A stretch of DNA of 64,000 nucleotides from Cellulosimicrobium cellulans (lineage in GTDB: Bacteria > Actinomycetota > Actinomycetes > Actinomycetales > Cellulomonadaceae), in assembly GCF_016921195.1 (NCBI RefSeq), contig NZ_JAFGYF010000001.1:186001-250000 (forward strand). The letters are read 5' to 3'. Below are positions 1 through 64,000 of the stretch, piece after piece. Position numbers and translations under genes: made by a program. The notes under the pieces were generated by a model, which had not been told where the DNA came from, searched no databases, and saw only the letters and a program-made list of their open reading frames with translations. Each line of letters begins with the position of its first letter. Position 1 is the stretch's first letter.

Positions 1-436
1 GCGCGAACCAGAGGGGCCCGTCGGTCCGCTGGTGCCACTCGGCATCGACGTTCGCGAACCGCTCCGCGAGACGCTGGGCGCAGACCACCGCCGCCGCGAC
101 GTCCCCGCTGAGGCGGAACGCGAGCATCTGGGCGAGGGCGAGGAAGTCGAACTCCTCCGGGCTCAGGGTCCGCGCCTCGTCGGGATCGATGAGCGGCTTG
201 AACGGGCGGTGCGTCCGGGCGAGGAGGGGTGTCATCGGATGGACGATGCGGAGCGCGAGGTACCGCTCGAGCATCGTGGCCGGCAGCCCTTCGATCGTCC
301 GGACGAGCAGGTCGTAGTGCGAGCTGTAGAGCGGCCAGAGGTTGGTCATCGCCGCCGCCGCGATCGCCTCGGACGACCCCGAGTCGACCGCCTGCTCGAG
401 CGCGGCGAGCGCCGCGTCGGGGTCGTTGAGGTTCAC
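1..436 (-). CDS. LuxR-like regulator, N-terminal part (cut by window edge)
   Basis: Reading the minus strand from a GTG at 436 gives one uninterrupted frame to base 1 with coherent helical protein sequence (VNLNDPDAALAALEQAV, then LLVRTIEGLPATMLERYLAL). The spacing of an N-terminal helical segment, a 'GLP' turn and a following 'L.L' stretch resembles the N-terminus of the large LuxR-type regulator at 11722-13374, so I infer the same family; its helix-turn-helix end would lie outside the window. The start is uncertain: GTG 436 has only a G-rich stretch upstream, and another in-frame GTG lies further upstream. It is transcribed away from the amidohydrolase gene and may control the shared intergenic region. 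Confidence 0.6.
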   Translation of the reverse strand, partial: MNLNDPDAALAALEQAVDSGSSEAIAAAAMTNLWPLYSSHYDLLVRTIEGLPATMLERYLALRIVHPMTPLLARTHRPFKPLIDPDEARTLSPEEFDFLALAQMLAFRLSGDVAAAVVCAQRLAERFANVDAEWHQRTDGPLWFA

Positions 437-651
437 GAAGCCCCCCGCCCGGCGTCGGCGGCAGCTGCTTCCCCGGATCTGCCCCGCCAGGTCTCCGCGC
501 ACCGCGGCGGACGTCTCCCCCCGCTGTCGAGAACGTCGTTCGACATCGTCCGTCAAACCTCCAGATCGGCCGCTCCGGGCCGCAGGTCGGTCAATCCGGA
601 TCCAGTCGTATCACGGGACCCGCAGATCAGCATGCCCAAGAAGAGGAATGA

Positions 652-684
652 CGGGTGAAAGCGCGGGTGAAAGGCCGGGTGGCG
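652..684 (+). repeat. Three 12-bp-phased CGGGTG repeats, possible operator
   Basis: CGGGTGAAA occurs at 652-660 and again at 664-672, followed by CGGGTGGCG at 676-684: three copies with exactly 12 bp between starts. A very similar three-copy, 12-bp-phased motif in the opposite orientation lies between the two HdeD-like genes (8429-8460). Direct repeats of this kind upstream of genes are usually regulator sites; which protein binds is not known from the sequence. Confidence 0.45.
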
Positions 685-745
685 CACCGTATGAGGGGGA
701 GGGGGAAATTGCGGACTCGACGTCCGGTGTGCAAGTAGTGCTGGT

Positions 746-751
746 TAGCAT
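746..751 (+). promoter_or_regulatory. Putative -10 element of a leaderless promoter
   Basis: TAGCAT lies six bases upstream of the ATG at 758, so transcription would begin at the start codon itself. No Shine-Dalgarno sequence precedes this ATG, which fits a leaderless mRNA, common in actinobacteria. No good -35 element is visible. Confidence 0.4.
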
Positions 752-757
752 CGCCGC

Positions 758-2041
758 ATGAGCGCATCCACGACGGCAACCCAGCGAATGATTATTCGGA
801 ATGTCCGAGTTTTCGACGGCGTGAGCGAAAAGACGCTCGACAATGCGGACGTACTGGTCGAGGGCCAGCACGTCGTCGCCGTCTCGTCGTCACCCGTCGG
901 GGGCCACGAGACCGACGGCGTCATCGAGATCGACGGCGCGGGGAAGTTCCTCATGCCCGGCATGAGCGACGCGCACGCGCATTTGATGGGCAACGCCAAC
1001 ACCATGATGGATTTCGTCCAAGGGCCGACCGGGACGTTGTACGGCAACACCATCGCGGAGGCGCGGCGCATGCTCCTGCGCGGGTTCACGACGGTGCGCG
1101 ACATGGGGGGTGACACGGCGCCGGTGAAGGCGCTCATCGACCGTGGCGTCTTCGAGGGCCCGCGCATCTTCCCGAGCCAGGCGATGATCTCCCAGACGTC
1201 GGGGCACGCGGACTTCGCGTTCGTCTACGACGTGCCCCAGGAGTTCGGCGGTCGACCGAGCCGCACCGACGATCTCCACTTCACGCGCGTCGCCAACGGC
1301 GTGCCCCATGTCCTCGCCGCGGTGCGCGAGCAGCTGCGGCAGGGAGCGAGCCAGATCAAGCTCACCCTCGGCGGCGGAGCGGCCTCGATGTACGACCCGC
1401 TGAGCACGCTGCAGTACACCCCGGAAGAGATCCGCGCCGCCGTGCAGGCGGCGTCCGACTACGGGACCTACGTCGCCACGCACGTGTACACCGTCGACGG
1501 CATCCGGCGTGCGATCGACGCCGGCGTCCGTTCCATCGAGCACGGTCACCTGGCCGACGAGGCCACGATCCGCCTCGTGGGAGAGACCGGGACGTGGCTC
1601 TCGATGCAGCCGTTCGCTGAGCCGGACCACCACTACCCCGACCCGGCGCGCGCCGCGAAGAACGCGCAGATCTGCACGGGGACGGAGCAGGTGTACGAGT
1701 GGGCGAAGAAGTACGGCGTCAAGACCGCGTGGGGGACCGATCTTCTCCTGGAGCCGCAGTCGGCGTCCCGGCAGAGCGTCATGGCGGCGCGCATGAGCGA
1801 GTTCTACAGCAACGTCGAGGCGCTGAGGATGCTGACGTCCGGGAACGCGGAGCTGTTCGAGCTCGCGGGGGAACGGAACACGTACCGTGCCGGAAAGCTG
1901 GGCGTCATTGCCGAGGGGGCGTGGGCCGACCTCGTGCTGGTCGACGGTGACCCGCTCGCCGATCTTTCCGTGATCGCCGACCCCGACGCGAACTTCAAGC
2001 TCATCGTCAAGGGGGGAAAGGTCGTCAAGAACACGCTTTGA
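758..2041 (+). CDS. Metal-dependent amidohydrolase (imidazolonepropionase/prolidase-like)
   Basis: A 427-residue cytoplasmic hydrolase of the amidohydrolase superfamily, the group that includes imidazolonepropionase-like and Xaa-Pro dipeptidase-like enzymes. Visible metal-site motifs are HAH at residues 73-75, a candidate carboxylated lysine K201 in QIKLTLGGG, H242 in ATHVYT, H262 in IEHGHL and D328 in AWGTDLL; together they complete a binuclear centre. The N-terminal MIIRNVRVFDG and C-terminal GVIAEGAWADLVLVDGDPL are the usual flanking beta-sandwich segments. The substrate cannot be told. The start at 758 is supported by a leaderless promoter; an internal ATG at 788, which begins right at MIIRNV, is an alternative. 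It stands alone, 215 bases ahead of gadB. Confidence 0.88.
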   Translation: MSASTTATQRMIIRNVRVFDGVSEKTLDNADVLVEGQHVVAVSSSPVGGHETDGVIEIDGAGKFLMPGMSDAHAHLMGNANTMMDFVQGPTGTLYGNTIAEARRMLLRGFTTVRDMGGDTAPVKALIDRGVFEGPRIFPSQAMISQTSGHADFAFVYDVPQEFGGRPSRTDDLHFTRVANGVPHVLAAVREQLRQGASQIKLTLGGGAASMYDPLSTLQYTPEEIRAAVQAASDYGTYVATHVYTVDGIRRAIDAGVRSIEHGHLADEATIRLVGETGTWLSMQPFAEPDHHYPDPARAAKNAQICTGTEQVYEWAKKYGVKTAWGTDLLLEPQSASRQSVMAARMSEFYSNVEALRMLTSGNAELFELAGERNTYRAGKLGVIAEGAWADLVLVDGDPLADLSVIADPDANFKLIVKGGKVVKNTL

Positions 2042-2256
2042 CCGCGTCGGAGGTGACCTCGGAGAAATCGGGGTGACCGAAACCAGAGCGGACGTCGGGG
2101 CCGTGGGGAATGCGGCGGGAACGCACCGGGCGAGCACGTTCGAGACGCCTTCGTCCGGGCGACGCTCGCCGGCGTCGCCATGACGGCCTCCACCGGGACG
2201 GCACGCCGCGACCGTCCACCCACGACCGACCACCCACCGAGCATCAGGAGGACAGC

Positions 2257-3666
2257 ATGACCGTCAACACCACGAAGGCCCGCCAGACGACGAACGTCGA
2301 CCCCACGCTGAGCGTCAACCCGGTCTTCGTGCGGCCCGGAGAGGCGACGGAGTTCGACAAGTTCACGATGCCCGGGGGCCCGAGCCTTCCGGAGACGGCG
2401 TACCAGATCGTGCACGACGAGGCGATCCTCGACGGGAACTCCCGCCTGAACCTGGCGACGTTCGTGTCCACGTGGATGGACGACTACGCGCTCAAGCTCT
2501 ACAGCGAGTCGGCCGACAAGAACATGATCGACAAGGACGAGTACCCGGCGACGGCAGCGATCGAGGACCGCTGCTGGCGGATCCTCGCCGATCTCTGGCA
2601 CGTGCCCGACCCCGCCGACACCATCGGGACCTCCGCGATCGGCTCCTCCGAGGCCTGCATGCTCGGCGGGCTGGCGCTCAAGCGTCTCTGGCAGGAGAAG
2701 CGCAGGGCCGAAGGGAAGTCGACCGAGCGGCCGAACCTCATCATGTCCGCCGCGGTGCAGGTCGTCTGGGAGAAGTTCTGCAACTACTGGGACGTCGAAC
2801 CCCGGTACGTGCCCGTCACGCCCGACCACCTGGTGCTCGACGGTTACGACCTCGAGGACTACGTGGACGAGAACACGATCGGCGTGGTCGCCATCCTGGG
2901 CCAGACCTTCACCGGGCTCTACGACCCGGTCGAGACGATCGCGAAGAAGCTCGACGAGATCGAGGCGAAGACCGGGCTCGACGTCAAGATCCACGTCGAC
3001 GGGGCCTCCGGTGCGATGGTGGCGCCGTTCTGCCAGCCGGACCTCGTCTGGGACTTCCAGATCGACCGCGTGAACTCGATCAGCACGTCGGGCCACAAGT
3101 ACGGCCTCGTGTACCCCGGAGTCGGATGGGTGGTCTGGCGCAGCACGGCGGTGCTTCCCGAGAGCATGATCTTCCACGTCAGCTACCTCGGCGGCGACAT
3201 GCCGACCCTCGCGCTGAACTTCTCCCGGCCGGGCGCACAGGTCCTGCTGCAGTACTACCAGTTCCTGCGCCTCGGTCGGGAGGGTTACCGCGAGGTCCAG
3301 CAGAACTCGATCGACGTCGCCACCTATCTCTCGAGCGGGATCGCCGACATCGGACCGTTCGAGCTCGTGAGCAAGGGCGACACCATCCCGGTGTTCGCCT
3401 GGGTGCTCAAGGACGGTTACACGGACAAGTGGACCCTGTACGACCTTGCCGACCGGCTCCGGATGAAGGGCTGGCTCGTCCCGGCGTACCCGATGGCGGA
3501 CGACATGGCCGACGTCGTCCTGCAGCGCATCGTCGTCAAGGTCGGGCTCAGCCGTGACCTGGCCTCGGCGCTCCTGGCCGACATCAAGGGCGAGGTCCAG
3601 TTCCTCGACGCGCTCGACGCGCCGCTCCCGCGGGAGGCCTCGAGCGGGTCGCACTTCCACCACTGA
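2257..3666 (+). CDS. gadB: Glutamate decarboxylase
   Basis: A 469-residue PLP-dependent group II decarboxylase that converts L-glutamate to GABA and CO2, consuming a cytoplasmic proton. The PLP lysine is K281 in STSGHKYG, the aspartate pairing with the PLP ring is in IHVDGASG (D248), and the N-terminal SRLNLATFVSTWMD and EYPATAAIEDRC segments are typical GadB signatures. The reading frame stays open upstream, but the ATG at 2257 has an AGGAGG site at the right distance and begins just before the conserved region. No gadC-type glutamate/GABA antiporter is in the window; three membrane protein genes follow in the same direction. Its surroundings (Na+/H+ antiporter, HdeD-like proteins) support a role in acid tolerance. 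Confidence 0.95.
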   Translation: MTVNTTKARQTTNVDPTLSVNPVFVRPGEATEFDKFTMPGGPSLPETAYQIVHDEAILDGNSRLNLATFVSTWMDDYALKLYSESADKNMIDKDEYPATAAIEDRCWRILADLWHVPDPADTIGTSAIGSSEACMLGGLALKRLWQEKRRAEGKSTERPNLIMSAAVQVVWEKFCNYWDVEPRYVPVTPDHLVLDGYDLEDYVDENTIGVVAILGQTFTGLYDPVETIAKKLDEIEAKTGLDVKIHVDGASGAMVAPFCQPDLVWDFQIDRVNSISTSGHKYGLVYPGVGWVVWRSTAVLPESMIFHVSYLGGDMPTLALNFSRPGAQVLLQYYQFLRLGREGYREVQQNSIDVATYLSSGIADIGPFELVSKGDTIPVFAWVLKDGYTDKWTLYDLADRLRMKGWLVPAYPMADDMADVVLQRIVVKVGLSRDLASALLADIKGEVQFLDALDAPLPREASSGSHFHH

Positions 3667-3673
3667 GCCGGCA

Positions 3674-3712
3674 CCGCGGGGCGAGGGCGGTCTCGCCGCC
3701 CTCGCCCCGCGG
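3674..3712 (+). terminator. Strong hairpin after gadB
   Basis: A perfect 17-bp GC-rich stem (3674-3690 with 696-712) and a 5-base loop lie eight bases after the gadB stop. There is no T-run, as is usual in such genomes. It could terminate or attenuate transcription into the membrane protein genes downstream. Confidence 0.65.
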
Positions 3713-3759
3713 CCGTCCCGTCCACCCGTCCCGCCGGCCCACCGAGGGGAGCCGCCGCC

Positions 3760-4497
3760 ATGAGCGAAGCGGTCATGACCGCGTCCGTCCGGCCACGGCC
3801 GTTCCTGGTCCCCACCCTGACGAAGCAGTGCTGGGGGTTCATGATCGGTTCGTCGTTGTTCGCGATCGGCTCGGCACCGGGGTTCGGGTCGTGGGCGGGG
3901 TCCTCCGTCGCGAACCTCCTCTACTTCGTCGGGGCGATCTTCTTCACCGCGGCCGGGCTCGCCCAGCTCCTCCTCAGCGGGGCGGTGAGCGTCCCGGTGA
4001 GCTACGCGCCCGGGCGCATGGTGCGGGCCGAGTGGCTGACCGCGTCGACCCAGTCCTTCGGCACGATCATGTTCAACGTCAGCACGACCGCCGCGCTGTA
4101 CGCGAGGACGCGCCACGCCGAGACCGAGTACGTGTGGAACCCGGACGCGGCCGGGTCCCTGGCGTTCCTCGTGAGCGCCAACCTCGCGTTCGTCGCCTAC
4201 GCACGGGTGAGCGGGACGTTGTGGGACCCCCGGCGGATCGGATGGTGGTCGGTGGTCGTCAACTTCGTCGGGTGCGTCGCCTTCGCGGTCTCCGCCGTCG
4301 GGGCGTTCGTCCTCCCGGACGGGTCGGCGATCAGCAGCTCGCTCGCGAACGGCGGGACCTTCGTGGGCGCGCTCTGCTTCTTCGTCGCGTCGTTGGTCGT
4401 CCTGCCGTGGTGGAGCCGCCGGCGCGCGACCCAGGCGGCCCCTGCCGACGCCGGGCGCGACGGGAGCCCCGGCACGGGGCCGGCGGACGGCGACTGA
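3760..4497 (+). CDS. Multi-pass membrane protein, unknown function
   Basis: A 245-residue protein that I do not recognise with certainty. It has about five or six hydrophobic segments: FMIGSSLFAIGSAPG, NLLYFVGAIFFTAAGLAQLL, a central FGTIMFNVST segment, SLAFLVSANLAFVAYA, VVVNFVGCVAFAVSAVGAF and GALCFFVASLVVL. It ends in a charged, disordered tail. The general pattern resembles small integral membrane proteins of the YrhK-like type, but that is only a resemblance. A GAGGGGAG site precedes the ATG. It follows gadB after a hairpin and precedes two more membrane proteins, so it may belong to an acid- or ion-stress group. Confidence 0.75.
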   Translation: MSEAVMTASVRPRPFLVPTLTKQCWGFMIGSSLFAIGSAPGFGSWAGSSVANLLYFVGAIFFTAAGLAQLLLSGAVSVPVSYAPGRMVRAEWLTASTQSFGTIMFNVSTTAALYARTRHAETEYVWNPDAAGSLAFLVSANLAFVAYARVSGTLWDPRRIGWWSVVVNFVGCVAFAVSAVGAFVLPDGSAISSSLANGGTFVGALCFFVASLVVLPWWSRRRATQAAPADAGRDGSPGTGPADGD

Positions 4498-4548
4498 GCC
4501 GGGAGACCGGCGCGACCCACACCTCTCGACCGACCCTGGGACGGGCAC

Positions 4549-5232
4549 GTGCTCACAGTTCTCGCAGACCTGCTGACGATCGGCGTCGCCGTGGCGATCA
4601 GCCCGCTCGCGATCGTCGCCGTGATCCTCATGGCCACGTCCGGCAAGGGGCGCACCAACGGCACCGCGTTCGTGCTCGGCTGCTACACGTTCGCGATCGT
4701 GTTCATCGGTCTGCTCGTGCTCCTGGGCCGGTCGAGCGGGACCGACGAGGCGGGCTCCGAACCGCACTACACCGTCGACGCCCTCGAGATCGCGCTCGGG
4801 CTGGTGCTCGTGGCGCTCGCGGTCGTGCAGTGGCGGAAGCGGTCGTCGACCCAGACGCCGAGGTGGATGGAGAGCATCGACCAGCTCACGCTGATGAAGG
4901 CCTTCCTCATCGGCGTGCTCATCTCCGGTCCGCTCTCGCCCAAGGACCTGCCGCTGCTCGTCGCCGCCGGAGGACGGATCTCGCAGGCCTCGCTCGCCGT
5001 GGCCGAGGTCGTCGCCGTGATCCTCGTCTTCGGGCTCCTCGGCATCACGGCGGTGGCGATCCCCTGGGTGCTCAGCGTCGTGGCCCCCGGCCAGGTCGAG
5101 AAGAAGCTCGCCGGGCCACGGGACTGGCTCGTCGCGAACCACGCGGTGATCATGACGGTGCTGTTCGTGATCCTGGGGGCCAAGCTCATCGGCTCCGGCG
5201 TCTCCGACCTGACGACCGCGGGAGGGGCGTGA
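4549..5232 (+). CDS. GAP/Sap-family integral membrane protein
   Basis: A 227-residue membrane protein starting at GTG 4549. It resembles the actinobacterial 'GAP' or Sap (sulfolipid-addressing protein) family, which has a LysE-like six-helix fold: LLTIGVAVAISPLAIVAVILMA at the N-terminus, a CYTFAIVFIGLLVLL helix, a central amphipathic loop with MESIDQLTLMKAFLIGVLISGPLSPKDL, and hydrophobic C-terminal helices. In mycobacteria related proteins help move lipids across the membrane; the substrate here is unknown. No strong ribosome-binding site is seen. It is one base from the antiporter gene, so the two are almost certainly co-transcribed. Confidence 0.72.
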   Translation: MLTVLADLLTIGVAVAISPLAIVAVILMATSGKGRTNGTAFVLGCYTFAIVFIGLLVLLGRSSGTDEAGSEPHYTVDALEIALGLVLVALAVVQWRKRSSTQTPRWMESIDQLTLMKAFLIGVLISGPLSPKDLPLLVAAGGRISQASLAVAEVVAVILVFGLLGITAVAIPWVLSVVAPGQVEKKLAGPRDWLVANHAVIMTVLFVILGAKLIGSGVSDLTTAGGA

Positions 5233-5233
5233 C

Positions 5234-6934
5234 GTGTCGACCGAGATGCTGCTGGTCGTCATCTCGGCGGTCGTCCTCGTCGTCGTCGTCACCGTGCTCG
5301 CCCGGAAGGTGGGCGTCGCCGGCCCCCTGCTCCTGGTGGGCATCGGCGTCGCGGTCAGCTACGTGCCCGCGATCCCGCCGATCTCGGTCGAGCCGAACCT
5401 GATCCTCGTCGGGGTGCTGCCCCCGCTCCTGTACTCCGCCGCCGTCGCTGCGCCCCGGATCGAGTTTCGCCGGGACTCGACCGCGATCGGCGGCCTCGCC
5501 GTCGTCCTCGTGATCGTCAGCGCGCTCGTGCTGGGCGTGTTCTTCGCATGGGCAGTACCCGGCCTGGGACTCGGCCTCGGTATCGCCCTCGGTGCGATCC
5601 TCAGCCCGACGGACGCGGTCGCCACCTCGATCGTCAAGGAGCAGGGGGCGCCGCGCCGCGTGCTCGCGGTGCTGGAGGGGGAGAGCCTGCTCAACGACGC
5701 CACGGCCCTCGTGACCCTGCGGACGGCGATCGCCGCGGCCGCGGTGGGCTTCTCGGTGCTCGGCACGGCCGGCTCGTTCGCCTGGGCGGTGACGTCGGCA
5801 GTCGTCGTCGGGGGCGGGGTCGGCGCGATCGCGCTGCGGGTGCGGTCCTGGACGCGGAGCGCGACCGCCAACACCGCGCTGGGACTGACGGTGCCCTACC
5901 TGGCCTATCTCCCGACCGAGGCGCTGGGGGGCTCGGGAGTCGTCGCCGCCGTCGCCGCCGGTATCGTCTGCGGTCGCGGCGCGACGCGGTGGCTCACTCC
6001 GGAGCAGCGGATCTCCGACAAGCTCAACTGGCGGACGGTCGAGTTCGTCCTCGAGGGCGCGGTCTTCCTCGCGATGGGCCTCGAGCTCTACGGGATCGTC
6101 TCCCACGGCGACGCCGACGGGGCGGACCTGATGGCCGCACTGTGGATCGCGCCGGTCGCGCTCGTCATCCTGACCGGCATCCGTGCCGCCTACGTGTTCC
6201 CGATGCTCGGGCTGCACAACGGTCGGGTCCGCAGGTCGGTCGACAGGCGTCTCGCCGCCCGTGAGAGGGCGTTGCGCGACGGCGAGGAGCGTCCCCGCGC
6301 ACGGGGGGTCCTCGGCGAGCGGGGGAGCGTGAGCGCGCCGGAGTCCATCCGCCGGCTGCGCAACGACATCGACTACTACGAGGCCGCCCCGCTGACGTGG
6401 AAGGACAGCACCATCGTCGTCTGGGCAGGCATGCGAGGCGTGGTGACCCTCGCCGCGGCCCAGACGCTGCCGGAGCAGACCCCGGCGCGCGACCTCCTGG
6501 TCTTCATCGCCTTCGTCGTGGCGGCCGGGAGCCTGATGCTGCAGGGACTCACGCTCCCGGCGCTCGTCCGCCGGCTCAGCGGCCCGACCACGGACAGCGC
6601 CACGCCCGAGGACGTGCGCCTCATCCATGCGGACCTGCACGAGACGGCCGAGCGGGCCGTCGCTCGCCGCACGGTGGCGCGTCCCGACGCGACGGCGTTC
6701 CCGCCGGAGCTCTACGAGACGTCGCGGCCCTGGTTCTTCGAGGTGGGACGTGCCCGGCAGGACGCCGGTCCAGACGCTCTCCGGTTCGAGCTCGCGCTGG
6801 TCGGCATCATGAGGGAGCGGTTGCGCCGTCTCACGTCCTCCGGTCAGTACGACAGCGGTGCCGCGCAGTACGTCTTCGACGAGCTCGACGCGTACGAGAT
6901 CACGCTGCGTCTGCACCTCGCGGGCGGCGGGTGA
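5234..6934 (+). CDS. CPA1-family Na+/H+ antiporter
   Basis: A 566-residue monovalent cation/proton antiporter. The N-terminal part has about a dozen hydrophobic segments with two family motifs: LSPTDAVATSIV and GESLLNDATALV, the latter carrying the conserved Asn-Asp of CPA1 exchangers. A cytoplasmic insertion of about 50 charged residues (from RRSVDRRLAARERAL) precedes a last pair of helices, and a soluble C-terminal tail of about 120 residues follows, as in the NhaP/YjcE type. It would exchange Na+ or K+ for H+ across the plasma membrane. GTG start with GGAGGGG upstream, one base after the previous gene. Placed near gadB and hdeD-like genes, it suggests pH homeostasis. Confidence 0.92.
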   Translation: MSTEMLLVVISAVVLVVVVTVLARKVGVAGPLLLVGIGVAVSYVPAIPPISVEPNLILVGVLPPLLYSAAVAAPRIEFRRDSTAIGGLAVVLVIVSALVLGVFFAWAVPGLGLGLGIALGAILSPTDAVATSIVKEQGAPRRVLAVLEGESLLNDATALVTLRTAIAAAAVGFSVLGTAGSFAWAVTSAVVVGGGVGAIALRVRSWTRSATANTALGLTVPYLAYLPTEALGGSGVVAAVAAGIVCGRGATRWLTPEQRISDKLNWRTVEFVLEGAVFLAMGLELYGIVSHGDADGADLMAALWIAPVALVILTGIRAAYVFPMLGLHNGRVRRSVDRRLAARERALRDGEERPRARGVLGERGSVSAPESIRRLRNDIDYYEAAPLTWKDSTIVVWAGMRGVVTLAAAQTLPEQTPARDLLVFIAFVVAAGSLMLQGLTLPALVRRLSGPTTDSATPEDVRLIHADLHETAERAVARRTVARPDATAFPPELYETSRPWFFEVGRARQDAGPDALRFELALVGIMRERLRRLTSSGQYDSGAAQYVFDELDAYEITLRLHLAGGG

Positions 6935-6943
6935 CGCGGAAGC

Positions 6944-7729
6944 TCACCCGGCGAGGCGTCGCCGGACGGTGCTCAGCTCGCGCGGCGTGAGGCCGCCCGA
7001 CATCAGGTACTCCGCGCTCCCGCCGCTGGCGTCGACCCACGCGAGCGCCTGCTGGATCGCGGACGGGGGCGTCTCGGTGGCCAGCGTCCGCAGCTGCGGC
7101 GTGACGGTGATGCCGAGCGACTGGATCATGTGGATCATGCCGTCCGCCCACGGGCCGGCGAGGTTGCGCTGGGACTGCGCGTAGTCGTCGACGGTCGCGC
7201 TGCGCTCGACCCCCACGGCGTCGAGGAGGAGCGCGACGGCCACGCCGGTCCTGTCCTTGCCCGCGGTGCAGTGGACGACCACGGCCGTCGGAGCGCCGTC
7301 GTGCGAGGCCGCGATGATGCGCGCGACCTCCGCGAACGCGGTGGCGGACCGCTGCAGCATCCAGACGTAGAGGTCGCCCAGCGCCGGCAGCGCCTCGACG
7401 CCCGCACGGAGGGTCTCGGACGACGTCGCACCGGCCGGGTCCACCAGGGCGCCGACCTGCTCGCCGATGGCCCCCTGGGCGATCGCCAGCCGGACCGTGT
7501 CGAACGGCCTCGTGCTCGGGAGCCGGTCGGGCGCGGCCTCGCGTTCGGCGGGCGTGCGGAGGTCGGCGACCACACCGATCTCCGTCGTGGCGAGCTGGGC
7601 GACTCCCTGGTCGGTGAGGCTTCTCAGCGCCTCGGACCGGTAGAGCACCCCCGGGCGGCTGTAGCCGCCGCCCCGGAGCGGGAGCCCGCCGGTGTCGCGA
7701 AAGTTGTAGAGGCCGTCGAGCGTGGTCAT
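6944..7729 (-). CDS. Tyrosine-protein phosphatase (atypical dual-specificity type)
   Basis: A 261-residue protein phosphatase with the P-loop signature HCTAGKDRTG: nucleophile C154 and phosphate-binding R160. The N-terminal NFRDTGG motif and RSEAL segment are typical of bacterial Y_phosphatase3/PtpB-like enzymes, and ADLRTPAERE supplies the usual arginine-containing strand. It would dephosphorylate phosphotyrosine or phosphoinositide-like substrates in the cytoplasm or outside the cell; no signal peptide is seen. ATG 7729 is preceded by AGGAG seven bases away. An in-frame ATG at 7744 overlaps the HdeD-like stop codon as ATGA, so translation may be coupled. Convergent with the antiporter, only nine bases apart. 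Confidence 0.88.
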   Translation of the reverse strand: MTTLDGLYNFRDTGGLPLRGGGYSRPGVLYRSEALRSLTDQGVAQLATTEIGVVADLRTPAEREAAPDRLPSTRPFDTVRLAIAQGAIGEQVGALVDPAGATSSETLRAGVEALPALGDLYVWMLQRSATAFAEVARIIAASHDGAPTAVVVHCTAGKDRTGVAVALLLDAVGVERSATVDDYAQSQRNLAGPWADGMIHMIQSLGITVTPQLRTLATETPPSAIQQALAWVDASGGSAEYLMSGGLTPRELSTVRRRLAG

Positions 7730-7740
7730 GGTGCGGCTCC

Positions 7741-8298
7741 TCATGCCCGGACGGTTCCGTAGCGGAAGCCGCGCACGATGTTGACGAGGCCGAGGACGAT
7801 GAGGGACAGCCCGAGGAGCCACCACAGCACGGTGACCCCCCAGAGCGGCGTGAAGAGCAGGACGACGCCCGCGACGATCGACAGGATCGCGAACAGGATC
7901 GAGATCGTCTTCGATGCGGCGTCACGGAGCGAGGTCAGGTCCACGATGCCCTCGACGATCCACAGGATCCCGACGAGGATCCCGAGGAACAGCGCGAGGA
8001 AGGTGGTGGTCTGGCCGAGGTTCAGGAACGCCAGGACGCCCGCGACGATGAACACGACCCCGAGAAGGATCCGGCCCACGCGCGCCCACCCGCCCCGACC
8101 GCCGCTGAAGAGCCCGAGCCCGAGGTGGACGAGGCCCGCGATGATCGCGTAGGCCGCGATGATCGCGGTGACGACCATGGCGGTGCGTCCCGGCCACACG
8201 AGGATGAGGACGCCGAGGATCGCGCTGACGAGCCCGCTCACGCCGACGGCGGTGCGGATGCCGTTGACCGTGCGGATCGTTCCGGAATTCGTGCTCAC
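7741..8298 (-). CDS. HdeD-like membrane protein (DUF308)
   Basis: A 185-residue six-helix membrane protein of the HdeD/DUF308 family, linked to acid resistance in enterobacteria. Three helical hairpins are visible, each with a characteristic turn: VWPGRTAMVVTAIIAAYAII, LLGVVFIVAGVLAFLNLGQ and LFLGILVGILWIVEGIVDL. The C-terminal TPLWGVTVLWWLLGLSLIVLG is typical. GTG start with AGAGGGA six bases upstream. It overlaps the start region of the tyrosine phosphatase gene and is divergent from a second HdeD-like gene, sharing a regulatory region containing phased repeats. Confidence 0.85.
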   Translation of the reverse strand: MSTNSGTIRTVNGIRTAVGVSGLVSAILGVLILVWPGRTAMVVTAIIAAYAIIAGLVHLGLGLFSGGRGGWARVGRILLGVVFIVAGVLAFLNLGQTTTFLALFLGILVGILWIVEGIVDLTSLRDAASKTISILFAILSIVAGVVLLFTPLWGVTVLWWLLGLSLIVLGLVNIVRGFRYGTVRA

Positions 8299-8609
8299 AG
8301 ACGTCCCTCTCGTGCAGTCGGTCGCACGGCCGCTCGCCGACGACCGTGCCGGCCGCGTCGGGCATTGCCACGCCTTTCAGACCGATGATGTCCAATGCGC
8401 CGCGATCCCGCTGGGAATTCATTGAATATCACCCCGGCGCTCACCCCGGCGGTCACCCGGTTTTCCATTGAATGCGCAGGGGAGGCGGGAAAGATATGCT
8501 CGCCCGGACGTCGCCGCGCATCCGTGCGGCACGGGATTTTCGTCGGCGCACGAAATGTCTCCGCCGATCGGTGGATCGGACGTCGTCCTGCGACGAGAGG
8601 TCAGGCGGC
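8299..8609. other. Divergent promoter region between two HdeD-like genes
   Basis: A 311-base intergenic stretch. It contains CATTGAAT twice (8420-8427 and 8466-8473, 46 bp apart) and, between them, the 12-bp-phased TCACCC triplet (8429-8460). It is clearly less GC-rich around these sites than the flanking genes. No small gene is supported. Confidence 0.55.
8429..8460. repeat. Three 12-bp-phased TCACCC repeats, possible operator
   Basis: TCACCC begins at 8429, 8441 and 8453, each followed by (C)GG. Read on the minus strand it is GGGTGA, the same core as the phased repeats at 652-684, also three copies at exactly 12-bp intervals. The array is bracketed by the two CATTGAAT copies. This arrangement suggests cooperative binding of one regulator to both regions. 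Confidence 0.5.
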
Positions 8610-9221
8610 ATGTCGACACCGAGCCCACGCACCATCCCGGAGAACGACGAGCCGGGCTCCGTCCGGAACCGTCTGCGGACGGTCTACCGGTGGAGCGGCG
8701 TGGTGGCCCTCGTCCTCGGGATGCTCGTCCTGGCCTGGCCGACGAGGACCGCACAGGTGGCGGCCGCGATCGTGGCCGTCTATGCGCTCGTCGTGGGCGT
8801 CGTCCACCTGTCGTTCGCGTCCTCGCGCTCGCGCGCGCGAGGCGCACGCGTCGGTTTCGGGTTGCTGGGAGCGCTCGGCGTCGTCGTGGGCGTCGTCGCC
8901 CTCACCCACCTGGGCCGTGCCACGGTCTGGCTCGCCGACCTCGCGGGCGTGCTCGTCGGCGCCCTGTGGATCGTCGAGGGCGTCGTCGCCGTCATGACGA
9001 TGCGCTCCGAGGCGGCGGTGCCCGGTTCCCGGCGTCCGGCAGCCTGGACGCTCACGTTCGCGGGCGTCAGCGCTCTCGCCGGCGTCGTGCTCCTGCTGGC
9101 TCCGATGTGGGGTGTCGCGGCGCTGTGGTGGGTGCTCGGCGTCTCCCTCGTGGTCCTCGGCGTGATCCAGATCCTTCGGGCCGCGGGGACGGGCCCGTCC
9201 CCGCGGGCGGCCGCGTCCTGA
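8610..9221 (+). CDS. Second HdeD-like membrane protein (DUF308)
   Basis: A 203-residue paralogue of the HdeD-like protein on the opposite strand. After a hydrophilic N-terminus it has the same six-helix plan: VALVLGMLVLAWPTRTAQVA, AIVAVYALVVGVVHLSF, LLGALGVVVGVVALTHLG, LVGALWIVEGVVAVM and APMWGVAALWWVLGVSLVVL. The ATG at 8610 is chosen because a GAGAGG lies about ten bases upstream and the upstream in-frame residues are not membrane-like. Its last 155 bases overlap, antisense, the end of the FUSC-family gene. Confidence 0.82.
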   Translation: MSTPSPRTIPENDEPGSVRNRLRTVYRWSGVVALVLGMLVLAWPTRTAQVAAAIVAVYALVVGVVHLSFASSRSRARGARVGFGLLGALGVVVGVVALTHLGRATVWLADLAGVLVGALWIVEGVVAVMTMRSEAAVPGSRRPAAWTLTFAGVSALAGVVLLLAPMWGVAALWWVLGVSLVVLGVIQILRAAGTGPSPRAAAS

Positions 9222-11349
9222 TCTCCGCGAGGCGCCGCAGGGCCCACTCGACCCTGCCCAGGGCGAAGAGCGCCGACGTCTGGGACCCGCTCGCGTCCGA
9301 CGGCAACCGGTGGACCCGGGAGATGACCGACGCGGGCAGCGTGGACGTGCCGTCCCGCGCCTGGTCGAGCTGGCCCCGGGTGGCATCCGCAGCCCTTCGG
9401 ACGACGGCGATCGCGTCCTGCACGACGAGGTCGCCGTCCCCGTGGCGCCCGACCCCCTGAGCTCCGCGCGCCATCACCGCCTGCGCGAGGATGCCGCACG
9501 CGCGGGTCGCGACGTACATGAGGTGGACGGCGGACACCTCGGTCACGTGTCGGCCGAGCAGCGCGGTCGACATCGCCTCGAGGGTCTGGTCGACGTCGTC
9601 CCGTGCAGCCTCGAGATCGTGCAGCGCCGCGAGGGCCTCCTCACCGTCGCCGTGCCCGCCGAACGTGCGGTCCGCGACCTGGAGGAGCCCGTCCAGCGCC
9701 TGGAAGTAGGCGCTCACCTTCACCGCCAGAGCGGGGTGCGAGCTCGCCGAGAGGATCAGGTAAGCGCACAGGACGCCGATGACCGCCCCCGCCAGGGTCT
9801 CCTCGAGGCGGAGCTCGAGGACGTCGTGGCGGAGGACGCCGAGCATGGCATAGATCGCGACCACGACGACCGTCATGAAGAACGACGTGTAGACGTAGCT
9901 GACCGGCCCGAGGTAGAGCATGCCGAACACGGCGGCGACGCTGATCCCGACGAGCAGGCTCGTGTGCTGGTGGGCCACGAGCACGGCGCCGACCCCGACG
10001 ACGATGCCGCCCGCCGTCCCCGCGACCCGCCGGTAGGCACGGGTGAGGACGCCGCCCCGCGTGGTCGTCCCGGCGAAGATGACGAACGCGCTCATCACGG
10101 CCCAGTACCAGCGGCTCGCGGAGATGGCCTCGCCGACGGCGGCGGCCGCCGCCGCCGCGATCATCGCCTGCACCGCGAGCCGGCTCGTCGGCGCCCACTG
10201 TCGCCACGGGGTCCAGCGCCGACGGAGTGAGGGCCGCGCGGGACGCGGCGGCGCGGCAGCCCCGACGCCGGTCCGCGCGTGGGCGGACGACGAGACCGGA
10301 GCATCGTCCGGGAGCGCCGGGGTGCCGTGCGTCTGCTCGGTCCGGCGCAGTCGGGCGTGCGCGAGCGTGCTCCGTGCGACGAGGTACTCGAGGACGCCGT
10401 CCCCGGCGGGTCGCTCTCGCGACGACAGCGTCCGGGTCGCCCACGCCGTCGCGGACTCGATGCGGTCGCCCGAAGGGTACGGGCCGAGCACGGCCTCCAG
10501 GTGCGCGAGCGCGGTGCGGTCGGCAGGCTCCGCGCTCCGCGCTCCGCGGTCGGCGGCACGGACCAGCTCGTCGCACGTCTCCTCGGTGCAGACCCGGGCG
10601 TCGAGCACGAGCCGGGCGAGCGACCGCTCGCTGCAGCCGACGTGGCGGGACGTGGAGTAGTCCTGCTGCCACGACGTGAGGGCGCGGCCGACCGCGTCGA
10701 TCCGGGCGAGCCGGGTGCGGAGAGTGCCGGCGCGTACCGGGTGGGACGCGGAGCGGAGCGCGGCGGCCGACGCGATGCGCAGCTCGGCGAGGAGCGCGAG
10801 CAGCGTGCGGCGAGGGTGCTCGAGCCGGAGGAGGGCGCGCGCGGCGGCCTGGGTCGCGACGGCACCGACCGCGATCAGGCAGTAGGCCGGCAGCTCCCCG
10901 GCGGTGGGCCGCATGAACAGGGTGAAGAGGTAGCCCATGAACGCGAGCATGCCGATCGCTGCCGCGCGGGGCCCGTACCTGCGGACCCACGTCGCGGCGC
11001 CGGTCAGCGCGACGAAGACCGCGAGCAGTGCGGGCCGGTACGCGGACAGCAGCGTGGCGACGGCGATCGCCGTGGCGACCGTGGGGACCAGGAGAAGCGC
11101 CGTGCCGGCACGGGCGCGAGGTGTGCGGTCCTGGACGACGTTGCCCGCCTGGACCGACAGGAACACCGCCATGGCGAGGTAGCCCGGGTCGGCCTGGAGG
11201 CGCCGCACGACCTCCAGCGCGAGGACCGCGCTGCACAGCACTCCCGCCGACACGACCGTCGCGGACGTCAGGCGCGTCCGTCCGGGATCGCGTGCGGTCA
11301 GGGTCTGCGCGACGCGGGGCGGCCCGTCGGGACGTCGTGAGGCGGCCAC
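9067..11349 (-). CDS. FUSC-family membrane protein (aromatic acid exporter-like)
   Basis: A protein of about 760 residues with the architecture of FUSC/YccS-type proteins, which include p-hydroxybenzoic acid efflux components. There are two blocks of membrane helices: an N-terminal block from VVSAGVLCSAVLALEVV through LPAYCLIAVGAVATQ, and a C-terminal block from SRLAVQAMIAAAAAAAVGEA through IYAMLGVLRH. Soluble regions separate and follow them. The start is uncertain; GTG 11349 is the nearest plausible codon before the first helix and no clear ribosome-binding site is seen; the frame stays open to 11466. The last 51 residues are Arg/Pro-rich and lie antisense to the HdeD-like gene, so this tail is probably not a conserved domain. 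Confidence 0.75.
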   Translation of the reverse strand: MAASRRPDGPPRVAQTLTARDPGRTRLTSATVVSAGVLCSAVLALEVVRRLQADPGYLAMAVFLSVQAGNVVQDRTPRARAGTALLLVPTVATAIAVATLLSAYRPALLAVFVALTGAATWVRRYGPRAAAIGMLAFMGYLFTLFMRPTAGELPAYCLIAVGAVATQAAARALLRLEHPRRTLLALLAELRIASAAALRSASHPVRAGTLRTRLARIDAVGRALTSWQQDYSTSRHVGCSERSLARLVLDARVCTEETCDELVRAADRGARSAEPADRTALAHLEAVLGPYPSGDRIESATAWATRTLSSRERPAGDGVLEYLVARSTLAHARLRRTEQTHGTPALPDDAPVSSSAHARTGVGAAAPPRPARPSLRRRWTPWRQWAPTSRLAVQAMIAAAAAAAVGEAISASRWYWAVMSAFVIFAGTTTRGGVLTRAYRRVAGTAGGIVVGVGAVLVAHQHTSLLVGISVAAVFGMLYLGPVSYVYTSFFMTVVVVAIYAMLGVLRHDVLELRLEETLAGAVIGVLCAYLILSASSHPALAVKVSAYFQALDGLLQVADRTFGGHGDGEEALAALHDLEAARDDVDQTLEAMSTALLGRHVTEVSAVHLMYVATRACGILAQAVMARGAQGVGRHGDGDLVVQDAIAVVRRAADATRGQLDQARDGTSTLPASVISRVHRLPSDASGSQTSALFALGRVEWALRRLAEIRTRPPAGTGPSPRPEGSGSRRGPRGRRRAPTTAPRHPTSEPAGARRRRER

Positions 11350-11357
11350 GACGGGGC

Positions 11358-11468
11358 CTACGGGACCGTCGTCCCGGCCCGCGCTGCCATCAGGTCCCGG
11401 TGGAAGCCCATGTCCCGGACCACGACGACCGAACCGTCGGCGTCGGGCCGGACGACTCGTGTGCACAT
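11358..11468 (-). pseudogene. 36-residue ORF resembling the N-terminus of a choloylglycine hydrolase
   Basis: A short ORF with an excellent ribosome-binding site (AGGAGG, correct spacing) starting MCTRVVRPDADGSVVVVRDM. Choloylglycine hydrolase/penicillin acylase-type Ntn hydrolases begin with Met-Cys-Thr-Arg, the Cys becoming the catalytic N-terminal nucleophile, followed by a strand ending in 'R.MDW'. Here RDMGF replaces that motif and a TAG stop follows at once, before any of the remaining family. I read it as a decayed gene start or, alternatively, a small independent protein. It lies just upstream of the FUSC gene, whose frame overlaps this region. Confidence 0.45.
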
Positions 11469-11721
11469 GGCGCAGTCCTCCTGGGTGCGGATTCCCGTGG
11501 CCGGGAAAGTCGTCGCGCGGCGCGTTCCCGTCGCCAGGAAAAAGGCCTGCCGAGTCTCAAACCTGCACCGGTGCGGCGCTCGGGGCGACCACCTCGGTCG
11601 GTGGCCTTGACGATTCCTCGTGCCGCGCCCTCGAAATGCATCGCGCTTCTCGGACGGTAGCACCAGGCATTTTCAGGCGTGCGACCACGAGCGAAGTTCA
11701 CCCGAGCGTGCACACGGGACG

Positions 11722-13374
11722 TCACCCGTTCCTCACCCGTGCGCGACGCAGCCCGGGTGCGCGGTTCGCGTCCAGCAGCCCGAGCTCCTGTGCCGTCGCG
11801 AGCGCCTCCCTGCGGTTCGCGGCACCGAGCTTCTCGTAGATCTTGCGGATCTGGGTGCGGACGGTCGTGATGGCGACCCCGGACTTCTTGGCAGCGCTCT
11901 CCGCCGTGTGGCCCTCGCCCAGGGCCTGGAGCACCTCGCGTTCCCGGGGCGACAGCCGCACGGACGCGACGGGCGCTGGAGGGTTGTGGCCGATCTCCAC
12001 GGCCCCGCCCCGCAGGAGGCTCGGCACTCCCGCGAGCCGCGTCAGGGTCTCGAGCTCGTCCCGGTGCATCGACAGGAACGGCGCGATGTGCCGTGGGGAG
12101 GCACGCAGGCGGACCGCGCTCTGGAACCACGTCCGCGCGCGGTCCTCGCGGCCGGAACGCAGATGGGCGACGGCGAGGACGACGTGCAGGTCGATCACCT
12201 CGGCGCTCGAACGGGCCGATCCCTGCAGCGAGCTGGAGGCGAGGCGGACCGCCTCGTGGTGCTCGCCGACCGTCAGGTGCGCCCAGGCGTGGGAAGCGGC
12301 GAGCCACGGCACGTCGTCGTGGTCGTGGGCGAACCGCAGCACACGGCCGACGCCGCCACCGGTGCGGAGCAGGAGCTTCGCCTCGGCCCGCAGCAGGAGC
12401 CTCCCGGTCAGGGTCGCGGGGTCGGCGTCGACGGTCCCGTGCGCGAGACGGGCCTCGTCCAGCTCGCGCAGGCCGCGGACCGGGTCGCCGTAGTGCGCCT
12501 GGAAGGCGGCGCGGGTGAAGGCGAGGAAGGGCCAGAGCTCGACGAGGTCGGAGCTCCGTCGGACGGCCCTCAACCACCCGAGGGCCGACTCCGGATCGCC
12601 CTCCTCGACAGCGATCTGGGCCCGGACGACGGCGCCCACGCCGGCGTCGGAGCCACCGATCCAGGCGGGGACAGGCACGGAGCTCGAGCTCCCGCGGAGC
12701 CAGTCCCGAGCGAGCTCGAAGTGCCCGTGGAACGCGCTCAACAGCGCGAGGTGGGCGGCGGCGAGCAGCCCGGCGTAGTGCGCGTGCGGCTCGTCCCCCG
12801 CCTCCGTGCGGGCGCGGTCGAACAGCTTCACCGCCGGGTCGACCGCGCCTCCGAGCATCGCGGTGATCCCGCGCTGGAGGCTCAGCCAGCCCGGCCGGAA
12901 CCGGGTCTCCGTCGCGCCCCACGGCAGGACGGACCGCGGTGAGGACTGGACGACACGGGCGTCGACCCAGGCGCCGAGGCGTTCCGACACGTCGTAGCTC
13001 CGGCGGTACCGGTGTGCCATGACGCTCGCCGTCCCGGCCGCGACGAGGTCCGGCATCCGGCTGAAGGTGCCGAGCCGGTTGCCGTACCGCAGACCGGCCC
13101 GGGTGGCGAGCTCGAGCATCCGTGCCAGGCCCGACCCGTCGTCGACGTCGTACGTGGCGCGACGGTGCGCGAGGAGGGCGAGGTCGGTCAGGCGGGGTCG
13201 CTGCTCGACCACCACGGGAGGAAGCCCTACGAGGGCTGCGAGCACCTCGGGTGCGAACCGGTCGGGCAGGTCGTACCAGAGCTCGTCGAACAGGAGCTCG
13301 ATCTCGTCGACGTCGACGGCATGCAGCGCCTGCAGGATCTCCTTCCGGGTGGGAGAGTCTCGCGGCCGGGCCAT
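11722..13374 (-). CDS. Large LuxR-type transcriptional regulator with helical repeat region
   Basis: A 550-residue regulator. Most of the protein is all-helical and TPR-like (for example LAAAHLALLSAFHGHFELARDW and VLAVAHLRSGREDRARTWF). The C-terminal 65 residues are a LuxR/GerE helix-turn-helix: LSPREREVLQALGEGHTAES, then KSGVAITTVRTQIRKIYEKL. No ATPase P-loop is seen, so it is not a full LAL/MalT protein. The upstream base context gives no ribosome-binding site. It is divergent from the giant surface protein gene at 13569 and shares a 194-bp promoter region with it, so it is the best local candidate to regulate that gene. The partial gene at 1-436 looks like a relative. Confidence 0.85.
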   Translation of the reverse strand: MARPRDSPTRKEILQALHAVDVDEIELLFDELWYDLPDRFAPEVLAALVGLPPVVVEQRPRLTDLALLAHRRATYDVDDGSGLARMLELATRAGLRYGNRLGTFSRMPDLVAAGTASVMAHRYRRSYDVSERLGAWVDARVVQSSPRSVLPWGATETRFRPGWLSLQRGITAMLGGAVDPAVKLFDRARTEAGDEPHAHYAGLLAAAHLALLSAFHGHFELARDWLRGSSSSVPVPAWIGGSDAGVGAVVRAQIAVEEGDPESALGWLRAVRRSSDLVELWPFLAFTRAAFQAHYGDPVRGLRELDEARLAHGTVDADPATLTGRLLLRAEAKLLLRTGGGVGRVLRFAHDHDDVPWLAASHAWAHLTVGEHHEAVRLASSSLQGSARSSAEVIDLHVVLAVAHLRSGREDRARTWFQSAVRLRASPRHIAPFLSMHRDELETLTRLAGVPSLLRGGAVEIGHNPPAPVASVRLSPREREVLQALGEGHTAESAAKKSGVAITTVRTQIRKIYEKLGAANRREALATAQELGLLDANRAPGLRRARVRNG

Positions 13375-13568
13375 ACGGGCAATCTTGGCGGAGTGTCCGT
13401 TCCTCGCAAGCGCAGCGGCGATCGAGGGCGGGTGAAGATTTCACAGAACTGATGATGCCGGTGATGATTTTCGCCGACTTTCGCGTCACGCGCGGTGGTG
13501 ACCGGGGTCCTATGTGGGTGTTCAGCGTGCACGCGAGGGGCGCGTGCGCACGACGAAGGGGACACCCC

Positions 13569-16500
13569 ATGCACGGTTTCGCTCGAGGCGACGGCGGCAA
13601 CGGCGCCGCATCGCCGCGCACCAGGTCGACGGCGGCACGACCCGCCCGTCACGCGCGCACCGCGACGCGGCGCGGGTCACGCGCACGCCGGTTCCTCGGT
13701 GCGGCGCTCGCGCTGGTCACGGCCGGGGCCGGTCTGACCGCTGCGGCGGTCCCGGCGACGGCGGCGACGGTCTACGAGATCGAGGCCGGCTGGGCCGAGT
13801 CGACGCCGGAGGTCCTGCAGACGGGCGACGCCGTCTCCGCGACGTGGTGGTTCAACCTCAACGACGACGCCGCCGCCCCGGGCAACGCCCCCGTGGAGAA
13901 CGTCACCATCACCGTGACGGCCCAGGGCGCCGTGTTCGACGCGCTCCCCCCGGCGTGCCTCACCGACGGCGTGGACCCGGCGTCGAGCATCTCCGAGGAC
14001 GGCACGGTGCTCGTGTGCAACGTCGGGACCCAGGACGAGGGCACCGCGTACTCGCTGTCCACGCCGATGCGCGTGACGGCCGTGACGGGCGAGCCTGTGA
14101 GCGCCGGCGCGACGATCGCCGACCAGCAGGCCTCGCTGCCCGAGATCCCCGTGCAGAACGCGTACCTGCAGGACATCCACTGGGTGGAGAGCACGGCTGG
14201 GAGCGCGAACAACGGCAGCTCTCGCGACTTCACGTTCAACTGGACGCTGTTCCACGGCGCGAACAGCCCCGCCGGGCCCGCCACCGTGACCTACAACCTC
14301 ACCGTCGCCAACAGCGTGGGCGCGACCACGCAGCTCGGCCCGAACCTGTGCACGGCGTTCCAGAGCGGCACGGCCAGCGGCCACCCCTGGTCGGGCGGCA
14401 CGCACGACGCGAGCCAGACCGCACCGTTCGTCGGCTCGTGCACGCTGACGCGCAACAGCTCGACGTCGTACACGCTGACCCTGTCCGGGATCGACTACAG
14501 CCACGCTCAGGCCCCGACCATGGACTCCAAGGGTGACCGGCTGCCGACGGACCGCGTCGCGGTCGCCTCGGGGCAGATCCAGCTACGGCTGGTCACGACG
14601 GCGGGCTCGGGCAACGTCTCGGTGACGTCGAACGCGCCGACCTACACCGCGGTGGACGGGCAGACCGTCGGTGACGACCCGGCGAACAACACCTCGACGA
14701 AGAACTGGGTGAGCGGCACCTGGTCGCACGCGTGGCAACCCGCGTACACGGGTCAGAGCTCGAACGTGTGGGCCGACACCTACAGGGTCGCCCCCGAGAC
14801 GGAGCTCGGCGCGGGCGTGCGGGTGATCTACCCGAACGTCCAGAACCAGGCCTCCACCCAGGGTGGTCTCTGCCTGGTGCTGGACACGCGCTACGTCGAG
14901 TTCACGGGCGCGCTCACCCGGTTCGACAACGGAACGACGGGCGAGCCCGCCGGTCTGCCCGTGGCGTACTACACCGGCAACTCGGCGCTCGTGAACCCGA
15001 CGAGCGGCTCCTACGACCCGAACGCCTTCACGTGCGACGGGACGACGGGGTGGACCACGACGGCTCCGGCCGACCTGTCGACGGTGAAGGCGGTCCGGGC
15101 CACGTACACGATGACCGCGGCACGGTGGCAGCGCGAGATCGTCCTGCAGGCGACGCAGCGGCTCCTGCCCAGCGCCCAGGTCGGCCAGGACGTGTGGACC
15201 TGGGGGTCGTACATCAACCCGGGGTCCGCCACGAACACGTGGGTGAACGCGGCACGGTCGATGTCCCCGGCCGACGCCGGCCAGAGTGCGACGCTGACAC
15301 CGGACGCGCGCTACCCCTTCGCGCAGGCCGGACGCGACATCGTGCGGATCATCGGGGTCACGCCGGACGTGTCGAAGTCGGTGCTGCCGACGACGGTCGA
15401 CCCGGGCGGGCAGGCGACGTACACGCTCAGCTACTCCGCGAACGGGACCGGGTCGGTCGCCCCCACGGTGGACGGCTACCAGCTGGTGGACACGCTGCCG
15501 CTCGGTGCGACCTACCTCGCCGGGTCTGCTTCGCCGGAGCCGGTGGTCACGACGAACGGCGCCGGGAAGCAGGTGCTGACCTGGACGCTGGACGGGGTGC
15601 CGACGAACGCGGTGCAGACGTTGACCTACGACGTGGCGTACGCCGACGACGTCGACGCGGGCGAGCGACTGGTCAACACCGTCACCGCGTCGGCGGAGGG
15701 CGTGCAGTCCGAGACTGCGACCGCGTCGGTGGTCGTGAACGAGTCCGGCCTGACGAAGATCATCAAGACCGCCGACCAGGCGTTCATCCCCAACCTCACC
15801 GGTGACGGCGCGGGCGAGGGCTCGTGGACGGTGCTGGTGCGCTCGGAGGACCCGCTGCCCCAGGAGTTCGTCGACGTCATCGACATCCTCCCGTACGTGG
15901 GTGACGGCCGCGGCACCGCGTTCTCGGGCTCCTACCAGCTCGACGGACCGGTGACGTCCTCGATCGGGGGGACCGTCTACTACACGACGGCCGACCCGGC
16001 GACGCTCACCGACGACCCGGCCGACGCCACGAACGGCGCGGCGGGCGACGTCGCGGGCAACACGGTGGGGTGGACCACCACGTACACCCCTGACGCCACC
16101 GCGGTGCGCGTCATCACGGGGACGCTGGCCGCCCGCGGCGAGCTCACCATCGCCGTCCCGGTGGTCACCGACGGCATGGTCGGCGGCGACGTGCTCGTGA
16201 ACCGCTCGCAGGGACGCGCGGAGAACACGCGCCTGGTGATGCGGACGTCGGCCTCGACCGCGATCGCGAACTACTACTCGGCGTCGCTGAAGAAGTACGT
16301 GCAGGACGCGGACGGCGAGTGGCGCGACGCCAACGACCCGCTGGACTACCCGCAGTTCCGTGTCGGTGACACGGTCCGGTACCGGATCGCGGTGGAGAAC
16401 ACCGGGCAGGGCACGCTCACGAACGTCGTGGTGTCCGACGACCTGCAGCCCGAGCTCGGGTCGTTCACGATCGAGTCGCTCGCCCCGGGCGAGGTCCAGA

Positions 16501-19500
16501 CCCACGAGTTCGAGATCGTGCTCACCGAGCCGGTCGCGGACTCGGTCGTCAACACGGCGTGCGCGGACGCGGACGTCCCGGCCGACTCCGGCGTCGAGCC
16601 GACGATCAACTGCGACCCCGCCGGGTTCGTCGTGGTCGGCACGCCGACGCACACCAAGGAGATCGTCTCGGCGACCCCCGTCGGTGACGGGCAGTGGGAG
16701 GTCGTGTACGAGGTCGTCGTGTCGAACACGCAGACCCCGTCGACGACGTACTCCCTGACGGACGAGCTGCACTTCACGGACCAGGCGACCATCGTCTCGG
16801 CCGCCGTGACGCAGGCGCCCGACGGCGTCGTCCTCGCCGACCCGGCGTGGGACGGCCAGGAGAACCTGACCATCGCGTCGGACGTGCCGCTGGCCGGGAA
16901 CGACGACGAGGGGTACGCCCCGCACGTCTACCGCGTCACGGTCCTGGCGGACGTGCCGCTGCAGCTCGACGGTGCCGGCACCGGTCCGGACGCGCCGACG
17001 GCGTGCCCGGCCGAGGGGTCGGACGCGAACCAGGGGTTCAACAACACGTCCGGGATGACCGGACCGGAGGGCGAGGTCGAGGAGGACCAGGCGTGCGCGC
17101 CGATCCCGTCGATCGACATCACCAAGACGGTCTCCGCGGGCCCGACGCCCAACGGTGACGGGACGTGGACGGTGACGTACGACGTCGTCGCGACGAACTC
17201 CGGCGCGGCGGACGGCGTGTACGAGGTCACGGACCGGATGACGGCGGACGGCGACCTCGCGGTGGTCGCCGGGTCCGTCACCGCGCCCGACGGGGTGACG
17301 CCGAACGCGTCGTGGACGGGCCAGGGCGACGAGGGCGCGCCGGAGAACGTCATCGCCTCGGGCGTGACGCTGCCCGCGGGTGGCACGCACACGTACCAGG
17401 TCGACGTCGTGCTCGGGATCGCCGAGGGCGTCGAGGGGGCGCCGGTGATCACGCCGTGCTCGGCCGAGCCGGGCGCCTCTCCTGGTGGCCTGTCGAACGC
17501 GGCCGGGGTCGAGCACAACGACCTGACCGACTCGGACGAGGCGTGCGTGGCGATCGCGTACATCGTCGTCGACAAGTCGATCTCTGCCGGCCCGACGCCG
17601 AACGGTGACGGAACGTGGACGATCGTCTACGACATCGTGGCCGAGAACGTCGGCGGCGAGTCGGGCGAGTACGACGTGTACGACCGCCTGCACTACGGCG
17701 AGGGCATCGAGATCCTCGACGCGGCGGTGTCCACGGCTCCGGACGGGGTCGAGACGAACGCGGACTGGACCGGCCTGGGTGCGGAGGACGCCGACCCGGC
17801 GAACCTCGTCGCCTCCGGCGTCGAGCTCGACGCGGGCGCGTCGCACACGTACCAGGTCGAGGTCACCGTCCAGATGGACGAGGCCACGATCGACCCGGTG
17901 GACCTGCAGTGCCCGCCGCCCGGGTCGGGCGCGAACGGTGGCCTGGCGAACTCCACGAGCCTGGACCACAACGGGATCGTCGCCGAGGACGGGGTGTGCG
18001 CGTCGCTGCCCCTGATCGGCATCGAGAAGTCGATCTCCGGCGGGCCGACCCCGAACGGTGACGGGACGTGGACCATCACGTACGACCTGGTCGCCACCAA
18101 CACGGGCCAGGCTGCGGGCGACTACGACGTGGTCGACCGACTGCAGTACGGCGAGGGGATCGTCGTGGAGTCGGCCGCCATCACCTCGGCACCCGACGGT
18201 GTCGAGCCCGAGGCTGGCTGGACCGGTCAAGGAGCGACCGGCTCAGCCGACAACCTGGTCGCCTCGGGCGTCACGCTCGAGGCGGGCGCCGCGCACACCT
18301 ACCAGGTGCAGGTCGTCGTCTCGCTCGACCGGGAGGTCGTGACGCCCGAGACGCTGCAGTGCCCGGAGCCCGGCTCGGGCGAGAGCGGCGGGCTGGCCAA
18401 CTCCACCGAGCTCACGCACAACGGTGAGACGCAGGGCGACGACGTGTGCGCGACCCTGCCGCTGATCGACGTCACCAAGACGGTCTCGGCGGGGCCGACG
18501 CCCAACGGTGACGGGACGTGGACGGTGACGTACGACGTCGTCGCGACGAACTCCGGCGCGGCGGACGGCACGTACGACGTCACGGACCGCATGACGGCCG
18601 ACGGCGACATCACCGTCGTCTCGGGTGCGGTCGTCTCGGCGCCGGACGGCGTGACCCCGTCCGCGACGTGGACCGGTCTGGGCGCCGAGGGCGCGGCCGA
18701 GAACGTCATCGCCACGGGCGTGAACCTGCCCGCGGGCGAGTCGCACACGTACCAGGTGCAGGTCGTCATCGCGCTCGCCGAGGGCAGCGAGGGCGCCCCG
18801 GCGGTCTCGGACTGCGCCGCGCCCGGGACGGGCGAGGACGGCGGTCTGTCGAACTCCGCGGGGATCGACCACAACGGCATCCCCGACTCGGACGAGGCGT
18901 GCGTGACGATCTCGGCGATCACGGTCGACAAGACCATCTCTGCCGGCCCGACGCCGAACGGCGACGGGACGTGGACGATCGTCTACGACGTCGTGGCCGA
19001 GAACGTCGGCGGCGCGGCGGGCGAGTACGACGTGTTCGACCGGCTGCACTACGGCGACGGGATCGAGATCGTCGAGGCGGGCATCATCACCGCGCCGGAC
19101 GGGGTGGAGACGAACCCCGACTGGACGGGCCTGGGTGCCGAGGACGCCGACCCGGCGAACCTCGTGGCCTCGGGGATCGAGCTGGCCGCGGGGGGAACGC
19201 ACACGTACCAGGTCGAGGTCACCGTCCAGATGGACGAGGCCACGATCGACCCGGTGAACCTGCAGTGCCCGCCCCCGGGCAGCGGTGAGAACGGTGGCCT
19301 GGCGAACTCGACGAGCCTGGACCACAACGGGATCGTGGTCGAGGACGAGGTGTGCGCCTCGCTGCCCCTGATCGAGTTCGACAAGTCGATCTCGGCGGGC
19401 CCGACGCCCAACGGCGACGGGACGTGGACCATCACCTACGACCTGGTCGCCACCAACACGGGCCAGGCTGCCGGGGACTACGACCTGGTCGACCGACTGC

Positions 19501-21353
19501 AGTACGGCGACGGCATCGTCGTCGAGTCGGCGACGGTGGCCACGGCGCCGGACGGTGTCGAGCCGAACGCGGGCTGGACCGGCCAGGGCGAGGCGGGCTC
19601 GCAGGAGAACGTGGTCGCCACGGCGGTCACGCTCGAGGCCGGTGCGACGCACACCTACCAGGTGCAGGTCGCGGTCTCGCTCGACCCGGAGGTCGTCACG
19701 CCGGACACGCTGCAGTGCCCGGAGCCCGGCTCCGGCGAGGCCGGTGGCCTGGCCAACGCGGGTGAGCTGACGCACAACGGCGAGACGCAGGACGACGACG
19801 TGTGCGCGACCCTGCCGCTGATCGACATCACCAAGTCCCTCTCGGGCGCGGTGACGCCGGTCGAGGGCGAGGACGGCGTGTACGACGTGGTCTACGAGGT
19901 CACGGTGACCAACCGTGGTCCGGGTGCCGGGGTCTACGACCTGGACGACACCCTGGCCCCGGGCGAGGGCGTGACGGTCGTCGGGATCCAGGGCGTCGTC
20001 ACCGACGCTCCGGAGTCCGTGGGCATCAACGAGGGCTTCGACGGCCTCGACGACCCGCGGATCGTGACGGCCCAGCCGGTCGACGGTGCCACCACGGCCC
20101 CGGTCGTGCACACCTACACGGTCACGGTGCGGTACGCCGTGGACCTGACCGACGTGGTCGTCGACCCCGCCGTCGACGCGTGCACGACGCCGGACGGCGG
20201 GACCGTCGCCGGTGGTCTGAACAACGTGGCCCAGGTGGGGTGGAACGGGATCGAGGGCACGGACGACGAGTGCGTGCGTCCCGGCAAGCCCACGCTCGAC
20301 AAGGCGCTGGTCTCGGCGAACCCGGTCGGGGACGGCAAGTGGGAGGTCGTCTATGACCTGACCGTCGGCAACGTCGGCACCGAGGCGACCACCTATGACC
20401 TGGACGACGAGCTGCTCTTCGCCCCGGTCATCACGGTCGATTCCGTGGCGGTCACCGGGCCCGAGGGAGTCTTGGTCAACGAGGGCTTCGACGGTGACGG
20501 CGACCAGCGGATCGCGACGGACGTCGCGATCGGTGGTCTGGACGACGAGGGGTACGCCCCGCACGTCTACCGGGTCACGGTGGTCGCGGACGTGCCGTTG
20601 CACTTCGCGTCCGACGACGTGGGCGAGGACGGGACTGGTTCCCCGGCCTGCACGGTTCCGGCGGGGTCGAACACGCTGGAGCAGGGCCTGAACAACGCGG
20701 CCACGCTGACGGACGAGACGGGTGGGACGCAGACCGACACGGACTGCGCCCCGGTGCCCTCGATCGACATCACCAAGTCGATGCAGGGTGACCCGGTGAA
20801 GGGTGAGAACGGCTCGTGGACGGTGAGCTACACCATCACGGCCACGAACGACGGCGCGGCCGCTGGGGTCTACGACCTGACCGACCGCCTGCGCTACGGC
20901 GCGGGCATCACGGTCAAGACCGCGACGGTGACCGCGACGCCCGAGGGCGTGACGGCGTCGTCCACGTGGACCGGTCAGGGCGCCGAGGGCGACCCGGCCA
21001 ACGTCGTCGCGACCGGCGTGGGCCTGCCCGCGGGGGCGACCCACACCTACCAGGTGCAGGTCGTCGCGAGCCTCGACGCGGGCGCGGTGAACGAGTCCAC
21101 GTTCACCTGCCCCGCGCCGGGCAGCGACGGGCGTGGCGGGTTCGCCAACACCGCCGGCATCGGGCACAACGGGCTGACCGACAGTGCGGAGGCGTGCGCC
21201 ACCCCGGACGAGCCCGGCAAGCCCGGGAAGCCGGGCGGGTCGCTCGCGACCACCGGCGCGACCCTCGCCTGGGTCGCGGGTGGAGCAGCGCTCCTGCTGC
21301 TCCTCGGCCTGGCCGCCCTGATGGTCGCTCGTCGGCGCCGCATCGCAGGCTGA
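13569..21353 (+). CDS. Giant sortase-anchored surface protein with DUF11-like repeats
   Basis: A secreted protein of about 2594 residues. It has an Arg-rich signal peptide (cleavage likely after VPATAA, near residue 66), a long N-terminal region, about ten tandem extracellular domains of roughly 150 residues of the DUF11/isopeptide-forming kind, and a C-terminal sorting signal LATTG (about residue 2559) followed by a hydrophobic helix and RRRR. LAxTG is the class E sortase type of high-GC actinobacteria. Most repeats open with 'K-[ST]-[IV]-S-[AG]-GPTPNGDGTWT' and close with a short Cys-containing segment. Cysteines recur at matched places, suggesting disulfides. ATG 13569 follows an AAGGGGA site. 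It probably extends from the cell wall as an adhesin or stalk; ligand unknown. Two hairpins follow the stop. Confidence 0.9.
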   Translation: MHGFARGDGGNGAASPRTRSTAARPARHARTATRRGSRARRFLGAALALVTAGAGLTAAAVPATAATVYEIEAGWAESTPEVLQTGDAVSATWWFNLNDDAAAPGNAPVENVTITVTAQGAVFDALPPACLTDGVDPASSISEDGTVLVCNVGTQDEGTAYSLSTPMRVTAVTGEPVSAGATIADQQASLPEIPVQNAYLQDIHWVESTAGSANNGSSRDFTFNWTLFHGANSPAGPATVTYNLTVANSVGATTQLGPNLCTAFQSGTASGHPWSGGTHDASQTAPFVGSCTLTRNSSTSYTLTLSGIDYSHAQAPTMDSKGDRLPTDRVAVASGQIQLRLVTTAGSGNVSVTSNAPTYTAVDGQTVGDDPANNTSTKNWVSGTWSHAWQPAYTGQSSNVWADTYRVAPETELGAGVRVIYPNVQNQASTQGGLCLVLDTRYVEFTGALTRFDNGTTGEPAGLPVAYYTGNSALVNPTSGSYDPNAFTCDGTTGWTTTAPADLSTVKAVRATYTMTAARWQREIVLQATQRLLPSAQVGQDVWTWGSYINPGSATNTWVNAARSMSPADAGQSATLTPDARYPFAQAGRDIVRIIGVTPDVSKSVLPTTVDPGGQATYTLSYSANGTGSVAPTVDGYQLVDTLPLGATYLAGSASPEPVVTTNGAGKQVLTWTLDGVPTNAVQTLTYDVAYADDVDAGERLVNTVTASAEGVQSETATASVVVNESGLTKIIKTADQAFIPNLTGDGAGEGSWTVLVRSEDPLPQEFVDVIDILPYVGDGRGTAFSGSYQLDGPVTSSIGGTVYYTTADPATLTDDPADATNGAAGDVAGNTVGWTTTYTPDATAVRVITGTLAARGELTIAVPVVTDGMVGGDVLVNRSQGRAENTRLVMRTSASTAIANYYSASLKKYVQDADGEWRDANDPLDYPQFRVGDTVRYRIAVENTGQGTLTNVVVSDDLQPELGSFTIESLAPGEVQTHEFEIVLTEPVADSVVNTACADADVPADSGVEPTINCDPAGFVVVGTPTHTKEIVSATPVGDGQWEVVYEVVVSNTQTPSTTYSLTDELHFTDQATIVSAAVTQAPDGVVLADPAWDGQENLTIASDVPLAGNDDEGYAPHVYRVTVLADVPLQLDGAGTGPDAPTACPAEGSDANQGFNNTSGMTGPEGEVEEDQACAPIPSIDITKTVSAGPTPNGDGTWTVTYDVVATNSGAADGVYEVTDRMTADGDLAVVAGSVTAPDGVTPNASWTGQGDEGAPENVIASGVTLPAGGTHTYQVDVVLGIAEGVEGAPVITPCSAEPGASPGGLSNAAGVEHNDLTDSDEACVAIAYIVVDKSISAGPTPNGDGTWTIVYDIVAENVGGESGEYDVYDRLHYGEGIEILDAAVSTAPDGVETNADWTGLGAEDADPANLVASGVELDAGASHTYQVEVTVQMDEATIDPVDLQCPPPGSGANGGLANSTSLDHNGIVAEDGVCASLPLIGIEKSISGGPTPNGDGTWTITYDLVATNTGQAAGDYDVVDRLQYGEGIVVESAAITSAPDGVEPEAGWTGQGATGSADNLVASGVTLEAGAAHTYQVQVVVSLDREVVTPETLQCPEPGSGESGGLANSTELTHNGETQGDDVCATLPLIDVTKTVSAGPTPNGDGTWTVTYDVVATNSGAADGTYDVTDRMTADGDITVVSGAVVSAPDGVTPSATWTGLGAEGAAENVIATGVNLPAGESHTYQVQVVIALAEGSEGAPAVSDCAAPGTGEDGGLSNSAGIDHNGIPDSDEACVTISAITVDKTISAGPTPNGDGTWTIVYDVVAENVGGAAGEYDVFDRLHYGDGIEIVEAGIITAPDGVETNPDWTGLGAEDADPANLVASGIELAAGGTHTYQVEVTVQMDEATIDPVNLQCPPPGSGENGGLANSTSLDHNGIVVEDEVCASLPLIEFDKSISAGPTPNGDGTWTITYDLVATNTGQAAGDYDLVDRLQYGDGIVVESATVATAPDGVEPNAGWTGQGEAGSQENVVATAVTLEAGATHTYQVQVAVSLDPEVVTPDTLQCPEPGSGEAGGLANAGELTHNGETQDDDVCATLPLIDITKSLSGAVTPVEGEDGVYDVVYEVTVTNRGPGAGVYDLDDTLAPGEGVTVVGIQGVVTDAPESVGINEGFDGLDDPRIVTAQPVDGATTAPVVHTYTVTVRYAVDLTDVVVDPAVDACTTPDGGTVAGGLNNVAQVGWNGIEGTDDECVRPGKPTLDKALVSANPVGDGKWEVVYDLTVGNVGTEATTYDLDDELLFAPVITVDSVAVTGPEGVLVNEGFDGDGDQRIATDVAIGGLDDEGYAPHVYRVTVVADVPLHFASDDVGEDGTGSPACTVPAGSNTLEQGLNNAATLTDETGGTQTDTDCAPVPSIDITKSMQGDPVKGENGSWTVSYTITATNDGAAAGVYDLTDRLRYGAGITVKTATVTATPEGVTASSTWTGQGAEGDPANVVATGVGLPAGATHTYQVQVVASLDAGAVNESTFTCPAPGSDGRGGFANTAGIGHNGLTDSAEACATPDEPGKPGKPGGSLATTGATLAWVAGGAALLLLLGLAALMVARRRRIAG
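17121..19829 (+). repeat. Tandem duplication of a three-domain block in the giant surface gene
   Basis: Bases 17121-18473 and 18474-19829 are two copies of the same block of about 1353-1356 bp, in frame. Each block has three related domains in the same order: one with DRMTADGD, one with DRLHYG and one with DRLQYG. Corresponding domains in the two blocks are much closer to each other than to their immediate neighbours, so three domains were duplicated as a unit. Domains before (from about 16640) and after (to about 21200) are more diverged. Confidence 0.85.
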
Positions 21354-21362
21354 CGAGGTGCC

Positions 21363-21405
21363 GGACGGCCCTGTCCACGACCGCGCGTCGTGGGCGGGGC
21401 CGTCC
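21363..21405 (+). terminator. Hairpin after giant surface gene, first of two
   Basis: A perfect 9-bp outer stem (21363-21371 with 21397-21405) encloses an inner 6-bp stem CACGAC/GTCGTG (21376-21381 with 21387-21392). It begins nine bases after the stop codon. No T-run. Confidence 0.6.
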
Positions 21406-21409
21406 CACC

Positions 21410-21435
21410 CCGGCGGAGCACTGGGGCTCCGCCGG
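21410..21435 (+). terminator. Second hairpin, immediately after the first
   Basis: CCGGCGGAGC and GCTCCGCCGG form a perfect 10-bp stem with a 6-base loop. Two stable hairpins in a row would effectively separate the very long surface protein transcript from the next gene. Confidence 0.6.
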
Positions 21436-21464
21436 AAGGACCAGCTTTCGACGGAGGAACGCTC

Positions 21465-22001
21465 ATGCGTCGTGGATCTGTCCATCGAGTCCTTCTGCCC
21501 ACCATGTGGGGTTATGCGAGCTTGACCCGCCGCTCGCACCCGGCGCTGCCCGGAGGTGGGGGGACGCGTCGCGTCGACACCGTCCTGCCACCCGTGCTCA
21601 CCCCGGACGAGCTCGCGGACCTCCACGACCAGCTTCTTCCCCACCCCGGTGTGCGCGGCCGGGCGCTGCGCGCCCCACGGACCTCGCCCCGCCTCCGGCG
21701 CGTGCTCGACCTCGCGGTCGACGTCCGCACGACCGCTGCCCTGCAGCCCTCGGAGTCGGGGTCGGAACCGCTCCGGCCGGACGACGTCGCCCTCGCGGGG
21801 CTGCTGCGTGCCATGCGTGCCGCGTCCGAGGCCGATCTGCTTCCGGGGTCGCAGGCGTTGGCTCGCGAGCTCGTGTGGTGCGCCCTGACCGCCGCGCGGA
21901 AGGACCAGGTCGGTCAGATCGTCGATGCCACGCGCGCGCTGCATCTCGTCACCGTCACTCACGCCGGTGACGTCTCGCCCGACCGCATCGACCACGGCTG
22001 A
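21465..22001 (+). CDS. Hypothetical protein ahead of the carrier-reductase cassette
   Basis: A 178-residue protein that I do not recognise. GGAGG lies eight bases before ATG 21465, so the start is well supported. It opens MRRGSVHRVLLPTMWGYASL, then has a Pro/Gly-rich linker and a mainly helical region with LTPDELADLHDQLLPHPGV, PDDVALAGLLRAMRAASEA and a C-terminal segment ending DATRALHLVTVTH. No signal peptide, membrane segment or metal motif is evident. It precedes the SnoaL-like and adenylation-carrier-reductase genes in the same direction, with 73 bases to the next start, so a shared transcript is likely. Confidence 0.6.
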   Translation: MRRGSVHRVLLPTMWGYASLTRRSHPALPGGGGTRRVDTVLPPVLTPDELADLHDQLLPHPGVRGRALRAPRTSPRLRRVLDLAVDVRTTAALQPSESGSEPLRPDDVALAGLLRAMRAASEADLLPGSQALARELVWCALTAARKDQVGQIVDATRALHLVTVTHAGDVSPDRIDHG

Positions 22002-22074
22002 GCACGCGCACGGTGCGCGCGCCCGCGCGCGGTCCCGACATACCAGTTCTCCGACACGACACGCAGGGGGAGTC

Positions 22075-22467
22075 ATGGCACGGACCACGTCAGAGGTCCT
22101 CGACGAGCTGTACGAGGCGTTCAACGCCGCGGACGGTGCGGTGCTCGACCGGTTGTTCCATCCGGACGCGGTGATGGTGATACCCGGGTCGACGCAGATC
22201 TCCGGCACCTACCGCGGGAAGGCGGAGATCTTCGAGGCGTTCGCCCGGATGGCGCAGATCACCGCAGGCACGTCCCGTGCCGAGGTCCGCCGGGTCGCGA
22301 TCGACGAGGTCGGCGCCGTGGTGATCGCGGTGGACCACGCGACGCGGCACGGCGAACCGGTGACCGCGGAGTTCGCCGACGTCTTCACGGTCCGCGACGG
22401 GGTGGTGACGGAGCTGCGCTTCTTCCCCGCCGACGCCGAGGAGATGGCTTACTTCTGGCGCACGTAG
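22075..22467 (+). CDS. SnoaL/NTF2-like small protein
   Basis: A 130-residue protein with the cone-shaped alpha+beta fold of the SnoaL-like/NTF2 superfamily: EVLDELYEAFNAADGAVLDR helix, LFHPDAVMVIPGS, a GKAEIFEAFARM helix, then strands with VVIAVDHATRHG and a closing DVFTVRDGVVTELRFF. The family includes polyketide cyclases, isomerases and SgcJ/EcaC-type proteins of natural-product clusters, as well as proteins with no known activity. GGGGGAG precedes ATG 22075. Its stop is 49 bases before the adenylation-carrier-reductase enzyme, so it may act on that enzyme's product; this is inferred from position alone. Confidence 0.75.
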   Translation: MARTTSEVLDELYEAFNAADGAVLDRLFHPDAVMVIPGSTQISGTYRGKAEIFEAFARMAQITAGTSRAEVRRVAIDEVGAVVIAVDHATRHGEPVTAEFADVFTVRDGVVTELRFFPADAEEMAYFWRT

Positions 22468-22516
22468 ACGAGTGACGGCGCACCGCTGTCCTGGCGGTGC
22501 CGAGCAGGGGGTCTTC

Positions 22517-25500
22517 ATGGACGAGGAACAGAGCATCGACAGGAGCATCATCGGCTGCTTCGACGCCCAGGCGGACGTCCGCCCGGGTGCTCCGGCGGTG
22601 GAGGACGACGCGGGGACGCACACCTTCGGTGAGCTGCGGTCGGCGTCGGTCGCCGTGGCGGCACGGCTGTGTTCGCAGGGCGTCCGGCGGGGCGACGTCG
22701 TCGGCCTGGTCGGCCCGCGAGGGCGGGACGTGCTCGTCGGCATGCTGGCGATCCTGAGGGTCGGCGCCGCCTACCTCCCGCTGGACCTGTCGCTCCCACG
22801 CGAGCGGCTCACGATGATGACCGAGCGGGCCGGGTGCCGGCTTGTCGTGGCTGCGACGGAGGCCGACGAGCTGGCCGACCTCGCGACGGTGGTCGACGTG
22901 CGCGTGCCTGGGCCGCCCACCGACGCCGACCGTGCCGTGACCTGTCCTGCGTCCGCGGACGACCTGGCGTACGTGATGTTCACGTCCGGGTCGACGGGTA
23001 CGCCCAAGGCCGTCGGGGTCCCGCATCGTGGGGTGGTGCTGCTCGCGACCGCCGGCGGCGTGTACGAGGCGGGGCCGGGGCGGCGGACGATGCACGCCTC
23101 GACGCTGTCGTTCGACGCGTCGACGCTGGAGATCTGGCCGACGCTCCTCGCGGGAGGCTGCCTCGTCGTCGTGGGCTCGGACATGCTGCTGGCTCCGGAC
23201 GCCCTGGCCGGGCACCTGCGCGAGCAACGGGTGGACACGGTCTTCCTGACCACGAGCCTGCTGCACCACGTCGCGCGCACGGCGCCGCAGTTCTTCGACG
23301 GGCTCGACCAGGTCCTGACCGGAGGCGAGGCGCTCGACGCGGACATGGCCCGCGTCGTCGCGGCTCGTGCCAACAGGCTCGTCAACTGCTACGGCCCCAC
23401 CGAGTCCACCGTCATGGCGACCGCCCACGTCGTCGAGGCGGGCGCGGCGGGCCCCGTCCCGATCGGTCGGCCCTTGCCGTACGTCGAGTGCCTCGTCGTC
23501 GGGGCCGACGGCCGGTCGGCAGGGTCGGGTGAGGAGGGCGAGCTCTGGGTCGGCGGCGGCGGTCTCGCCACGGGCTACCTCACCGACCCTGTCCTGACCG
23601 CGCGCGCGTTCGTCGGCCCGCCGACCGGGACGCAGACGCGCGAGCAGCGGTTCTACCGCACGGGAGACCGGGTGCTCCGACGCGACGACGGGACGCTCGA
23701 GTTCCGGGGACGGATCGACGACCAGCTCAAGGTCCGGGGATTCCGCATCGAGCCGGGAGAGGTCGAGCACGCGTTGCGGAGCATCCCCGGCGTCCAGGAC
23801 GCCGCGGTCCTCGCCGCCGGCGAGAACGCCGACAGGCGCCTCGTCGCCTTCGTCGTGTCGGACGGCTCGCCGCTCGACACCACGGACCTTCGGCGCCGGC
23901 TGTCGAGCCATCTGCCCGCGCACCTGGTCCCCGGCGAGGTGCACGAGCTCCCGCGGCTGCCGTTGACCGTGAGCGGCAAGGTCGATCGCTCCGCGCTGAG
24001 CGTCCTCGCCGTCGAGCCCCAGACGCCGCCGGAGAGCCTCGGCGGCGGCGACGGGTCGCCGGAGGACGTGGCGCGCGACGCCTGGCGTATCACGCTCGGC
24101 GTCGACCGCCTCGAGGAGGACCAGGACTTCTTCGAGGCCGGCGGGACGTCGCTGCGCGCGGCCCAGCTCATCGCGCGGGTCCAGTCGGCGCTCGACCTCG
24201 ACGGGGACAGCGGCTACACCCTGATCCGAGCGCTTCTCTCGCAGCCACGGCTCGCCACGTTCACGGCGGCGGTCCGTGCGGTGTCGAGCGGATCGGTCGC
24301 CGAACCGCGAGCCGCCGACCGGTGGCGCCCGGACGTCCACCTCCCGGACGTCCCCGCCCTGGCCGACGTCCCGTCCCGTCCGGCCCCGGATGCGGGCGAC
24401 CGTCTGCTGCTCACCGGGGCGACCGGCTTCTTCGGCTCCTACCTGCTGCGCGAGCTCCTCGCGCGGACGGACGCCGTCGTGGAGTGCGTCGTGCGCGCCC
24501 CCGACGCGGCGAGCGGCCGGCGTCGCGTCGACGCCGCCCAGGAGAAGTACGGGCACGGCGGGCTCGCTGCGACCGACCGGATCGCGGTGCTGCCGGCCGA
24601 CCTCGCCGCGCCCCGCCTCGGCCTGACCGAGGACGAGTTCGACGCTCTCGCACGGCGCACCCGCCGTATCTACCACTCGGCCGCCCACGTCAACTTCGTC
24701 TACCCGTACGAATGGCTCCGTCCGACGAACGTCGACGGCACCCGGACCCTGGCCGAGCTCGCGCTGCGCGGCGGCCGGGTCCCCGTGCACTACGTCTCGA
24801 CCATCGCGCTGCTCTCCGGAGCCGGCTCGGCCGGAGCACGCTTCCTCACCGAGTCCGACCCGGTGGACGACGTCGAGCGCATCTCGATGGGTTACCCCGA
24901 GAGCAAGTGGGTCGCCGAGAAGATCCTCGAGCTCGCCGCGCAGCAGGGGGTGCCGGTGTCGGTCTACCGGCCCTACGAGATCACCGGCAGGCTCGACGAC
25001 GGGCGGTGGAACACCGACGCGGCGATCGTGGCGTTCTTCAAGGCGATCGTCGACATGGGCACCGCCCCCGACGCCGCGCTCCCGCTCGACTTCGTCCCGG
25101 CCGACTACCTCGCTCGTGCCGTCGTCCACCTCGCGGAGCACACGCCGAGCGCCGGCCGGACCTACCACCTGACGAACCCGCGCTACGGCCGGCTCCGCGA
25201 CATGGTCGACCGTCTTCGAGCGCACGGGCACCAGGTCACGACGCTCGACTACGACGCCTGGGTGGGCCACCTGCGCGCGTTCTGCGCCGACCACCCCGAC
25301 CACCCGATCGTGTCGTTCCTGCCGCTCTTCACCACGCTCGCCTCCGGTCAGGACGTCACGGTGAAGGAGCTCTACTTCGAGGACCTGTTCCCTGCCTTCG
25401 ACCGCCGGCGCACCGACGAAGGGCTGGCCGGGACCGGGATCGACTGCCCGCCCGTCGACGCCGCCATGCTCGACGCGTACATCGACTGGTTCCACAGGAC

Positions 25501-25606
25501 CGGGTGGATCGCCCCGCCCGCTCGTCGGACGGCGGACGAGCGCGACCGGGACGCCGCGCGAACCGGAGACCTCCGCCCTGTCGGGACGTCGTCTCGTGCG
25601 CGATGA
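22517..25606 (+). CDS. Adenylation-carrier-reductase enzyme (NRPS-like, Lys2/CAR architecture)
   Basis: A 1029-residue single-module enzyme. An amino-acid adenylation domain (about 10-495) has the core motifs FTSGSTGTPKAVGVPH, NCYGPTEST, YRTGDRVLR and the A10 lysine in LTVSGKVDRSAL. A peptidyl carrier domain follows, with its phosphopantetheine serine in FFEAGGTSLRA (about 545). The terminal domain is a thioester reductase with NAD(P)-binding TGATGFFGSYLL (about 632) and the YPESK catalytic Tyr/Lys (about 793). It should activate an amino or other carboxylic acid, tether it and release it reductively as an aldehyde or alcohol. Core-motif reading suggests pocket residues D-A-L-L-L-G-C-V-M, which I cannot assign to a substrate. 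ATG 22517 is chosen for its AGGGGG site. Overlaps its phosphopantetheinyl transferase gene. Confidence 0.9.
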   Translation: MDEEQSIDRSIIGCFDAQADVRPGAPAVEDDAGTHTFGELRSASVAVAARLCSQGVRRGDVVGLVGPRGRDVLVGMLAILRVGAAYLPLDLSLPRERLTMMTERAGCRLVVAATEADELADLATVVDVRVPGPPTDADRAVTCPASADDLAYVMFTSGSTGTPKAVGVPHRGVVLLATAGGVYEAGPGRRTMHASTLSFDASTLEIWPTLLAGGCLVVVGSDMLLAPDALAGHLREQRVDTVFLTTSLLHHVARTAPQFFDGLDQVLTGGEALDADMARVVAARANRLVNCYGPTESTVMATAHVVEAGAAGPVPIGRPLPYVECLVVGADGRSAGSGEEGELWVGGGGLATGYLTDPVLTARAFVGPPTGTQTREQRFYRTGDRVLRRDDGTLEFRGRIDDQLKVRGFRIEPGEVEHALRSIPGVQDAAVLAAGENADRRLVAFVVSDGSPLDTTDLRRRLSSHLPAHLVPGEVHELPRLPLTVSGKVDRSALSVLAVEPQTPPESLGGGDGSPEDVARDAWRITLGVDRLEEDQDFFEAGGTSLRAAQLIARVQSALDLDGDSGYTLIRALLSQPRLATFTAAVRAVSSGSVAEPRAADRWRPDVHLPDVPALADVPSRPAPDAGDRLLLTGATGFFGSYLLRELLARTDAVVECVVRAPDAASGRRRVDAAQEKYGHGGLAATDRIAVLPADLAAPRLGLTEDEFDALARRTRRIYHSAAHVNFVYPYEWLRPTNVDGTRTLAELALRGGRVPVHYVSTIALLSGAGSAGARFLTESDPVDDVERISMGYPESKWVAEKILELAAQQGVPVSVYRPYEITGRLDDGRWNTDAAIVAFFKAIVDMGTAPDAALPLDFVPADYLARAVVHLAEHTPSAGRTYHLTNPRYGRLRDMVDRLRAHGHQVTTLDYDAWVGHLRAFCADHPDHPIVSFLPLFTTLASGQDVTVKELYFEDLFPAFDRRRTDEGLAGTGIDCPPVDAAMLDAYIDWFHRTGWIAPPARRTADERDRDAARTGDLRPVGTSSRAR

Positions 25607-26246
25607 GCCACCGCCCGGGGTCTGCGACATCTGGGTCGCGCAGAGCGACGACGCCGACCGGTGGGCGGCGTGGCTCCCGCCGGCCGATCGCGCCGCCGTC
25701 GACCGGCGCCGACCCGGCGCCGGGGTCCACCTGACGTCCCGCGCGCTGCAGCGTGTCGCCATGGCCGCCTACACCGGCGTCGCACCCCGCGCGTTGACCA
25801 TCGACCGCACGTGCACCCGCTGCGGCGACCGTACGCACGGGCGGCCGGCGGTCCGCGGCGGTCCTCCCTACTCGGTCACACGCACCGGGTCCGTCGTCGC
25901 CCTGGCGGTGGTGGCCGACGGCGCGGTCGGCATCGACGCGGAGTGCGTGCGGCCCGGTGCGGACCTCACTCCCCTCGCGAGCCTCCTCGACATGGAGCCC
26001 ACGGACACGAGGACGGTTCTCACCGCGTGGGTGCGCCACGAGGCGGCGCTCAAGGCTCGAGGAACGGGGATCGCCGACCTGTGGCCCGTCCCAGCCGAGG
26101 CGATGCAGGGCGTCCAGATCATCGACCTGGCTCTGCGCGACGTGGTGCTCGCCGTGGCGACCTCTCGGAAGGTGCGTCGCGTCCGCTGGACCGAGGCCGG
26201 CCCGGAGGGGGTGATGACGCAGGTCACAGCGACGGTCCCGTCATGA
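25596..26246 (+). CDS. 4'-phosphopantetheinyl transferase
   Basis: A 216-residue Sfp-type transferase that would move phosphopantetheine from CoA to carrier protein serines. Key signatures are VGIDAECVR (metal-binding Asp/Glu) and WVRHEAALKARGTGI, matching the family's 'W..KEA..K..G'. An unusual CTRCGDRTHGRP segment sits where the family has its basic, Gly-rich loop. It starts at GTG 25596, overlapping the stop of the adenylation-carrier-reductase gene by 11 bases, so that enzyme is its obvious partner. A second family member lies at 58324-59094. Confidence 0.85.
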   Translation: MRDEPPPGVCDIWVAQSDDADRWAAWLPPADRAAVDRRRPGAGVHLTSRALQRVAMAAYTGVAPRALTIDRTCTRCGDRTHGRPAVRGGPPYSVTRTGSVVALAVVADGAVGIDAECVRPGADLTPLASLLDMEPTDTRTVLTAWVRHEAALKARGTGIADLWPVPAEAMQGVQIIDLALRDVVLAVATSRKVRRVRWTEAGPEGVMTQVTATVPS

Positions 26247-26339
26247 TCGGGGCCGGTCCCCGTCCCAGAGCGTGGCACCGAGTTGGACACCTGTCCCACT
26301 CGACGGGTGCCGCCCTCGACCCGGACGAAGGACACTGGC

Positions 26340-29300
26340 TTGCCTCGCATCGAACATGGCCGTCACAGGCGACGAGATCTCTGGACCCGGCTCTGTGCCC
26401 TGACCCTCGCGGCTGTGATGGCCGTGCCTCTCGCGGTGGCGTCGACGGTGCCCGCCACGGCCGCCGAGAGCGACCCGCAGTATCTCGAGGTGAGCAAGCG
26501 CGTCGATCACGCGACCCTGTCGCCGGGCGACGTGTTCACGTACAGCGTCGGCGTGACGTGCTCGGAGACGACGTGCCTGGACGCGGTCCTCGAGGACGCG
26601 CTCCCGGCGGAGCTGGCGGGCTTCGCGATCCAGGCCGTGCGCACGACCAACGGTCCCGCGTACGACGTCTCGTGGACCGAGGACGGCCAGCCGGTCGACC
26701 AGCCCGCCGTCGTGGGTCCCGCGACCGCGGTCCGGGTCGCGTTCCGCGACGTGACCCCGGACGGCTCGGGGCTGACCGCCGGTGCGACGTTCACCCTGAC
26801 CCTCACGCTCCAGGTCCCCGACGATGTCCGGCCCGGCGAGACGGACATCGTCAACACCGCCAGGACCACCGCGACGAACTCGGCGCCGGACAGCGCGAGC
26901 GCGACGGTGCACCTCAGCGTCCCGGTCGAGACGGGGGTCGACCTCACGAAGACCTGGGACCCGGCGAGCCGGACCTTCGAGGCGGGCGCGTCGTCGTCGG
27001 TCGTCCTGTCGGCGACCAACACGTCCAACACGGCGGTCGGTACGCTCGTGGTGACCGAGCCGCAGGCGGCGCAGGACGGCGCCCCCGCGCTCGACCCGAG
27101 CAGCCCCTTCACCATCACCGACCTCACGGCGCTCACCGCGAGCCCGCTGCCCGAGGGCGCCACGAGCGTCCAGGTGGACGCGTACGTGCGCGGCGACGGC
27201 GGCACGTGGACCTGGGTCACGGGTGTCCCCGCCACCGGCGCGAACCTCCCGGCCGGGGTGGACCCGGCCGCCGTCGGGGGCATCCGGCTGACCTACGCGG
27301 GCGAGATCGTCCCCGGGGCGACCGCCACGGCGCGCCTCGACCTCGCGCAGCGCGCGACGGACCGGGACGGCACGGACCTCTCGGCCGCGACCCACGTCGT
27401 CGACAACGTCGCCGTCGCGACGGCGACGGTCGAGGGCCACGACCCCGTCTCGGCGACGGCGTCCGCCCAGCACCGCGTGACGCCCGCGCACGTCGGCGTC
27501 GAGGTCGTCAAGGACATCACGCCCGCGCGGATCTCGGCGGGCGAGAGCGCGACGGCGACGATCACCGCGACGAGCGCGTCCGACGTGCCCGTCCGCACGC
27601 TCACGGTCACCGACCGCGACTACTTCACGGACGGCGTCGTGCTCGGCGGCTTCCGCACGTTCGCCTGGCCCGACGGCGCCGAGTCGGCCGAGGTCGTCCT
27701 CGACCGCGCCGACGGCTCGACGACCGTCGTCACGCTCGCCCCGGGCGAGACACCGACGGTCCCGGGCACCGACGTGACCGGGTTCTCCGTGACGTTCACC
27801 GGCGCCATCGCCCCCCGCGCCGCGGCGACGCTCGTCCTCGACGTCGTGACGACCGAGGACGCGACCGGCGACGCCGTGTCGCGCGCCACGACCAACACCG
27901 CGACCGCGCAGGTCGTCGCCCCGAACGGGCAGGACGCGACCGCCGAGGCGACCGACGCGCTCGAGCTCGTCCGGCCCTCGCTCGAGGCGTCGCTCGACAA
28001 GACGATCCGGCCGGGCACCGCCGTCGAGCCGGGCGCCCGCGTGGTCACCGGCCTCGCCGCTCGCGTCGTGGGGACGTCCGAGTACGTGAGCCCCCGCACG
28101 CTCGTCGTCGAGGACGTCTGGGCCGGTGACGCGGGCGAGTTCTGGGACGCGTTCGACCTCGCCGGCGTCGCGCCGACGCAGGTCCCCACCGGGGCGTCGC
28201 TGACCGTCGAGGCGATCGGCCCCGACGGCGCGCCGGTGCGCCTCGCCGCGTTCCCCGCCCAGGACGGCCCCTTCCTCGCCGAGCTGACGGCGGACGACCT
28301 CGCCGCGGCGCTCCCCGCGGGCGTCGCGCCGTCGGACCTCACCGGCATCCGCTTCGTCCTCGAGTCGACCACCGGTCTGCCCGTCGACGCGAGCTTCACG
28401 CCGTACGTCGTCACGCAGGCGCGCGGCACGCTGCGCTCGGGCGGTGACGTCACCGAGCGGCCGGACGAGGCGGTCGCGTTCGAGAACACCGCCACCGTGC
28501 GCGCCGAGGGCGTGACGCGCGGCGGCACGACGCTCACCGACGACGCCGAGGACTCGGCGACGGCGCGCGTCGTCACGCACGAGGGCACCGGCCCGGTCGG
28601 CATCGACAAGTCCTGGCTGCAGGGCACGGTCGCGTCGCAGTCGGGCGAGCAGCGCAGCACGGCGCTGGACTGGCGCGTGCGCGAGGGCTTCGCCTCGGTC
28701 ACCATCAGCGACCCGGCGGGAGACCCGGCGGACGTCGCGGGCACCGTCTTCGACGCGTTCGACCTCGTGCGCGTCGCACCGGTCGACGCGAGCAGCGTGC
28801 CGTTCAGCACCGGCTGGTACCTGCGCTACGACACCGTGACGGCCGTCGAGCTCTTCGTCGACGGCACGTGGACGGCCGTCGCCGCCCCGGCGGGCGGCTG
28901 GGTGCAGGGCGGACGGTTCGTCGGCCACACGCTGACCGACGAGCAGCGCGCGGCCGCCACCGGCGTGCGCCTCGTCCTGGCCGAGAACACCGCCGCCCGC
29001 GAGGCGGCCCGGCAGCCGGGCGCCGCACTCGACCCCTACGCGCCCGCGCCGGGCACGGGCGTCGCCGCGAGCAGCAGCGACCGCCGCTTCGTGCTCGACT
29101 GGCAGGTGCGCAGCACGACGCGCGCCACCGGCGACTGGGTCACGCAGGAGACACCCCTCAACGGCGACGACCCCGGCACCGTGGTGAACACGGCGGGCAT
29201 CGAGGCGCTCCCGGCCGCCGGCGGCGACCCCGCCCGCGACACGGACTCCGCGACCATCTCGCTCGTCGACCACGCGCCCGGTGTCGCGGTGACGAAGAGC

Positions 29301-32300
29301 GCGTCACCGACGCAGCCGGTCCTCGTGCCTCGCGACGGCTCGGACGCCGCACGGCCCACGGCGACCTTCACCGTCCAGGCGCAGAGCACGTCGGTCTCGC
29401 GCGCGTCGTTCGTCCGGGTCACCGACCCGGCCGCGTGCTCCGAGACGACACGCGGGGTCGGCGGCTGCCAGACCGACGGCACGGCCGAGGCGGCCGTCGC
29501 CGACCCGTTCGCGGGCGACGTCGACTGGCTCGCGCCGGGCGGCGTGGCCAGCCCGTTCGACCGGTACGACGTCACCGCCGTGCGGATCGACGCGAGCCTC
29601 GCGCACGAGGTCGACCTCTCGGCGAGCACCGCGTGGGTCCTGCACCGGACGGCGGACGGCGCGTTCGTCAGCGAGCGCACGACGGCCGCCGACCTCGTCT
29701 CGTGGGGCCCTGAGCGCCTCGCCGACGTCGTCGGCGTGAGCGTGACGTTCCAGGGGTCCGACCCCGCCACCACCGGCGGGACGATCTCTGCGGCGAACCG
29801 CCTCACGCTGACGCTCGACACCGTGCTGCGCACGCACGTGCGCAGCACGGGCGAGCCGCTCACCCTGCGCGCGGGGGAGACCGTCGAGGTCACGAACCGC
29901 GCGTTCGCGCAGTCCTCCGACCCGGTGCTCGCGCCCGGCGCTCGCACCGGAGACCTCGACGACGCGCGCGTCGTGCTCACGGGCGGCGACATCAACGTCG
30001 CACCGACCAAGTCGGTGTCCCCCGCCTCGCTGACCGAGCCGGCGCGACGCACGCCGGTGACCGTCACGCTCGGCGCCGACTCCGGCACGGGCCCGGTGAG
30101 CACGCTCGCGCCGGCCGAGGTCTGGCTGCGCGACGACGTCGCGTCCTCGCCGGAGTTCTGGGACGTGTTCGCGTTCACCGGCCTGGGCGCGCTCACCGCC
30201 CCCCGCGGTGCCGACCGTGTCACCGTCGACGTCTACGGCCCGTTCGGCGCGGACGGCGGGCTCGCGTGGGCCGAGGGCGCCCCGGCGCCCGTGGACGCAC
30301 CCGTCCTGCCGGTGAGCGAGGACGCCTACCCCGACGTCCAGGGCGTGCGCGTCGTCTTCTCGCGTGCCGACGGCGGCTTCTTCAGCACCGCGGTCCCCGC
30401 GCCGGCCTGGGAGGCCGACGCCGCGTTCACGGCCGTGCTGCGAGACACCCACCGGTCCTCCGGTGACCCGGTCGTGCTCGACGGCTCGGTCGACAACACC
30501 GTGACCGTCCGCAGCGACCGTCTGAACGGCGAGGCGTCGCCGGAGCGCTCCACGAGCGCGACGATCTCCCTCTCGCAGGGCACGCGCGAGCTGGCCGTGC
30601 GCAAGCTCGCCAACGAGGGCGACCGCACGGTCGCCGTCGGCTCCGCCGTCCCCTGGGACCTGACGTTCACCAACACGGGGACCGGCTACCTCACGCTCAC
30701 CGAGCTGCGCGACGTGCTGCCCGCCACGCTGGTGCACCCGGGCGACCCTGCGCCGTCGTACGCCACGTCCGAGGGCGGGCTGCTGTCCACGGACGTCGCG
30801 CTCGCCGTCGACGGCCGCGACCTCGTGCTCACGTGGCCCGAGGACGGCCGGGTCATGGCGCCGGGCGAGACGTTCCGCGTGCGGCTGTTCCTCGAGCTCC
30901 AGCCGGGCCTCACGACGGGCCAGCGTGCGACGAACCAGATGACGGTCCGGACCGAGGAGCCGCTCGAGACGTGCTCCGGCATCGACGGCGCCGCCACGAC
31001 GCCGGCGTGGGGCAGCGACCCGCGCACGTGCGGGACGACCGACTTCGTCGCCCCCGTCGACGGGCCGAACCTCTACAGCGTCAAGGGCGTGCGCGGCGCG
31101 GTCGACGGCGCGACGAACCCCTCCGCGCCGGCCGCGGAGTGCCGTCCGACGCTCGAGGCGGCCGGCAGCACCTGGTACCGCACGCCGTGCGTCGCGAACA
31201 GCGTCGTCGGCGGGACGGACGACTGGGTCCTCCACGTCGTCAACGCGGGCACCACGCCCGTCGAGGAGATGGTGCTGTTCGAGCAGCTCCCGACCGCGGG
31301 GGACCGCATGCTCGTGACCGGCGCGTCGCGTGGTTCGACCTACCGTCCCGTGCTCGCCGGGATGCCGAGCCTGATCGCTCCCGACGGCACGACCGCTGTC
31401 GTGGAGGTCACGACGAGCCCCGACGTGTGCGCGGGCACGTGGCGCGACCTCGCGACCCAGGCGGTGTGCGAGCAGAACGGCGAGACGTGGGCCCCGGCCG
31501 ACGACGCGACCGACTGGTCGGCCGTCACGGGGCTTCGCGTGACGCTCGACTTCCGCACCACCGCCGACGGGCGCCTCGACAGCGGCGAGGTCGTCGACGT
31601 CACGTACTCGACGGTCAACCGCATGGCGTCCGACACGACGCCGGGCGGTGTCGCGCCGGTCGTCCCGTCGGGCCCGGACGTCGCGTGGAACCAGTTCGGC
31701 GTCAAGTGGCGCTACACGGGCGAGACGACGTTCGAGCGGTTCGCGCCGAGCCAGGTCGGTGTCGCGCTCCCGACGGGCGCCGTCCGTGTCGACAAGCAGG
31801 TCACGGGCGACGCCGCGGGCTACGCGCCCGGCGCCTTCCCGGCCGAGGTCGTGTGCACGGTCGACGGCGTGACGCTGGACCTCGGTGACGCGGCGCGGCT
31901 GCTCCTGACCGCCGAGGGCGGGCTCACCGCACGCGTCGACGGCGTCCCCGTGGGCGCGGAGTGCGTCGTGACGGAGAGCGGCGAGCTCGGGGCGCACGGC
32001 GAGACGACGCGGACCGGTTCGCCGGCGACCGTCGCCGTCGACGTCGCGTCGTCGCCGCAGGACGAGGTGCCGGCCGCGCAGGTCGTCACGCTCGGCAACG
32101 GCTACGCGTTCTCGGGCCTGTCGGTCACCAAGGAGGTCGACACCGAGGCGACGCAGGAGGAGCTCGGGCCGTTCGACTTCACGCTCGTCTGCACGACGGC
32201 CACGGGCGCGCCCGTCACGTTCGACGCCGCGGGCACGACCGAGCTGCGGTTCACGATCGGCGCCGGCGAGACGTTCACCGCTCCCGAGGGCACGATCCCG

Positions 32301-33593
32301 GCCCGCGCCACGTGCGTCGTGACCGAGACCACCGCGGACGCGCCGCAGCGCGTCGTGGTCACCGGCGACGGCGTGACCGACCACGGCGACGGCAGCGCCG
32401 ACGTGCTCGTCGGCACGACGCCCGCCGAGGTCGTCGTCCACAACGGGTACGACGCGGGCGTCGTCCGCGTGACCAAGGAGGTCGACGGGGCGGGCGCCGC
32501 CGCCTACGGGGCCGGGCCGTTCGGGTTCGACATCGTCTGCACGCGGGACGGTCGCACCGTGCTGGAGGAGGCGTTCGACCTCGACGCCGGCGCGAGCCGG
32601 ACGTTCGGGACGTTCGTCGTCGGCACGGAGTGCGTCGTCGAGGAGACGACGACGGGCGGGGCCACGCGGTCCGCGCTCGCCCCGGCCGACGGCCGGGTCG
32701 TCGTGACCGGCCCGTCCGAGGGCGAGACGGTGTCCGAGGCGGTCGTCACGGCGACCAACACGTTCGACGTCGCTGACCTCGAGGTCGTCAAGACCGTCGA
32801 GGGCGCGGGCGCCGAGCTCTGGGGCACCGGTCCGTTCGAGGCCCAGGCCGTGTGCACGTGGGACGTCGACGGTGAGACGCGCACGCTCGTGCTCCCCGGC
32901 GACGGGCGCCTGGCGCTCACCGCCGCCGGCGGCTACCGCGCCGCGGTGCACGACCTGCCCGTCGGGGCGGAGTGCGTCGTCACCGAGACGCGCACGGGCG
33001 GTGCGACCACGACGGCGACCAGCGCGGACGGCGCCGTGGTGGTCGGGGGCGAGGAGCCCGCGGTCGTGACCCTGACGAACACGTTCGACGTGGCGTCCCT
33101 CGACGTCACCAAGCGCGTGGAGGGGGCGCTCGACGCCCCGGGCGCCGACGGTCCGTTCACGGTCCGCCTGGTCTGCACGCGCGAGGTCGACGGCGAGACG
33201 GTGCCCCTCGACGTGCCGGGAGGCAGCGTGCGCGAGCTCCGGGCGGACGAGACGGTGACCTTCGCCGACCTGCCGGTCGACGCCGCGTGCACCGTCGAGG
33301 AGACCGGGACCGGCGGGGCGGCGGCGACGCGCGTCTCGGTGAGCACCGACGAGCGGGACACGTCGGTCGACGGGACGACGGCGGACCTCGCGATCGGTGC
33401 GACGGGCGGCACGGTGGTCGTGACGAACGTCTTCGAGGCACCGGTCGTGCCGCCCGCCGACACGCAGGGCGCGGGTCAGTGGCTCGCCACGACCGGAGCT
33501 CGCACGGTCGGAGCGGTCGGCCTGGCCGTGCTCCTGCTTCTCGTGGGCGGTTCCCTGGTCGCCCTGCGCAGGCGAGGCCGGTCGGCCGCCTGA
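26340..33593 (+). CDS. Second giant sortase-anchored surface protein, DUF5979 repeats at C-terminus
   Basis: A secreted protein of about 2417 residues. A TTG at 26340 with GAAGGA seven bases upstream is the likeliest start and gives a clean signal peptide ending VPATAA. A long region of DUF11-like and related beta-sandwich domains follows, in which two segments share an 'EFWD.F' motif (about residues 600 and 1270). Five C-terminal DUF5979-type domains follow (from about residue 1812), each with '[VL].V.K.V', 'GPF' and 'C.VEET.TGGA'. It ends with LATTG (about 2382), a hydrophobic helix and RRRGR: a class E sortase signal. It is a different protein from the one at 13569, although built on the same plan. 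Probably a wall-attached stalk or adhesin; ligand unknown. Confidence 0.88.
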   Translation: MPRIEHGRHRRRDLWTRLCALTLAAVMAVPLAVASTVPATAAESDPQYLEVSKRVDHATLSPGDVFTYSVGVTCSETTCLDAVLEDALPAELAGFAIQAVRTTNGPAYDVSWTEDGQPVDQPAVVGPATAVRVAFRDVTPDGSGLTAGATFTLTLTLQVPDDVRPGETDIVNTARTTATNSAPDSASATVHLSVPVETGVDLTKTWDPASRTFEAGASSSVVLSATNTSNTAVGTLVVTEPQAAQDGAPALDPSSPFTITDLTALTASPLPEGATSVQVDAYVRGDGGTWTWVTGVPATGANLPAGVDPAAVGGIRLTYAGEIVPGATATARLDLAQRATDRDGTDLSAATHVVDNVAVATATVEGHDPVSATASAQHRVTPAHVGVEVVKDITPARISAGESATATITATSASDVPVRTLTVTDRDYFTDGVVLGGFRTFAWPDGAESAEVVLDRADGSTTVVTLAPGETPTVPGTDVTGFSVTFTGAIAPRAAATLVLDVVTTEDATGDAVSRATTNTATAQVVAPNGQDATAEATDALELVRPSLEASLDKTIRPGTAVEPGARVVTGLAARVVGTSEYVSPRTLVVEDVWAGDAGEFWDAFDLAGVAPTQVPTGASLTVEAIGPDGAPVRLAAFPAQDGPFLAELTADDLAAALPAGVAPSDLTGIRFVLESTTGLPVDASFTPYVVTQARGTLRSGGDVTERPDEAVAFENTATVRAEGVTRGGTTLTDDAEDSATARVVTHEGTGPVGIDKSWLQGTVASQSGEQRSTALDWRVREGFASVTISDPAGDPADVAGTVFDAFDLVRVAPVDASSVPFSTGWYLRYDTVTAVELFVDGTWTAVAAPAGGWVQGGRFVGHTLTDEQRAAATGVRLVLAENTAAREAARQPGAALDPYAPAPGTGVAASSSDRRFVLDWQVRSTTRATGDWVTQETPLNGDDPGTVVNTAGIEALPAAGGDPARDTDSATISLVDHAPGVAVTKSASPTQPVLVPRDGSDAARPTATFTVQAQSTSVSRASFVRVTDPAACSETTRGVGGCQTDGTAEAAVADPFAGDVDWLAPGGVASPFDRYDVTAVRIDASLAHEVDLSASTAWVLHRTADGAFVSERTTAADLVSWGPERLADVVGVSVTFQGSDPATTGGTISAANRLTLTLDTVLRTHVRSTGEPLTLRAGETVEVTNRAFAQSSDPVLAPGARTGDLDDARVVLTGGDINVAPTKSVSPASLTEPARRTPVTVTLGADSGTGPVSTLAPAEVWLRDDVASSPEFWDVFAFTGLGALTAPRGADRVTVDVYGPFGADGGLAWAEGAPAPVDAPVLPVSEDAYPDVQGVRVVFSRADGGFFSTAVPAPAWEADAAFTAVLRDTHRSSGDPVVLDGSVDNTVTVRSDRLNGEASPERSTSATISLSQGTRELAVRKLANEGDRTVAVGSAVPWDLTFTNTGTGYLTLTELRDVLPATLVHPGDPAPSYATSEGGLLSTDVALAVDGRDLVLTWPEDGRVMAPGETFRVRLFLELQPGLTTGQRATNQMTVRTEEPLETCSGIDGAATTPAWGSDPRTCGTTDFVAPVDGPNLYSVKGVRGAVDGATNPSAPAAECRPTLEAAGSTWYRTPCVANSVVGGTDDWVLHVVNAGTTPVEEMVLFEQLPTAGDRMLVTGASRGSTYRPVLAGMPSLIAPDGTTAVVEVTTSPDVCAGTWRDLATQAVCEQNGETWAPADDATDWSAVTGLRVTLDFRTTADGRLDSGEVVDVTYSTVNRMASDTTPGGVAPVVPSGPDVAWNQFGVKWRYTGETTFERFAPSQVGVALPTGAVRVDKQVTGDAAGYAPGAFPAEVVCTVDGVTLDLGDAARLLLTAEGGLTARVDGVPVGAECVVTESGELGAHGETTRTGSPATVAVDVASSPQDEVPAAQVVTLGNGYAFSGLSVTKEVDTEATQEELGPFDFTLVCTTATGAPVTFDAAGTTELRFTIGAGETFTAPEGTIPARATCVVTETTADAPQRVVVTGDGVTDHGDGSADVLVGTTPAEVVVHNGYDAGVVRVTKEVDGAGAAAYGAGPFGFDIVCTRDGRTVLEEAFDLDAGASRTFGTFVVGTECVVEETTTGGATRSALAPADGRVVVTGPSEGETVSEAVVTATNTFDVADLEVVKTVEGAGAELWGTGPFEAQAVCTWDVDGETRTLVLPGDGRLALTAAGGYRAAVHDLPVGAECVVTETRTGGATTTATSADGAVVVGGEEPAVVTLTNTFDVASLDVTKRVEGALDAPGADGPFTVRLVCTREVDGETVPLDVPGGSVRELRADETVTFADLPVDAACTVEETGTGGAAATRVSVSTDERDTSVDGTTADLAIGATGGTVVVTNVFEAPVVPPADTQGAGQWLATTGARTVGAVGLAVLLLLVGGSLVALRRRGRSAA
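31777..33440 (+). repeat. Five DUF5979-type domain repeats
   Basis: Successive units begin near VRVDKQVTG, LSVTKEVDT, VRVTKEVDG, LEVVKTVEG and LDVTKRVEG, about 320-360 bases apart. Each ends with a conserved 'ECVV.E' type cysteine segment. The third and fourth are closest. Such Lys-containing beta-sandwiches often carry internal isopeptide bonds, but this cannot be judged here. Confidence 0.7.
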
Positions 33594-33600
33594 CCGTCGT

Positions 33601-33640
33601 CGGGCGCACGGGTCTCGCCGAGGGTGAACCCGTGCGCCCG
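33601..33640 (+). terminator. Hairpin after second giant surface gene
   Basis: A perfect 13-bp stem (33601-33613 with 33628-33640) with a 14-base loop starts seven bases after the stop codon. No T-run. Confidence 0.65.
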
Positions 33641-33750
33641 GCAGGTCGTCCGTCGGGGACGTCGCGACCGTTCGGCCCCGCTCCCGGCCGGATCGTCGCC
33701 CTTGCGAGCGGGCGCGCGCCGGGCGACGGTGGCGAGCGGAGGTGGTCGCC

Positions 33751-34173
33751 GTGGCCGACGTGTTCCCCCGGATCGCCCAGGTCGTGCTCGACACGACCGA
33801 CGCCCGTGCGCTCGCGGAGTTCTACCGCGCGCTGTTCGGGCTCGAGTACCGCGCGGGCGACGAGCCGCCACCGGCGGGCGAGCCGGACCCGGCGGGTGCG
33901 GACTGGCTCGTGCTGCGCGCGGCGCCGGGCGGGGTCCAGCTCGCGTTCCAGCAGGTCGGGGTGCTCCCGCCGTCGACGTGGCCGGACGACGGTGTGCCGC
34001 AGCAGCTCCACCTCGACTGCACCGTGCCGGACGTCGCGGAGCTCGACCGCCAGCACGAGCGTGCCCTCGCGCTCGGGGCGCGCCTGCTCCATGACAGGTC
34101 GGGCGACCCGGAGGAGCCGTTGCGCGTCTACGCCGACCCGGCGGGCCACCCCTTCTGCGTCTTCGTGGGTTGA
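33751..34173 (+). CDS. VOC-family (glyoxalase-fold) protein
   Basis: A 140-residue protein of the vicinal oxygen chelate superfamily. It has the two-module pattern: QVVLDTTDARALAEFYRALFG opens the first beta-alpha-beta-beta-beta module, and QLHLDCTVPDVAELDRQHERAL opens the second. It ends with RVYADPAGHPFCVF, the usual final strands of this actinobacterial subgroup. Substrate unknown; relatives include resistance proteins and dioxygenases. GTG 33751 is preferred because GGAGG lies eight bases upstream; GTG 33742 is also in frame. A hairpin follows the gene. Confidence 0.82.
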   Translation: MADVFPRIAQVVLDTTDARALAEFYRALFGLEYRAGDEPPPAGEPDPAGADWLVLRAAPGGVQLAFQQVGVLPPSTWPDDGVPQQLHLDCTVPDVAELDRQHERALALGARLLHDRSGDPEEPLRVYADPAGHPFCVFVG

Positions 34174-34195
34174 CGGCGCGCCCGCTCGGTGCCCG

Positions 34196-34238
34196 ACCCG
34201 GGGCCTGCCGGGGCGTCGTGCGGCAGCCGGCCCCGGGT
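34196..34238 (+). terminator. Hairpin after VOC gene
   Basis: ACCCGGGGCC pairs with GGCCCCGGGT at the base and TGCCG with CGGCA in the inner stem, with a three-base bulge. It lies between the VOC stop and the M20 amidohydrolase start. Confidence 0.55.
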
Positions 34239-34273
34239 TCGCCCCGGGCGACCGGGCGCGCGATCATGCGTGC

Positions 34274-35581
34274 ATGACCGCGACCCCGCTGACGACCGCC
34301 GAGCTCACCGACGTCTACACCGACCTGCACCGGCACCCCGAGCTTGCGTTCGCCGAGCACCGCACCGCGGGCATCGTCGCCGAGCGGCTGCGCGGGTGGG
34401 GCTACGAGGTCCACGAGGGCCTGGGCGGGACGGGCGTCGCGGGCGTCCTCGCGAACGGGGACGGCCCGCGCGTCCTGCTCCGCGCCGACATGGACGGGCT
34501 CCCCGTCACCGAGCTCACCGGGCTGCCGTACGCGTCCGCGGACACCGCGACCACGCCCGACGGGCACGAGTCCGGGACGATGCACGCGTGCGGGCACGAC
34601 GTGCACGTCACGTGCCTGCTCGGCGCCGCCGCCGAGCTCGCCGCCCACCGCGACACCTGGAGCGGCACCCTCGTCGTCGTCTTCCAGCCCGCCGAGGAGG
34701 TGGGCGGGGGAGCGCGCGCGATGGTCGCCGACGGGCTGTTCGAGCGCACGGGCGGGCGGCCCGACGTCGTCCTGGGCCAGCACGTCATGCCGCTCCCGGT
34801 CGGCGTCGTCAACCTCACGGCCGGGCCCGCGATGGCCGCCACCGACTCGTTCCGCGTCACCCTGCACGGCAAGGGCGGGCACGGGTCGAGCCCGGAGTCG
34901 ACGGTCGACCCCGTCGTCATGGCGGCCGCGACCGTCATGCGGCTCCAGGGCGTCGTGTCGCGCGAGGTCGGCGCGGGGGAGTCCGCCGTCGTGACCGTCG
35001 GCGCCCTGCGCGCCGGCACCCAGGCGAACATCATCCCCGGCTCGGCGGAGCTGCTGGTCAACGTGCGGTCGTTCACGCCCGACGTCCGCCGTCGCGTGCT
35101 CGCCGCGATCCACCGCATCGTCGACGCCGAGGCGGCGGCCTCCGGCGCGCCCGCCGCGCCGGACTACGAGGAGGTCTCCACGTTCGACCTCATGGTGAAC
35201 GACCCCGTCGCCGCCGAGCGGACGCGGGTCGTCCTCGCGCGCACGCTCGACGAGCAGCGTGAGCGCATCGAGTCCGCGGGCGGTCAGCCCGCCGTCGTCG
35301 CGCTACCCCCGCTGCCGGGCTCCGAGGACGTCGGCGACCTCGCCACGGCGGCGGACGTCCCGCTCGTCTACTGGAACCTCGGCGGGTCCGACCCGGCACT
35401 GTTCGCCGCGTTCGACCTCGCGACGGCCACCGGCATGGGCAACCTCCCCGACGGCGTCGCGCCGAACCACTCCCCGTTCTTCGCCCCTGTCCCCGAGCCG
35501 ACGCTCGACCTGGGCGTCGCGCTGCTCGTCGCCGCGGCGCGCGAGTGGCTCGCCGGCGACGACCGCGACGTCCGCCCGTGA
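34274..35581 (+). CDS. M20-family amidohydrolase (hippuricase/IAA-amino acid hydrolase-like)
   Basis: A 435-residue zinc peptidase-fold amidohydrolase. Typical motifs: DLHRHPELAFAEHRTA near the N-terminus, LLRADMDGLPVTE, MHACGHDVHVTCLL (metal-binding His and Cys/His), FQPAEEVGGGARAM (Glu pair) and GKGGHGSSPEST in the dimerisation domain. These identify the family that removes N-acyl or aminoacyl groups, such as N-acyl-amino acid, hippurate or indole-acetyl-amino acid hydrolases; the exact substrate is not predictable. The ATG at 34274 starts right before the conserved helix. The next gene starts on the overlapping GTGA. Confidence 0.9.
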   Translation: MTATPLTTAELTDVYTDLHRHPELAFAEHRTAGIVAERLRGWGYEVHEGLGGTGVAGVLANGDGPRVLLRADMDGLPVTELTGLPYASADTATTPDGHESGTMHACGHDVHVTCLLGAAAELAAHRDTWSGTLVVVFQPAEEVGGGARAMVADGLFERTGGRPDVVLGQHVMPLPVGVVNLTAGPAMAATDSFRVTLHGKGGHGSSPESTVDPVVMAAATVMRLQGVVSREVGAGESAVVTVGALRAGTQANIIPGSAELLVNVRSFTPDVRRRVLAAIHRIVDAEAAASGAPAAPDYEEVSTFDLMVNDPVAAERTRVVLARTLDEQRERIESAGGQPAVVALPPLPGSEDVGDLATAADVPLVYWNLGGSDPALFAAFDLATATGMGNLPDGVAPNHSPFFAPVPEPTLDLGVALLVAAAREWLAGDDRDVRP

Positions 35582-36231
35582 GTGCGGCGCGTCCGGCTGC
35601 CGGTGGCGCGCGGGAGCAGGGTGCCTGGGTGCCCGAGGGCGACCGCCCCCTGGTCCTGCACCTCGCCGAGCGGCGGCCGTTTTTCCTCGTCCTCGGGCTC
35701 GCGCTGATCGCCGCGGCCGTGCTCGTCCTGCGCCAGGTCGTGCTCTACCCGGAGTCGGTGCGGGTGCCCGTCCCGGTCGCGGTGGTGCTCGTGACGCTCG
35801 TCGTCGCGTTCCTCGGCGGGCTCGGCGCCGCGACCGTCTGGGCCTTCGTGCAGGCGCCGCGACAGACCGTGACCGTCGGACCCGACGGCCTGGCGCTCGG
35901 CGCCGGTAGCCTACGGCTCGACTGGGCCGACCTGGAGGCCGTCGCGGTCCACGTCACCGCCGTCCGGCCCGCGAGCACCCACCTCATGCCGAAGGGCCCG
36001 GCGAGCTCCGTCACCGTCTCGCTCCTGTGGCGCCCGCGTACCGGCTCGGACGCCGCCGACGACGCGTCGCCCCTCTCGCGCCTCGTGCTCCCGGAACCGT
36101 TCACGCACGAGCGCCTGCTGTCGACCGTCCCGTTCACGGCCGACGTCGACGTCCCCGTCGCGCGCGACCTCGACACCGCCCTGCGTCACTTCGCCGGCCA
36201 GGCCTACCGCCCCCCGGTGTTGCCGAGCTAG
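35578..36231 (+). CDS. Membrane protein with two N-terminal helices, unknown function
   Basis: A 217-residue protein starting at a GTG that overlaps the previous stop (GTGA), so the pair is coupled. Two helices, FFLVLGLALIAAAVLVLRQVVL and VPVAVVLVTLVVAFLGGLGAAT, are followed by a cytoplasmic beta-rich region with TVTVGPDGLALGAGSLRLDWADLEAVAV. That segment resembles the PH-like/DUF3093-type membrane proteins, where a strand-turn 'GLRLDW.DL..V' is typical. No enzymatic motif seen. The stop codon TAG is part of the first unit of a 21-bp tandem repeat. Confidence 0.72.
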   Translation: MSAARPAAGGAREQGAWVPEGDRPLVLHLAERRPFFLVLGLALIAAAVLVLRQVVLYPESVRVPVPVAVVLVTLVVAFLGGLGAATVWAFVQAPRQTVTVGPDGLALGAGSLRLDWADLEAVAVHVTAVRPASTHLMPKGPASSVTVSLLWRPRTGSDAADDASPLSRLVLPEPFTHERLLSTVPFTADVDVPVARDLDTALRHFAGQAYRPPVLPS

Positions 36232-36311
36232 AACCATGGTCGCGCGAGGTAGAGCCGTGGTCGCGCGAGGTAGAACTGTGGTCGCGCGGGGTAGGGCCGT
36301 GGTCGCGCGGA
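36228..36311 (+). repeat. Array of four 21-bp repeats beginning on a stop codon
   Basis: Four units of exactly 21 bp at 36228-36248, 36249-36269, 36270-36290 and 36291-36311. The shared pattern is GTAGARCC, one base, TGGTC, then a GC-rich GCGCGRG end. The first unit contains the TAG stop of the preceding gene, and the last ends four bases before the stop of the convergent DUF4352 gene. A second array of the same family in opposite orientation lies at 37385-37489. Confidence 0.85.
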
Positions 36312-36315
36312 GCGG

Positions 36316-37311
36316 CTACTGCGTCGCGACGAACACCTCGTCGGCGAACAGTCCGGGCGTCACGCGGATCAGACCGGCGTCGCCCGCGGGGACGGCGATG
36401 ACGACGTTGCCGGTCGTCGTGCCGCCGTTGTACAGCTCGTCGAGACCGAGCTCCGGCTCCGGCGGGACGGCGAACGAGTCGTACGAGGCGAGGACCTCGC
36501 CTGTGCTCGTGACGTAGTCGATGGTGACCTCCATCGCGAACCCCGACTCCTCGCCCGTGTACGTGATGGTCGCGTTGACCAGGGCGTAGGTGGATCCCTC
36601 CGGCGGCGCCTCGTTGAACTCGTTGGCGGCCATCACGGCATCGGTAGCGTCGAGCTGGACCGAGTTGATCGTGACGTCGAAGTCGTCGCCGCTCACGACC
36701 GTGCCCAGCGGGACCGGGTTCTCGCGGCTCCCGGCGTCGTCGGCGGCCTCCTCCTGCTCGGGTTCGGGCGCCTCGGCGGACTCCGTGCTCTCGCCGTCCG
36801 CTGCTGGCTCCTCGGAGTCGGGAGGGGAGACCGTGACGTCGGAGTCGCCGAACGCTTCGTCGACCGAGTCGCTCACGACCGTGAGGAATACGACGAACCC
36901 CACGACCGTCCCGACGACGGAGAGCACGAGCGCCGTGATGACCGGCCACTTCTTCCCTCGCAGGAAGAAGCCGACGATCGCGAGGACGAACGCGATGGGC
37001 AGCAGCACCCACCCGACGATGAGCGCGCCGGGGATGCACGCGAACACGAAGCCGAGCACGGCGACGGCGAGGGCGACCCAACCCAGCGGGTGCGGCTTCG
37101 TCGCGGGGGACTCCACCGCCACTTGCGGGGGATCGGAGAAGGGTGCCGCCCCGCCGGTCCCGCCGGGCGCCGTCCCGCCACCGGCCCCGCCCGGCGGCGA
37201 ACCCGCCGCGGGTGCGGTCTGCTCGGTCCAGGCCGAGCCGTCCCAGTAGCGGTTCGTGCCAGTCCCGTCGTCGTACCACCCCGGCGCCGGGGTACCCCCA
37301 CGTGTGCTCAT
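36316..37311 (-). CDS. DUF2510/DUF4352 membrane protein
   Basis: A 331-residue protein with three parts. The N-terminus has the DUF2510 motif PGWYDDGTGTNRYWDGSAWT. A Gly/Pro-rich linker leads to three hydrophobic segments from LGWVALAVAVLGFVFACIPG to VVGTVVGFVVFLTVVS. An acidic linker then leads to a DUF4352-like immunoglobulin-fold domain, from NPVPLGTVVSGDDFDVTI to IRVTPGLFADEVFVATQ. The last part probably faces outside. Such proteins are common in actinobacteria and of unknown function. The gene is flanked on both sides by arrays of the 21-bp repeat. Start ATG 37311 has GAAGG directly in front, closer than usual. Confidence 0.82.
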   Translation of the reverse strand: MSTRGGTPAPGWYDDGTGTNRYWDGSAWTEQTAPAAGSPPGGAGGGTAPGGTGGAAPFSDPPQVAVESPATKPHPLGWVALAVAVLGFVFACIPGALIVGWVLLPIAFVLAIVGFFLRGKKWPVITALVLSVVGTVVGFVVFLTVVSDSVDEAFGDSDVTVSPPDSEEPAADGESTESAEAPEPEQEEAADDAGSRENPVPLGTVVSGDDFDVTINSVQLDATDAVMAANEFNEAPPEGSTYALVNATITYTGEESGFAMEVTIDYVTSTGEVLASYDSFAVPPEPELGLDELYNGGTTTGNVVIAVPAGDAGLIRVTPGLFADEVFVATQ

Positions 37312-37384
37312 CCTTCGATGATCGGCACCTCGTCAGGTTCCGTCGCGTCGAGGCGCACTATTCACCCCTTCGGGGCCGGGCAGG

Positions 37385-37489
37385 CCGGGCGGACCCCGGC
37401 TCTACGTCGGCGGACCAGGGCTCTACTTCGGCGGAGTACGGTTCTCTCTCGGCGGAGCGGGGTTCTTTCTCCGCGGGATGCGGGTCAGG
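37385..37489 (-). repeat. Second array of the 21-bp repeat, beginning on the clpX stop codon
   Basis: Five units with an exact 21-bp period, read on the minus strand from 37489 to 37385. The best units show GTAGAGCC, two bases, GGTC and CGCCG. The first unit includes the clpX TGA stop (37485-37487) and is degenerate; later ones are cleaner. The consensus matches the array at 36228-36311, and in both cases the array runs in the direction of the gene whose stop it contains. Confidence 0.8.
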
Positions 37490-38837
37490 CGGACTTCTCG
37501 CGGGGGGTGCGGGTGCGCGCGGTCGCGGTGCGCGGCACGATCGTGGGGTTGACGTTGTCCAGCACGACCTCGCGCGTGATCACGACCCGCTCCACGTCAT
37601 CACGCGAGGGCACGTCGAACATCACCTGCTGCAACACCTCCTCCATGATCGCCCGCAAACCCCGCGCCCCCGTCCCGCGCAACAACGCCTGCTCCGCGAC
37701 CGCCTCCACCGCCCCCTCGGTGAACTCCAGCTCCACCCCGTCGATCGCGAACATCCGCTGATACTGCTTCACCAACGCATTCCGCGGCTGCGTCAGGATC
37801 CGCACCAACGCCTCACGATCCAACGCCGCCACCGACGCGATCACCGGCAACCGCCCGATGAACTCCGGGATCAACCCGAACCGGTGCAGATCCTCCGGCC
37901 GCACCTGCGCGAACAGATCCTCCCCCGCACCCGTCTCGATCGGCGCACCAAAACCCACACCCCGCTTACGCGCCCGCGCCGCCACGATGTCGTCCAACCC
38001 CGCAAACGCCCCCGCCACGATGAACAACACGTTCGACGTGTCCACCTGGATGAACTCCTGATGCGGATGCTTACGACCACCCTGCGGCGGCACCGACGCG
38101 CTCGTGCCCTCGATGATCTTCAACAACGCCTGCTGCACACCCTCACCCGACACATCCCGCGTGATCGACGGGTTCTCCGCCTTCCGAGCCACCTTGTCGA
38201 TCTCGTCGATGTAGATGATGCCCGTCTCAGCCTTCTTCACGTCGAAGTCCGCCGCCTGCACCAGCTTCAACAGAATGTTCTCCACGTCCTCACCGACATA
38301 CCCCGCCTCGGTGAGCGCCGTCGCGTCCGCGATCGCAAAAGGCACGTTCAACATCCGCGCCAACGTCTGCGCCAGATACGTCTTCCCCGTCCCCGTCGGA
38401 CCGATCAACAAGATGTTCGACTTCGCCAGCTCCACGTAGTCCGGGTCGTCGGTCGCGAGGCCCTCGCCCGCCTCCTCGGCGGCCGCCGCGGCGCGCACGC
38501 GCTTGTAGTGGTTGTGCACGGCCACGGCGAGCGCGCGCTTGGCGCCGTCCTGGCCTACGACGTAGCGGCTGAGGTGCGCGAAGATCTCGTGCGGCGTCGG
38601 CAGCGGGCCGTCACCGGTCACGACGTCCTGCGACGCGTTCTCGGCCTCGCGGTCCTCCTCGACCATCTCGAGGCACAGCGCCACGCACTCGTCGCAGATG
38701 AACACGCCCGCGGGCCCGGCGATGAGCCGCTTCACCTGACGCTGGGACTTTCCGCAGAACGAGCACGTGAGCGCGTCTGCCGCGCGCGGACCGCGCTGCC
38801 CGCGCGTGCCGTCGCCGGTGCCGTCGGAGCGTGCCAC
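37485..38837 (-). CDS. clpX: ATP-dependent Clp protease ATP-binding subunit ClpX
   Basis: A 450-residue AAA+ unfoldase that feeds proteins to ClpP. The N-terminal zinc-binding domain has C25, C28, C48 and C51 in CSFCGKS and FICDEC. Walker A is GPTGTGKT (146-153), Walker B is in [11 protein letters not shown], and the C-terminal sensor-2 region contains [14 protein letters not shown] 38837 has TGGAGG at the right distance and matches the family N-terminus. An oddity: residues from about 141 to 412 use TTG, GTG, GCG, GGG and GGT codons heavily, while both ends use the C-ending codons typical of this genome. This looks like a mosaic allele. No clpP is in the window. Confidence 0.97.
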
Positions 38838-39017
38838 CGTGTGCCTCCAGTCCAGTCGGTTGCGGCCGATCGTAGCCTCCGCCCACGACACGTCGGAGTG
38901 CCCACCCGCCCCGAGGCGTGCCGGGTCACCCGGCGGAGGCGTCCTCGACGTGCCGGGGCCCGCGGCGTGCCGCGCCAGGAGCGGGAGCCGGCTCGCGGCG
39001 CGGAAGGCGTCGGGCCG

Positions 39018-39034
39018 GCCCGGCAGGGCCGGGC
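39018..39034 (-). terminator. Hairpin after the PadR-linked membrane gene
   Basis: GCCCGGC and GCCGGGC form a perfect 7-bp stem with a three-base loop, inside a longer imperfect GC-rich palindrome at 39012-39040. It is just downstream (minus strand) of the gene ending at 39046. Confidence 0.5.
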
Positions 39035-39045
39035 GGCCGGTCAGC

Positions 39046-39993
39046 CTAGGCGCGGCGACCGCGCAGGGCCTTGACCCACACGTCCACGACGTCCCACGCC
39101 GCGATGACCAGGGTCATCGCGATGATCCCGTTCGAGAGCCACGTGAGCGAGTCGCCGCCGGAGGCCTCGAGGAACGCGGGGTTGACGAGGCGGTCGGTGC
39201 TCGCGAGCCACACGATCGCGCCGGCGAACAGGACGCCCGTGACGGTGTTGACGACGGCGAGTCCGACGGTCCACCGGCCCCGGACGTACGTGACGATCGT
39301 GAGCACGATCTCGGCCGCGACGATCGCGAGGAGCGCCCCGGTCCACAGCGGCCACAGGTCCGGGTGCAGGACCGGGATCACGTCGCCGTCGGCACCCCGG
39401 AACCATGCGATCGAGGGCTGGAGCAGGAGCGCGGCGGCGACCAGGACGAGCAGGCCGACGGAGACCACCGTGTCGACGAGCGAGATCTCGCGCGGCGCCC
39501 GTTCGGCGGGGAGGCGGTCGACCGTCCACGGGCCGGTGAGCTCGTCCCTGCTCCGCGGGGTGCCGTAGCGCTCGAGCACGACGAAGACGAGCGTCGTCCA
39601 GAACGCGATCTGCAGGGCGACGGACGCGGTCGTCCAGATGCCGCTCCAGATGGCCGACCCGGCGGTGGCGCCGTCGACGAGGTCGGTGACGAGCACGATG
39701 GCCCCCGGGACGAGACTGACCCAGAGCAGCATCTTGAGGAGGCGCAGCCAGTCGAGGTAGAGCGCCGGGCCGATGAGGTAGAGCGGGCGGCCGGCGAGGT
39801 CGGCGGCGAGGCGGTCGGGGTCGCCGAGGTCGTTGAGGACGTCGGTCTCGGCCCGCGCCGGGTCGGTGCCGGCCTCGACCTTGGCCTCGACGGCGTCGGC
39901 GACGGACGCGCGCAGCTCCTGCTCGAGGTCGGCGTGCTGGTCCGCGGGGACACGGCGCAGCGTGGCGGCGACGTAGCGGTCGGTGAGCGTCAT
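39046..39993 (-). CDS. PadR-coupled integral membrane protein (permease-prefix/DUF1700-like N-terminus)
   Basis: A 315-residue membrane protein. The first 75 residues ([20 protein letters not shown] then [15 protein letters not shown] and [13 protein letters not shown]) match the small helical prefix domain found in proteins encoded beside PadR regulators. About six membrane segments follow, including [40 protein letters not shown] and [17 protein letters not shown]. Function is unknown; the context suggests an output of the PadR regulator that precedes it. Its ATG overlaps the padR stop (ATGA). Confidence 0.82.
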
Positions 39994-40334
39994 GACGTGC
40001 CTTCCTGGGAGTCGATGGTCTGGAGGCTCCGCGCGATGGCGAGCCACTCGTCGAGCAGGTCGCGGGCGAAGCGCTCGCCCGCGGGGGAGGTCCGGTAGAA
40101 CTTGCGCGGTCGCGCCTCGTCGGTGTTCCACTCGCTCACGAGCAGGCCCTGCTTCTCGAGCCGGCGCAGGAGCGGGTAGAGCGTGTTGGCGTCGACGGGG
40201 ACGCCCGCCGCGGCGAGCGCCTCGAGGAGCCCGTAGCCGTAGCCGGGCGTGCGCAGCAGCAGGAGGCTCGCGACGACGACGGAGCCGCGACGCACCTCCT
40301 GGCTGTGCCCGGCGAAGATCTCGGGATCGGTCAT
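39990..40334 (-). CDS. PadR-family transcriptional regulator
   Basis: A 114-residue winged-helix repressor: LLLLRTPGYGYGLLEALA, then NTLYPLLRRLEKQGLLVSEW (recognition helix and wing) and the short dimerisation helix DLLDEWLAIARSL. PadR proteins typically repress their own operon and respond to a small ligand. It is coupled by a four-base overlap to the membrane protein gene, and an ACAC-4-GTGT palindrome lies just ahead of its start codon, a likely autoregulatory site. Confidence 0.9.
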   Translation of the reverse strand: MTDPEIFAGHSQEVRRGSVVVASLLLLRTPGYGYGLLEALAAAGVPVDANTLYPLLRRLEKQGLLVSEWNTDEARPRKFYRTSPAGERFARDLLDEWLAIARSLQTIDSQEGTS

Positions 40335-40339
40335 GCCTC

Positions 40340-40351
40340 ACACCATAGTGT
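40340..40351. promoter_or_regulatory. Candidate PadR operator
   Basis: ACACCATAGTGT is an inverted repeat with 4-bp half-sites (ACAC/GTGT), five bases upstream of the padR start codon. PadR operators are short dyads at this kind of position. Binding is an inference. Confidence 0.45.
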
Positions 40352-40402
40352 GTGTCGCACAGCATGCGCAAGAGACACATCATCGTGCCGAGGCGAGGGC
40401 GC

Positions 40403-40420
40403 TAGACTGGAACGGTTCCA
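40403..40420 (+). promoter_or_regulatory. Promoter -10 with overlapping palindromic operator for the DtxR-like gene
   Basis: TAGACT (40403-40408) is a good -10 element, and a perfect 13-bp palindrome TGGAACGGTTCCA (40408-40420) covers the expected transcription start. Such a placement would block RNA polymerase when occupied. The palindrome does not look like the classic DtxR/IdeR iron box, so the binding protein is uncertain. Confidence 0.5.
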
Positions 40421-40455
40421 GAGAAGAGTGCGTCGTACCTGCCGCGGGAGGCCGA

Positions 40456-41166
40456 GTGACCGACCTGATCGACACCACCGAGATGTACCTGAAGTCGATC
40501 TACGAGCTGCAGGAGGAGGGGATCCCCCCGCTGCGCGCGCGGATCGCCGAGCGGCTGGGTCACTCGGGGCCGACCGTCTCGCAGACCGTGGCGCGCATGG
40601 AGCGCGACGGTCTCGTCGTCGTCGGCGGCGACCGTCAGCTCGAGCTCACGCCGCTCGGGCAGCAGACGGCGGTCCGCGTGATGCGCAAGCACCGCCTCGC
40701 CGAGCGGCTGCTCACCGACGTCATCAAGCTCGACTGGGAGCAGGTGCACACCGAGGCCTGCCGCTGGGAGCACGTGATGAGCGACCTCGTCGAGCAGCGC
40801 CTCGTCGGGCTCCTCGACCACCCCGCGCACGACCCCTACGGCAACCCGATCCCCGGGCTGCGCGAACTGGGCGAGGACTTGCCGGAGGTCGAGTACCTCG
40901 ACGGCGTCGTGTCCCTGCCGGCGCACCTCGCCGCACGCGGAGCGACGGCCGGAGCCGAGGTGCGGGTCGTCCTGCAGCGCATCGCCGAGCCGGTCCAGGT
41001 CGACGTCGAGCTCCTCGCGCGCTTCGCCGAGGCGGGCGTCTTCCCGCGCCAGACCCTCGTCGTCGCCGTGAACGCCGGCGTGGTCACGGTCTCGGCCGAC
41101 GGCGCGGAGACCGTCCTCGACCTGCCCGACGACGTCGCGCGGCACCTCTTCGTGACCGCGGACTGA
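40456..41166 (+). CDS. DtxR/IdeR-family metal-dependent transcriptional regulator
   Basis: A 236-residue metalloregulator. The N-terminal winged helix (DTTEMYLKSIYELQEEG, then GHSGPTVSQTVARMERDGLV) is followed by a dimerisation domain with the metal ligands in VHTEACRWEHVMSD, which keeps the Cys, Glu and His of the primary site and the ancillary His/Glu pair of DtxR. A C-terminal SH3-like domain spans the last 75 residues. It should sense Fe2+ or Mn2+ and control metal uptake and storage. GTG 40456 has GGGAGG upstream. It is convergent with sodA, sharing a strong bidirectional hairpin; metal and superoxide functions side by side are biologically sensible. Confidence 0.92.
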   Translation: MTDLIDTTEMYLKSIYELQEEGIPPLRARIAERLGHSGPTVSQTVARMERDGLVVVGGDRQLELTPLGQQTAVRVMRKHRLAERLLTDVIKLDWEQVHTEACRWEHVMSDLVEQRLVGLLDHPAHDPYGNPIPGLRELGEDLPEVEYLDGVVSLPAHLAARGATAGAEVRVVLQRIAEPVQVDVELLARFAEAGVFPRQTLVVAVNAGVVTVSADGAETVLDLPDDVARHLFVTAD

Positions 41167-41197
41167 GCCTGGCGCGGCGCGGGTGAGCCGGTCGAGA

Positions 41198-41242
41198 ACG
41201 AGGTCGGTCCCGTCATCCGGTGGATGACGGGACCGACCTCGT
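41198..41242. terminator. Bidirectional hairpin between dtxR-like gene and sodA
   Basis: A perfect 21-bp stem (41198-41218 with 41222-41242) and a three-base loop (GGT), midway between the two convergent genes. This is the strongest hairpin I found in the window. It would stop transcription from both sides. Confidence 0.8.
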
Positions 41243-41283
41243 CGTGGTGGGGGAGCAGGCTGGTGCTCGCCCGCGGGTCGTCG

Positions 41284-41910
41284 TCAGGCGGGGACGATGA
41301 GCCCGGCGGTCTGGGTCTTGGCGCGCTGGAGGCGGGCCTCGGCGTCGGACCAGTTGACGAGGTTCCACCAGGCGGTGACGTAGTCGGCGCGCACGTTCTG
41401 GTAGTCGAGGTAGTAGGCGTGCTCCCAGACGTCGAGCAGGACGATCGGGGTCAGGCCGAGGGTGAGGTTGCCCTGCTGGTCGTAGAGCTGGACGGTGACG
41501 AGCTTGGAGCCGATGGAGTCCCAGGCGAGGATGGCCCAGCCCGAGCCCTGGACGCCGGCGGCGACGGCGGCGAACTGCTTCTTGAAGGCGTCGAAGGAGC
41601 CGAAGTGCTCGTCGATCGCGGCGCCGATCTCGCCGGTGGGCTCGCCGCCGCCCTCGGGGGAGAGGTTGGTCCAGAAGGCGGAGTGGTTGACGTGGCCGCC
41701 GAGGTTGAACGCGAGGTTCTTCTCGTGCAGGTTGATCGCGGCGAAGTCACCGCTCTCGCGGGCCTCGGCGAGCTTCTCCAGGGCGGTGTTCGCGCCGGTG
41801 ACGTAGGCCTGGTGGTGCTTGGAGTGGTGCAGCTCCATGATCCGCCCGGAGATGTGCGGCTCGAGCGCACCGTAGTCGTAGGACAGCTCGGGGAGAGTGT
41901 AGACAGGCAT
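41284..41910 (-). CDS. sodA: Superoxide dismutase (Mn/Fe type)
   Basis: A 208-residue cytoplasmic superoxide dismutase. Metal ligands are visible: the His in [12 protein letters not shown], the His in [10 protein letters not shown], and the Asp and His in [11 protein letters not shown]. The [10 protein letters not shown] stretch and overall length are standard. Mn preference is likely in this group but is not proven by sequence. The ATG at 41910 begins [13 protein letters not shown], the normal family start. Upstream, a palindrome sits within an abnormally long promoter spacer, the signature of MerR-family activation. Confidence 0.96.
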
Positions 41911-41943
41911 GGTTCCTCAGGTTCCTTCCGTCGGTATGCAGCC

Positions 41944-41974
41944 ACGCTAGGACCTCGACCACGGTTGAGGTCAA
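41944..41974 (-). promoter_or_regulatory. MerR/SoxR-type promoter of sodA
   Basis: On the minus strand, TTGACC (41974-41969) and TAGCGT (41949-41944) form -35 and -10 elements separated by 19 bp. A nearly perfect palindrome at 41951-41972, with half-sites GACCTCGACC and GGTTGAGGTC (one mismatch), fills the spacer. A 19-bp spacer with a dyad between the hexamers is the known layout of MerR-family activated promoters. No merR or soxR gene is in the window. Confidence 0.6.
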
Positions 41975-42107
41975 GGTGGGCGCACTGTGATCTTGCAAGT
42001 CGGACGTGCGGTCCCGCTCGGTGAACGGTCCCGGGGGCGGCGCGACGACGGCCTGACGGGGCCGTCCGGGAATACCCGGCCGCGTCGTCGTCGGGCACGA
42101 TGGACGG

Positions 42108-42545
42108 GTGCCCGACGACGCCCGCCCCGGCCTGCGCGTGACGACCACCCTGGTCGTCCCCGAGGCAGAGCTGTCGTGGCGGTTCTCGCGCTCGTCCGGG
42201 CCGGGCGGGCAGGGCGTCGACACGACGGACTCGCGCGTCGAGCTGTCGTGGGACGTCGCGCGATCGGCGGTGCTCACGGAGTCCCAGCGCGCACGCGTGC
42301 TGGACCGTCTGGGCCGGCGGGTCGTGGACGGTGTCGTCACGGTCGTGGCGTCCGAGCACCGGGAGCAGCGGCGCAACCGGGACGCTGCGCGGACGCGGCT
42401 CGCCGCCCTGCTGGCCGACGCCGTCGCCCCGCCCGGGCCGCCGCGTCGCGCGACCCGGCCGACGCGGGGGTCGGTCGAGCGGCGGATCGCCGCCAAGAAG
42501 CGGCGGACGGACGTCAAGCGCCTGCGTCGCCCACCGCAGGACTGA
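42108..42545 (+). CDS. arfB: Alternative ribosome-rescue factor ArfB (peptidyl-tRNA hydrolase)
   Basis: A 145-residue release factor-like protein with the catalytic GGQ motif at residues 33-35 in SSGPGGQGVDTTDS. It has a basic C-terminal tail (VERRIAAKKRRTDVKR) that enters the mRNA channel of stalled ribosomes. It hydrolyses peptidyl-tRNA on non-stop ribosomes. Starts at GTG 42108 with no clear ribosome-binding site. It is divergent from sodA. Confidence 0.92.
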   Translation: MPDDARPGLRVTTTLVVPEAELSWRFSRSSGPGGQGVDTTDSRVELSWDVARSAVLTESQRARVLDRLGRRVVDGVVTVVASEHREQRRNRDAARTRLAALLADAVAPPGPPRRATRPTRGSVERRIAAKKRRTDVKRLRRPPQD

Positions 42546-42581
42546 CGTCAGCTCGACGCCGTGTTCGGCGGGGGTGCGGGG

Positions 42582-43211
42582 TCAGAGGCGGCGTGCCAGG
42601 TGCGGGTAGTCGACCACCAGGCCGTCGGCGTCGACCGTGAGGTCCGCGGTGAAGTCGCGCGTCGCGCTCGTGTACGTGACGACGCCCTGACCGGTCGCGG
42701 GGTCGAGCGGCTCGCGCGCGGCGTAGACCTGGTCGCTGCGCAGGACCGCCAGGGACGGCAGGTCGACCCAGGCCATGACCAGGCGCGTCTCGTCCGGCGG
42801 CGGGCGGTCGCCGAGAAGCCCGAGCCGCAGGATCGGCATCGTGTTGGTGACCGGGCACAGCGCGACGTCGCAGTCCAGCGCGTCGTCGAGCGAGGCCGGG
42901 TCGGCGATCCCCGGTGCGGCGAGGCCCGACGGCGGCGTCCCCGACTCGCGCACGTCGGCGCGCCACGCGCCGTCGGGCGTCCGGACCAGGTCGAGGTGGC
43001 GCGACCACCCGAGCCCGCGCACCGAGACGTCGAGGTGCTCGGTCACCCAGCCGGGACCGGTGCGCAGCGCCCACGCGGTCGCGTACGACGTCGCGCGCGA
43101 CGTGCCCAGCGCCGCCAGCCGGTCGTCGCGCACGGCGACGGTCGCGGCCTCCAGGCGGTCCGGGTCGTCGTCCCAGCCGGTCCATGCGACGTGCCTCGTC
43201 GATGCGCTCAC
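42582..43211 (-). CDS. Putative glycolipid-binding family protein (DUF1089)
   Basis: A 209-residue protein matching the 'putative glycolipid-binding' family, whose fold resembles lipoprotein localisation factors. Characteristic segments: VAWTGWDDDPDRLEAATV near the start, WALRTGPGWVTEHLDVSV, and the closing TYTSATRDFTADLTVDADGL and VVDYPHLARR. The protein lacks a signal peptide. Cellular role unknown. GTG start at 43211; it is convergent with arfB. Confidence 0.85.
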   Translation of the reverse strand: MSASTRHVAWTGWDDDPDRLEAATVAVRDDRLAALGTSRATSYATAWALRTGPGWVTEHLDVSVRGLGWSRHLDLVRTPDGAWRADVRESGTPPSGLAAPGIADPASLDDALDCDVALCPVTNTMPILRLGLLGDRPPPDETRLVMAWVDLPSLAVLRSDQVYAAREPLDPATGQGVVTYTSATRDFTADLTVDADGLVVDYPHLARRL

Positions 43212-43273
43212 GCGGGCCAGTCTCGGGCGAAAAGGCGATGCCCGCGCGGCGGAGGCGTGACAAGGTCGCGCCC

Positions 43274-43693
43274 ATGACCTCTCGTATCTCCCACACCACG
43301 TTCGACGCGCGCGACTCCTACGCGCAGTCCGTCTTCTGGGCCCAGGTCCTCGGGTACACCGACGTGCCCGGCGACCCCAACCTCCCCGGTCACGAGGAGT
43401 GCATGATCATCCCGCCCGCCGACGCGACGACGCCTGCCGAGAGCCGCGGCCACGTCCTGTTCGTCGAGGTGCCCGACGACAAGGAGCTGAAGAACCGCGT
43501 CCACCTCGACCTGCGGCCCACCGACCGCACGCGCGAGGAGGAGGTCGAGCGCGTGCTCGCTCTCGGCGCGACGCAGGTCGCGGACCGGCGCACGCCCGAC
43601 GGCGGTGGCTGGGTCGTGCTCGCCGACCCGGAGGGCAACGAGTTCTGCATCCTGCGCAGCGACGCGGAGCTCGCGGCGGCGGCCGCGCGTTAG
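43274..43693 (+). CDS. VOC-family (glyoxalase-fold) protein
   Basis: A 139-residue VOC superfamily protein: ISHTTFDARDSYAQSVFWAQ opens the first module, RVHLDLRPTDRTREEEVERV the second, and VLADPEGNEFCILRSD closes it. It is distinct from the VOC protein at 33751. Substrate unknown. ATG 43274 begins at the normal family start. Its stop overlaps by four bases the stop of the convergent LuxR-type regulator. Confidence 0.85.
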   Translation: MTSRISHTTFDARDSYAQSVFWAQVLGYTDVPGDPNLPGHEECMIIPPADATTPAESRGHVLFVEVPDDKELKNRVHLDLRPTDRTREEEVERVLALGATQVADRRTPDGGGWVVLADPEGNEFCILRSDAELAAAAAR

Positions 43694-44292
43694 CGGTCGG
43701 TCATCCGGATCCAGCCGCGCTGGGCGGCGCGGACGCCGGCCTCGAACCGGCTCGTCGCGCCGAGCCGCCCCATGAGCCCGGCGGCGTGACGCCGGACGGT
43801 CCGCGGCGAGACCCCGAGTCGCGCGGCGACCGCGGTGTCGGTCTTGCCCTCGGCGAGGAGCCGCAGCAGCGTGTCCTCGCTCGGGGCGAGCGCGTCGTCG
43901 GCGGCCCGCGCCCGGTCCCACTCGGACTCGGCGAGGGCCCGCAGCGCGAGGACCGCGACCCGGTCGGTCACGGCGCGCGTGCGGTCCGGCCGCGCGACGA
44001 GGACGACCGTGTCGTCGAGGGCGACGAGCGACAGAGGCAGCGCCGGTGCCACGCGGTGGTCGACGGCGGGCGCCCCGGCACCGGGGGCCCCGTCGCGGGA
44101 CGGCACAGGCGGCTCGAGTGCCACGACCCGCACCCGGGCGTCGGGCCGGGCCCTCTCGCGCACCCGGGCCCACAGGGGCTCCGCGTCCGGGCCGCCGTCG
44201 TCGAGCACGAGGACGTCGCGCGCACGGCGCAGCGCGACGGCCCGCGCCGAGCGCCTGGCGCCGAGGACCGGGTCTCGCTCCGACGACGTCAC
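43690..44292 (-). CDS. Small LuxR-type regulator divergent from the biosynthetic operon
   Basis: A 200-residue regulator. The N-terminal 130 residues have a receiver-like alternation (DVLVLDDGGPDAEPLWARVR, VALDDTVVLVARPD) but not a full set of phosphorylation residues, so it may be an atypical receiver. The C-terminus is a LuxR/GerE helix-turn-helix: LLRLLAEGKTDTAVAARLGV and SPRTVRRHAAGLMGRLG. GTG 44292 is chosen as the codon just before this coherent region; the frame is open further upstream. It lies divergently 232 bases from the fatty-acyl-AMP ligase gene and is the natural candidate to control the 44.5-60.4 kb operon. Confidence 0.75.
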   Translation of the reverse strand: MTSSERDPVLGARRSARAVALRRARDVLVLDDGGPDAEPLWARVRERARPDARVRVVALEPPVPSRDGAPGAGAPAVDHRVAPALPLSLVALDDTVVLVARPDRTRAVTDRVAVLALRALAESEWDRARAADDALAPSEDTLLRLLAEGKTDTAVAARLGVSPRTVRRHAAGLMGRLGATSRFEAGVRAAQRGWIRMTDR

Positions 44293-44383
44293 GCGGCGTG
44301 ACTCTAGTCGAGCCCCCGTGCGGCGCTCGCCGGCCGTCCCGGCGGTCGGACCGATGTGACGAACGGGGAGGCCAACGGGCATT

Positions 44384-44399
44384 TGTCCGCTTCCGGACA
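44384..44399. promoter_or_regulatory. Inverted repeat upstream of the biosynthetic operon
   Basis: TGTCCG-CTTC-CGGACA, a perfect dyad with 6-bp arms, followed by an unusually AT-rich stretch (GGATTTGTTTACACC) near 44404-44418. It lies between the divergent LuxR-type regulator and the first biosynthetic gene. It is a strong candidate operator; the regulator binding it is an inference. Confidence 0.5.
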
Positions 44400-44524
44400 C
44401 GTCGGATTTGTTTACACCGCGGCCGACCGCTGCCAGGCTTCCCCCGGATCGCCGGGTCCGGCTTCGTGCTGCCCGGCATCCTCCGCGCCGGGACGGTCCC
44501 GGCGGCGGTGACGGAGGGGGCCAC

Positions 44525-46351
44525 ATGGGCGCGCAGCCCGACGACCTGACCCTCGTGGACCTCGTCCGCGAGCACGTGCGCGAGCGCCCGGACCACGCGG
44601 CGGTGGTCGTCGTGCCGGAGGTGGGCGAGCGGCGCACGCTCACGTACGCGGAGCTCGACGCGCAGGCGGCGGCGCTCGCGGCAGGTCTCGCGGACCGCCA
44701 CGCACCGGGCGACCGGGCCCTGGTCCTCTACTCGGCGACCGCGTCGTTCGTCGTCGGGCTCCTGGCCTGCTTCTACGCGCGCCTGATCCCCGTCCCGTCC
44801 CCGCTCCCGGGCGGGCAGGCGTACCAGCGCGAGCGCGTGCGCGGCATGCTCGCCGACTGCGACGCGGCCGTCGTGCTCGTCGACCCGACCGCAGTGACCG
44901 AGACCGCGGAGTGGGCCCAGCCGCTGCGGCGCGCCGACGGCGGACGCGTCGTCGTGACCGTGGTCGACGGCACCACGGACGGCCCGGCCCGGCGCGGTCG
45001 ACCGGGTCCGCAGGACGTCGCGTTCCTCCAGTACACCTCCGGGTCCACGAGCAACCCGAAGGGCGTCGTCGTGACGCACGCGAACGTCCTGCACCACCAC
45101 GACGCCTTCTCGACGACCCTCGGCCTCGTCCCGGAGGACGTCTTCTGCAGCTGGCTGCCGGGGTACCACGACTTCGGGCTCGTCGGGATGCTCCTGGTCC
45201 CCCTCGGCCTCGGCGCGACGGCGGTGATCGTCCCCTCCACGGCGTTCCTCAAGCGACCCGTCCGCTGGCTCTCGGCGATCACCGAGACCGGGGCGACCGT
45301 CACGGCGTCGCCGAACTTCGGCTACGACCAGTGCGCGCGGCGCGTGCGCGACGACCAGCTCGCCGAGCTCGACCTGTCCCGCCTGCGCTGGGCCCTCGGT
45401 GGTGCCGAGCCGGTGGACCCCGCCGTCCTGGACGCCTTCACGCGCCGGTTCGAGCCCGTCGGATTCCGCGGGTCGGCCCACGGCCCCGGGTACGGCCTCG
45501 CGGAGGCGACGCTCACGGCCACGTACCCGGACCGCCGGCTCCCGCTCGTCATCACGGCGGACGAGGCGGCGCTCGCCGACGGCCGGCTGGTCGTCCTCGA
45601 GGAGGCGTCGTTCCTCACGGCGCTCCCGGACGCCGCGGCGCAGGGCCGGGGCAGCGTCCCGGGCGCGCGCCTCGTGTGCTGCGGCCTGCCGAGCGGGGTG
45701 GAGCTGCGCCTCGTGGACGACCAGGGCGCCGAGGTGCCCGACGGCGCGGTCGGGGAGGTCTGGCTGCGCGGCGGCACCGTCGCGGCCGGGTACTGGGGCG
45801 ACGCCGCAGCGCACGCGACGGCCGAGACGTTCGGTGCCGTCGCGGCCGACGGCACGGGCCCGTGGCTGCGCACCGGCGACCTGGGGGCGCTGCACGGCGG
45901 CCAGCTCGTCGTGACGGGGCGGATCAAGGAGCTCCTCATCGTCGCGGGGCGCAACCTGTACCCCTACGACCTCGAACGCGAGCTGCGCCGTCTGCACCCG
46001 GGGGCCGAGGGCCGGCCGGGCGCGGTCTTCGAGGTGGAGGGCCTGCCGGGCACGTTGTGCGCGGTCCAGGAGTTCCGGCCCACGCCGGGGGCTCGCCTCG
46101 ACGGCGCGAGCGCCGAGGAGGAGCTGGACGCGGTGGTGCGCCGGATGGCCGCGCACCTGGCCTCCGTCTCGGGCGCCGCGGTGCACGACGTCGTCCTCGT
46201 GCGCCCCGGCCAGGTGCCGCGGACCACGAGCGGCAAGATCCAGCGCGGCCGGGCGCGCGACCTGCACGGCCGGGGCGACCTCGCCGAGCTCCACTCCCTG
46301 CGCGCGTCCCGGGACGGCGCGCGCGCCGAGCTCGCAGGGACCCGCTCATGA
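44525..46351 (+). CDS. Fatty-acyl-AMP ligase (FAAL)
   Basis: A 608-residue ANL-superfamily enzyme of FAAL length. Motifs: FLQYTSGSTSNPKGVVVTH (P-loop), LPGYHDFGLVG, the APGYGLAEAT-like GPGYGLAEATLT, WLRTGDLGAL, GRIKELLIVAGRNLYP and the A10 lysine in TTSGKIQRGRA. FAALs activate a fatty acid as acyl-AMP and pass it to a carrier protein instead of CoA; the carrier gene follows at once, overlapping by four bases (ATGA). First gene of the operon, with GGAGGG before ATG 44525. The chain length it accepts cannot be read from the sequence. Confidence 0.9.
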   Translation: MGAQPDDLTLVDLVREHVRERPDHAAVVVVPEVGERRTLTYAELDAQAAALAAGLADRHAPGDRALVLYSATASFVVGLLACFYARLIPVPSPLPGGQAYQRERVRGMLADCDAAVVLVDPTAVTETAEWAQPLRRADGGRVVVTVVDGTTDGPARRGRPGPQDVAFLQYTSGSTSNPKGVVVTHANVLHHHDAFSTTLGLVPEDVFCSWLPGYHDFGLVGMLLVPLGLGATAVIVPSTAFLKRPVRWLSAITETGATVTASPNFGYDQCARRVRDDQLAELDLSRLRWALGGAEPVDPAVLDAFTRRFEPVGFRGSAHGPGYGLAEATLTATYPDRRLPLVITADEAALADGRLVVLEEASFLTALPDAAAQGRGSVPGARLVCCGLPSGVELRLVDDQGAEVPDGAVGEVWLRGGTVAAGYWGDAAAHATAETFGAVAADGTGPWLRTGDLGALHGGQLVVTGRIKELLIVAGRNLYPYDLERELRRLHPGAEGRPGAVFEVEGLPGTLCAVQEFRPTPGARLDGASAEEELDAVVRRMAAHLASVSGAAVHDVVLVRPGQVPRTTSGKIQRGRARDLHGRGDLAELHSLRASRDGARAELAGTRS

Positions 46352-46614
46352 CCGCACCGCTGCCCGACGCGCTCGACGACCTCGTGCTCCGCCACGTCGC
46401 CGCCGCCCTGGGGGTCACGCCCGCGGACGTCGATCCTGCGGGCGACCTCGCCGGCCTCGGCCTCGGCTCGGTCCAGGTGCTGGCCCTGCTCGGGGACCTG
46501 GAGGACGCGCTCGGCGTCGACCTGGACCCGGAGGCCGTCGTCGACAACCCGACGCCCCGGGCGCTCGCGGCGCACCTGCGCAGCGTGGTCGACGTCCCCG
46601 GGACGGCGGCATGA
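46348..46614 (+). CDS. Acyl carrier protein, first
   Basis: An 88-residue carrier protein with the phosphopantetheine serine in AGLGLGSVQVLALL and the usual acidic helix II. It overlaps both neighbours by ATGA junctions, between the FAAL and KAS III genes. It is therefore the likely acceptor of the FAAL-activated acyl chain and substrate of the KAS III. It would need the phosphopantetheinyl transferase encoded at 58324. Confidence 0.88.
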   Translation: MTAPLPDALDDLVLRHVAAALGVTPADVDPAGDLAGLGLGSVQVLALLGDLEDALGVDLDPEAVVDNPTPRALAAHLRSVVDVPGTAA

Positions 46615-47591
46615 CGACCCTCGTCGACGTCGGCGCGCACGTCCCCGCGACGCGCGTGCCGATCCGCGACCTCGCGGACGAGCTAAGCCTCGACCACCTC
46701 GAGCTCGGCGTGTTCGAGCGCTTCTTCGGGCTGCGCGAGGTGTGCACGGCGCCGGACGCGAGCCTCAGCGACCTGCTCGTCGCCGCGGCGCGCGCCGTGC
46801 CCGGCCTCGCCGGCAACGAGCACCGCGTCCGGTACGTGCTGGGCGCGCGGACCATCGCGACCGTCGCCCCGGTCGGGGTCAACCCCCTGCACGACGCCGC
46901 GGACCGCCTCGGGCTCGACCACGCGGTCGTGTGGACCCTCACCCAGCACGCGTGCGCGTCCGCGCTGCTCGCCGTCGACGTCGCGGGGCGCCTGCTCGCG
47001 GCCGACGGCGATGCCGACGCGCTCGCGCTCGTCCTCACGGGGGAGAAGGCGTTCAGCCCCGGCTCTCGCCTCATCGAGGGCACGACGATCATGGGCGAGG
47101 GCACGGCGGCGGTCCTCGTCGCGGCGGGCGGGTCCGCCGACGACCCCGCCCCCGCGAGCGGGAGCACCGTGCTCTCCTACGCGACGCGCACCCTGGGCGA
47201 GTACCACCAGGTCCCGCTCCCGGAGGACCTCGCGGGGCCGTTCGGCGTCGCCTACACCGAGGTGCTCGCCGAGGTCGTGCTCGAGGCGGTCGAGCGCGCG
47301 GAGCTGACGCTCGACGACCTCGCCCTCGTCCTGCCGCACAACGTCAACCGCGTGTCGTGGCGGCGTCTGTGCTCGCGCCTCGGGCTGCCGATCGCGCGCG
47401 TCCGGCTCGACGACGTGCCCGTGACGGGCCACTGCTTCGGCGCCGACTCGTTCATCGGCTACGCCGCCGCACGCGCCGAGGGCCGGTTGCGCCCCGGCGA
47501 CCCGTTCCTCATGGTGGCCGTCGGCCTCGGGGCCACGTTCTCCGCCATGGTCCTGCGCTACGCGCCCCACGAGACGGAGGAGCCCGCATGA
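46611..47591 (+). CDS. 3-oxoacyl-ACP synthase III family protein, C-H-H active site
   Basis: A 326-residue thiolase-fold condensing enzyme. The nucleophile C115 lies in TQHACASALL and H243 in VLPHNVNR. The third residue of the FabH triad, normally Asn in 'GNTSAAS', aligns with H274 in VTGHCFGADSFIGY. It is thus KAS III-like but with an atypical triad, as in condensing or acyltransferase enzymes of specialised pathways. It may condense, transfer or release the acyl chain on the first carrier protein. Coupled to both neighbours by ATGA overlaps. Confidence 0.85.
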   Translation: MTTLVDVGAHVPATRVPIRDLADELSLDHLELGVFERFFGLREVCTAPDASLSDLLVAAARAVPGLAGNEHRVRYVLGARTIATVAPVGVNPLHDAADRLGLDHAVVWTLTQHACASALLAVDVAGRLLAADGDADALALVLTGEKAFSPGSRLIEGTTIMGEGTAAVLVAAGGSADDPAPASGSTVLSYATRTLGEYHQVPLPEDLAGPFGVAYTEVLAEVVLEAVERAELTLDDLALVLPHNVNRVSWRRLCSRLGLPIARVRLDDVPVTGHCFGADSFIGYAAARAEGRLRPGDPFLMVAVGLGATFSAMVLRYAPHETEEPA

Positions 47592-49060
47592 CGGTCGAGC
47601 AGGTGGCGGAGGCCGCCCCGGACGCCGCGTCGGGGGCCCGTCGCGAGCCGTTCCTCGCGCGGACCAGGCGCGCGCTCGCGGGCGCCCCCGACGCACCGCT
47701 GGTGCTCCTCGGGAACTTCGAGGTCGAGGACGCGTGGGCGGTCGGCGAGGTCGGCCTGCCCTCGGTCGGCGGCGCGTCGGCGACGGCCGCGCTCGTCAAC
47801 CGCATGGACGAGCTCGCGCTGCTCCTCGCCGGCCCGGACGACCACGTCGTGCTCAAGGCCGAGCCCGACCCGGACCACCTCGCCCACCTGGACGCGCTCG
47901 GCGTCGGGCTCCCGACCGTGCACGTCGCGGAGTCGAGCGACCCGCTGCGCACCGTGACGCTCGACGCGCTCGACTCGCCCGCGCTGCTCGCGCGCCTGCG
48001 CGACCTGGGGGCGGACGGCGTGCGCCTCCTCGCGCACGGGACGTCGCCGGCCGAGGAGGACCTCGCGACAGCGACGGGCCTGCGCTCGCTGCTCCCCGAC
48101 GCCGCGACGACCAAGGCCGTCAACAGCAAGGTCTACAGCCGCGGGCTGTGCGACGAGCTCGGGATCGAGCAGGCGCGCGGGTGGGCGTGCCGGACCGTCG
48201 AGGACTTCGAGCGCGCGTGCGCCGAGGCGGCGAGGCTCGTCGCGGACGGCGCGACCGTGGGCGTCAAGGACGCGTACGGCGTCTCCGGCAAGGGGATCCT
48301 CGTCGTGGACGACCCGCGACGGCTCGACCAGCTCGTGCGGATGGTCACGCGCCGGGCCGCGCGATCGGGCGACGATCGCCTCGCGGTCGTGGTCGAGGTC
48401 TGGGCGGACAAGGCGACCGACCTCAACTACCACTTCACCGTCGCGCAGGACGGCTCGGTCGCGTTCGACTTCGTCAAGGAGGCGATCACCGAGGGCGGGG
48501 TCCACAAGGGTCACCGCATCCCGTCGCGACTGCCCGCGGAGCAGGTCGAGGCGCTGGCCGAGCTGTCGGGCCGGCTCGGCGCGCGCCTCGCCGCCGACGG
48601 CTTCCACGGCCTCGTCGGGGTCGACGCGCTCGTGCGCACGGACGGCTCGCTGCTGCCGGTCCTGGAGATCAACGCGCGCAGCAACATGTCCACGTACACC
48701 GTGCCGTTGCAGGAGCGGTTCCAGCCGGAGGGCTGGGTCGCGCTCGCGCGGCAGTACCCGCTCGTGCTCGACGCCCCGCAGTCGTTCGCGGCGCTCCACG
48801 ACGTCCTCGGCGACCTGCTCCCCGGCGCGGCCGGGGAGGCGGGGCTCGTCGTCCAGGGGACGGGCACGGTCAACGCGGGCGCGTCGTCCGCGTCGCCGGG
48901 CGACACGTTCGCGGGCCGGCTCCACGGCCTCCTCGTCGCGCCCGACGAGGACGCGCTCACCCGCCTCGACCGTGCCGTGACGGAGCGGCTGACGGAACGG
49001 CTCGCCCGGCGCACGGCAGCGCGGGCCGCCGCCACCCCGACCGAAGGAGACCCCCGATGA
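47588..49060 (+). CDS. ATP-grasp ligase (BtrJ-like role proposed)
   Basis: A 490-residue ATP-grasp enzyme. The N-terminal 160 residues look like a pre-ATP-grasp domain (VLLGNFEVEDAWAVGEVGLP). The ATP-grasp core has TVGVKDAYGVSGKGILVV, VVVEVWADKATDLNYHF and the metal-binding LPVLEINARSNMST near residue 360. Such enzymes join a carboxylate to an amine or thiol through an acyl phosphate. In butirosin biosynthesis an ATP-grasp ligase (BtrJ) loads L-glutamate onto a carrier protein; the next two genes here, a PLP decarboxylase and a carrier protein, complete that trio. The substrate is an inference. ATGA overlaps on both sides. Confidence 0.85.
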   Translation: MTVEQVAEAAPDAASGARREPFLARTRRALAGAPDAPLVLLGNFEVEDAWAVGEVGLPSVGGASATAALVNRMDELALLLAGPDDHVVLKAEPDPDHLAHLDALGVGLPTVHVAESSDPLRTVTLDALDSPALLARLRDLGADGVRLLAHGTSPAEEDLATATGLRSLLPDAATTKAVNSKVYSRGLCDELGIEQARGWACRTVEDFERACAEAARLVADGATVGVKDAYGVSGKGILVVDDPRRLDQLVRMVTRRAARSGDDRLAVVVEVWADKATDLNYHFTVAQDGSVAFDFVKEAITEGGVHKGHRIPSRLPAEQVEALAELSGRLGARLAADGFHGLVGVDALVRTDGSLLPVLEINARSNMSTYTVPLQERFQPEGWVALARQYPLVLDAPQSFAALHDVLGDLLPGAAGEAGLVVQGTGTVNAGASSASPGDTFAGRLHGLLVAPDEDALTRLDRAVTERLTERLARRTAARAAATPTEGDPR

Positions 49061-50376
49061 CCACGACGCCGACCCGGCCGACGACGCCTGGGAGCGTGGA
49101 CCTCGCCGCGGTCGCGGAGGAGTTCGGCACGCCCGTGTACGTCTACGACGGCGACGTGCTGGCCGCGAACTACCGCGCGCTGCGCGAGCGGCTGCACCCC
49201 GCGCTGGGGATCTTCTACTCGCTCAAGGCGAACCCCAACGTCAGCGTCTGCGGGCTGCTGCACTCGCTCGGTGCGAACGCCGAGGTCTCCTCGCTGACCG
49301 AGCTGCGCACGGCGCTCGCGGCGGGCGTCGCGCCCCAGGACATCCTCTTCCTCGGGCCGGGCAAGAGCCGGGAGGAGCTCGTCGCGTGCCTCAACTCCGG
49401 AGTGCGGGCGATCATCGTCGAGTCGCTGCCGGAGCTCACGCTGGTGGACGAGCTCGCGCGCGCGACCGGGCGTCCCGCGCGCGCCGTGCTGCGCGTCAAC
49501 CCGTCGTTCTCCGTCAAGGGCTCCGGGCTGACGATGGGCGGCAAGCCGCGCCAGTTCGGCATCGACGAGCAGCAGCTCCTCGACGCGCCGGACCTGTGCG
49601 CCGGGCTGACGACGGCCCGCGTGGTCGGGGTCCAGGTGTACATGGGGACGCGCATCCTCGACGAGGGCACGATCGTCGAGAACACGACGCGCATCTTCGA
49701 GCTCGCGGAGCGCCTCGCGGAGCGACTCCGCTTCCCGCTCGAGCTCGTCGACGTCGGCGGCGGCCTGGGCGTCGCGTACTTCGAGCGCGAGCGTGACCTC
49801 GACGTCGAGGTCCTCACCGCGGCGCTCAACCCGGTGGTCGAGGCGTTCGTGCAACGGCACCCCGCGACGGACCTCGTCATGGAGCTCGGGCGCTACCTCG
49901 TGGCGCTGTGCGGCACGTACGTCGCGCGCGTGCGCTACGTCAAGGAGTCGATGGGCGAGCGGTTCGCCGTCGCCGACGGCGGCACGAACCACCACATGGC
50001 CGCGGTCGGCATCGGGTCGTTCGTCAAGCGCAACTTCCCGATGCGCAAGATCGGCCCCGCGTCCGGTGCCGAGGACGTGCCGTGGAACGTCACGGGCCCC
50101 CTCTGCACGCCCAACGACACGATCGGCAAGGGCGTCGCGCTCCCCGCGGACCTCGCGGCGGGCGACCTCGTCGCCGTCGACCGCTCCGGCGCGTACGGCG
50201 CGACGGCGTCGCCCGTGCACTTCCTCAGCCACGGCTACCCCGCGGAGGTGCTGACGCTCGGAGACGAGTCGTTCCTCGTCCGGCACGCGGACACGCCCGA
50301 CGACCTCCTGTCCCGCCAGGTCTTCCACGACCTCGGCGCGCGCGTCGCCCCGGCCGAGGCCGTCGTCGCACCCTGA
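49057..50376 (+). CDS. Type III PLP-dependent decarboxylase (DAP/ornithine decarboxylase fold, BtrK-like)
   Basis: A 439-residue fold type III decarboxylase. The PLP lysine is K57 in FYSLKANPNVS; the phosphate-binding glycines are in VDVGGGLGVAYF; ELGRYLVALCGTY matches the 'EPGR' motif; and GPLCTPNDTIGKG is the Cys loop that reaches the partner active site in dimers. The His of the 'HIGS' motif is replaced (VQVYMGTR), as expected when the substrate is not free DAP. Family members include BtrK, which decarboxylates glutamyl-carrier protein to GABA-carrier protein. Its position between the ATP-grasp enzyme and a carrier protein supports a carrier-bound substrate; not proven. Confidence 0.87.
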   Translation: MTTTPTRPTTPGSVDLAAVAEEFGTPVYVYDGDVLAANYRALRERLHPALGIFYSLKANPNVSVCGLLHSLGANAEVSSLTELRTALAAGVAPQDILFLGPGKSREELVACLNSGVRAIIVESLPELTLVDELARATGRPARAVLRVNPSFSVKGSGLTMGGKPRQFGIDEQQLLDAPDLCAGLTTARVVGVQVYMGTRILDEGTIVENTTRIFELAERLAERLRFPLELVDVGGGLGVAYFERERDLDVEVLTAALNPVVEAFVQRHPATDLVMELGRYLVALCGTYVARVRYVKESMGERFAVADGGTNHHMAAVGIGSFVKRNFPMRKIGPASGAEDVPWNVTGPLCTPNDTIGKGVALPADLAAGDLVAVDRSGAYGATASPVHFLSHGYPAEVLTLGDESFLVRHADTPDDLLSRQVFHDLGARVAPAEAVVAP

Positions 50377-50448
50377 CCCGCCCGGCCCGACCGACACCCA
50401 GCCGCCGCCCGCACCGCGGGCGCACGACACCCACCCGGAGGAACCATC

Positions 50449-50745
50449 GTGAGCATCGGCACCCCCACGAACACCGAGTCCCAGGAGGCCCTCGGCCGCG
50501 AGCGCGTCGTCGGCGCGGTCGTCGAGGCGCTGTCGAGCGTCCTCGGGCGCCCACTGCCCGACGTCACGGACGCGACCCGCCTGTTCGACGACCTCGACCT
50601 CGACTCCACGAGCGTCCTCGGCCTGCTCATGGCCCTCGAGGACTCGCTCGACATGGAGGTCGACCCGGAGTCGCTCGAGCAGCACCACCTCGAGAGCGTG
50701 GGCTCGCTGACGGACTTCGTCGTCGAGCACTCGACCCGGAACTGA
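50449..50745 (+). CDS. Acyl carrier protein, second (BtrI-like role proposed)
   Basis: A 98-residue carrier protein with the modified serine in FDDLDLDSTSVLGLL and a conserved acidic helix. GTG 50449 has a GGAGG site about nine bases upstream. This is the only junction in the operon with a real gap (72 bases) before it, so it may be translated independently at a higher level, as carrier proteins often are. It differs clearly from the carrier protein at 46348, suggesting separate acyl and aminoacyl carriers. Confidence 0.88.
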   Translation: MSIGTPTNTESQEALGRERVVGAVVEALSSVLGRPLPDVTDATRLFDDLDLDSTSVLGLLMALEDSLDMEVDPESLEQHHLESVGSLTDFVVEHSTRN

Positions 50746-50746
50746 C

Positions 50747-51703
50747 GTGGCGCTCGGGGGCAGCACCGCGCGAGCTTCCACAGCGGCGTCCACGTCGGGG
50801 CCGGGAGGCGCCGCCCTGCGCGTGCGGGGCGTGGTCGACGTCCCGGTCGACGACCTCGTCCCCGTCGGGGACGGGACGCGTCGGTCGGTCGCCGAGGACC
50901 TGCGGTACGTGTACGGGGAGGACCAGCCGACCGACTGGCTGGAGACCGGCCCGGGCCGGGACTACCCGACGATGATCCGCGCGGCGCGCGCCGCGCTCGC
51001 GGAGGGCGGCCTGCTCGACGACGTGCGCCTCGTCGTCCTCGTCGTCACGACCCCCGACCTCCAGCACGAGCGCCTGCTCGGCGGGTTCGTCGCCGATCTG
51101 TTCGACGACCGTCCGTACACCTTCTGCGTGACGGAGCAGGGGCTCGCCGGACCGTTCACCGCGCTCCGGCTCGCGCGCGAGGAGCTCACGCACGGCGGCC
51201 CGCGGGGTGCCGGACTCGGGGGAGACGCCCTCGTCCTCGTCCTGGAGCAGTGCACGCTGCCCCCGACGGTGACGCGCGTCCCCACGCGCGACCGCGTCGT
51301 CGCGCTCGTCGTCGGGCACGACGGCGCAGGGCGGCCGGTCGAGGCGCTGTCGGTCGCGCGTGCACCTCGCGGTCCCCGTCCGGCCGCCGCGGCGCACGAC
51401 GCCGCCCCGGAGCGGGAGCGCGAGGCGACGCCCGACGCCCGGCGCGTCGTCCTCGGCGTCGACGTCGACCCGGGCGAGGTGCCCGACCTCGACGGCGTCG
51501 TGCTGCACGCCGACCCGGGTGCGGCAGCGACGGGAGTCTGGGAGGTCCTCGCCGCGTGCGACGACGTCCCGGACGCGCCCGTCGTCCTGCACGAGCGGTG
51601 CCTCGAGCTGGGCTACCGCTGCACGCTCGCCCTCGGTCCGCGGTCCGTCGCGGTGGTCCCACCGCAGGTCGACGACCTGTCCCGAGAGGCGGTGCTCGCA
51701 TGA
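50747..51703 (+). CDS. KAS-like protein lacking the catalytic cysteine
   Basis: A 318-residue protein whose N-terminal half follows the thiolase fold: MIRAARAALAEGGLLDDVRL, VVLVVTTPDLQ, then CVTEQGLAGPFTALRLA. The last segment aligns with TQHACASALLAVDVA of the KAS III at 46611, placing Leu133 where the nucleophilic Cys should be. The C-terminal half lacks recognisable His and Asn motifs. It could be a chain-length-factor-like or structural partner of the KAS III, or an acyl-binding scaffold. GTG 50747 begins one base after the previous gene. The family assignment is my own alignment by eye and only moderately sure. Confidence 0.6.
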   Translation: MALGGSTARASTAASTSGPGGAALRVRGVVDVPVDDLVPVGDGTRRSVAEDLRYVYGEDQPTDWLETGPGRDYPTMIRAARAALAEGGLLDDVRLVVLVVTTPDLQHERLLGGFVADLFDDRPYTFCVTEQGLAGPFTALRLAREELTHGGPRGAGLGGDALVLVLEQCTLPPTVTRVPTRDRVVALVVGHDGAGRPVEALSVARAPRGPRPAAAAHDAAPEREREATPDARRVVLGVDVDPGEVPDLDGVVLHADPGAAATGVWEVLAACDDVPDAPVVLHERCLELGYRCTLALGPRSVAVVPPQVDDLSREAVLA

Positions 51704-52512
51704 GCACGGACGTCGTCGCCCCTGCCGCGGTCGATGACCTGCTGCCCGAGGAGGGCGGTGCAGCGGTCCGCGTGGACGGCCCCGCCGACCTCCGCGCCGT
51801 CGCGCGCGAGCGCGGCGCGGTCGCGGCCCTCACCGCGCTCGGCGACCTGCTGCCCGTCGCGGCGCTGCCGGGCGAGTGCGTCCTGCTGCCCGGCGACGTC
51901 CCGCCGCCGGGCGGGTGGGCGCGGGTCGGCGAGGTGGCGTCGGACGTCGGCACGCTGCTCGTATGGCGCGCACCCCGCGCCGCCGCGGCACCCGCCGCGC
52001 CCGCCGACGAGGCACCCGGACCTGCCGCACCCGCCGCCGACGAGGGCGTTGCGGCCCGCACGGCCGACACCGTCTGGCGCGTCGGGGTCGCGTGGGTCCG
52101 CACCGGGCTGTGCGAGCGGCTGACCGACCGGGCCGTGGAGCGGCTGCGTGGCCGGACGGTCGGCGGCACGGCGACGGTGAACCTGCCGCCCGTCCGCCTC
52201 GTCCTCGCGGACGCGGCGCTCGCCCACCTCGAGGCGCAGGCGTTCCTGGGCGGGGCCGCCTCGCGGGACGAGGACCCGGCCGCCGGGTCGCCGGATCGAC
52301 GCCCCGTGGTCTCCGGGTCCTCGCTCGCGCGCGTCACGGCGGTCCTCGACCGCTCGTCGCGCGCCGTCCACAACCTGTTCGGCGCGTCGGGGTACGTCGA
52401 CGGCGACGCCGCGCGGCTCGCGCGCACGATCGACCTGCTCGGCCACGCGAGCGGGACGCTGCCGGGCCGCGACACCGAGACACCCCACGGCCGGGAGGGG
52501 CGGGACGCATGA
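51700..52512 (+). CDS. Protein with acyl-CoA dehydrogenase C-terminal-like half
   Basis: A 270-residue protein. After an Ala/Pro-rich first 115 residues, the C-terminal part from VWRVGVAWVRTGLCERLTDR, through LVLADAALAHLEAQAFLGG, to HNLFGASGYVDGDAARLART resembles the helical C-terminal domain of acyl-CoA dehydrogenases, including the region binding the FAD of a neighbouring subunit. The N-terminal FAD/substrate domains are missing. It overlaps the full dehydrogenase gene that follows (ATGA), so the two may form a mixed oligomer, as in some mycobacterial steroid dehydrogenases. Confidence 0.6.
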   Translation: MSTDVVAPAAVDDLLPEEGGAAVRVDGPADLRAVARERGAVAALTALGDLLPVAALPGECVLLPGDVPPPGGWARVGEVASDVGTLLVWRAPRAAAAPAAPADEAPGPAAPAADEGVAARTADTVWRVGVAWVRTGLCERLTDRAVERLRGRTVGGTATVNLPPVRLVLADAALAHLEAQAFLGGAASRDEDPAAGSPDRRPVVSGSSLARVTAVLDRSSRAVHNLFGASGYVDGDAARLARTIDLLGHASGTLPGRDTETPHGREGRDA

Positions 52513-53666
52513 CCACGGTCGACCTCGTCGCGCTGCGCGACCACCTGAGGCCCGTCGGCGCGGCGCTGCGCGAGCACGCCCTCGCGATCGACGCCGATCC
52601 CGCGGCGCTCCAGGTGCTCCTGGACTCCGGCGCCCTGCCGTACCGGCAGCTCGGCGGGTTCCCGCCGGGCTACCTCGACGACCCGCTGCGCGTGCGGGGC
52701 GTGCCGGTGCACGTGCGCACGTGCGCGGAGCGCGTCGTCGTCGCGGAGGCGCTCGCGTGGGGCGACGCGTCCGTCGTCGTCGGGGCGCCCGGGCCATCCA
52801 TGTCCGGGGTCGTCGTCGACGACCTCGCGGACGAGGAGCAGCGCGACCGCTTCTACCGTCGCGTGGCGCAGCCGGGCACGTGGACGTTCTTCGGGCTCAC
52901 CGAGCCCGACCACGGCTCGGACGCCGCGGCGCTCGAGACGGCCGTCGTCGAGGCCGACGGCGCTCCCGTGCTGCGGGGACACAAGAAGTACGTGGGCAAC
53001 GTCGCGCGCGCGAGCCTCGGCGTCGTGTTCGCGCGGCACCGCCCGGGCCCACTGGGCGTGGGGGTCCATCTCGTCGACACCGAGCGGCCCGGCTTCGACG
53101 CCGCGCCGCTCGTGACGACCGGCATGCGCGCGGTGCAGCTCGGCGAGGTACGGCTGGACGACGTGCCGCTGCTGGACCAGGACACGCTCGGGCGGCACCT
53201 GTCGCCCTCGCGCCGCGGCCTGCTCGGGGCCGTGCGCACGTTCAACCGGTTGCGCCCGGTCGTGGCGTCGCTCGCCGTGGGTCTCACCCAGGCGGCGCTC
53301 GACTACGTGCGCGCCGAGCGGTCGTCGTTCACCGCCGACGAGCGCTGGCGCCTGGAGACCTTCGACGACCGGCTCCACGCCGCGCGGGCCCTCGTGCTCC
53401 AGGCCGCGCGCGCCGCCGACGCGGACCCGGCGGACGGGACGCTGCCGGCGGCGGCCAAGGCCACCGCGCTCGACCTCGCGGAGGAGGTCACGCACGCCGT
53501 GCCCCCGCTGCTCGGCCCCGGCGCGCGGTGGGAGCACCCGTACCTCGACAAGCTGGTCCGCGACGTGCCCGGCCTGGAGATGATGGAGGGCACGCGGACG
53601 GTCCAGCGGCTCACCCTCGCGCAGGGCTGGCTGCAGGGCAGGGCACGGCATGCCGAGCTCGTCTAG
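52509..53666 (+). CDS. Acyl-CoA (or acyl-ACP) dehydrogenase
   Basis: A 385-residue flavoenzyme with the acyl-CoA dehydrogenase plan: N-terminal helical domain, a beta domain with WTFFGLTEPDHGSDAAAL and LRGHKKYVGNVA, and a C-terminal helical domain ending EMMEGTRTVQRLTLAQ. It introduces an alpha,beta double bond. In a cluster with two carrier proteins the acyl group is probably carrier-bound, as for proline-carrier dehydrogenases in pyrrole pathways. I could not confirm the catalytic base. Its end overlaps the MATE gene by 17 bases. Confidence 0.85.
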   Translation: MTTVDLVALRDHLRPVGAALREHALAIDADPAALQVLLDSGALPYRQLGGFPPGYLDDPLRVRGVPVHVRTCAERVVVAEALAWGDASVVVGAPGPSMSGVVVDDLADEEQRDRFYRRVAQPGTWTFFGLTEPDHGSDAAALETAVVEADGAPVLRGHKKYVGNVARASLGVVFARHRPGPLGVGVHLVDTERPGFDAAPLVTTGMRAVQLGEVRLDDVPLLDQDTLGRHLSPSRRGLLGAVRTFNRLRPVVASLAVGLTQAALDYVRAERSSFTADERWRLETFDDRLHAARALVLQAARAADADPADGTLPAAAKATALDLAEEVTHAVPPLLGPGARWEHPYLDKLVRDVPGLEMMEGTRTVQRLTLAQGWLQGRARHAELV

Positions 53667-55464
53667 GGAGGCCGACGCGACCCCGGTCGCGACCGCCGCG
53701 TCGCGGCCGGAGGTCCTGCCGCCTGTGCCCCCGCCCGGCGTGGCGCCGACCGTCGGGGCCCTGCGCCGCCGCGTCGTGCGCCTCGCCGCCCCGATCTGCG
53801 CCGCGCTCGTCGTGGGGGCTCTCGCGCAGCTCGTCGTCGCGGCGCTGCTGGGGCACATGGGCGACGACGCGCTCTACGTCCGGTCGCTCTTCATCCCCGT
53901 GACGTTCCTCGTGCTCGCGGTCCAGGAGGGCCTCGACGTCTCGACGCAGGTCGGCTTCGCGCGCCTGCACGGGTCGCGGGGTCGGGCGGCGGAGGACGAC
54001 GCCCCGGACCCCGCTCAGGCCGGCGCCGGGGACGGCGCGGGCGACGGCGGCGGCGCGGTCGTCGTCCCGACGTCGGCCACCGCGGCGCTGCTCGGGCGGT
54101 TCGTGGCCGCGGGCGCGGCCGTGCTCGGCGGGGTCGCCCTGCTGGTGGTCCTGGCCGCGCCGGCGCTCGCCGACGTGCTGTCCGTGCCCGCGCCGCTCGT
54201 CGCCGAGTTCGTCGCGTTCGCGCGCTGGACCGTGGTCGCGAGCGTGCTGTCCGTCCCGACGGCGGTCGCCGCCGCCGCGCTGCGGGGGTGGGCGCGCACG
54301 GGCGCGTCGGCGACCGTGGCGCTGCTCGTCGCGGGGCTCCAGGTGCTCGCCGTGTGGCTCGTCGGGCTCGTGGGCGGGTTCGGCGTGCTCGCGGTCCCGG
54401 TCGCGATCACGGGCTCCACGCTCGCGGGCGCGACCGTCGCCTGGGCGCTCCTCGTGCGCGCCCGCCTGCTCCCGAGGCCCGGGCACGTCCCGGGTCTGCG
54501 ACGCCTGCTCGCGCTGCGCCACCGCCCCGTGCCGCGGCGGGTCGCCGCGGCGTGGCGACGGGCGCTCCGCGCGCTGCCCGCCGGGTCGTGGACGACGCCG
54601 ACCCCGCCACCGCCTGCCACGACGACGCCGCCGTCGGCCGCGGCGCCGTCCGGCCCGACCCGTGACACGCGACCCGCCGAGTCGACCGCCCTGACCCCGT
54701 CGGCCGCGGAACCGTCGACGTCGGACGTGCCCCCCGCCCGTGCGACCGCCGAGCGGATCGACGTGCGGGTCGACGTGCGGGTCGACGTGCGCGGGCTGCT
54801 CCTCGGCGTCGGCCTGCCGGTCGGTCTGTCGTACCTCCTGCTCACCGTGACGAACCTCGTCATGGTGTGGGTCCTCGGGCCGTCGGGAACGGACGTCGTC
54901 GCGGGGTTCGGCGGCGCCGCGACGGTCCAGACGCTCGTGATCGTGCCGGCGATCGGGCTCGCCGCGGCGGTGAGCATCGTCATGAACCAGCAGTGGGGAG
55001 CGGGCGAGCTCGGACTCCTGCCGAGCACGCTGCGCGCGGGCACGGTCGTCGTCGCGGGCGTGTACGTGGTGGTGGGGGCGCTCGTCCTCCTGACCGCGCC
55101 GCTCGTCGCGGGGCAGCTCTCCGCGGACCCGGACATCGCTGTCCAGGCGACGCTCTACCTGCGCGTGGTCGGGCCGTCGTACGCGGGCGTCGGGCTCGTG
55201 CTCTTCCTCCTGACGCTGCTCGAGCAGCTCGGGTACGGGCGCGTCGCCGTGACGCTCAACGTCCTCTACCACGCCGTCTCGCTCGGCGTCGGCGGCGTCC
55301 TCGCGCGCGCGGGCGGCGGTCCCACCGCGCTGTACACGACGATCGCCGTGACGAACGTCGTCGGGCTCGTCGTCATGCTCCCCGTCGCGGTGCGCCTCGT
55401 CCGGCGGCGGGCGAGGGCTGCGAGGGTCGAGCCGGCCGGGTCCGCCGTGGAGGTCGCGCCGTGA
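53650..55464 (+). CDS. MATE-family efflux protein with long internal linker
   Basis: A 604-residue transporter of the MATE fold: two homologous halves of hydrophobic helices, from VVRLAAPICAALVVGALAQL to ATVAWALLVRARLL and from LLLGVGLPVGLSYLLLTVTN to VGLVVMLPVAVRLV. A linker of roughly 120 residues joins them, Thr/Pro/Ala-rich, ending in a threefold 12-bp duplication that encodes VDVR repeats (54758-54793). A second low-complexity loop occurs near residue 115. The position inside the operon suggests export of the product or a lipid intermediate. ATG 53650 lies inside the previous gene. Confidence 0.82.
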   Translation: MPSSSREADATPVATAASRPEVLPPVPPPGVAPTVGALRRRVVRLAAPICAALVVGALAQLVVAALLGHMGDDALYVRSLFIPVTFLVLAVQEGLDVSTQVGFARLHGSRGRAAEDDAPDPAQAGAGDGAGDGGGAVVVPTSATAALLGRFVAAGAAVLGGVALLVVLAAPALADVLSVPAPLVAEFVAFARWTVVASVLSVPTAVAAAALRGWARTGASATVALLVAGLQVLAVWLVGLVGGFGVLAVPVAITGSTLAGATVAWALLVRARLLPRPGHVPGLRRLLALRHRPVPRRVAAAWRRALRALPAGSWTTPTPPPPATTTPPSAAAPSGPTRDTRPAESTALTPSAAEPSTSDVPPARATAERIDVRVDVRVDVRGLLLGVGLPVGLSYLLLTVTNLVMVWVLGPSGTDVVAGFGGAATVQTLVIVPAIGLAAAVSIVMNQQWGAGELGLLPSTLRAGTVVVAGVYVVVGALVLLTAPLVAGQLSADPDIAVQATLYLRVVGPSYAGVGLVLFLLTLLEQLGYGRVAVTLNVLYHAVSLGVGGVLARAGGGPTALYTTIAVTNVVGLVVMLPVAVRLVRRRARAARVEPAGSAVEVAP

Positions 55465-57545
55465 CCGCGCGGGGGACGACGCCGCCGGTCCCGGACGTGC
55501 CGGCCCGCACCACCCCGGTCCGCGCCACCCCGATCCCCACCGCCTCGGTCCGCGACGTGCCGGGAGCGGGCGTGGTCCCGCGTGCGGCGGCCGGTCCGTG
55601 CTCGGTCGCCTCGGAGCCGGTGCTCAGCGTCGTCGTCATGCACCACCCGGCGCGAGGCGACGTCTCCGAGCTGCTCCGCGCGTGCGCGCCGCTCGACGTG
55701 CGGGTCGTCGAGGACCCCGAGCCCGACGGCCCGCCCAGCCCGCTGCGCACCGCGAAGCGGGCCTGGGCCGCCGTCGCGCCGGGCGCGACGCACCACCTCG
55801 TGCTGCAGGACGACGTGACCCCGGTCCCGGGGTTCGCCGAGCTCGTCCTGCGCGCCGTGCGCGCCCGGGACCGGCACGCGGTCGCGCTCTACTCGAACTG
55901 GAACAGCCCGCGCAACGCCTACCTCGTGCGCGCCGCGGCGGTCGCGGGGCAGGCGTGGGCGCCGCTCGGGCACGACGAGTGGGTGCCCACGCTCGGCCTC
56001 GTCCTCCCCGCGGAGGGCGCGCTGCGCCTCGCCGCGCACCTCGCGGCCCTGCCCGACGACGAGCGCGACGACGACGAGGCCGTCGTGACGTTCTGCGCGC
56101 GCGAGGGATACCCCGTCGTCGCGACGCTGCCGCACCTGCTGGAGCACGGCGACGGCCCGAGCCTCGCGGGCAACGACGCGCACGGGGCCCGGCACGCGAC
56201 CGTCCCCGCGGGCGACGCCGTCGACCCGGACGCGTGGGACCGCCCGGGCCTCGACCGCGAGCCGTCGCGCTCGCCGGCGACACCCCGGCCGGTCGCGGTC
56301 ACGCTCGAACGCTCGCGCTGCTCGCTGCGCGTGCTCCGCCCGGGCGCGGGGGAGCCGCTCGAGCACCCGTTCGGCTGGGGCTGGGACGCGTGGTCGTGGT
56401 GGCTCGGCATCGACCCGGCGACGGTCGCGCACGACGTGTCGCTGCTCGTCGCGGGCGCCTCCCCGGAGCTCGGCCGCGTCTCGCGCGACGCGCTGATCGA
56501 GCTCGGCGCGGCGTGCTGGCTGCTCGGGTACGACGTCTCCCGCACGGACTGGCCTGGGCCCGTCGCCCCCGACGCCCCGGCGCACCGGGCCGCCGCGGTC
56601 CGGACGTGGGTGCTCTCCGGCCTCCTCCCCGCCGACCGACCCGAGGACCGTGTGGACGAACTGGTCGCGTTCGCCCTGGACGCACTGGACACCGGCGCCA
56701 CGTCGACCGGCACCCCGCCGAACCCGGGGTTACGGCCGGGTTCGGCGCCGGATTCGCCCACAACCCCGGGTTCGGCAGCCGTCGTCGGGCCTCGGGCGAG
56801 CGACGGGGCGGCGGACACCGGTGTCGATCGTGCCGCGCTCGCCGCCGTACGGCGTCTCGCGGAGCGTGACGCCGCGGTCGTGTGCCGGGCGGCGGGTTCC
56901 GCGGTTCCGGTGCGGGTCGTCGTGCACGACTGCCCGGCGTGCGGCGCGCGCGCCGCGGACGCGGTGCGGCGGCTCGCCGCGCAGGTCGGGCTCGACGGGG
57001 CCGCCGAGCACCGGGTCGCGGGACCCGACGACGCCGAGCACCGGGTCGCGGGACCCGACGACGCCGCGGCCGGGGACGAGACGGCCTCACGCGCGTCCGA
57101 CCGTCCCTCGGCACCCGACGCGTCCGCGGTGCCCGCGGTGCCTGAGGTGCGCGACCAGCACGGCGGCCGGGCCGTCGTCGAAATCCTGGCGTGCGAGCGC
57201 GTCGAGACACGCGGGCTCCTCGGCGTCGATCCCGGCGGTCGTTACGTCTCGCGCGGGCTGTGGGTGTCGCGCAGGACGGTCGCCGCACGACCCCGCGCGA
57301 CGACGGGCGAGCCGCACCGGGCGGCGACGGACCCCGCCGACGCTCGGATCCTCACCACGGCGGACGTCCTGGTCGCGCTCGCCGACGCCGCACACGTGCT
57401 GCCGGTCGTCACGCGCGCGGACGTCGACGCGATCGGCCGACCGAGCCCGGCCGCGCTGGGCCTGCAGCACGCGGCCGGACCCGTGCAGCGGTACGCGGAC
57501 CTCTACGCGGAGTCCCGGCTCGCGCACGCGGAGACGCTGCTGTGA
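55461..57545 (+). CDS. Glycosyltransferase-like multi-domain protein, unknown role
   Basis: A 694-residue protein that I cannot fully assign. Residues 50-250 look like a GT-A-type fold: LSVVVMHHPARGDVSELL, HHLVLQDDVTPVPGFAELV (a DxD-like site) and LPHLLEHGDGPSLAGND near its end. The middle part (about 285-390) contains a Trp-rich GWGWDAWSWWLGIDP segment; the C-terminal third has HDCPACGARAADAVRRLA, a CxxC pair, and ends with a helical region. No membrane segments. It may transfer a sugar or other group to the product. A 30-bp tandem duplication (57003-57062) encodes AEHRVAGPDD twice. GTG start overlaps the MATE stop. Confidence 0.55.
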   Translation: MTARGTTPPVPDVPARTTPVRATPIPTASVRDVPGAGVVPRAAAGPCSVASEPVLSVVVMHHPARGDVSELLRACAPLDVRVVEDPEPDGPPSPLRTAKRAWAAVAPGATHHLVLQDDVTPVPGFAELVLRAVRARDRHAVALYSNWNSPRNAYLVRAAAVAGQAWAPLGHDEWVPTLGLVLPAEGALRLAAHLAALPDDERDDDEAVVTFCAREGYPVVATLPHLLEHGDGPSLAGNDAHGARHATVPAGDAVDPDAWDRPGLDREPSRSPATPRPVAVTLERSRCSLRVLRPGAGEPLEHPFGWGWDAWSWWLGIDPATVAHDVSLLVAGASPELGRVSRDALIELGAACWLLGYDVSRTDWPGPVAPDAPAHRAAAVRTWVLSGLLPADRPEDRVDELVAFALDALDTGATSTGTPPNPGLRPGSAPDSPTTPGSAAVVGPRASDGAADTGVDRAALAAVRRLAERDAAVVCRAAGSAVPVRVVVHDCPACGARAADAVRRLAAQVGLDGAAEHRVAGPDDAEHRVAGPDDAAAGDETASRASDRPSAPDASAVPAVPEVRDQHGGRAVVEILACERVETRGLLGVDPGGRYVSRGLWVSRRTVAARPRATTGEPHRAATDPADARILTTADVLVALADAAHVLPVVTRADVDAIGRPSPAALGLQHAAGPVQRYADLYAESRLAHAETLL
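57003..57062 (+). repeat. Perfect 30-bp tandem duplication
   Basis: Two identical 30-bp units (57003-57032 and 57033-57062), in frame, each encoding AEHRVAGPDD within the linker of the glycosyltransferase-like protein. Identity at every base implies a very recent duplication or slippage-prone site. Confidence 0.9.
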
Positions 57546-58327
57546 CCGCGACCCCGACCGGTCCGTCGGCGCGCACCGCGACCGGCGCGTGGGCGTGGCG
57601 CGGTGCAGCCCTGCTGCTCGACCTCGACGGGACGCTCGTCGACTCCTCGGCCGCGATCGAGCGGCACACGCTCACGTGGGCGGCGCGGCTCGGGCTCGAC
57701 GGCGATGCGGTGGTCACGGCGTCGCACGGCCGCCGCGACGTCGAGGTGGTCCGCCTCGTCGCGCCGGGCGCCGACGTCGCGCGCGAGGTCGAGTGGCTGC
57801 ACCGCATCTCGTGCGACGACACCGAGGGCGTCGTGGCCGTGCCGGGCGCGGCGGAGCTCCTGGACGGCCTGGACCCGCGGGCCTGGACGGTCGTGACGTC
57901 GGCGGCGCGCGAGGTCGCGCTCGCGCGGCTGACGGCGGCCGGCCTGCCGGTGCCGACGCGGTTCGTGTGCGCGGAGGACGTGGCGCGCGGCAAGCCCGAC
58001 CCCGAGGGGTTCCTCGCGGGGGCGCGGCTGCTCGGGGTCGACCCGCGCCGCTGCCTCGTCCTGGAGGACTCCGCCGCCGGTGTCGCGGCGGGGCGGGGCG
58101 CGGCGGCGACCGTGCTCTCCGTCGGCGCCGCCGACGTCCCGGGTGCGCACCACGGGGTCGCGGACCTGCGACCCGTGGCCCCGCGCGCCGTCGACGGCGA
58201 GGTCGAGGTCGTCGTGCCGGCGCGCCACGCGGAGCGGTTCGACCGACCCTCCGAGCGTCCGTCCGAGCGCCCGTCCGCCGGGCCGTTCGAAGGACTCGGC
58301 GACGGCCTGCCGGAGTTCGTCGCATGA
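57542..58327 (+). CDS. HAD-superfamily phosphatase (subfamily IA, sugar-phosphatase-like)
   Basis: A 261-residue hydrolase with HAD motifs: LLLDLDGTLVDSS (nucleophile D27 and D29), VVTSAAREVALARL (motif II), GKPDPEGFLAG (motif III lysine) and LVLEDSAAGV (motif IV acids). The cap helices follow motif I as in subfamily IA phosphatases of the phosphoglycolate/sugar-phosphate type. It would dephosphorylate a small phosphate ester, perhaps a precursor of the cluster product. The C-terminal tail has a SERPSERPS repeat. GTGA overlap with the previous gene. Confidence 0.85.
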   Translation: MTATPTGPSARTATGAWAWRGAALLLDLDGTLVDSSAAIERHTLTWAARLGLDGDAVVTASHGRRDVEVVRLVAPGADVAREVEWLHRISCDDTEGVVAVPGAAELLDGLDPRAWTVVTSAAREVALARLTAAGLPVPTRFVCAEDVARGKPDPEGFLAGARLLGVDPRRCLVLEDSAAGVAAGRGAAATVLSVGAADVPGAHHGVADLRPVAPRAVDGEVEVVVPARHAERFDRPSERPSERPSAGPFEGLGDGLPEFVA

Positions 58328-59094
58328 GCGCGGCCGATCCGGTGCCCGAGGTCGAGCTGTGGTTCGTCGACACGACCCCGCTGCTCGCCGACCAGGACGC
58401 GAGGGTCATGACGGGCCCTTCTCCGGTCGTGAGGTCGTGCACGACGCGGGGTGATGACGGGTTCGGCGCCGAGGTGCTGGGCGCGGTCGAGCGCGAGCGG
58501 GCCGGGCGCCTCGCCTCGCCCGCCGACGCCGGGCGGTACGTGCGCGCCCACGTCGCCGTCCGCGAGCTCCTCGCCGCGCGCACGGGGATGCGGCCTGCGG
58601 ACGTGTGCTGGGAGGTGGGGCCGCACGGGAAGCCGGGTCCCGTCGTCGGGCAGCGGTGGAACCTCAGCCGCAGCGGCGACCACGCGCTCGTCGCGCTCGC
58701 CGAGACGGACGTGGGCGTCGACGTGCAGGTGCGCGACCCGCGCGTGGACGTCCGCCGCCTCGCCGCGCGGTTCCTCGCCACGGGGGACCCGCGGGTGGAC
58801 TCGGACGGGAACCTGTGGCGGCGGTTCGCGCGGCTGGAGGCGTGCGCCAAGGCGGTCGGCGGGCGGCTGCTCGACGTGCTCGGGCTCGACGTCGGGGTCC
58901 CCGGGAGGGTCCGGGCTGAGGACGGCCCGTGGCACGGGCAGGAGTGGTGGGTGAGCGACGTGGCGGCCCCGGCGGGTGCCGTCGCGGCGTGCGCGACGCC
59001 GGGTCCGCGACGGCACGTGCACCGCACCCGGGTCTGGGGTGCGGAGCGGCCGGCTCTCGCCGTCGCGCGGGGCGGTGCGGGAGAAGAGCGATGA
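58324..59094 (+). CDS. 4'-phosphopantetheinyl transferase, second
   Basis: A 256-residue Sfp/AcpT-type transferase. It has WEVGPHGKPGPVVG and NLSRSGDHALVALAE before the metal-binding VGVDVQVRDPRVD, and RFARLEACAKAVGGRL, the counterpart of 'W..KEA..K..G' with Ala replacing Lys-Glu order slightly (L-E-A-C-A-K). It should activate the two carrier proteins of this operon. ATGA overlaps at both ends. Confidence 0.83.
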   Translation: MSAADPVPEVELWFVDTTPLLADQDARVMTGPSPVVRSCTTRGDDGFGAEVLGAVERERAGRLASPADAGRYVRAHVAVRELLAARTGMRPADVCWEVGPHGKPGPVVGQRWNLSRSGDHALVALAETDVGVDVQVRDPRVDVRRLAARFLATGDPRVDSDGNLWRRFARLEACAKAVGGRLLDVLGLDVGVPGRVRAEDGPWHGQEWWVSDVAAPAGAVAACATPGPRRHVHRTRVWGAERPALAVARGGAGEER

Positions 59095-60425
59095 GGGTCG
59101 TGCACCGCCTCGAGGTCGGCGGGCGCGCGGGCGAGGCGCCCGCGACGTGGGGCCAGACGGCGATCCGGCGCGCGCTCGCCGCGCTGGAGCCCCTGGACCA
59201 CCAGTTCAACCTCGTGTGGGGCGGGCCGCTCGACGCGCCCGTGCCGGCGGAGGCCGCGACCGCCGTCGTGCGCGCGCTCGTCGAGCGGCACGACTCGCTG
59301 CGGACGCGGATCCACCTGCGCGGCGACGGCTTCGTCCAGGAGCTGTGCGGCGCCGGGACGGTCGAGGTCGTCGAGGAGCGGGTCACCGACGTCGGCGAGG
59401 TCGCCGCGTGCGGCGCCCGGCTCCGCGACGAGCTCTGGGGCCGCGCGTTCGACTACGCGACAGAGCTGCCCGTGCGGGCCGGTCTCGTGACGGTGGACGG
59501 CGCGGTGCACCACACGACGCTCGTCGTCGCGCACACCGCGCTCGACGGCTGGGGGCTGCCCGTCCTCGACGCCGACCTCACGGCCCTCGCCGCGGGCACC
59601 GCGCTGCCCGACCGTGGGGCGTGGACGCCGCTCGAGGAGGCGGCCTGGCAGGCGTCGGACGAGGGACGACGGCACGACGCCGCCGCGCGCGCCCGCACCC
59701 TGCGCACTATGCACGCGGCCCCGGCGCAGGTGTTCACGCCGCGCCCGCCCGACGGCCCCGGCCGTCCGCGGTACCGGCAGACGGTCCTGCGCTCGCGGCG
59801 CCTGGGGCCCGCGGCCGAGCGGGTGGCCGCGCGCTGGCGCACGAGCACGTCGGGCGTGCTGCTCGCGGCATCGTGCCGTGCGCTCGCCCTCGCCGCGGGC
59901 CGTGACGACCTCGCGCTCCAGGTCATGGTGAGCAACCGCTTCCGCCGCGAGCTCGCCGAGGCCGTCGTCACGACGGCCATGGAGGGCCTGGTGCACGTGG
60001 ACGGCCTGGGCGCGCCGTTCGACGAGGTGGGCACGCGGGTCTGGCGCGCGGCGATGACGGCGTACCGGTCGGCGTACTACGACAAGGACCGGCTCCAGGC
60101 GGAGGCCGCGGCCGACCCGTCGGCCGCCCACGACGGCACGTGCTGGTACAACGACCGTCGCGGGACCGGTCCCGACCGGACGCTGCGCGCCCGCCCCACG
60201 CGGTCGCGCCGGCTCGCGCGCGCCGACGCCTCCGACGAGCAGGGGGGCGTGACGCTCACGCTGCACCTCGTCGACGCTCCGGGCGGCGGCATCGACGTCG
60301 TCCTCACCGCCGACACGACGCGCCTGGACGACGCGACGGCGGAGCAGGTCGTGCGGGACGTCGAGCGCTGCGTGCTGGACGCGTCGCGCGCGGGGAGTCC
60401 TCGCGGGCCGGTCACGCGCCGGTAG
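59091..60425 (+). CDS. Stand-alone condensation-domain-like acyltransferase
   Basis: A 444-residue protein of the condensation/WES/PapA superfamily. The C2-like motif RHDSLRTRI (66-74) and the active-site region VVAHTALDGWGL are present. In the latter, the canonical HHxxxDG reads A147-H148-x-x-x-D152-G153, so the catalytic second His is kept but the first is Ala. A latch-like region with DRRGTG and TLTLHLVDAPGGGIDVVLT follows. Such proteins make amide or ester bonds to a carrier-bound acyl group, a suitable last step for this pathway. It is the last gene of the coupled run; its stop overlaps that of the convergent thioesterase by 14 bases. Confidence 0.78.
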   Translation: MRVVHRLEVGGRAGEAPATWGQTAIRRALAALEPLDHQFNLVWGGPLDAPVPAEAATAVVRALVERHDSLRTRIHLRGDGFVQELCGAGTVEVVEERVTDVGEVAACGARLRDELWGRAFDYATELPVRAGLVTVDGAVHHTTLVVAHTALDGWGLPVLDADLTALAAGTALPDRGAWTPLEEAAWQASDEGRRHDAAARARTLRTMHAAPAQVFTPRPPDGPGRPRYRQTVLRSRRLGPAAERVAARWRTSTSGVLLAASCRALALAAGRDDLALQVMVSNRFRRELAEAVVTTAMEGLVHVDGLGAPFDEVGTRVWRAAMTAYRSAYYDKDRLQAEAAADPSAAHDGTCWYNDRRGTGPDRTLRARPTRSRRLARADASDEQGGVTLTLHLVDAPGGGIDVVLTADTTRLDDATAEQVVRDVERCVLDASRAGSPRGPVTRR

Positions 60426-61215
60426 GTGCCGCGCCCTCGCCCGGGACCCGAGAGCGGACGACGAGGGACTGGGCGAGCGTCCCGAACGGCCCGTCCTCGT
60501 CGTGCAGCGTCGCGTGCGTGACGCCTGTACCCGCGGCTCCGAAGACGACCGTCGTGTCGAGGCCGACCCAACCGCCGAGGGGCGCCCGGAAGAGGTGGGC
60601 GGTGAGGTCGACGTTGGGGAACGCGACCTCCCGCGGGTCCGCGCGGACGGCCATGCCGTTGGCGGCGTCGAGCAGGCCGGCAGTGCCCGCGAGCGCCCCG
60701 ACCTCCTCGTCGGCCACGAGCGGGACGTCGGTGCGCACCCAGACCGTCGTGCGCCCCGGTGCGACCGCGGTGCGTCGGACCTCGATCGAGTCGATGAAGC
60801 CACCGGGCCAGACGTTCGCGGGGTCCCACGGCGGAGTCTGCTGCGGGCCGGGCACGGGGGCCGGCGCCCCGCCGGCGAGCTCGGCGGTGTCGCCCGTCCG
60901 CACGAGCCACGCCCGCAGGGAGACGGCGCAGCGGCCTGCGCACCAGAGCGTCGCCTCGACGAGCTCCACGCCGCGGCCGGGGCGGACGACGCAAACCCGC
61001 GTCTCCACGTCGCCGATCGCGAAGACGCCCCAGATGTCGTAGGCGAGGCGCGACACCGCGAGGTCGTCACGCCCACGGGCGACGCGGTCGGTCTCGACGA
61101 CGTGCGCGAGCAGGCCGAGCGCGGGCGCGACGTGCTGCTCGTCCGTGCGCCACGCCCCGCCCACGTGCGGGGACGCGCGGAACGTCGTCGCGCCGGTACG
61201 GAAGAAGTACGCCAT
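60412..61215 (-). CDS. Thioesterase-family protein (double hotdog, TesB-like)
   Basis: A 267-residue protein with the acyl-CoA thioesterase-like double hotdog pattern: FRASPHVGGAWRTDEQHVAP, then RLAYDIWGVFAIGDVETRV in the first half and GGWVGLDTTVVFGAAGTGVT plus LAQSLVVR in the second half. It has GAGGAG before ATG 61215. It would hydrolyse acyl-thioesters in the cytoplasm. It lies convergent to the biosynthetic operon and is divergently transcribed from the nitronate monooxygenase gene, so it probably does not belong to the operon, though its activity could be related. Confidence 0.82.
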   Translation of the reverse strand: MAYFFRTGATTFRASPHVGGAWRTDEQHVAPALGLLAHVVETDRVARGRDDLAVSRLAYDIWGVFAIGDVETRVCVVRPGRGVELVEATLWCAGRCAVSLRAWLVRTGDTAELAGGAPAPVPGPQQTPPWDPANVWPGGFIDSIEVRRTAVAPGRTTVWVRTDVPLVADEEVGALAGTAGLLDAANGMAVRADPREVAFPNVDLTAHLFRAPLGGWVGLDTTVVFGAAGTGVTHATLHDEDGPFGTLAQSLVVRSRVPGEGAAPTGA

Positions 61216-61376
61216 CGTGCTCCTCGATGTCGGGTGGACGCTCGGCCTCGACGAGCGCAGGACCCCACGAGTGTGCCCCGCGCGGCGGCGCCCGGTGCCC
61301 TGCGGGGCACCGGCACGTCCGACGGCGGCGCGGGCGTGGGTCCGATCCGTTCCGCTGACTTGAGAGGATCCGACCC

Positions 61377-62396
61377 ATGAGCGAGCAGCTCCTGGACTCC
61401 CGGCTCCCGATCGTCGCTGCCCCGATGGCCGGCGGCCCGACGACCGTCGCGCTGTCGGCCGCCGTCGCGTCCGCCGGGGCGTTCCCGTTCCTCGCCGGCG
61501 GGTACCGAACTCCCGAGGCGCTCGCGGCGGAGATCGAGGCGCTGCGCCCTGCGGCTCCGGCCTTCGGCGTGAACCTCTTCGTGCCGTCGCGGGACGACGT
61601 CGACCCGGCCACGCTCGCCGCCTACGCCGCCGAGCTCGCGCCGGAGGCGGACGCGCTCGGGGTCGTGCTCGACCCGACGCCCGTCGTCGACGACGACCGC
61701 TGGGAGGAGAAGCTCGCGCTCCTGCTCGCGCGACCGGTCCCGGTGGTGTCGCTGACGTTCGGACTGCCCGGCCCGGCCGCGGTGGCCGCGCTCCGGGCGG
61801 TCGGGACCCGGGTGCTCGCGAGCGTGACCGCGCCGGACGAGGCGCGGCTGGCCCGCGACGTCGGCGTCGACGGGCTCGTGGTCCAGGGTCCGGGCGCGGG
61901 CGGACACAGCGCCGTCCACGACCCCGCGCGCACCCCGGACCCGTGCACGACGGCGGAGCTCGTCCGACGGGTACGGCGCGAGGTCGACCTGCCGGTCGTG
62001 GCGGCGGGCAGCGTCGACGGGCCCGACGCCGTGCGCACGCTCCTCGCCGCAGGGGCGCAGGCGGTGGCCGTGGGGACGCTCCTGCTGCGGACCGACGAGG
62101 CCGGGACGTCGCCCACCTACCGGCGCGCGCTCGCCGACCCCGCCTTCACCGAGACGGTCCTCACCCGTGCCTTCACCGGCCGGCCCGCCCGGGCGCTGCG
62201 CAACGGCTTCGTCGAGCGTCATCAGCAGAGTGCGCCCACCGCGTACCCCGCGGTGCACCACCTGACCCGCGGGCTGCGGCAGGCCGCCGCGGCGGCGGGC
62301 GACGCCGACCGCCTGCACCTGTGGGCCGGGACCGGCTACCGGAACGCGTCCGCCGGGCCCGCGGCCGACGTCGTGCGGGCGCTCGCGGGCGTCTGA
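61377..62396 (+). CDS. Nitronate monooxygenase-like flavoenzyme
   Basis: A 339-residue TIM-barrel FMN enzyme of the 2-nitropropane dioxygenase/nitronate monooxygenase family: RLPIVAAPMAGGPTTVALSA at the start, GVDGLVVQGPGAGGHSAVHD, LPVVAAGSVDGPDAVRTLLA and GAQAVAVGTLLLRTDEAG forming the FMN phosphate site. It would oxidise alkyl nitronates such as propionate-3-nitronate, a detoxification role, or act as a related FMN oxidoreductase. ATG 61377 is preceded by AGAGGA. It stops 22 bases from the convergent LysR gene. Confidence 0.88.
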   Translation: MSEQLLDSRLPIVAAPMAGGPTTVALSAAVASAGAFPFLAGGYRTPEALAAEIEALRPAAPAFGVNLFVPSRDDVDPATLAAYAAELAPEADALGVVLDPTPVVDDDRWEEKLALLLARPVPVVSLTFGLPGPAAVAALRAVGTRVLASVTAPDEARLARDVGVDGLVVQGPGAGGHSAVHDPARTPDPCTTAELVRRVRREVDLPVVAAGSVDGPDAVRTLLAAGAQAVAVGTLLLRTDEAGTSPTYRRALADPAFTETVLTRAFTGRPARALRNGFVERHQQSAPTAYPAVHHLTRGLRQAAAAAGDADRLHLWAGTGYRNASAGPAADVVRALAGV

Positions 62397-62418
62397 GGGA
62401 GCGGGCCGCGGCCGGACG

Positions 62419-63366
62419 TCAGGGAGCGCCGAGCGCGGCACGAGCCGCGCGCGCGACGGCCGCCGCCACGCGGTCGAGCGACGTCGAGTGCAGCCGCCAC
62501 TGCTGCCAGTGCTGCGGGACGTCCATCGCTCGGGCGTCGTCGAACCCGACCAGGCGCCCCGCGCGCTCGGCAGGGGCGCTCTGGAGGTCGGGGAGCATGC
62601 CCCAGCCCATGCCGAGCTCGATCGCGCGGCGGAACTCGTTCGACGCCGGGACGTAGTGGCGGGGCGGGTCGATCACCGTCCCCGCCGTGCCCACCTCCTG
62701 GGTGCGAAGCCGCAGGTAGCGCTCCTGGAGGTCGTCCTTGCGGTCGAACGCGAGGACGGGCGCGCGCGAGAGCGCGGCGGCGGTCGGGCCCTCCGGGAAC
62801 CAGCGCGCGGCGAACGCGGGGCTCGCCATGGGCCGGTAGCGCATTTGGCCGAGCAGGGTCGAGCGGCAGCCGGGGACAGCCTCGGCGACCGAGGTCACCG
62901 CAGCGACCGCCGTCCCGTCGCGCAGCAGGCCGATGGAGTGCTCCTCGTCCTCGCGCAGCACCTCGAGCCGCGCCCACCCCGACGCCTCGACCAGCGCGGG
63001 CAGCGCCCAGGTCGTCAGGGCGTCGCCGGAGACGACGAGGGTGACCTCGGGCAGCGGCGCGACGCCGCCGGCCTCGGTCGGGTCGAGTGCCGGCCGCTCC
63101 GCGGGCCGGATCCCCAGCTCCGCGAGCACGTCGGCCTGCTGGAGCTCGAGGTGGTGCGCGTGCCGGACGAGCACCTGGCCCGGCGGCGTCAGCTCGGCGG
63201 GCTTCCCGCGGCGTACGAGCACCTGGCCGACGGCCGACTCGAGCGCGCGGACGCGCTGGCTCACCGCCGACGGAGTGACCCCCAGCCGGTGGGCCGCCGC
63301 GTCGAACGTCCCGGCCGCGGCGATGGCGGCGAGCGTGCGGAGCTGGTCGGGCTGGAGGTCCACCAT
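62419..63366 (-). CDS. LysR-type regulator (ArgP/LysG-like)
   Basis: A 315-residue LysR regulator. The winged helix-turn-helix is QLRTLAAIAAAGTFDAAAHR followed by LGVTPSAVSQRVRALESAV, matching the ArgP/LysG subfamily that senses basic amino acids. It is divergent from a LysE-type exporter gene, exactly as in Corynebacterium lysG-lysE. Of two in-frame ATGs, 63366 is preferred: TAAGAT at 63379-63374 lies seven bases upstream, which would give a leaderless transcript, and the protein then starts MVDLQPDQLRTL like its relatives; ATG 63375 would add three residues. Confidence 0.9.
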   Translation of the reverse strand: MVDLQPDQLRTLAAIAAAGTFDAAAHRLGVTPSAVSQRVRALESAVGQVLVRRGKPAELTPPGQVLVRHAHHLELQQADVLAELGIRPAERPALDPTEAGGVAPLPEVTLVVSGDALTTWALPALVEASGWARLEVLREDEEHSIGLLRDGTAVAAVTSVAEAVPGCRSTLLGQMRYRPMASPAFAARWFPEGPTAAALSRAPVLAFDRKDDLQERYLRLRTQEVGTAGTVIDPPRHYVPASNEFRRAIELGMGWGMLPDLQSAPAERAGRLVGFDDARAMDVPQHWQQWRLHSTSLDRVAAAVARAARAALGAP

Positions 63367-63373
63367 GAAGCGC

Positions 63374-63410
63374 ATCTTAGGGAACTGAAGAATCTATCGC
63401 TGTACTTCAG
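63374..63410. promoter_or_regulatory. LysR-gene promoter element and LysR-type operator
   Basis: On the minus strand TAAGAT (63379-63374) is a likely -10 for the regulator gene. CTGAAG (63385-63390) and CTTCAG (63405-63410) form a perfect inverted repeat separated by 14 bases, a typical LysR-type dyad in the divergent promoter region. It would allow the regulator to repress itself and activate the exporter. Confidence 0.6.
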
Positions 63411-63436
63411 ACCGTCCGGTGCCTACCGTCGAGGAC

Positions 63437-64000
63437 GTGCTCGCCGCCCTCTCGCCCCTGGCCGCCGGTCTCGCCGCCGGGCTGTCCCTCATCGTCGCGA
63501 TCGGGGCGCAGAACGCGTTCGTGCTGCGCCAGGGCCTGCGCCGCGAGCACGTCCTGCCCGTGGTCCTGGTCTGTGCGCTCTCGGACCTGGTGCTCATCGC
63601 CGCCGGGACGGCGGGGCTCGGCGCGCTCGTGACGGGCGCACCCGTGCTGCTCACCGTGGTGCGCTGGGGCGGCGCCGCGTTCCTCCTCACGCTCGCGGCG
63701 CTCGCCGCCCGGCGCGCCCTGCGGCCCGGCGGGCTCGACCCGGCCTCGGGCGCGGGCGCGACGAGTGCGCGCTCGGCCGTCGGGACGTCGCTCGCCCTCA
63801 CGTGGCTCAACCCGCACGTCTACCTCGACACCGTGCTGCTCCTCGGGTCGCTCGCGGCGGGCTACGCCGCCGCGCACGCAGGGGGCGCCGGTGCCGCGGA
63901 CCCCGACGCCGCGCGGTGGCTCTTCGGGGCGGGCGCGATGGTCGGGAGCGTCCTGTGGTTCACCGCGCTCGGCTTCGGGGCACGCCTGCTCGCGCCCGTG
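63437..64000 (+). CDS. LysE/ArgO-type basic amino acid exporter, 5' part (cut by window edge)
   Basis: An open frame from GTG 63437 to the end of the window (188 codons) encodes a LysE-superfamily exporter: [20 protein letters not shown] is the family signature, followed by hydrophobic helices and [20 protein letters not shown], the second signature. It pumps lysine or arginine out of the cell. GTG 63419 is an alternative in-frame start. Divergent from its LysR-type regulator, with the dyad operator between them. Most of the roughly 200-residue protein is inside the window. Confidence 0.88.

Follow-up and report, generated by a model that had tools for sequence, protein, structure and literature searches.

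A Cellulosimicrobium cellulans operon built around a conserved seven-gene cassette and predicted to make an enamide lipid

Background

Which product could be assembled by an operon that brings together a fatty acyl-AMP ligase (FAAL), free-standing carrier proteins, an amino acid decarboxylase, acyl-CoA dehydrogenases, and a lone condensation enzyme? The question is raised by positions 44525..60425 of the window, a 64,000-nucleotide stretch of the Cellulosimicrobium cellulans genome analysed here as a whole. Enamide chemistry is known from a few antibiotic lipopeptides, and in the literature consulted dehydro-beta-alanine (Dba) occurs in few products, namely the enamidonins, autucedines and olenamidonins, the bolagladins, and AFC-BC11, some of which are described as antibacterial or antifungal; the loading enzyme encoded here is apparently a different one. 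A compact set of genes within the operon most likely couples a fatty acid with an amino acid that has been decarboxylated and desaturated, giving an "enamide lipid". At its core is a seven-gene cassette whose ATP-grasp ligase and KAS III partner devoid of catalytic Cys are recognisable marks by which new actinobacterial enamide lipids can be searched for, and the FAAL-containing (FAAL-type) form without a neighbouring NRPS is a testable place to look for a new lipid class and for a condensation enzyme with an unusual acceptor. Among the literature matches listed, none joined Cellulosimicrobium with FAAL.

Operon organization and gene content

Gene calling based on codon use placed 14 co-directional genes (g30 to g43, all on the plus strand) at 44525..60425, with 4-base overlaps at 10 of the 13 junctions and gaps of 72, 76, and 58 bases at the other three. 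No terminator-like site was predicted within the block; the single site predicted (1.0 expected by chance) lies upstream. The coupling of these junctions and a gene order kept across the genus support the block as a single biosynthetic operon, as the original prediction had proposed. A LuxR-type (GerE) regulator of 200 aa (g29, 43690..44292, minus strand; PF00196) is adjacent and divergent in 11/11 same-genus loci.

Pfam and NCBIfam searches of the 14 proteins returned a FAAL-like AMP ligase, two carriers, KAS III, a Pre-ATP-grasp ligase, a BtrK/LysA-type decarboxylase, an acyl-CoA dehydrogenase pair, MATE, HAD, and Condensation families, and no family match for g36 and g40. The predicted anatomy of FAAL, two carriers, decarboxylase, dehydrogenases, and exporter was thereby confirmed. 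The FAAL (g30, 44525..46351, 608 aa; PF00501) is the only AMP-binding protein of the operon in these searches; FAAL models make up most of its best NCBIfam rows, and every row among the matches listed falls below its curated cut-off. Carrier protein 1 (g31, 46348..46614; PF00550, 7e-15) adjoins it. The predicted phosphopantetheinyl transferase (g42, 58324..59094) fared less clearly, matching the HetI (1.8e-7) and AcpT (6.6e-7) models of NCBIfam, both below cut-off, with no Pfam match at 0.01.

Conservation of a seven-gene cassette

All 14 genes occur in order in 10 of the 11 other same-genus loci fetched, although in three of these the match to g39 spans just 37-46% of the protein; the eleventh (L024) ends at a contig end within g36 and has its g38 on another contig. 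With g38 as operon marker, the FAAL-type form is present in 12/17 genomes of the genus. In other actinobacteria, the seven genes g32-g38 recur amid different neighbours. Of 31 non-Cellulosimicrobium loci, only 15 have all seven in order and on one strand, 5 are cut, and 11 depart from this arrangement. Distances for g32, g33, g34, and g38 correlate at 0.85-0.95 (23/38 loci plus the window; 0/1000 permutations as high), and by this measure the cassette genes diverge together. Judged from these comparisons, the conserved unit is g32-g38, surrounded by a variable shell of FAAL, carrier 1, exporter, phosphopantetheinyl transferase, condensation enzyme, and g40-g41.

FAAL-type loci do not form a single clade on the ATP-grasp tree, which counts against the pathway proposed below. 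A Streptacidiphilus locus (L050) stands as FAAL-type in that tree; its AMP-binding protein is NRPS-like, and it was rejected as such and excluded from the 13 FAAL-type relatives discussed below. The NRPS of K. xanthocidica (L056/L082) was considered as an enamidonin cluster and set aside, as it reads roughly C-A-T-C/E-C-A-T-C-T-TE and not as a plain four-module line. This NRPS adjoins a PALP/ornithine-cyclodeaminase pair resembling Dpr synthesis.

Amino acid loading and decarboxylation

The ligase g33 (47588..49060) has the features of a PGM1-type Pre-ATP-grasp ligase, namely a PF18604 domain (1e-17) and a family profile that matches PGM1 (9.5e-15) as well as L-propargylglycine-L-glutamate ligase (1.1e-10); as a single sequence it had no PDB match at 0.01. 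The closest relatives of known structure are amide ligases, and this counts against the proposed loading of Asp onto a carrier by g33. The PLP decarboxylase g34 (49057..50376; PF02784/PF00278) is closest in the PDB to BtrK (2j66/7ru7, E 3e-95), followed by diaminopimelate decarboxylase (2e-47), and precedes the proposed amino-acyl carrier g35 (50449..50745; PF00550).

BtrK decarboxylates carrier-bound glutamate in the butirosin pathway (BtrI/BtrJ/BtrK), whose gene set includes an ATP-grasp enzyme and a carrier and which equips an aminoglycoside with a hydroxylated GABA side chain, a luciferase-type monooxygenase carrying out the hydroxylation. To our knowledge, that pathway has no KAS III, ACAD, or FAAL. 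The operon likewise combines an ATP-grasp protein (matched at the family level), a BtrK-type decarboxylase, and a carrier, so that g33 could instead load L-glutamate and g34 form GABA-S-g35, the lipid being an N-acyl-4-aminobutyryl or 4-aminocrotonyl amide. MutE is absent from the window genome, and methylaspartate would therefore not be needed. However, glutamate mutase adjoins close sister cassettes in 9/11 loci of their clade, which implies (methyl)aspartate; no luciferase-type monooxygenase is among the Pfam/NCBIfam matches of the operon; and Dba occurs in known products whose pathways have BtrK-like or Asp-acting decarboxylases, as described for bolagladins (PMC7756342) and AFC-BC11 (PMC12186527). 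Asp is thus favoured over Glu on genomic context, and we regard the glutamate route as unlikely.

Acyl transfer and desaturation

An atypical triad had been predicted for the KAS III-type acyltransferase g32 (46611..47591; PF08541), and PDB alignment to KAS III agrees: Cys115 and His243 are accompanied by a His at the Asn position of FabH (Cys115/His243/His274). Cys115, His243, His274, and Asp279 are invariant in 16/16 aligned rows. The predicted Cys-less partner, g36 (50822..51703), was likewise recovered, through a fold model, a weak profile match, and a column check. Its AF2 model (pLDDT 82.4) gave KAS III/type III PKS-like hits in the 50 Foldseek matches listed (E from 2.3e-7) with loose superpositions (TM only ~0.5, rmsd 7-14), hhalign against the g32 family gave prob 35 and E 3.9e-4, and the aligned catalytic column holds no Cys in 18/18 rows.

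Since KAS III belongs to the core while FAAL and carrier 1 are optional among cassettes, the g32-type KAS III is, from this distribution, the likely acyltransferase common to cassettes. For AFC-BC11, loading, decarboxylation, and FAAL acylation have been reconstituted (PMC12186527), which supports the proposed logic. The division of labour described there is another one, with N-acylation by the FAAL and release by a KAS III-like enzyme; by analogy, g30, g32, and g43 may have exchanged roles relative to our proposal. In such a scheme g30 would directly acylate the beta-Ala-carrier, g33 would iterate to a beta-Ala oligomer, g32 would release it to an amine, and g43 would be otherwise engaged. 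The in vitro iterative loading, N-acylation, and release reported for AFC-BC11 speak for it, and an operon with a pair of carriers and a pair of KAS III-like proteins could accommodate it. Cassettes without FAAL nevertheless still carry KAS III, so there is no FAAL dependence there, and the olenamidonin paper proposes a KAS III homologue for lipid ligation; we therefore judge this exact assignment quite improbable, and retain g32 as the acyltransferase.

The small acyl-CoA-dehydrogenase-like subunit g37 (51700..52512; PF00441, 7.7e-5) and the acyl-CoA dehydrogenase g38 (52509..53666; PF02770, PF00441) lie in one open frame in C. terreum (loci L026 and L040 of one genome), in which g32 and g33 are also fused. 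A Tritonibacter protein resembles g34 in its first half (49%) and g38 in its second (29%). In the plain form of the original prediction, the lipid amine or amide would lack a desaturated amino acid part, the dehydrogenases acting on the fatty chain; acyl chains are indeed common ACAD substrates, and two further ACADs occur in 10/13 FAAL-type relatives. Yet most uncut loci, including ones without FAAL, retain a g38-like gene alongside the cassette, and this decarboxylase-ACAD fusion, together with the bolQ mutant data, in which deletion gave dihydro-bolagladins (PMC7756342), ties the ACAD to the amino acid unit. Fatty-chain desaturation is accordingly very improbable, and g37/g38 probably desaturate the amino acid unit to the enamide, with g38 as the proposed N-acyl-beta-alanyl desaturase.

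Shell genes and the condensation enzyme

The MATE exporter g39 (53725..55464; PF01554, 9e-21) has a possible alternative start at an upstream ATG at 53650. An exporter hint towards solanimycin (NF041801) was rejected, the solanimycin paper arguing for dehydro-alpha-alanine. The 694-aa protein g40 (55461..57545) had no Pfam match; its model is of low confidence (58.8), with GT-A and nucleotidyltransferase matches from 2.9e-4, which hint at a GT-A-like N-terminal domain followed by a part of unknown kind. The N-terminal part is 46-49% like two single-domain proteins (protein 7 of locus L052 and protein 18 of L053), and a short C-terminal stretch resembles a small gene (gene 7 of L123, 4.8e-7). 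An origin of g40 as a fusion of two Actinomadura genes was not borne out, the C-terminal half reaching only E 0.07 against gene 19 of L053. The HAD phosphatase g41 (57542..58327; PF00702) is sugar-phosphatase-like (NF008610, 1.5e-47, below its cut-off).

The stand-alone condensation enzyme g43 (59091..60425; PF00668, 1e-10; motif AHTALDG) keeps HxxxD in 8/8 rows covering the motif and is the only Condensation match in the whole genome. Beside the cassette, no NRPS adenylation domain was seen in either the window or the 13 other FAAL-type loci, and a modular NRPS to receive the starter, as in the bol and aut lipopeptide clusters, is lacking, the one Condensation match of the genome being g43; the predicted absence of modular NRPS/PKS from the operon thus held. 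As this is the one condensation domain of the genome, g43 is expected to act on an acceptor other than an NRPS. An A-T-R protein encoded in the window (22517-25606) was rejected as the partner of g43, occurring in 2/17 same-genus genomes versus 12/17 for g38.

A tentative and rather doubtful extension is that g43 in FAAL-type loci joins N-acyl-dehydro-beta-alanine to an amino-sugar or aminocyclitol amine, giving an enamide glycolipid, with g40 and g41 serving the acceptor. It is supported by 5/13 FAAL-type relatives, whose cassettes are flanked by genes for a class III aminotransferase, a Gfo/Idh/MocA oxidoreductase, and an inositol-monophosphatase family member. Two of these five also have a polysaccharide deacetylase, and four have a g40-like gene. 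The trio was seen in 0/31 other cassettes. The same trio is absent from the stretches read of the remaining 8/13 relatives and from the 47 called genes of the window, which counts against it.

Proposed pathway

Taken together, these observations make an N-acyl-dehydro-beta-alanyl (enamide) lipid the probable product of the operon; the substrate and acceptor given below are likewise proposed. In this proposal, g42 would arm both carriers (g31, g35), and g30 would activate a fatty acid and load it onto g31. L-aspartate would be attached to g35 through its side-chain carboxyl by g33, and g34 would remove the alpha-carboxyl to leave beta-alanyl-g35, whose amine would receive the acyl chain from g31 by action of g32, possibly with g36. 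The N-acyl-beta-alanyl thioester would then be desaturated by g37/g38, and g43 would transfer the resulting N-acyl-Dba unit to a soluble nucleophile rather than an NRPS carrier, an acceptor partner modified or supplied by g40 and g41, before export by g39. More broadly, and in general agreement with the original prediction, the best inference is that an amino acid is decarboxylated on a carrier and ends up in a lipid amide.

Comparison with known systems

The original claim that the operon fits no known class was too strong, as the logic of loading, decarboxylation, N-acylation, and desaturation has been published for bolagladins (PMC7756342) and AFC-BC11 (PMC12186527), and is referred to for autucedines and olenamidonins (PMC11204786). 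As in Dba N-acyl starter pathways, the operon holds a BtrK-type PLP decarboxylase with a free-standing carrier, an acyl-CoA dehydrogenase tied to the cassette (g37-g38), and KAS III homologues including one without catalytic Cys (g32, g36; the latter linked through its fold model and a weakly matching profile). The comparison of g34 with AfcP and BolN is by published descriptions; no Burkholderia record in the plasmid collection matched g34 at E 1e-60.

The autucedines, olenamidonins, and enamidonins of Streptomyces share a lipochain-linked dehydro-beta-alanine, and a KAS III homologue is proposed to link the lipid with the amino-acyl carrier, but these are cyclic Phe-Dpr-Dpr-Gly lipopeptides (PMC11204786), presumably made by an NRPS. 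The bol cluster of Burkholderia gladioli encodes a BtrK-like decarboxylase (BolN), a free carrier, an ACAD (BolQ), and two KAS III homologues that have lost the Cys, and its product contains a Dba residue; bolN deletion abolishes the product. It differs in that a VinN-type enzyme, BolO, is the proposed Asp loader and a tetramodular NRPS then follows; the term ATP-grasp is absent from the main text of the paper (PMC7756342). Bolagladins also receive a passing mention in PMC13291983, and none of the five terms looked for occurs in the FAAL review PMC11837247. The afc cluster of the Burkholderia cepacia complex, whose product is N-acyl-(Dba)3-dehydrolysine, likewise has a FAAL, a free-standing carrier, a PLP decarboxylase, dehydrogenases, no modular NRPS, and three KAS III-like proteins, one with Thr for Cys. 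It departs from the operon in its VinN-type A domain in place of ATP-grasp, its one carrier versus two, and its citrate-synthase/O-methyl chain end, and is said to have no C domains, whereas the operon has one stand-alone C enzyme (PMC12186527). Under a strict afc/bol definition, which calls for a VinN-type stand-alone adenylation loader, the operon has ATP-grasp and was not assigned as a member. By analogy, the Dba route to bolagladins and AFC-BC11 comes closest to the logic of the operon, with an ATP-grasp ligase apparently replacing their VinN-type adenylation domain.

Operon structure and conservation within Cellulosimicrobium

Gene calling based on codon use places 14 genes (g30-g43) in the same direction between 44525 and 60425, with four-base overlaps at 10 of the 13 junctions and a divergent LuxR-type regulator (g29, 43690-44292) alongside. 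Family scans identified, in order, a FAAL-like ligase, a carrier, a KAS III, a Pre-ATP-grasp ligase, a PLP decarboxylase, a carrier, an unassigned protein, an ACAD-like subunit, an ACAD, a MATE protein, an unassigned 694-residue protein, a HAD protein, a PPTase-like protein, and a Condensation enzyme. Of 16 other genomes of the genus, 11 carry the ATP-grasp gene (g33), and the ACAD gene (g38) occurs in the same genome set (12/17 with the window genome counted; 12/15 genomes of at least 90% completeness and at most 5% contamination). All 14 genes are present in order in 10 of the 11 fetched same-genus loci, g39 being counted as present in L022, L023, and L025 over just 37-46% of its length; in the eleventh (L024) a contig end falls within g36, the same genome carrying its g38 on a different contig. 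The regulator adjoins the operon in all 11 loci, and the outer flanks differ. In C. terreum (L026 and L040, which are one and the same genome), g32-g33 and g37-g38 each form one open frame, of 785 and 627 aa, respectively. Given co-directional genes, overlapping junctions, and an order kept across the genus, the coupled 14-gene operon of the original prediction is real and genus-conserved.

The block is also found in a record named Sphaerisporangium cinnabarinum ATCC 31213 (L037/G010; 63-95% identity by gene), probably a mislabelled genome. Elsewhere in the window, two giant proteins of 2594 aa (13569-21353, + strand; DUF7927/DUF7507/DUF11 matches) and 2391 aa (26418-33593, + strand) are encoded, and a tRNA-Ala (CGC; 40544-40629, + strand) called by ARAGORN falls within g24 (40456-41166), an open frame that scores well; of these last two calls, one is probably wrong.

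Sequence and fold of the core enzymes

The decarboxylase (g34) matches BtrK at 3e-95, better than diaminopimelate decarboxylases, and the family profile of the ATP-grasp protein matches PGM1 and L-propargylglycine-L-glutamate ligase. The KAS III (g32) retains Cys115 and His243, with His274 replacing the Asn of FabH (16/16 rows) and Asp279 likewise invariant (16/16). The model of the unassigned protein g36 (pLDDT 82.4) has a KAS III-like fold, and its 50 listed Foldseek matches are all KAS III or type III PKS-like (TM ~0.5, rmsd 7-14); Cys is absent from the aligned column in 18/18 rows. The ACAD retains an EGT motif, which we take to be the position of the catalytic Glu of acyl-CoA dehydrogenases, and the condensation enzyme (g43) retains HxxxD as AHTALDG.

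A Tritonibacter plasmid protein (L073, 11968-14406) fuses BtrK-like decarboxylase and acyl-CoA dehydrogenase halves (g34-like, 49%, 1.6e-125; g38-like, 29%, 9.6e-30, respectively); annotated KAS III and carrier genes lie nearby. On Streptomyces and Rhizobium plasmids (L075, L076), BtrK-like decarboxylases stand beside a stand-alone adenylating enzyme, a carrier, and ectoine synthase, which is another use of the carrier-decarboxylase pair.

Distribution of the seven-gene cassette

An ATP-grasp alignment scan of named genomes yielded 38 loci, 31 of them outside seven Cellulosimicrobium-like records, in which the core genes (g32-g38) were identified with iteratively built profiles. Among the hosts are Streptomyces, Micromonospora, Actinomadura, Pseudoclavibacter, and Protofrankia. 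In 15 of the 31, all seven genes keep their order on a single strand, contig ends cut five (L041, L047, L048, L051, L055), and 11 depart from this arrangement: no KAS III was called in the cassette of L042, L050 has g36 without adjacent g37 and g38, g38 lies on the opposite strand in L056, L061 and L062 have a MATE gene between carrier and KAS III and an altered order, the decarboxylase is on the opposite strand in L063, L065, L067, and L069, L066 is rearranged, and L068 lacks g37. A transglutaminase-core gene accompanies the Lentzea and Micromonospora cassettes (L061, L062), as does one more small gene, which Pfam identifies as a carrier in L061; a radical-SAM match below its cut-off lies beside L061.

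Matches at 1e-20 were found in 8 of 394 genomes of the class (own genome included) and, within one family, matches at 1e-80 in 24 of 341, with surroundings read in 15. For four core genes, pairwise distances across 23 loci and the window show correlations of 0.85-0.95, and 0 of 1000 permutations reached the observed correlation in each of six gene pairs, a figure that still includes shared ancestry of the hosts. Left out were 15 of the 38 loci, seven by name (fused, split, rearranged) and the remainder because one of the four genes was absent by BLAST.

Substrate of the cassette

Of the 11 loci in the clade closest to the window on the basis of ATP-grasp, nine have glutamate mutase E next to the cassette, the exceptions being L051, which is cut, and L070, with no MutE in range. 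In a quick ATP-grasp tree (SH-aLRT only, midpoint root), a single starred set of 21 rows unites this clade with Pseudoclavibacter, Streptacidiphilus, and Cellulosimicrobium. A search of the window genome found no MutE. With methylaspartate as the presumed substrate in the glutamate-mutase clade, bracketing makes aspartate the likely substrate of the window's cassette.

All 11 loci of that clade (L041-L049, L051, L070) have a class II LysRS-like protein next to the cassette, and in eight an NRPS that resembles a C-A-T-TE protein occurs together with MbtH, L047, L048, and L051 being short contigs without an NRPS; the product there is possibly a methyl-enamide.

FAAL-associated genes and the acceptor

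FAAL and cassette occur together in 13 non-Cellulosimicrobium loci (L052, L053, L054, L057, L059, L071, L110/111, L112, L114, L117, L118, L119, L123), L066 being left out for its Dpr-type gene pair and rearrangement despite a FAAL. The six in the ATP-grasp tree do not form one clade with the window. Of the 13, 11 have carrier 1, eight have a PPTase, and seven have the small condensation enzyme, several stretches stopping short of it; MATE and a pair of further ACADs are each present in 10.

No NRPS A domain was found at 1e-60 in the stretches read from these 13 relatives. Condensation searches of seven genomes, five of them FAAL-type, gave 5 to 51 matches in each, so NRPSs exist in those hosts. 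The same search of the window genome matched nothing besides g43. Its carrier matches are four: g31, g35, one on contig 20 that is presumably the fatty-acid-synthase ACP, and an A-T-reductase protein (g14; AMP-binding, PP-binding, NAD_binding_4; 22517-25606, + strand). The last, present in 2/17 same-genus genomes, was rejected as operon-linked because it does not co-occur with the operon. Since g43 is the sole Condensation match and g14 does not co-occur, the acceptor of g43 is probably something other than an NRPS carrier.

Genes for a class III aminotransferase, a MocA oxidoreductase, and an IMPase adjoin five of the 13 FAAL-type cassettes (L052, L053, L057, L112, L123) and none of 31 others (11 MutSE-type, 19 other, and L050). 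L112 and L123 have a polysaccharide deacetylase alongside, as does L050; genes like g40, the 694-residue protein, occur in L052, L053, L112, and L123, with a cut copy in L114 and a weak match in L115, where the FAAL search found none. These neighbours prompt the speculation that the acceptor is an amino sugar; the window's own 47 called genes include nothing similar to the aminotransferase, MocA, IMPase, or deacetylase.

Comparison with known dehydro-beta-alanine pathways

From the observed gene content, order, conservation, fold, and motifs we infer each reaction, substrate, and product; the operon most likely encodes an enamide-lipid pathway of the dehydro-beta-alanine kind, with a different loader and probably a non-NRPS acceptor. 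Among the matches listed, in papers outside subscription, we found no description of the operon itself.

The route proposed for bolagladins has BolO loading Asp, BtrK-like BolN decarboxylating it, a KAS III homologue carrying out N-acylation (BolM and BolP both having lost Cys), and BolQ desaturating the product, bolQ deletion giving dihydro-bolagladins (PMC7756342). The AFC-BC11 set combines a FAAL and a single carrier with VinN-type AfcQ and the decarboxylase AfcP; of its three KAS III-like proteins, one has Thr where Cys is expected. Reconstitution has been achieved for loading, decarboxylation, and acylation by the FAAL (PMC12186527). Olenamidonins and autucedines also contain dehydro-beta-alanine, lipid ligation being proposed for a KAS III homologue (PMC11204786). 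The cassette of this operon shares its parts with the bolagladin and AFC-BC11 sets, except that an ATP-grasp protein, the proposed loader, stands where they have a VinN-type domain.
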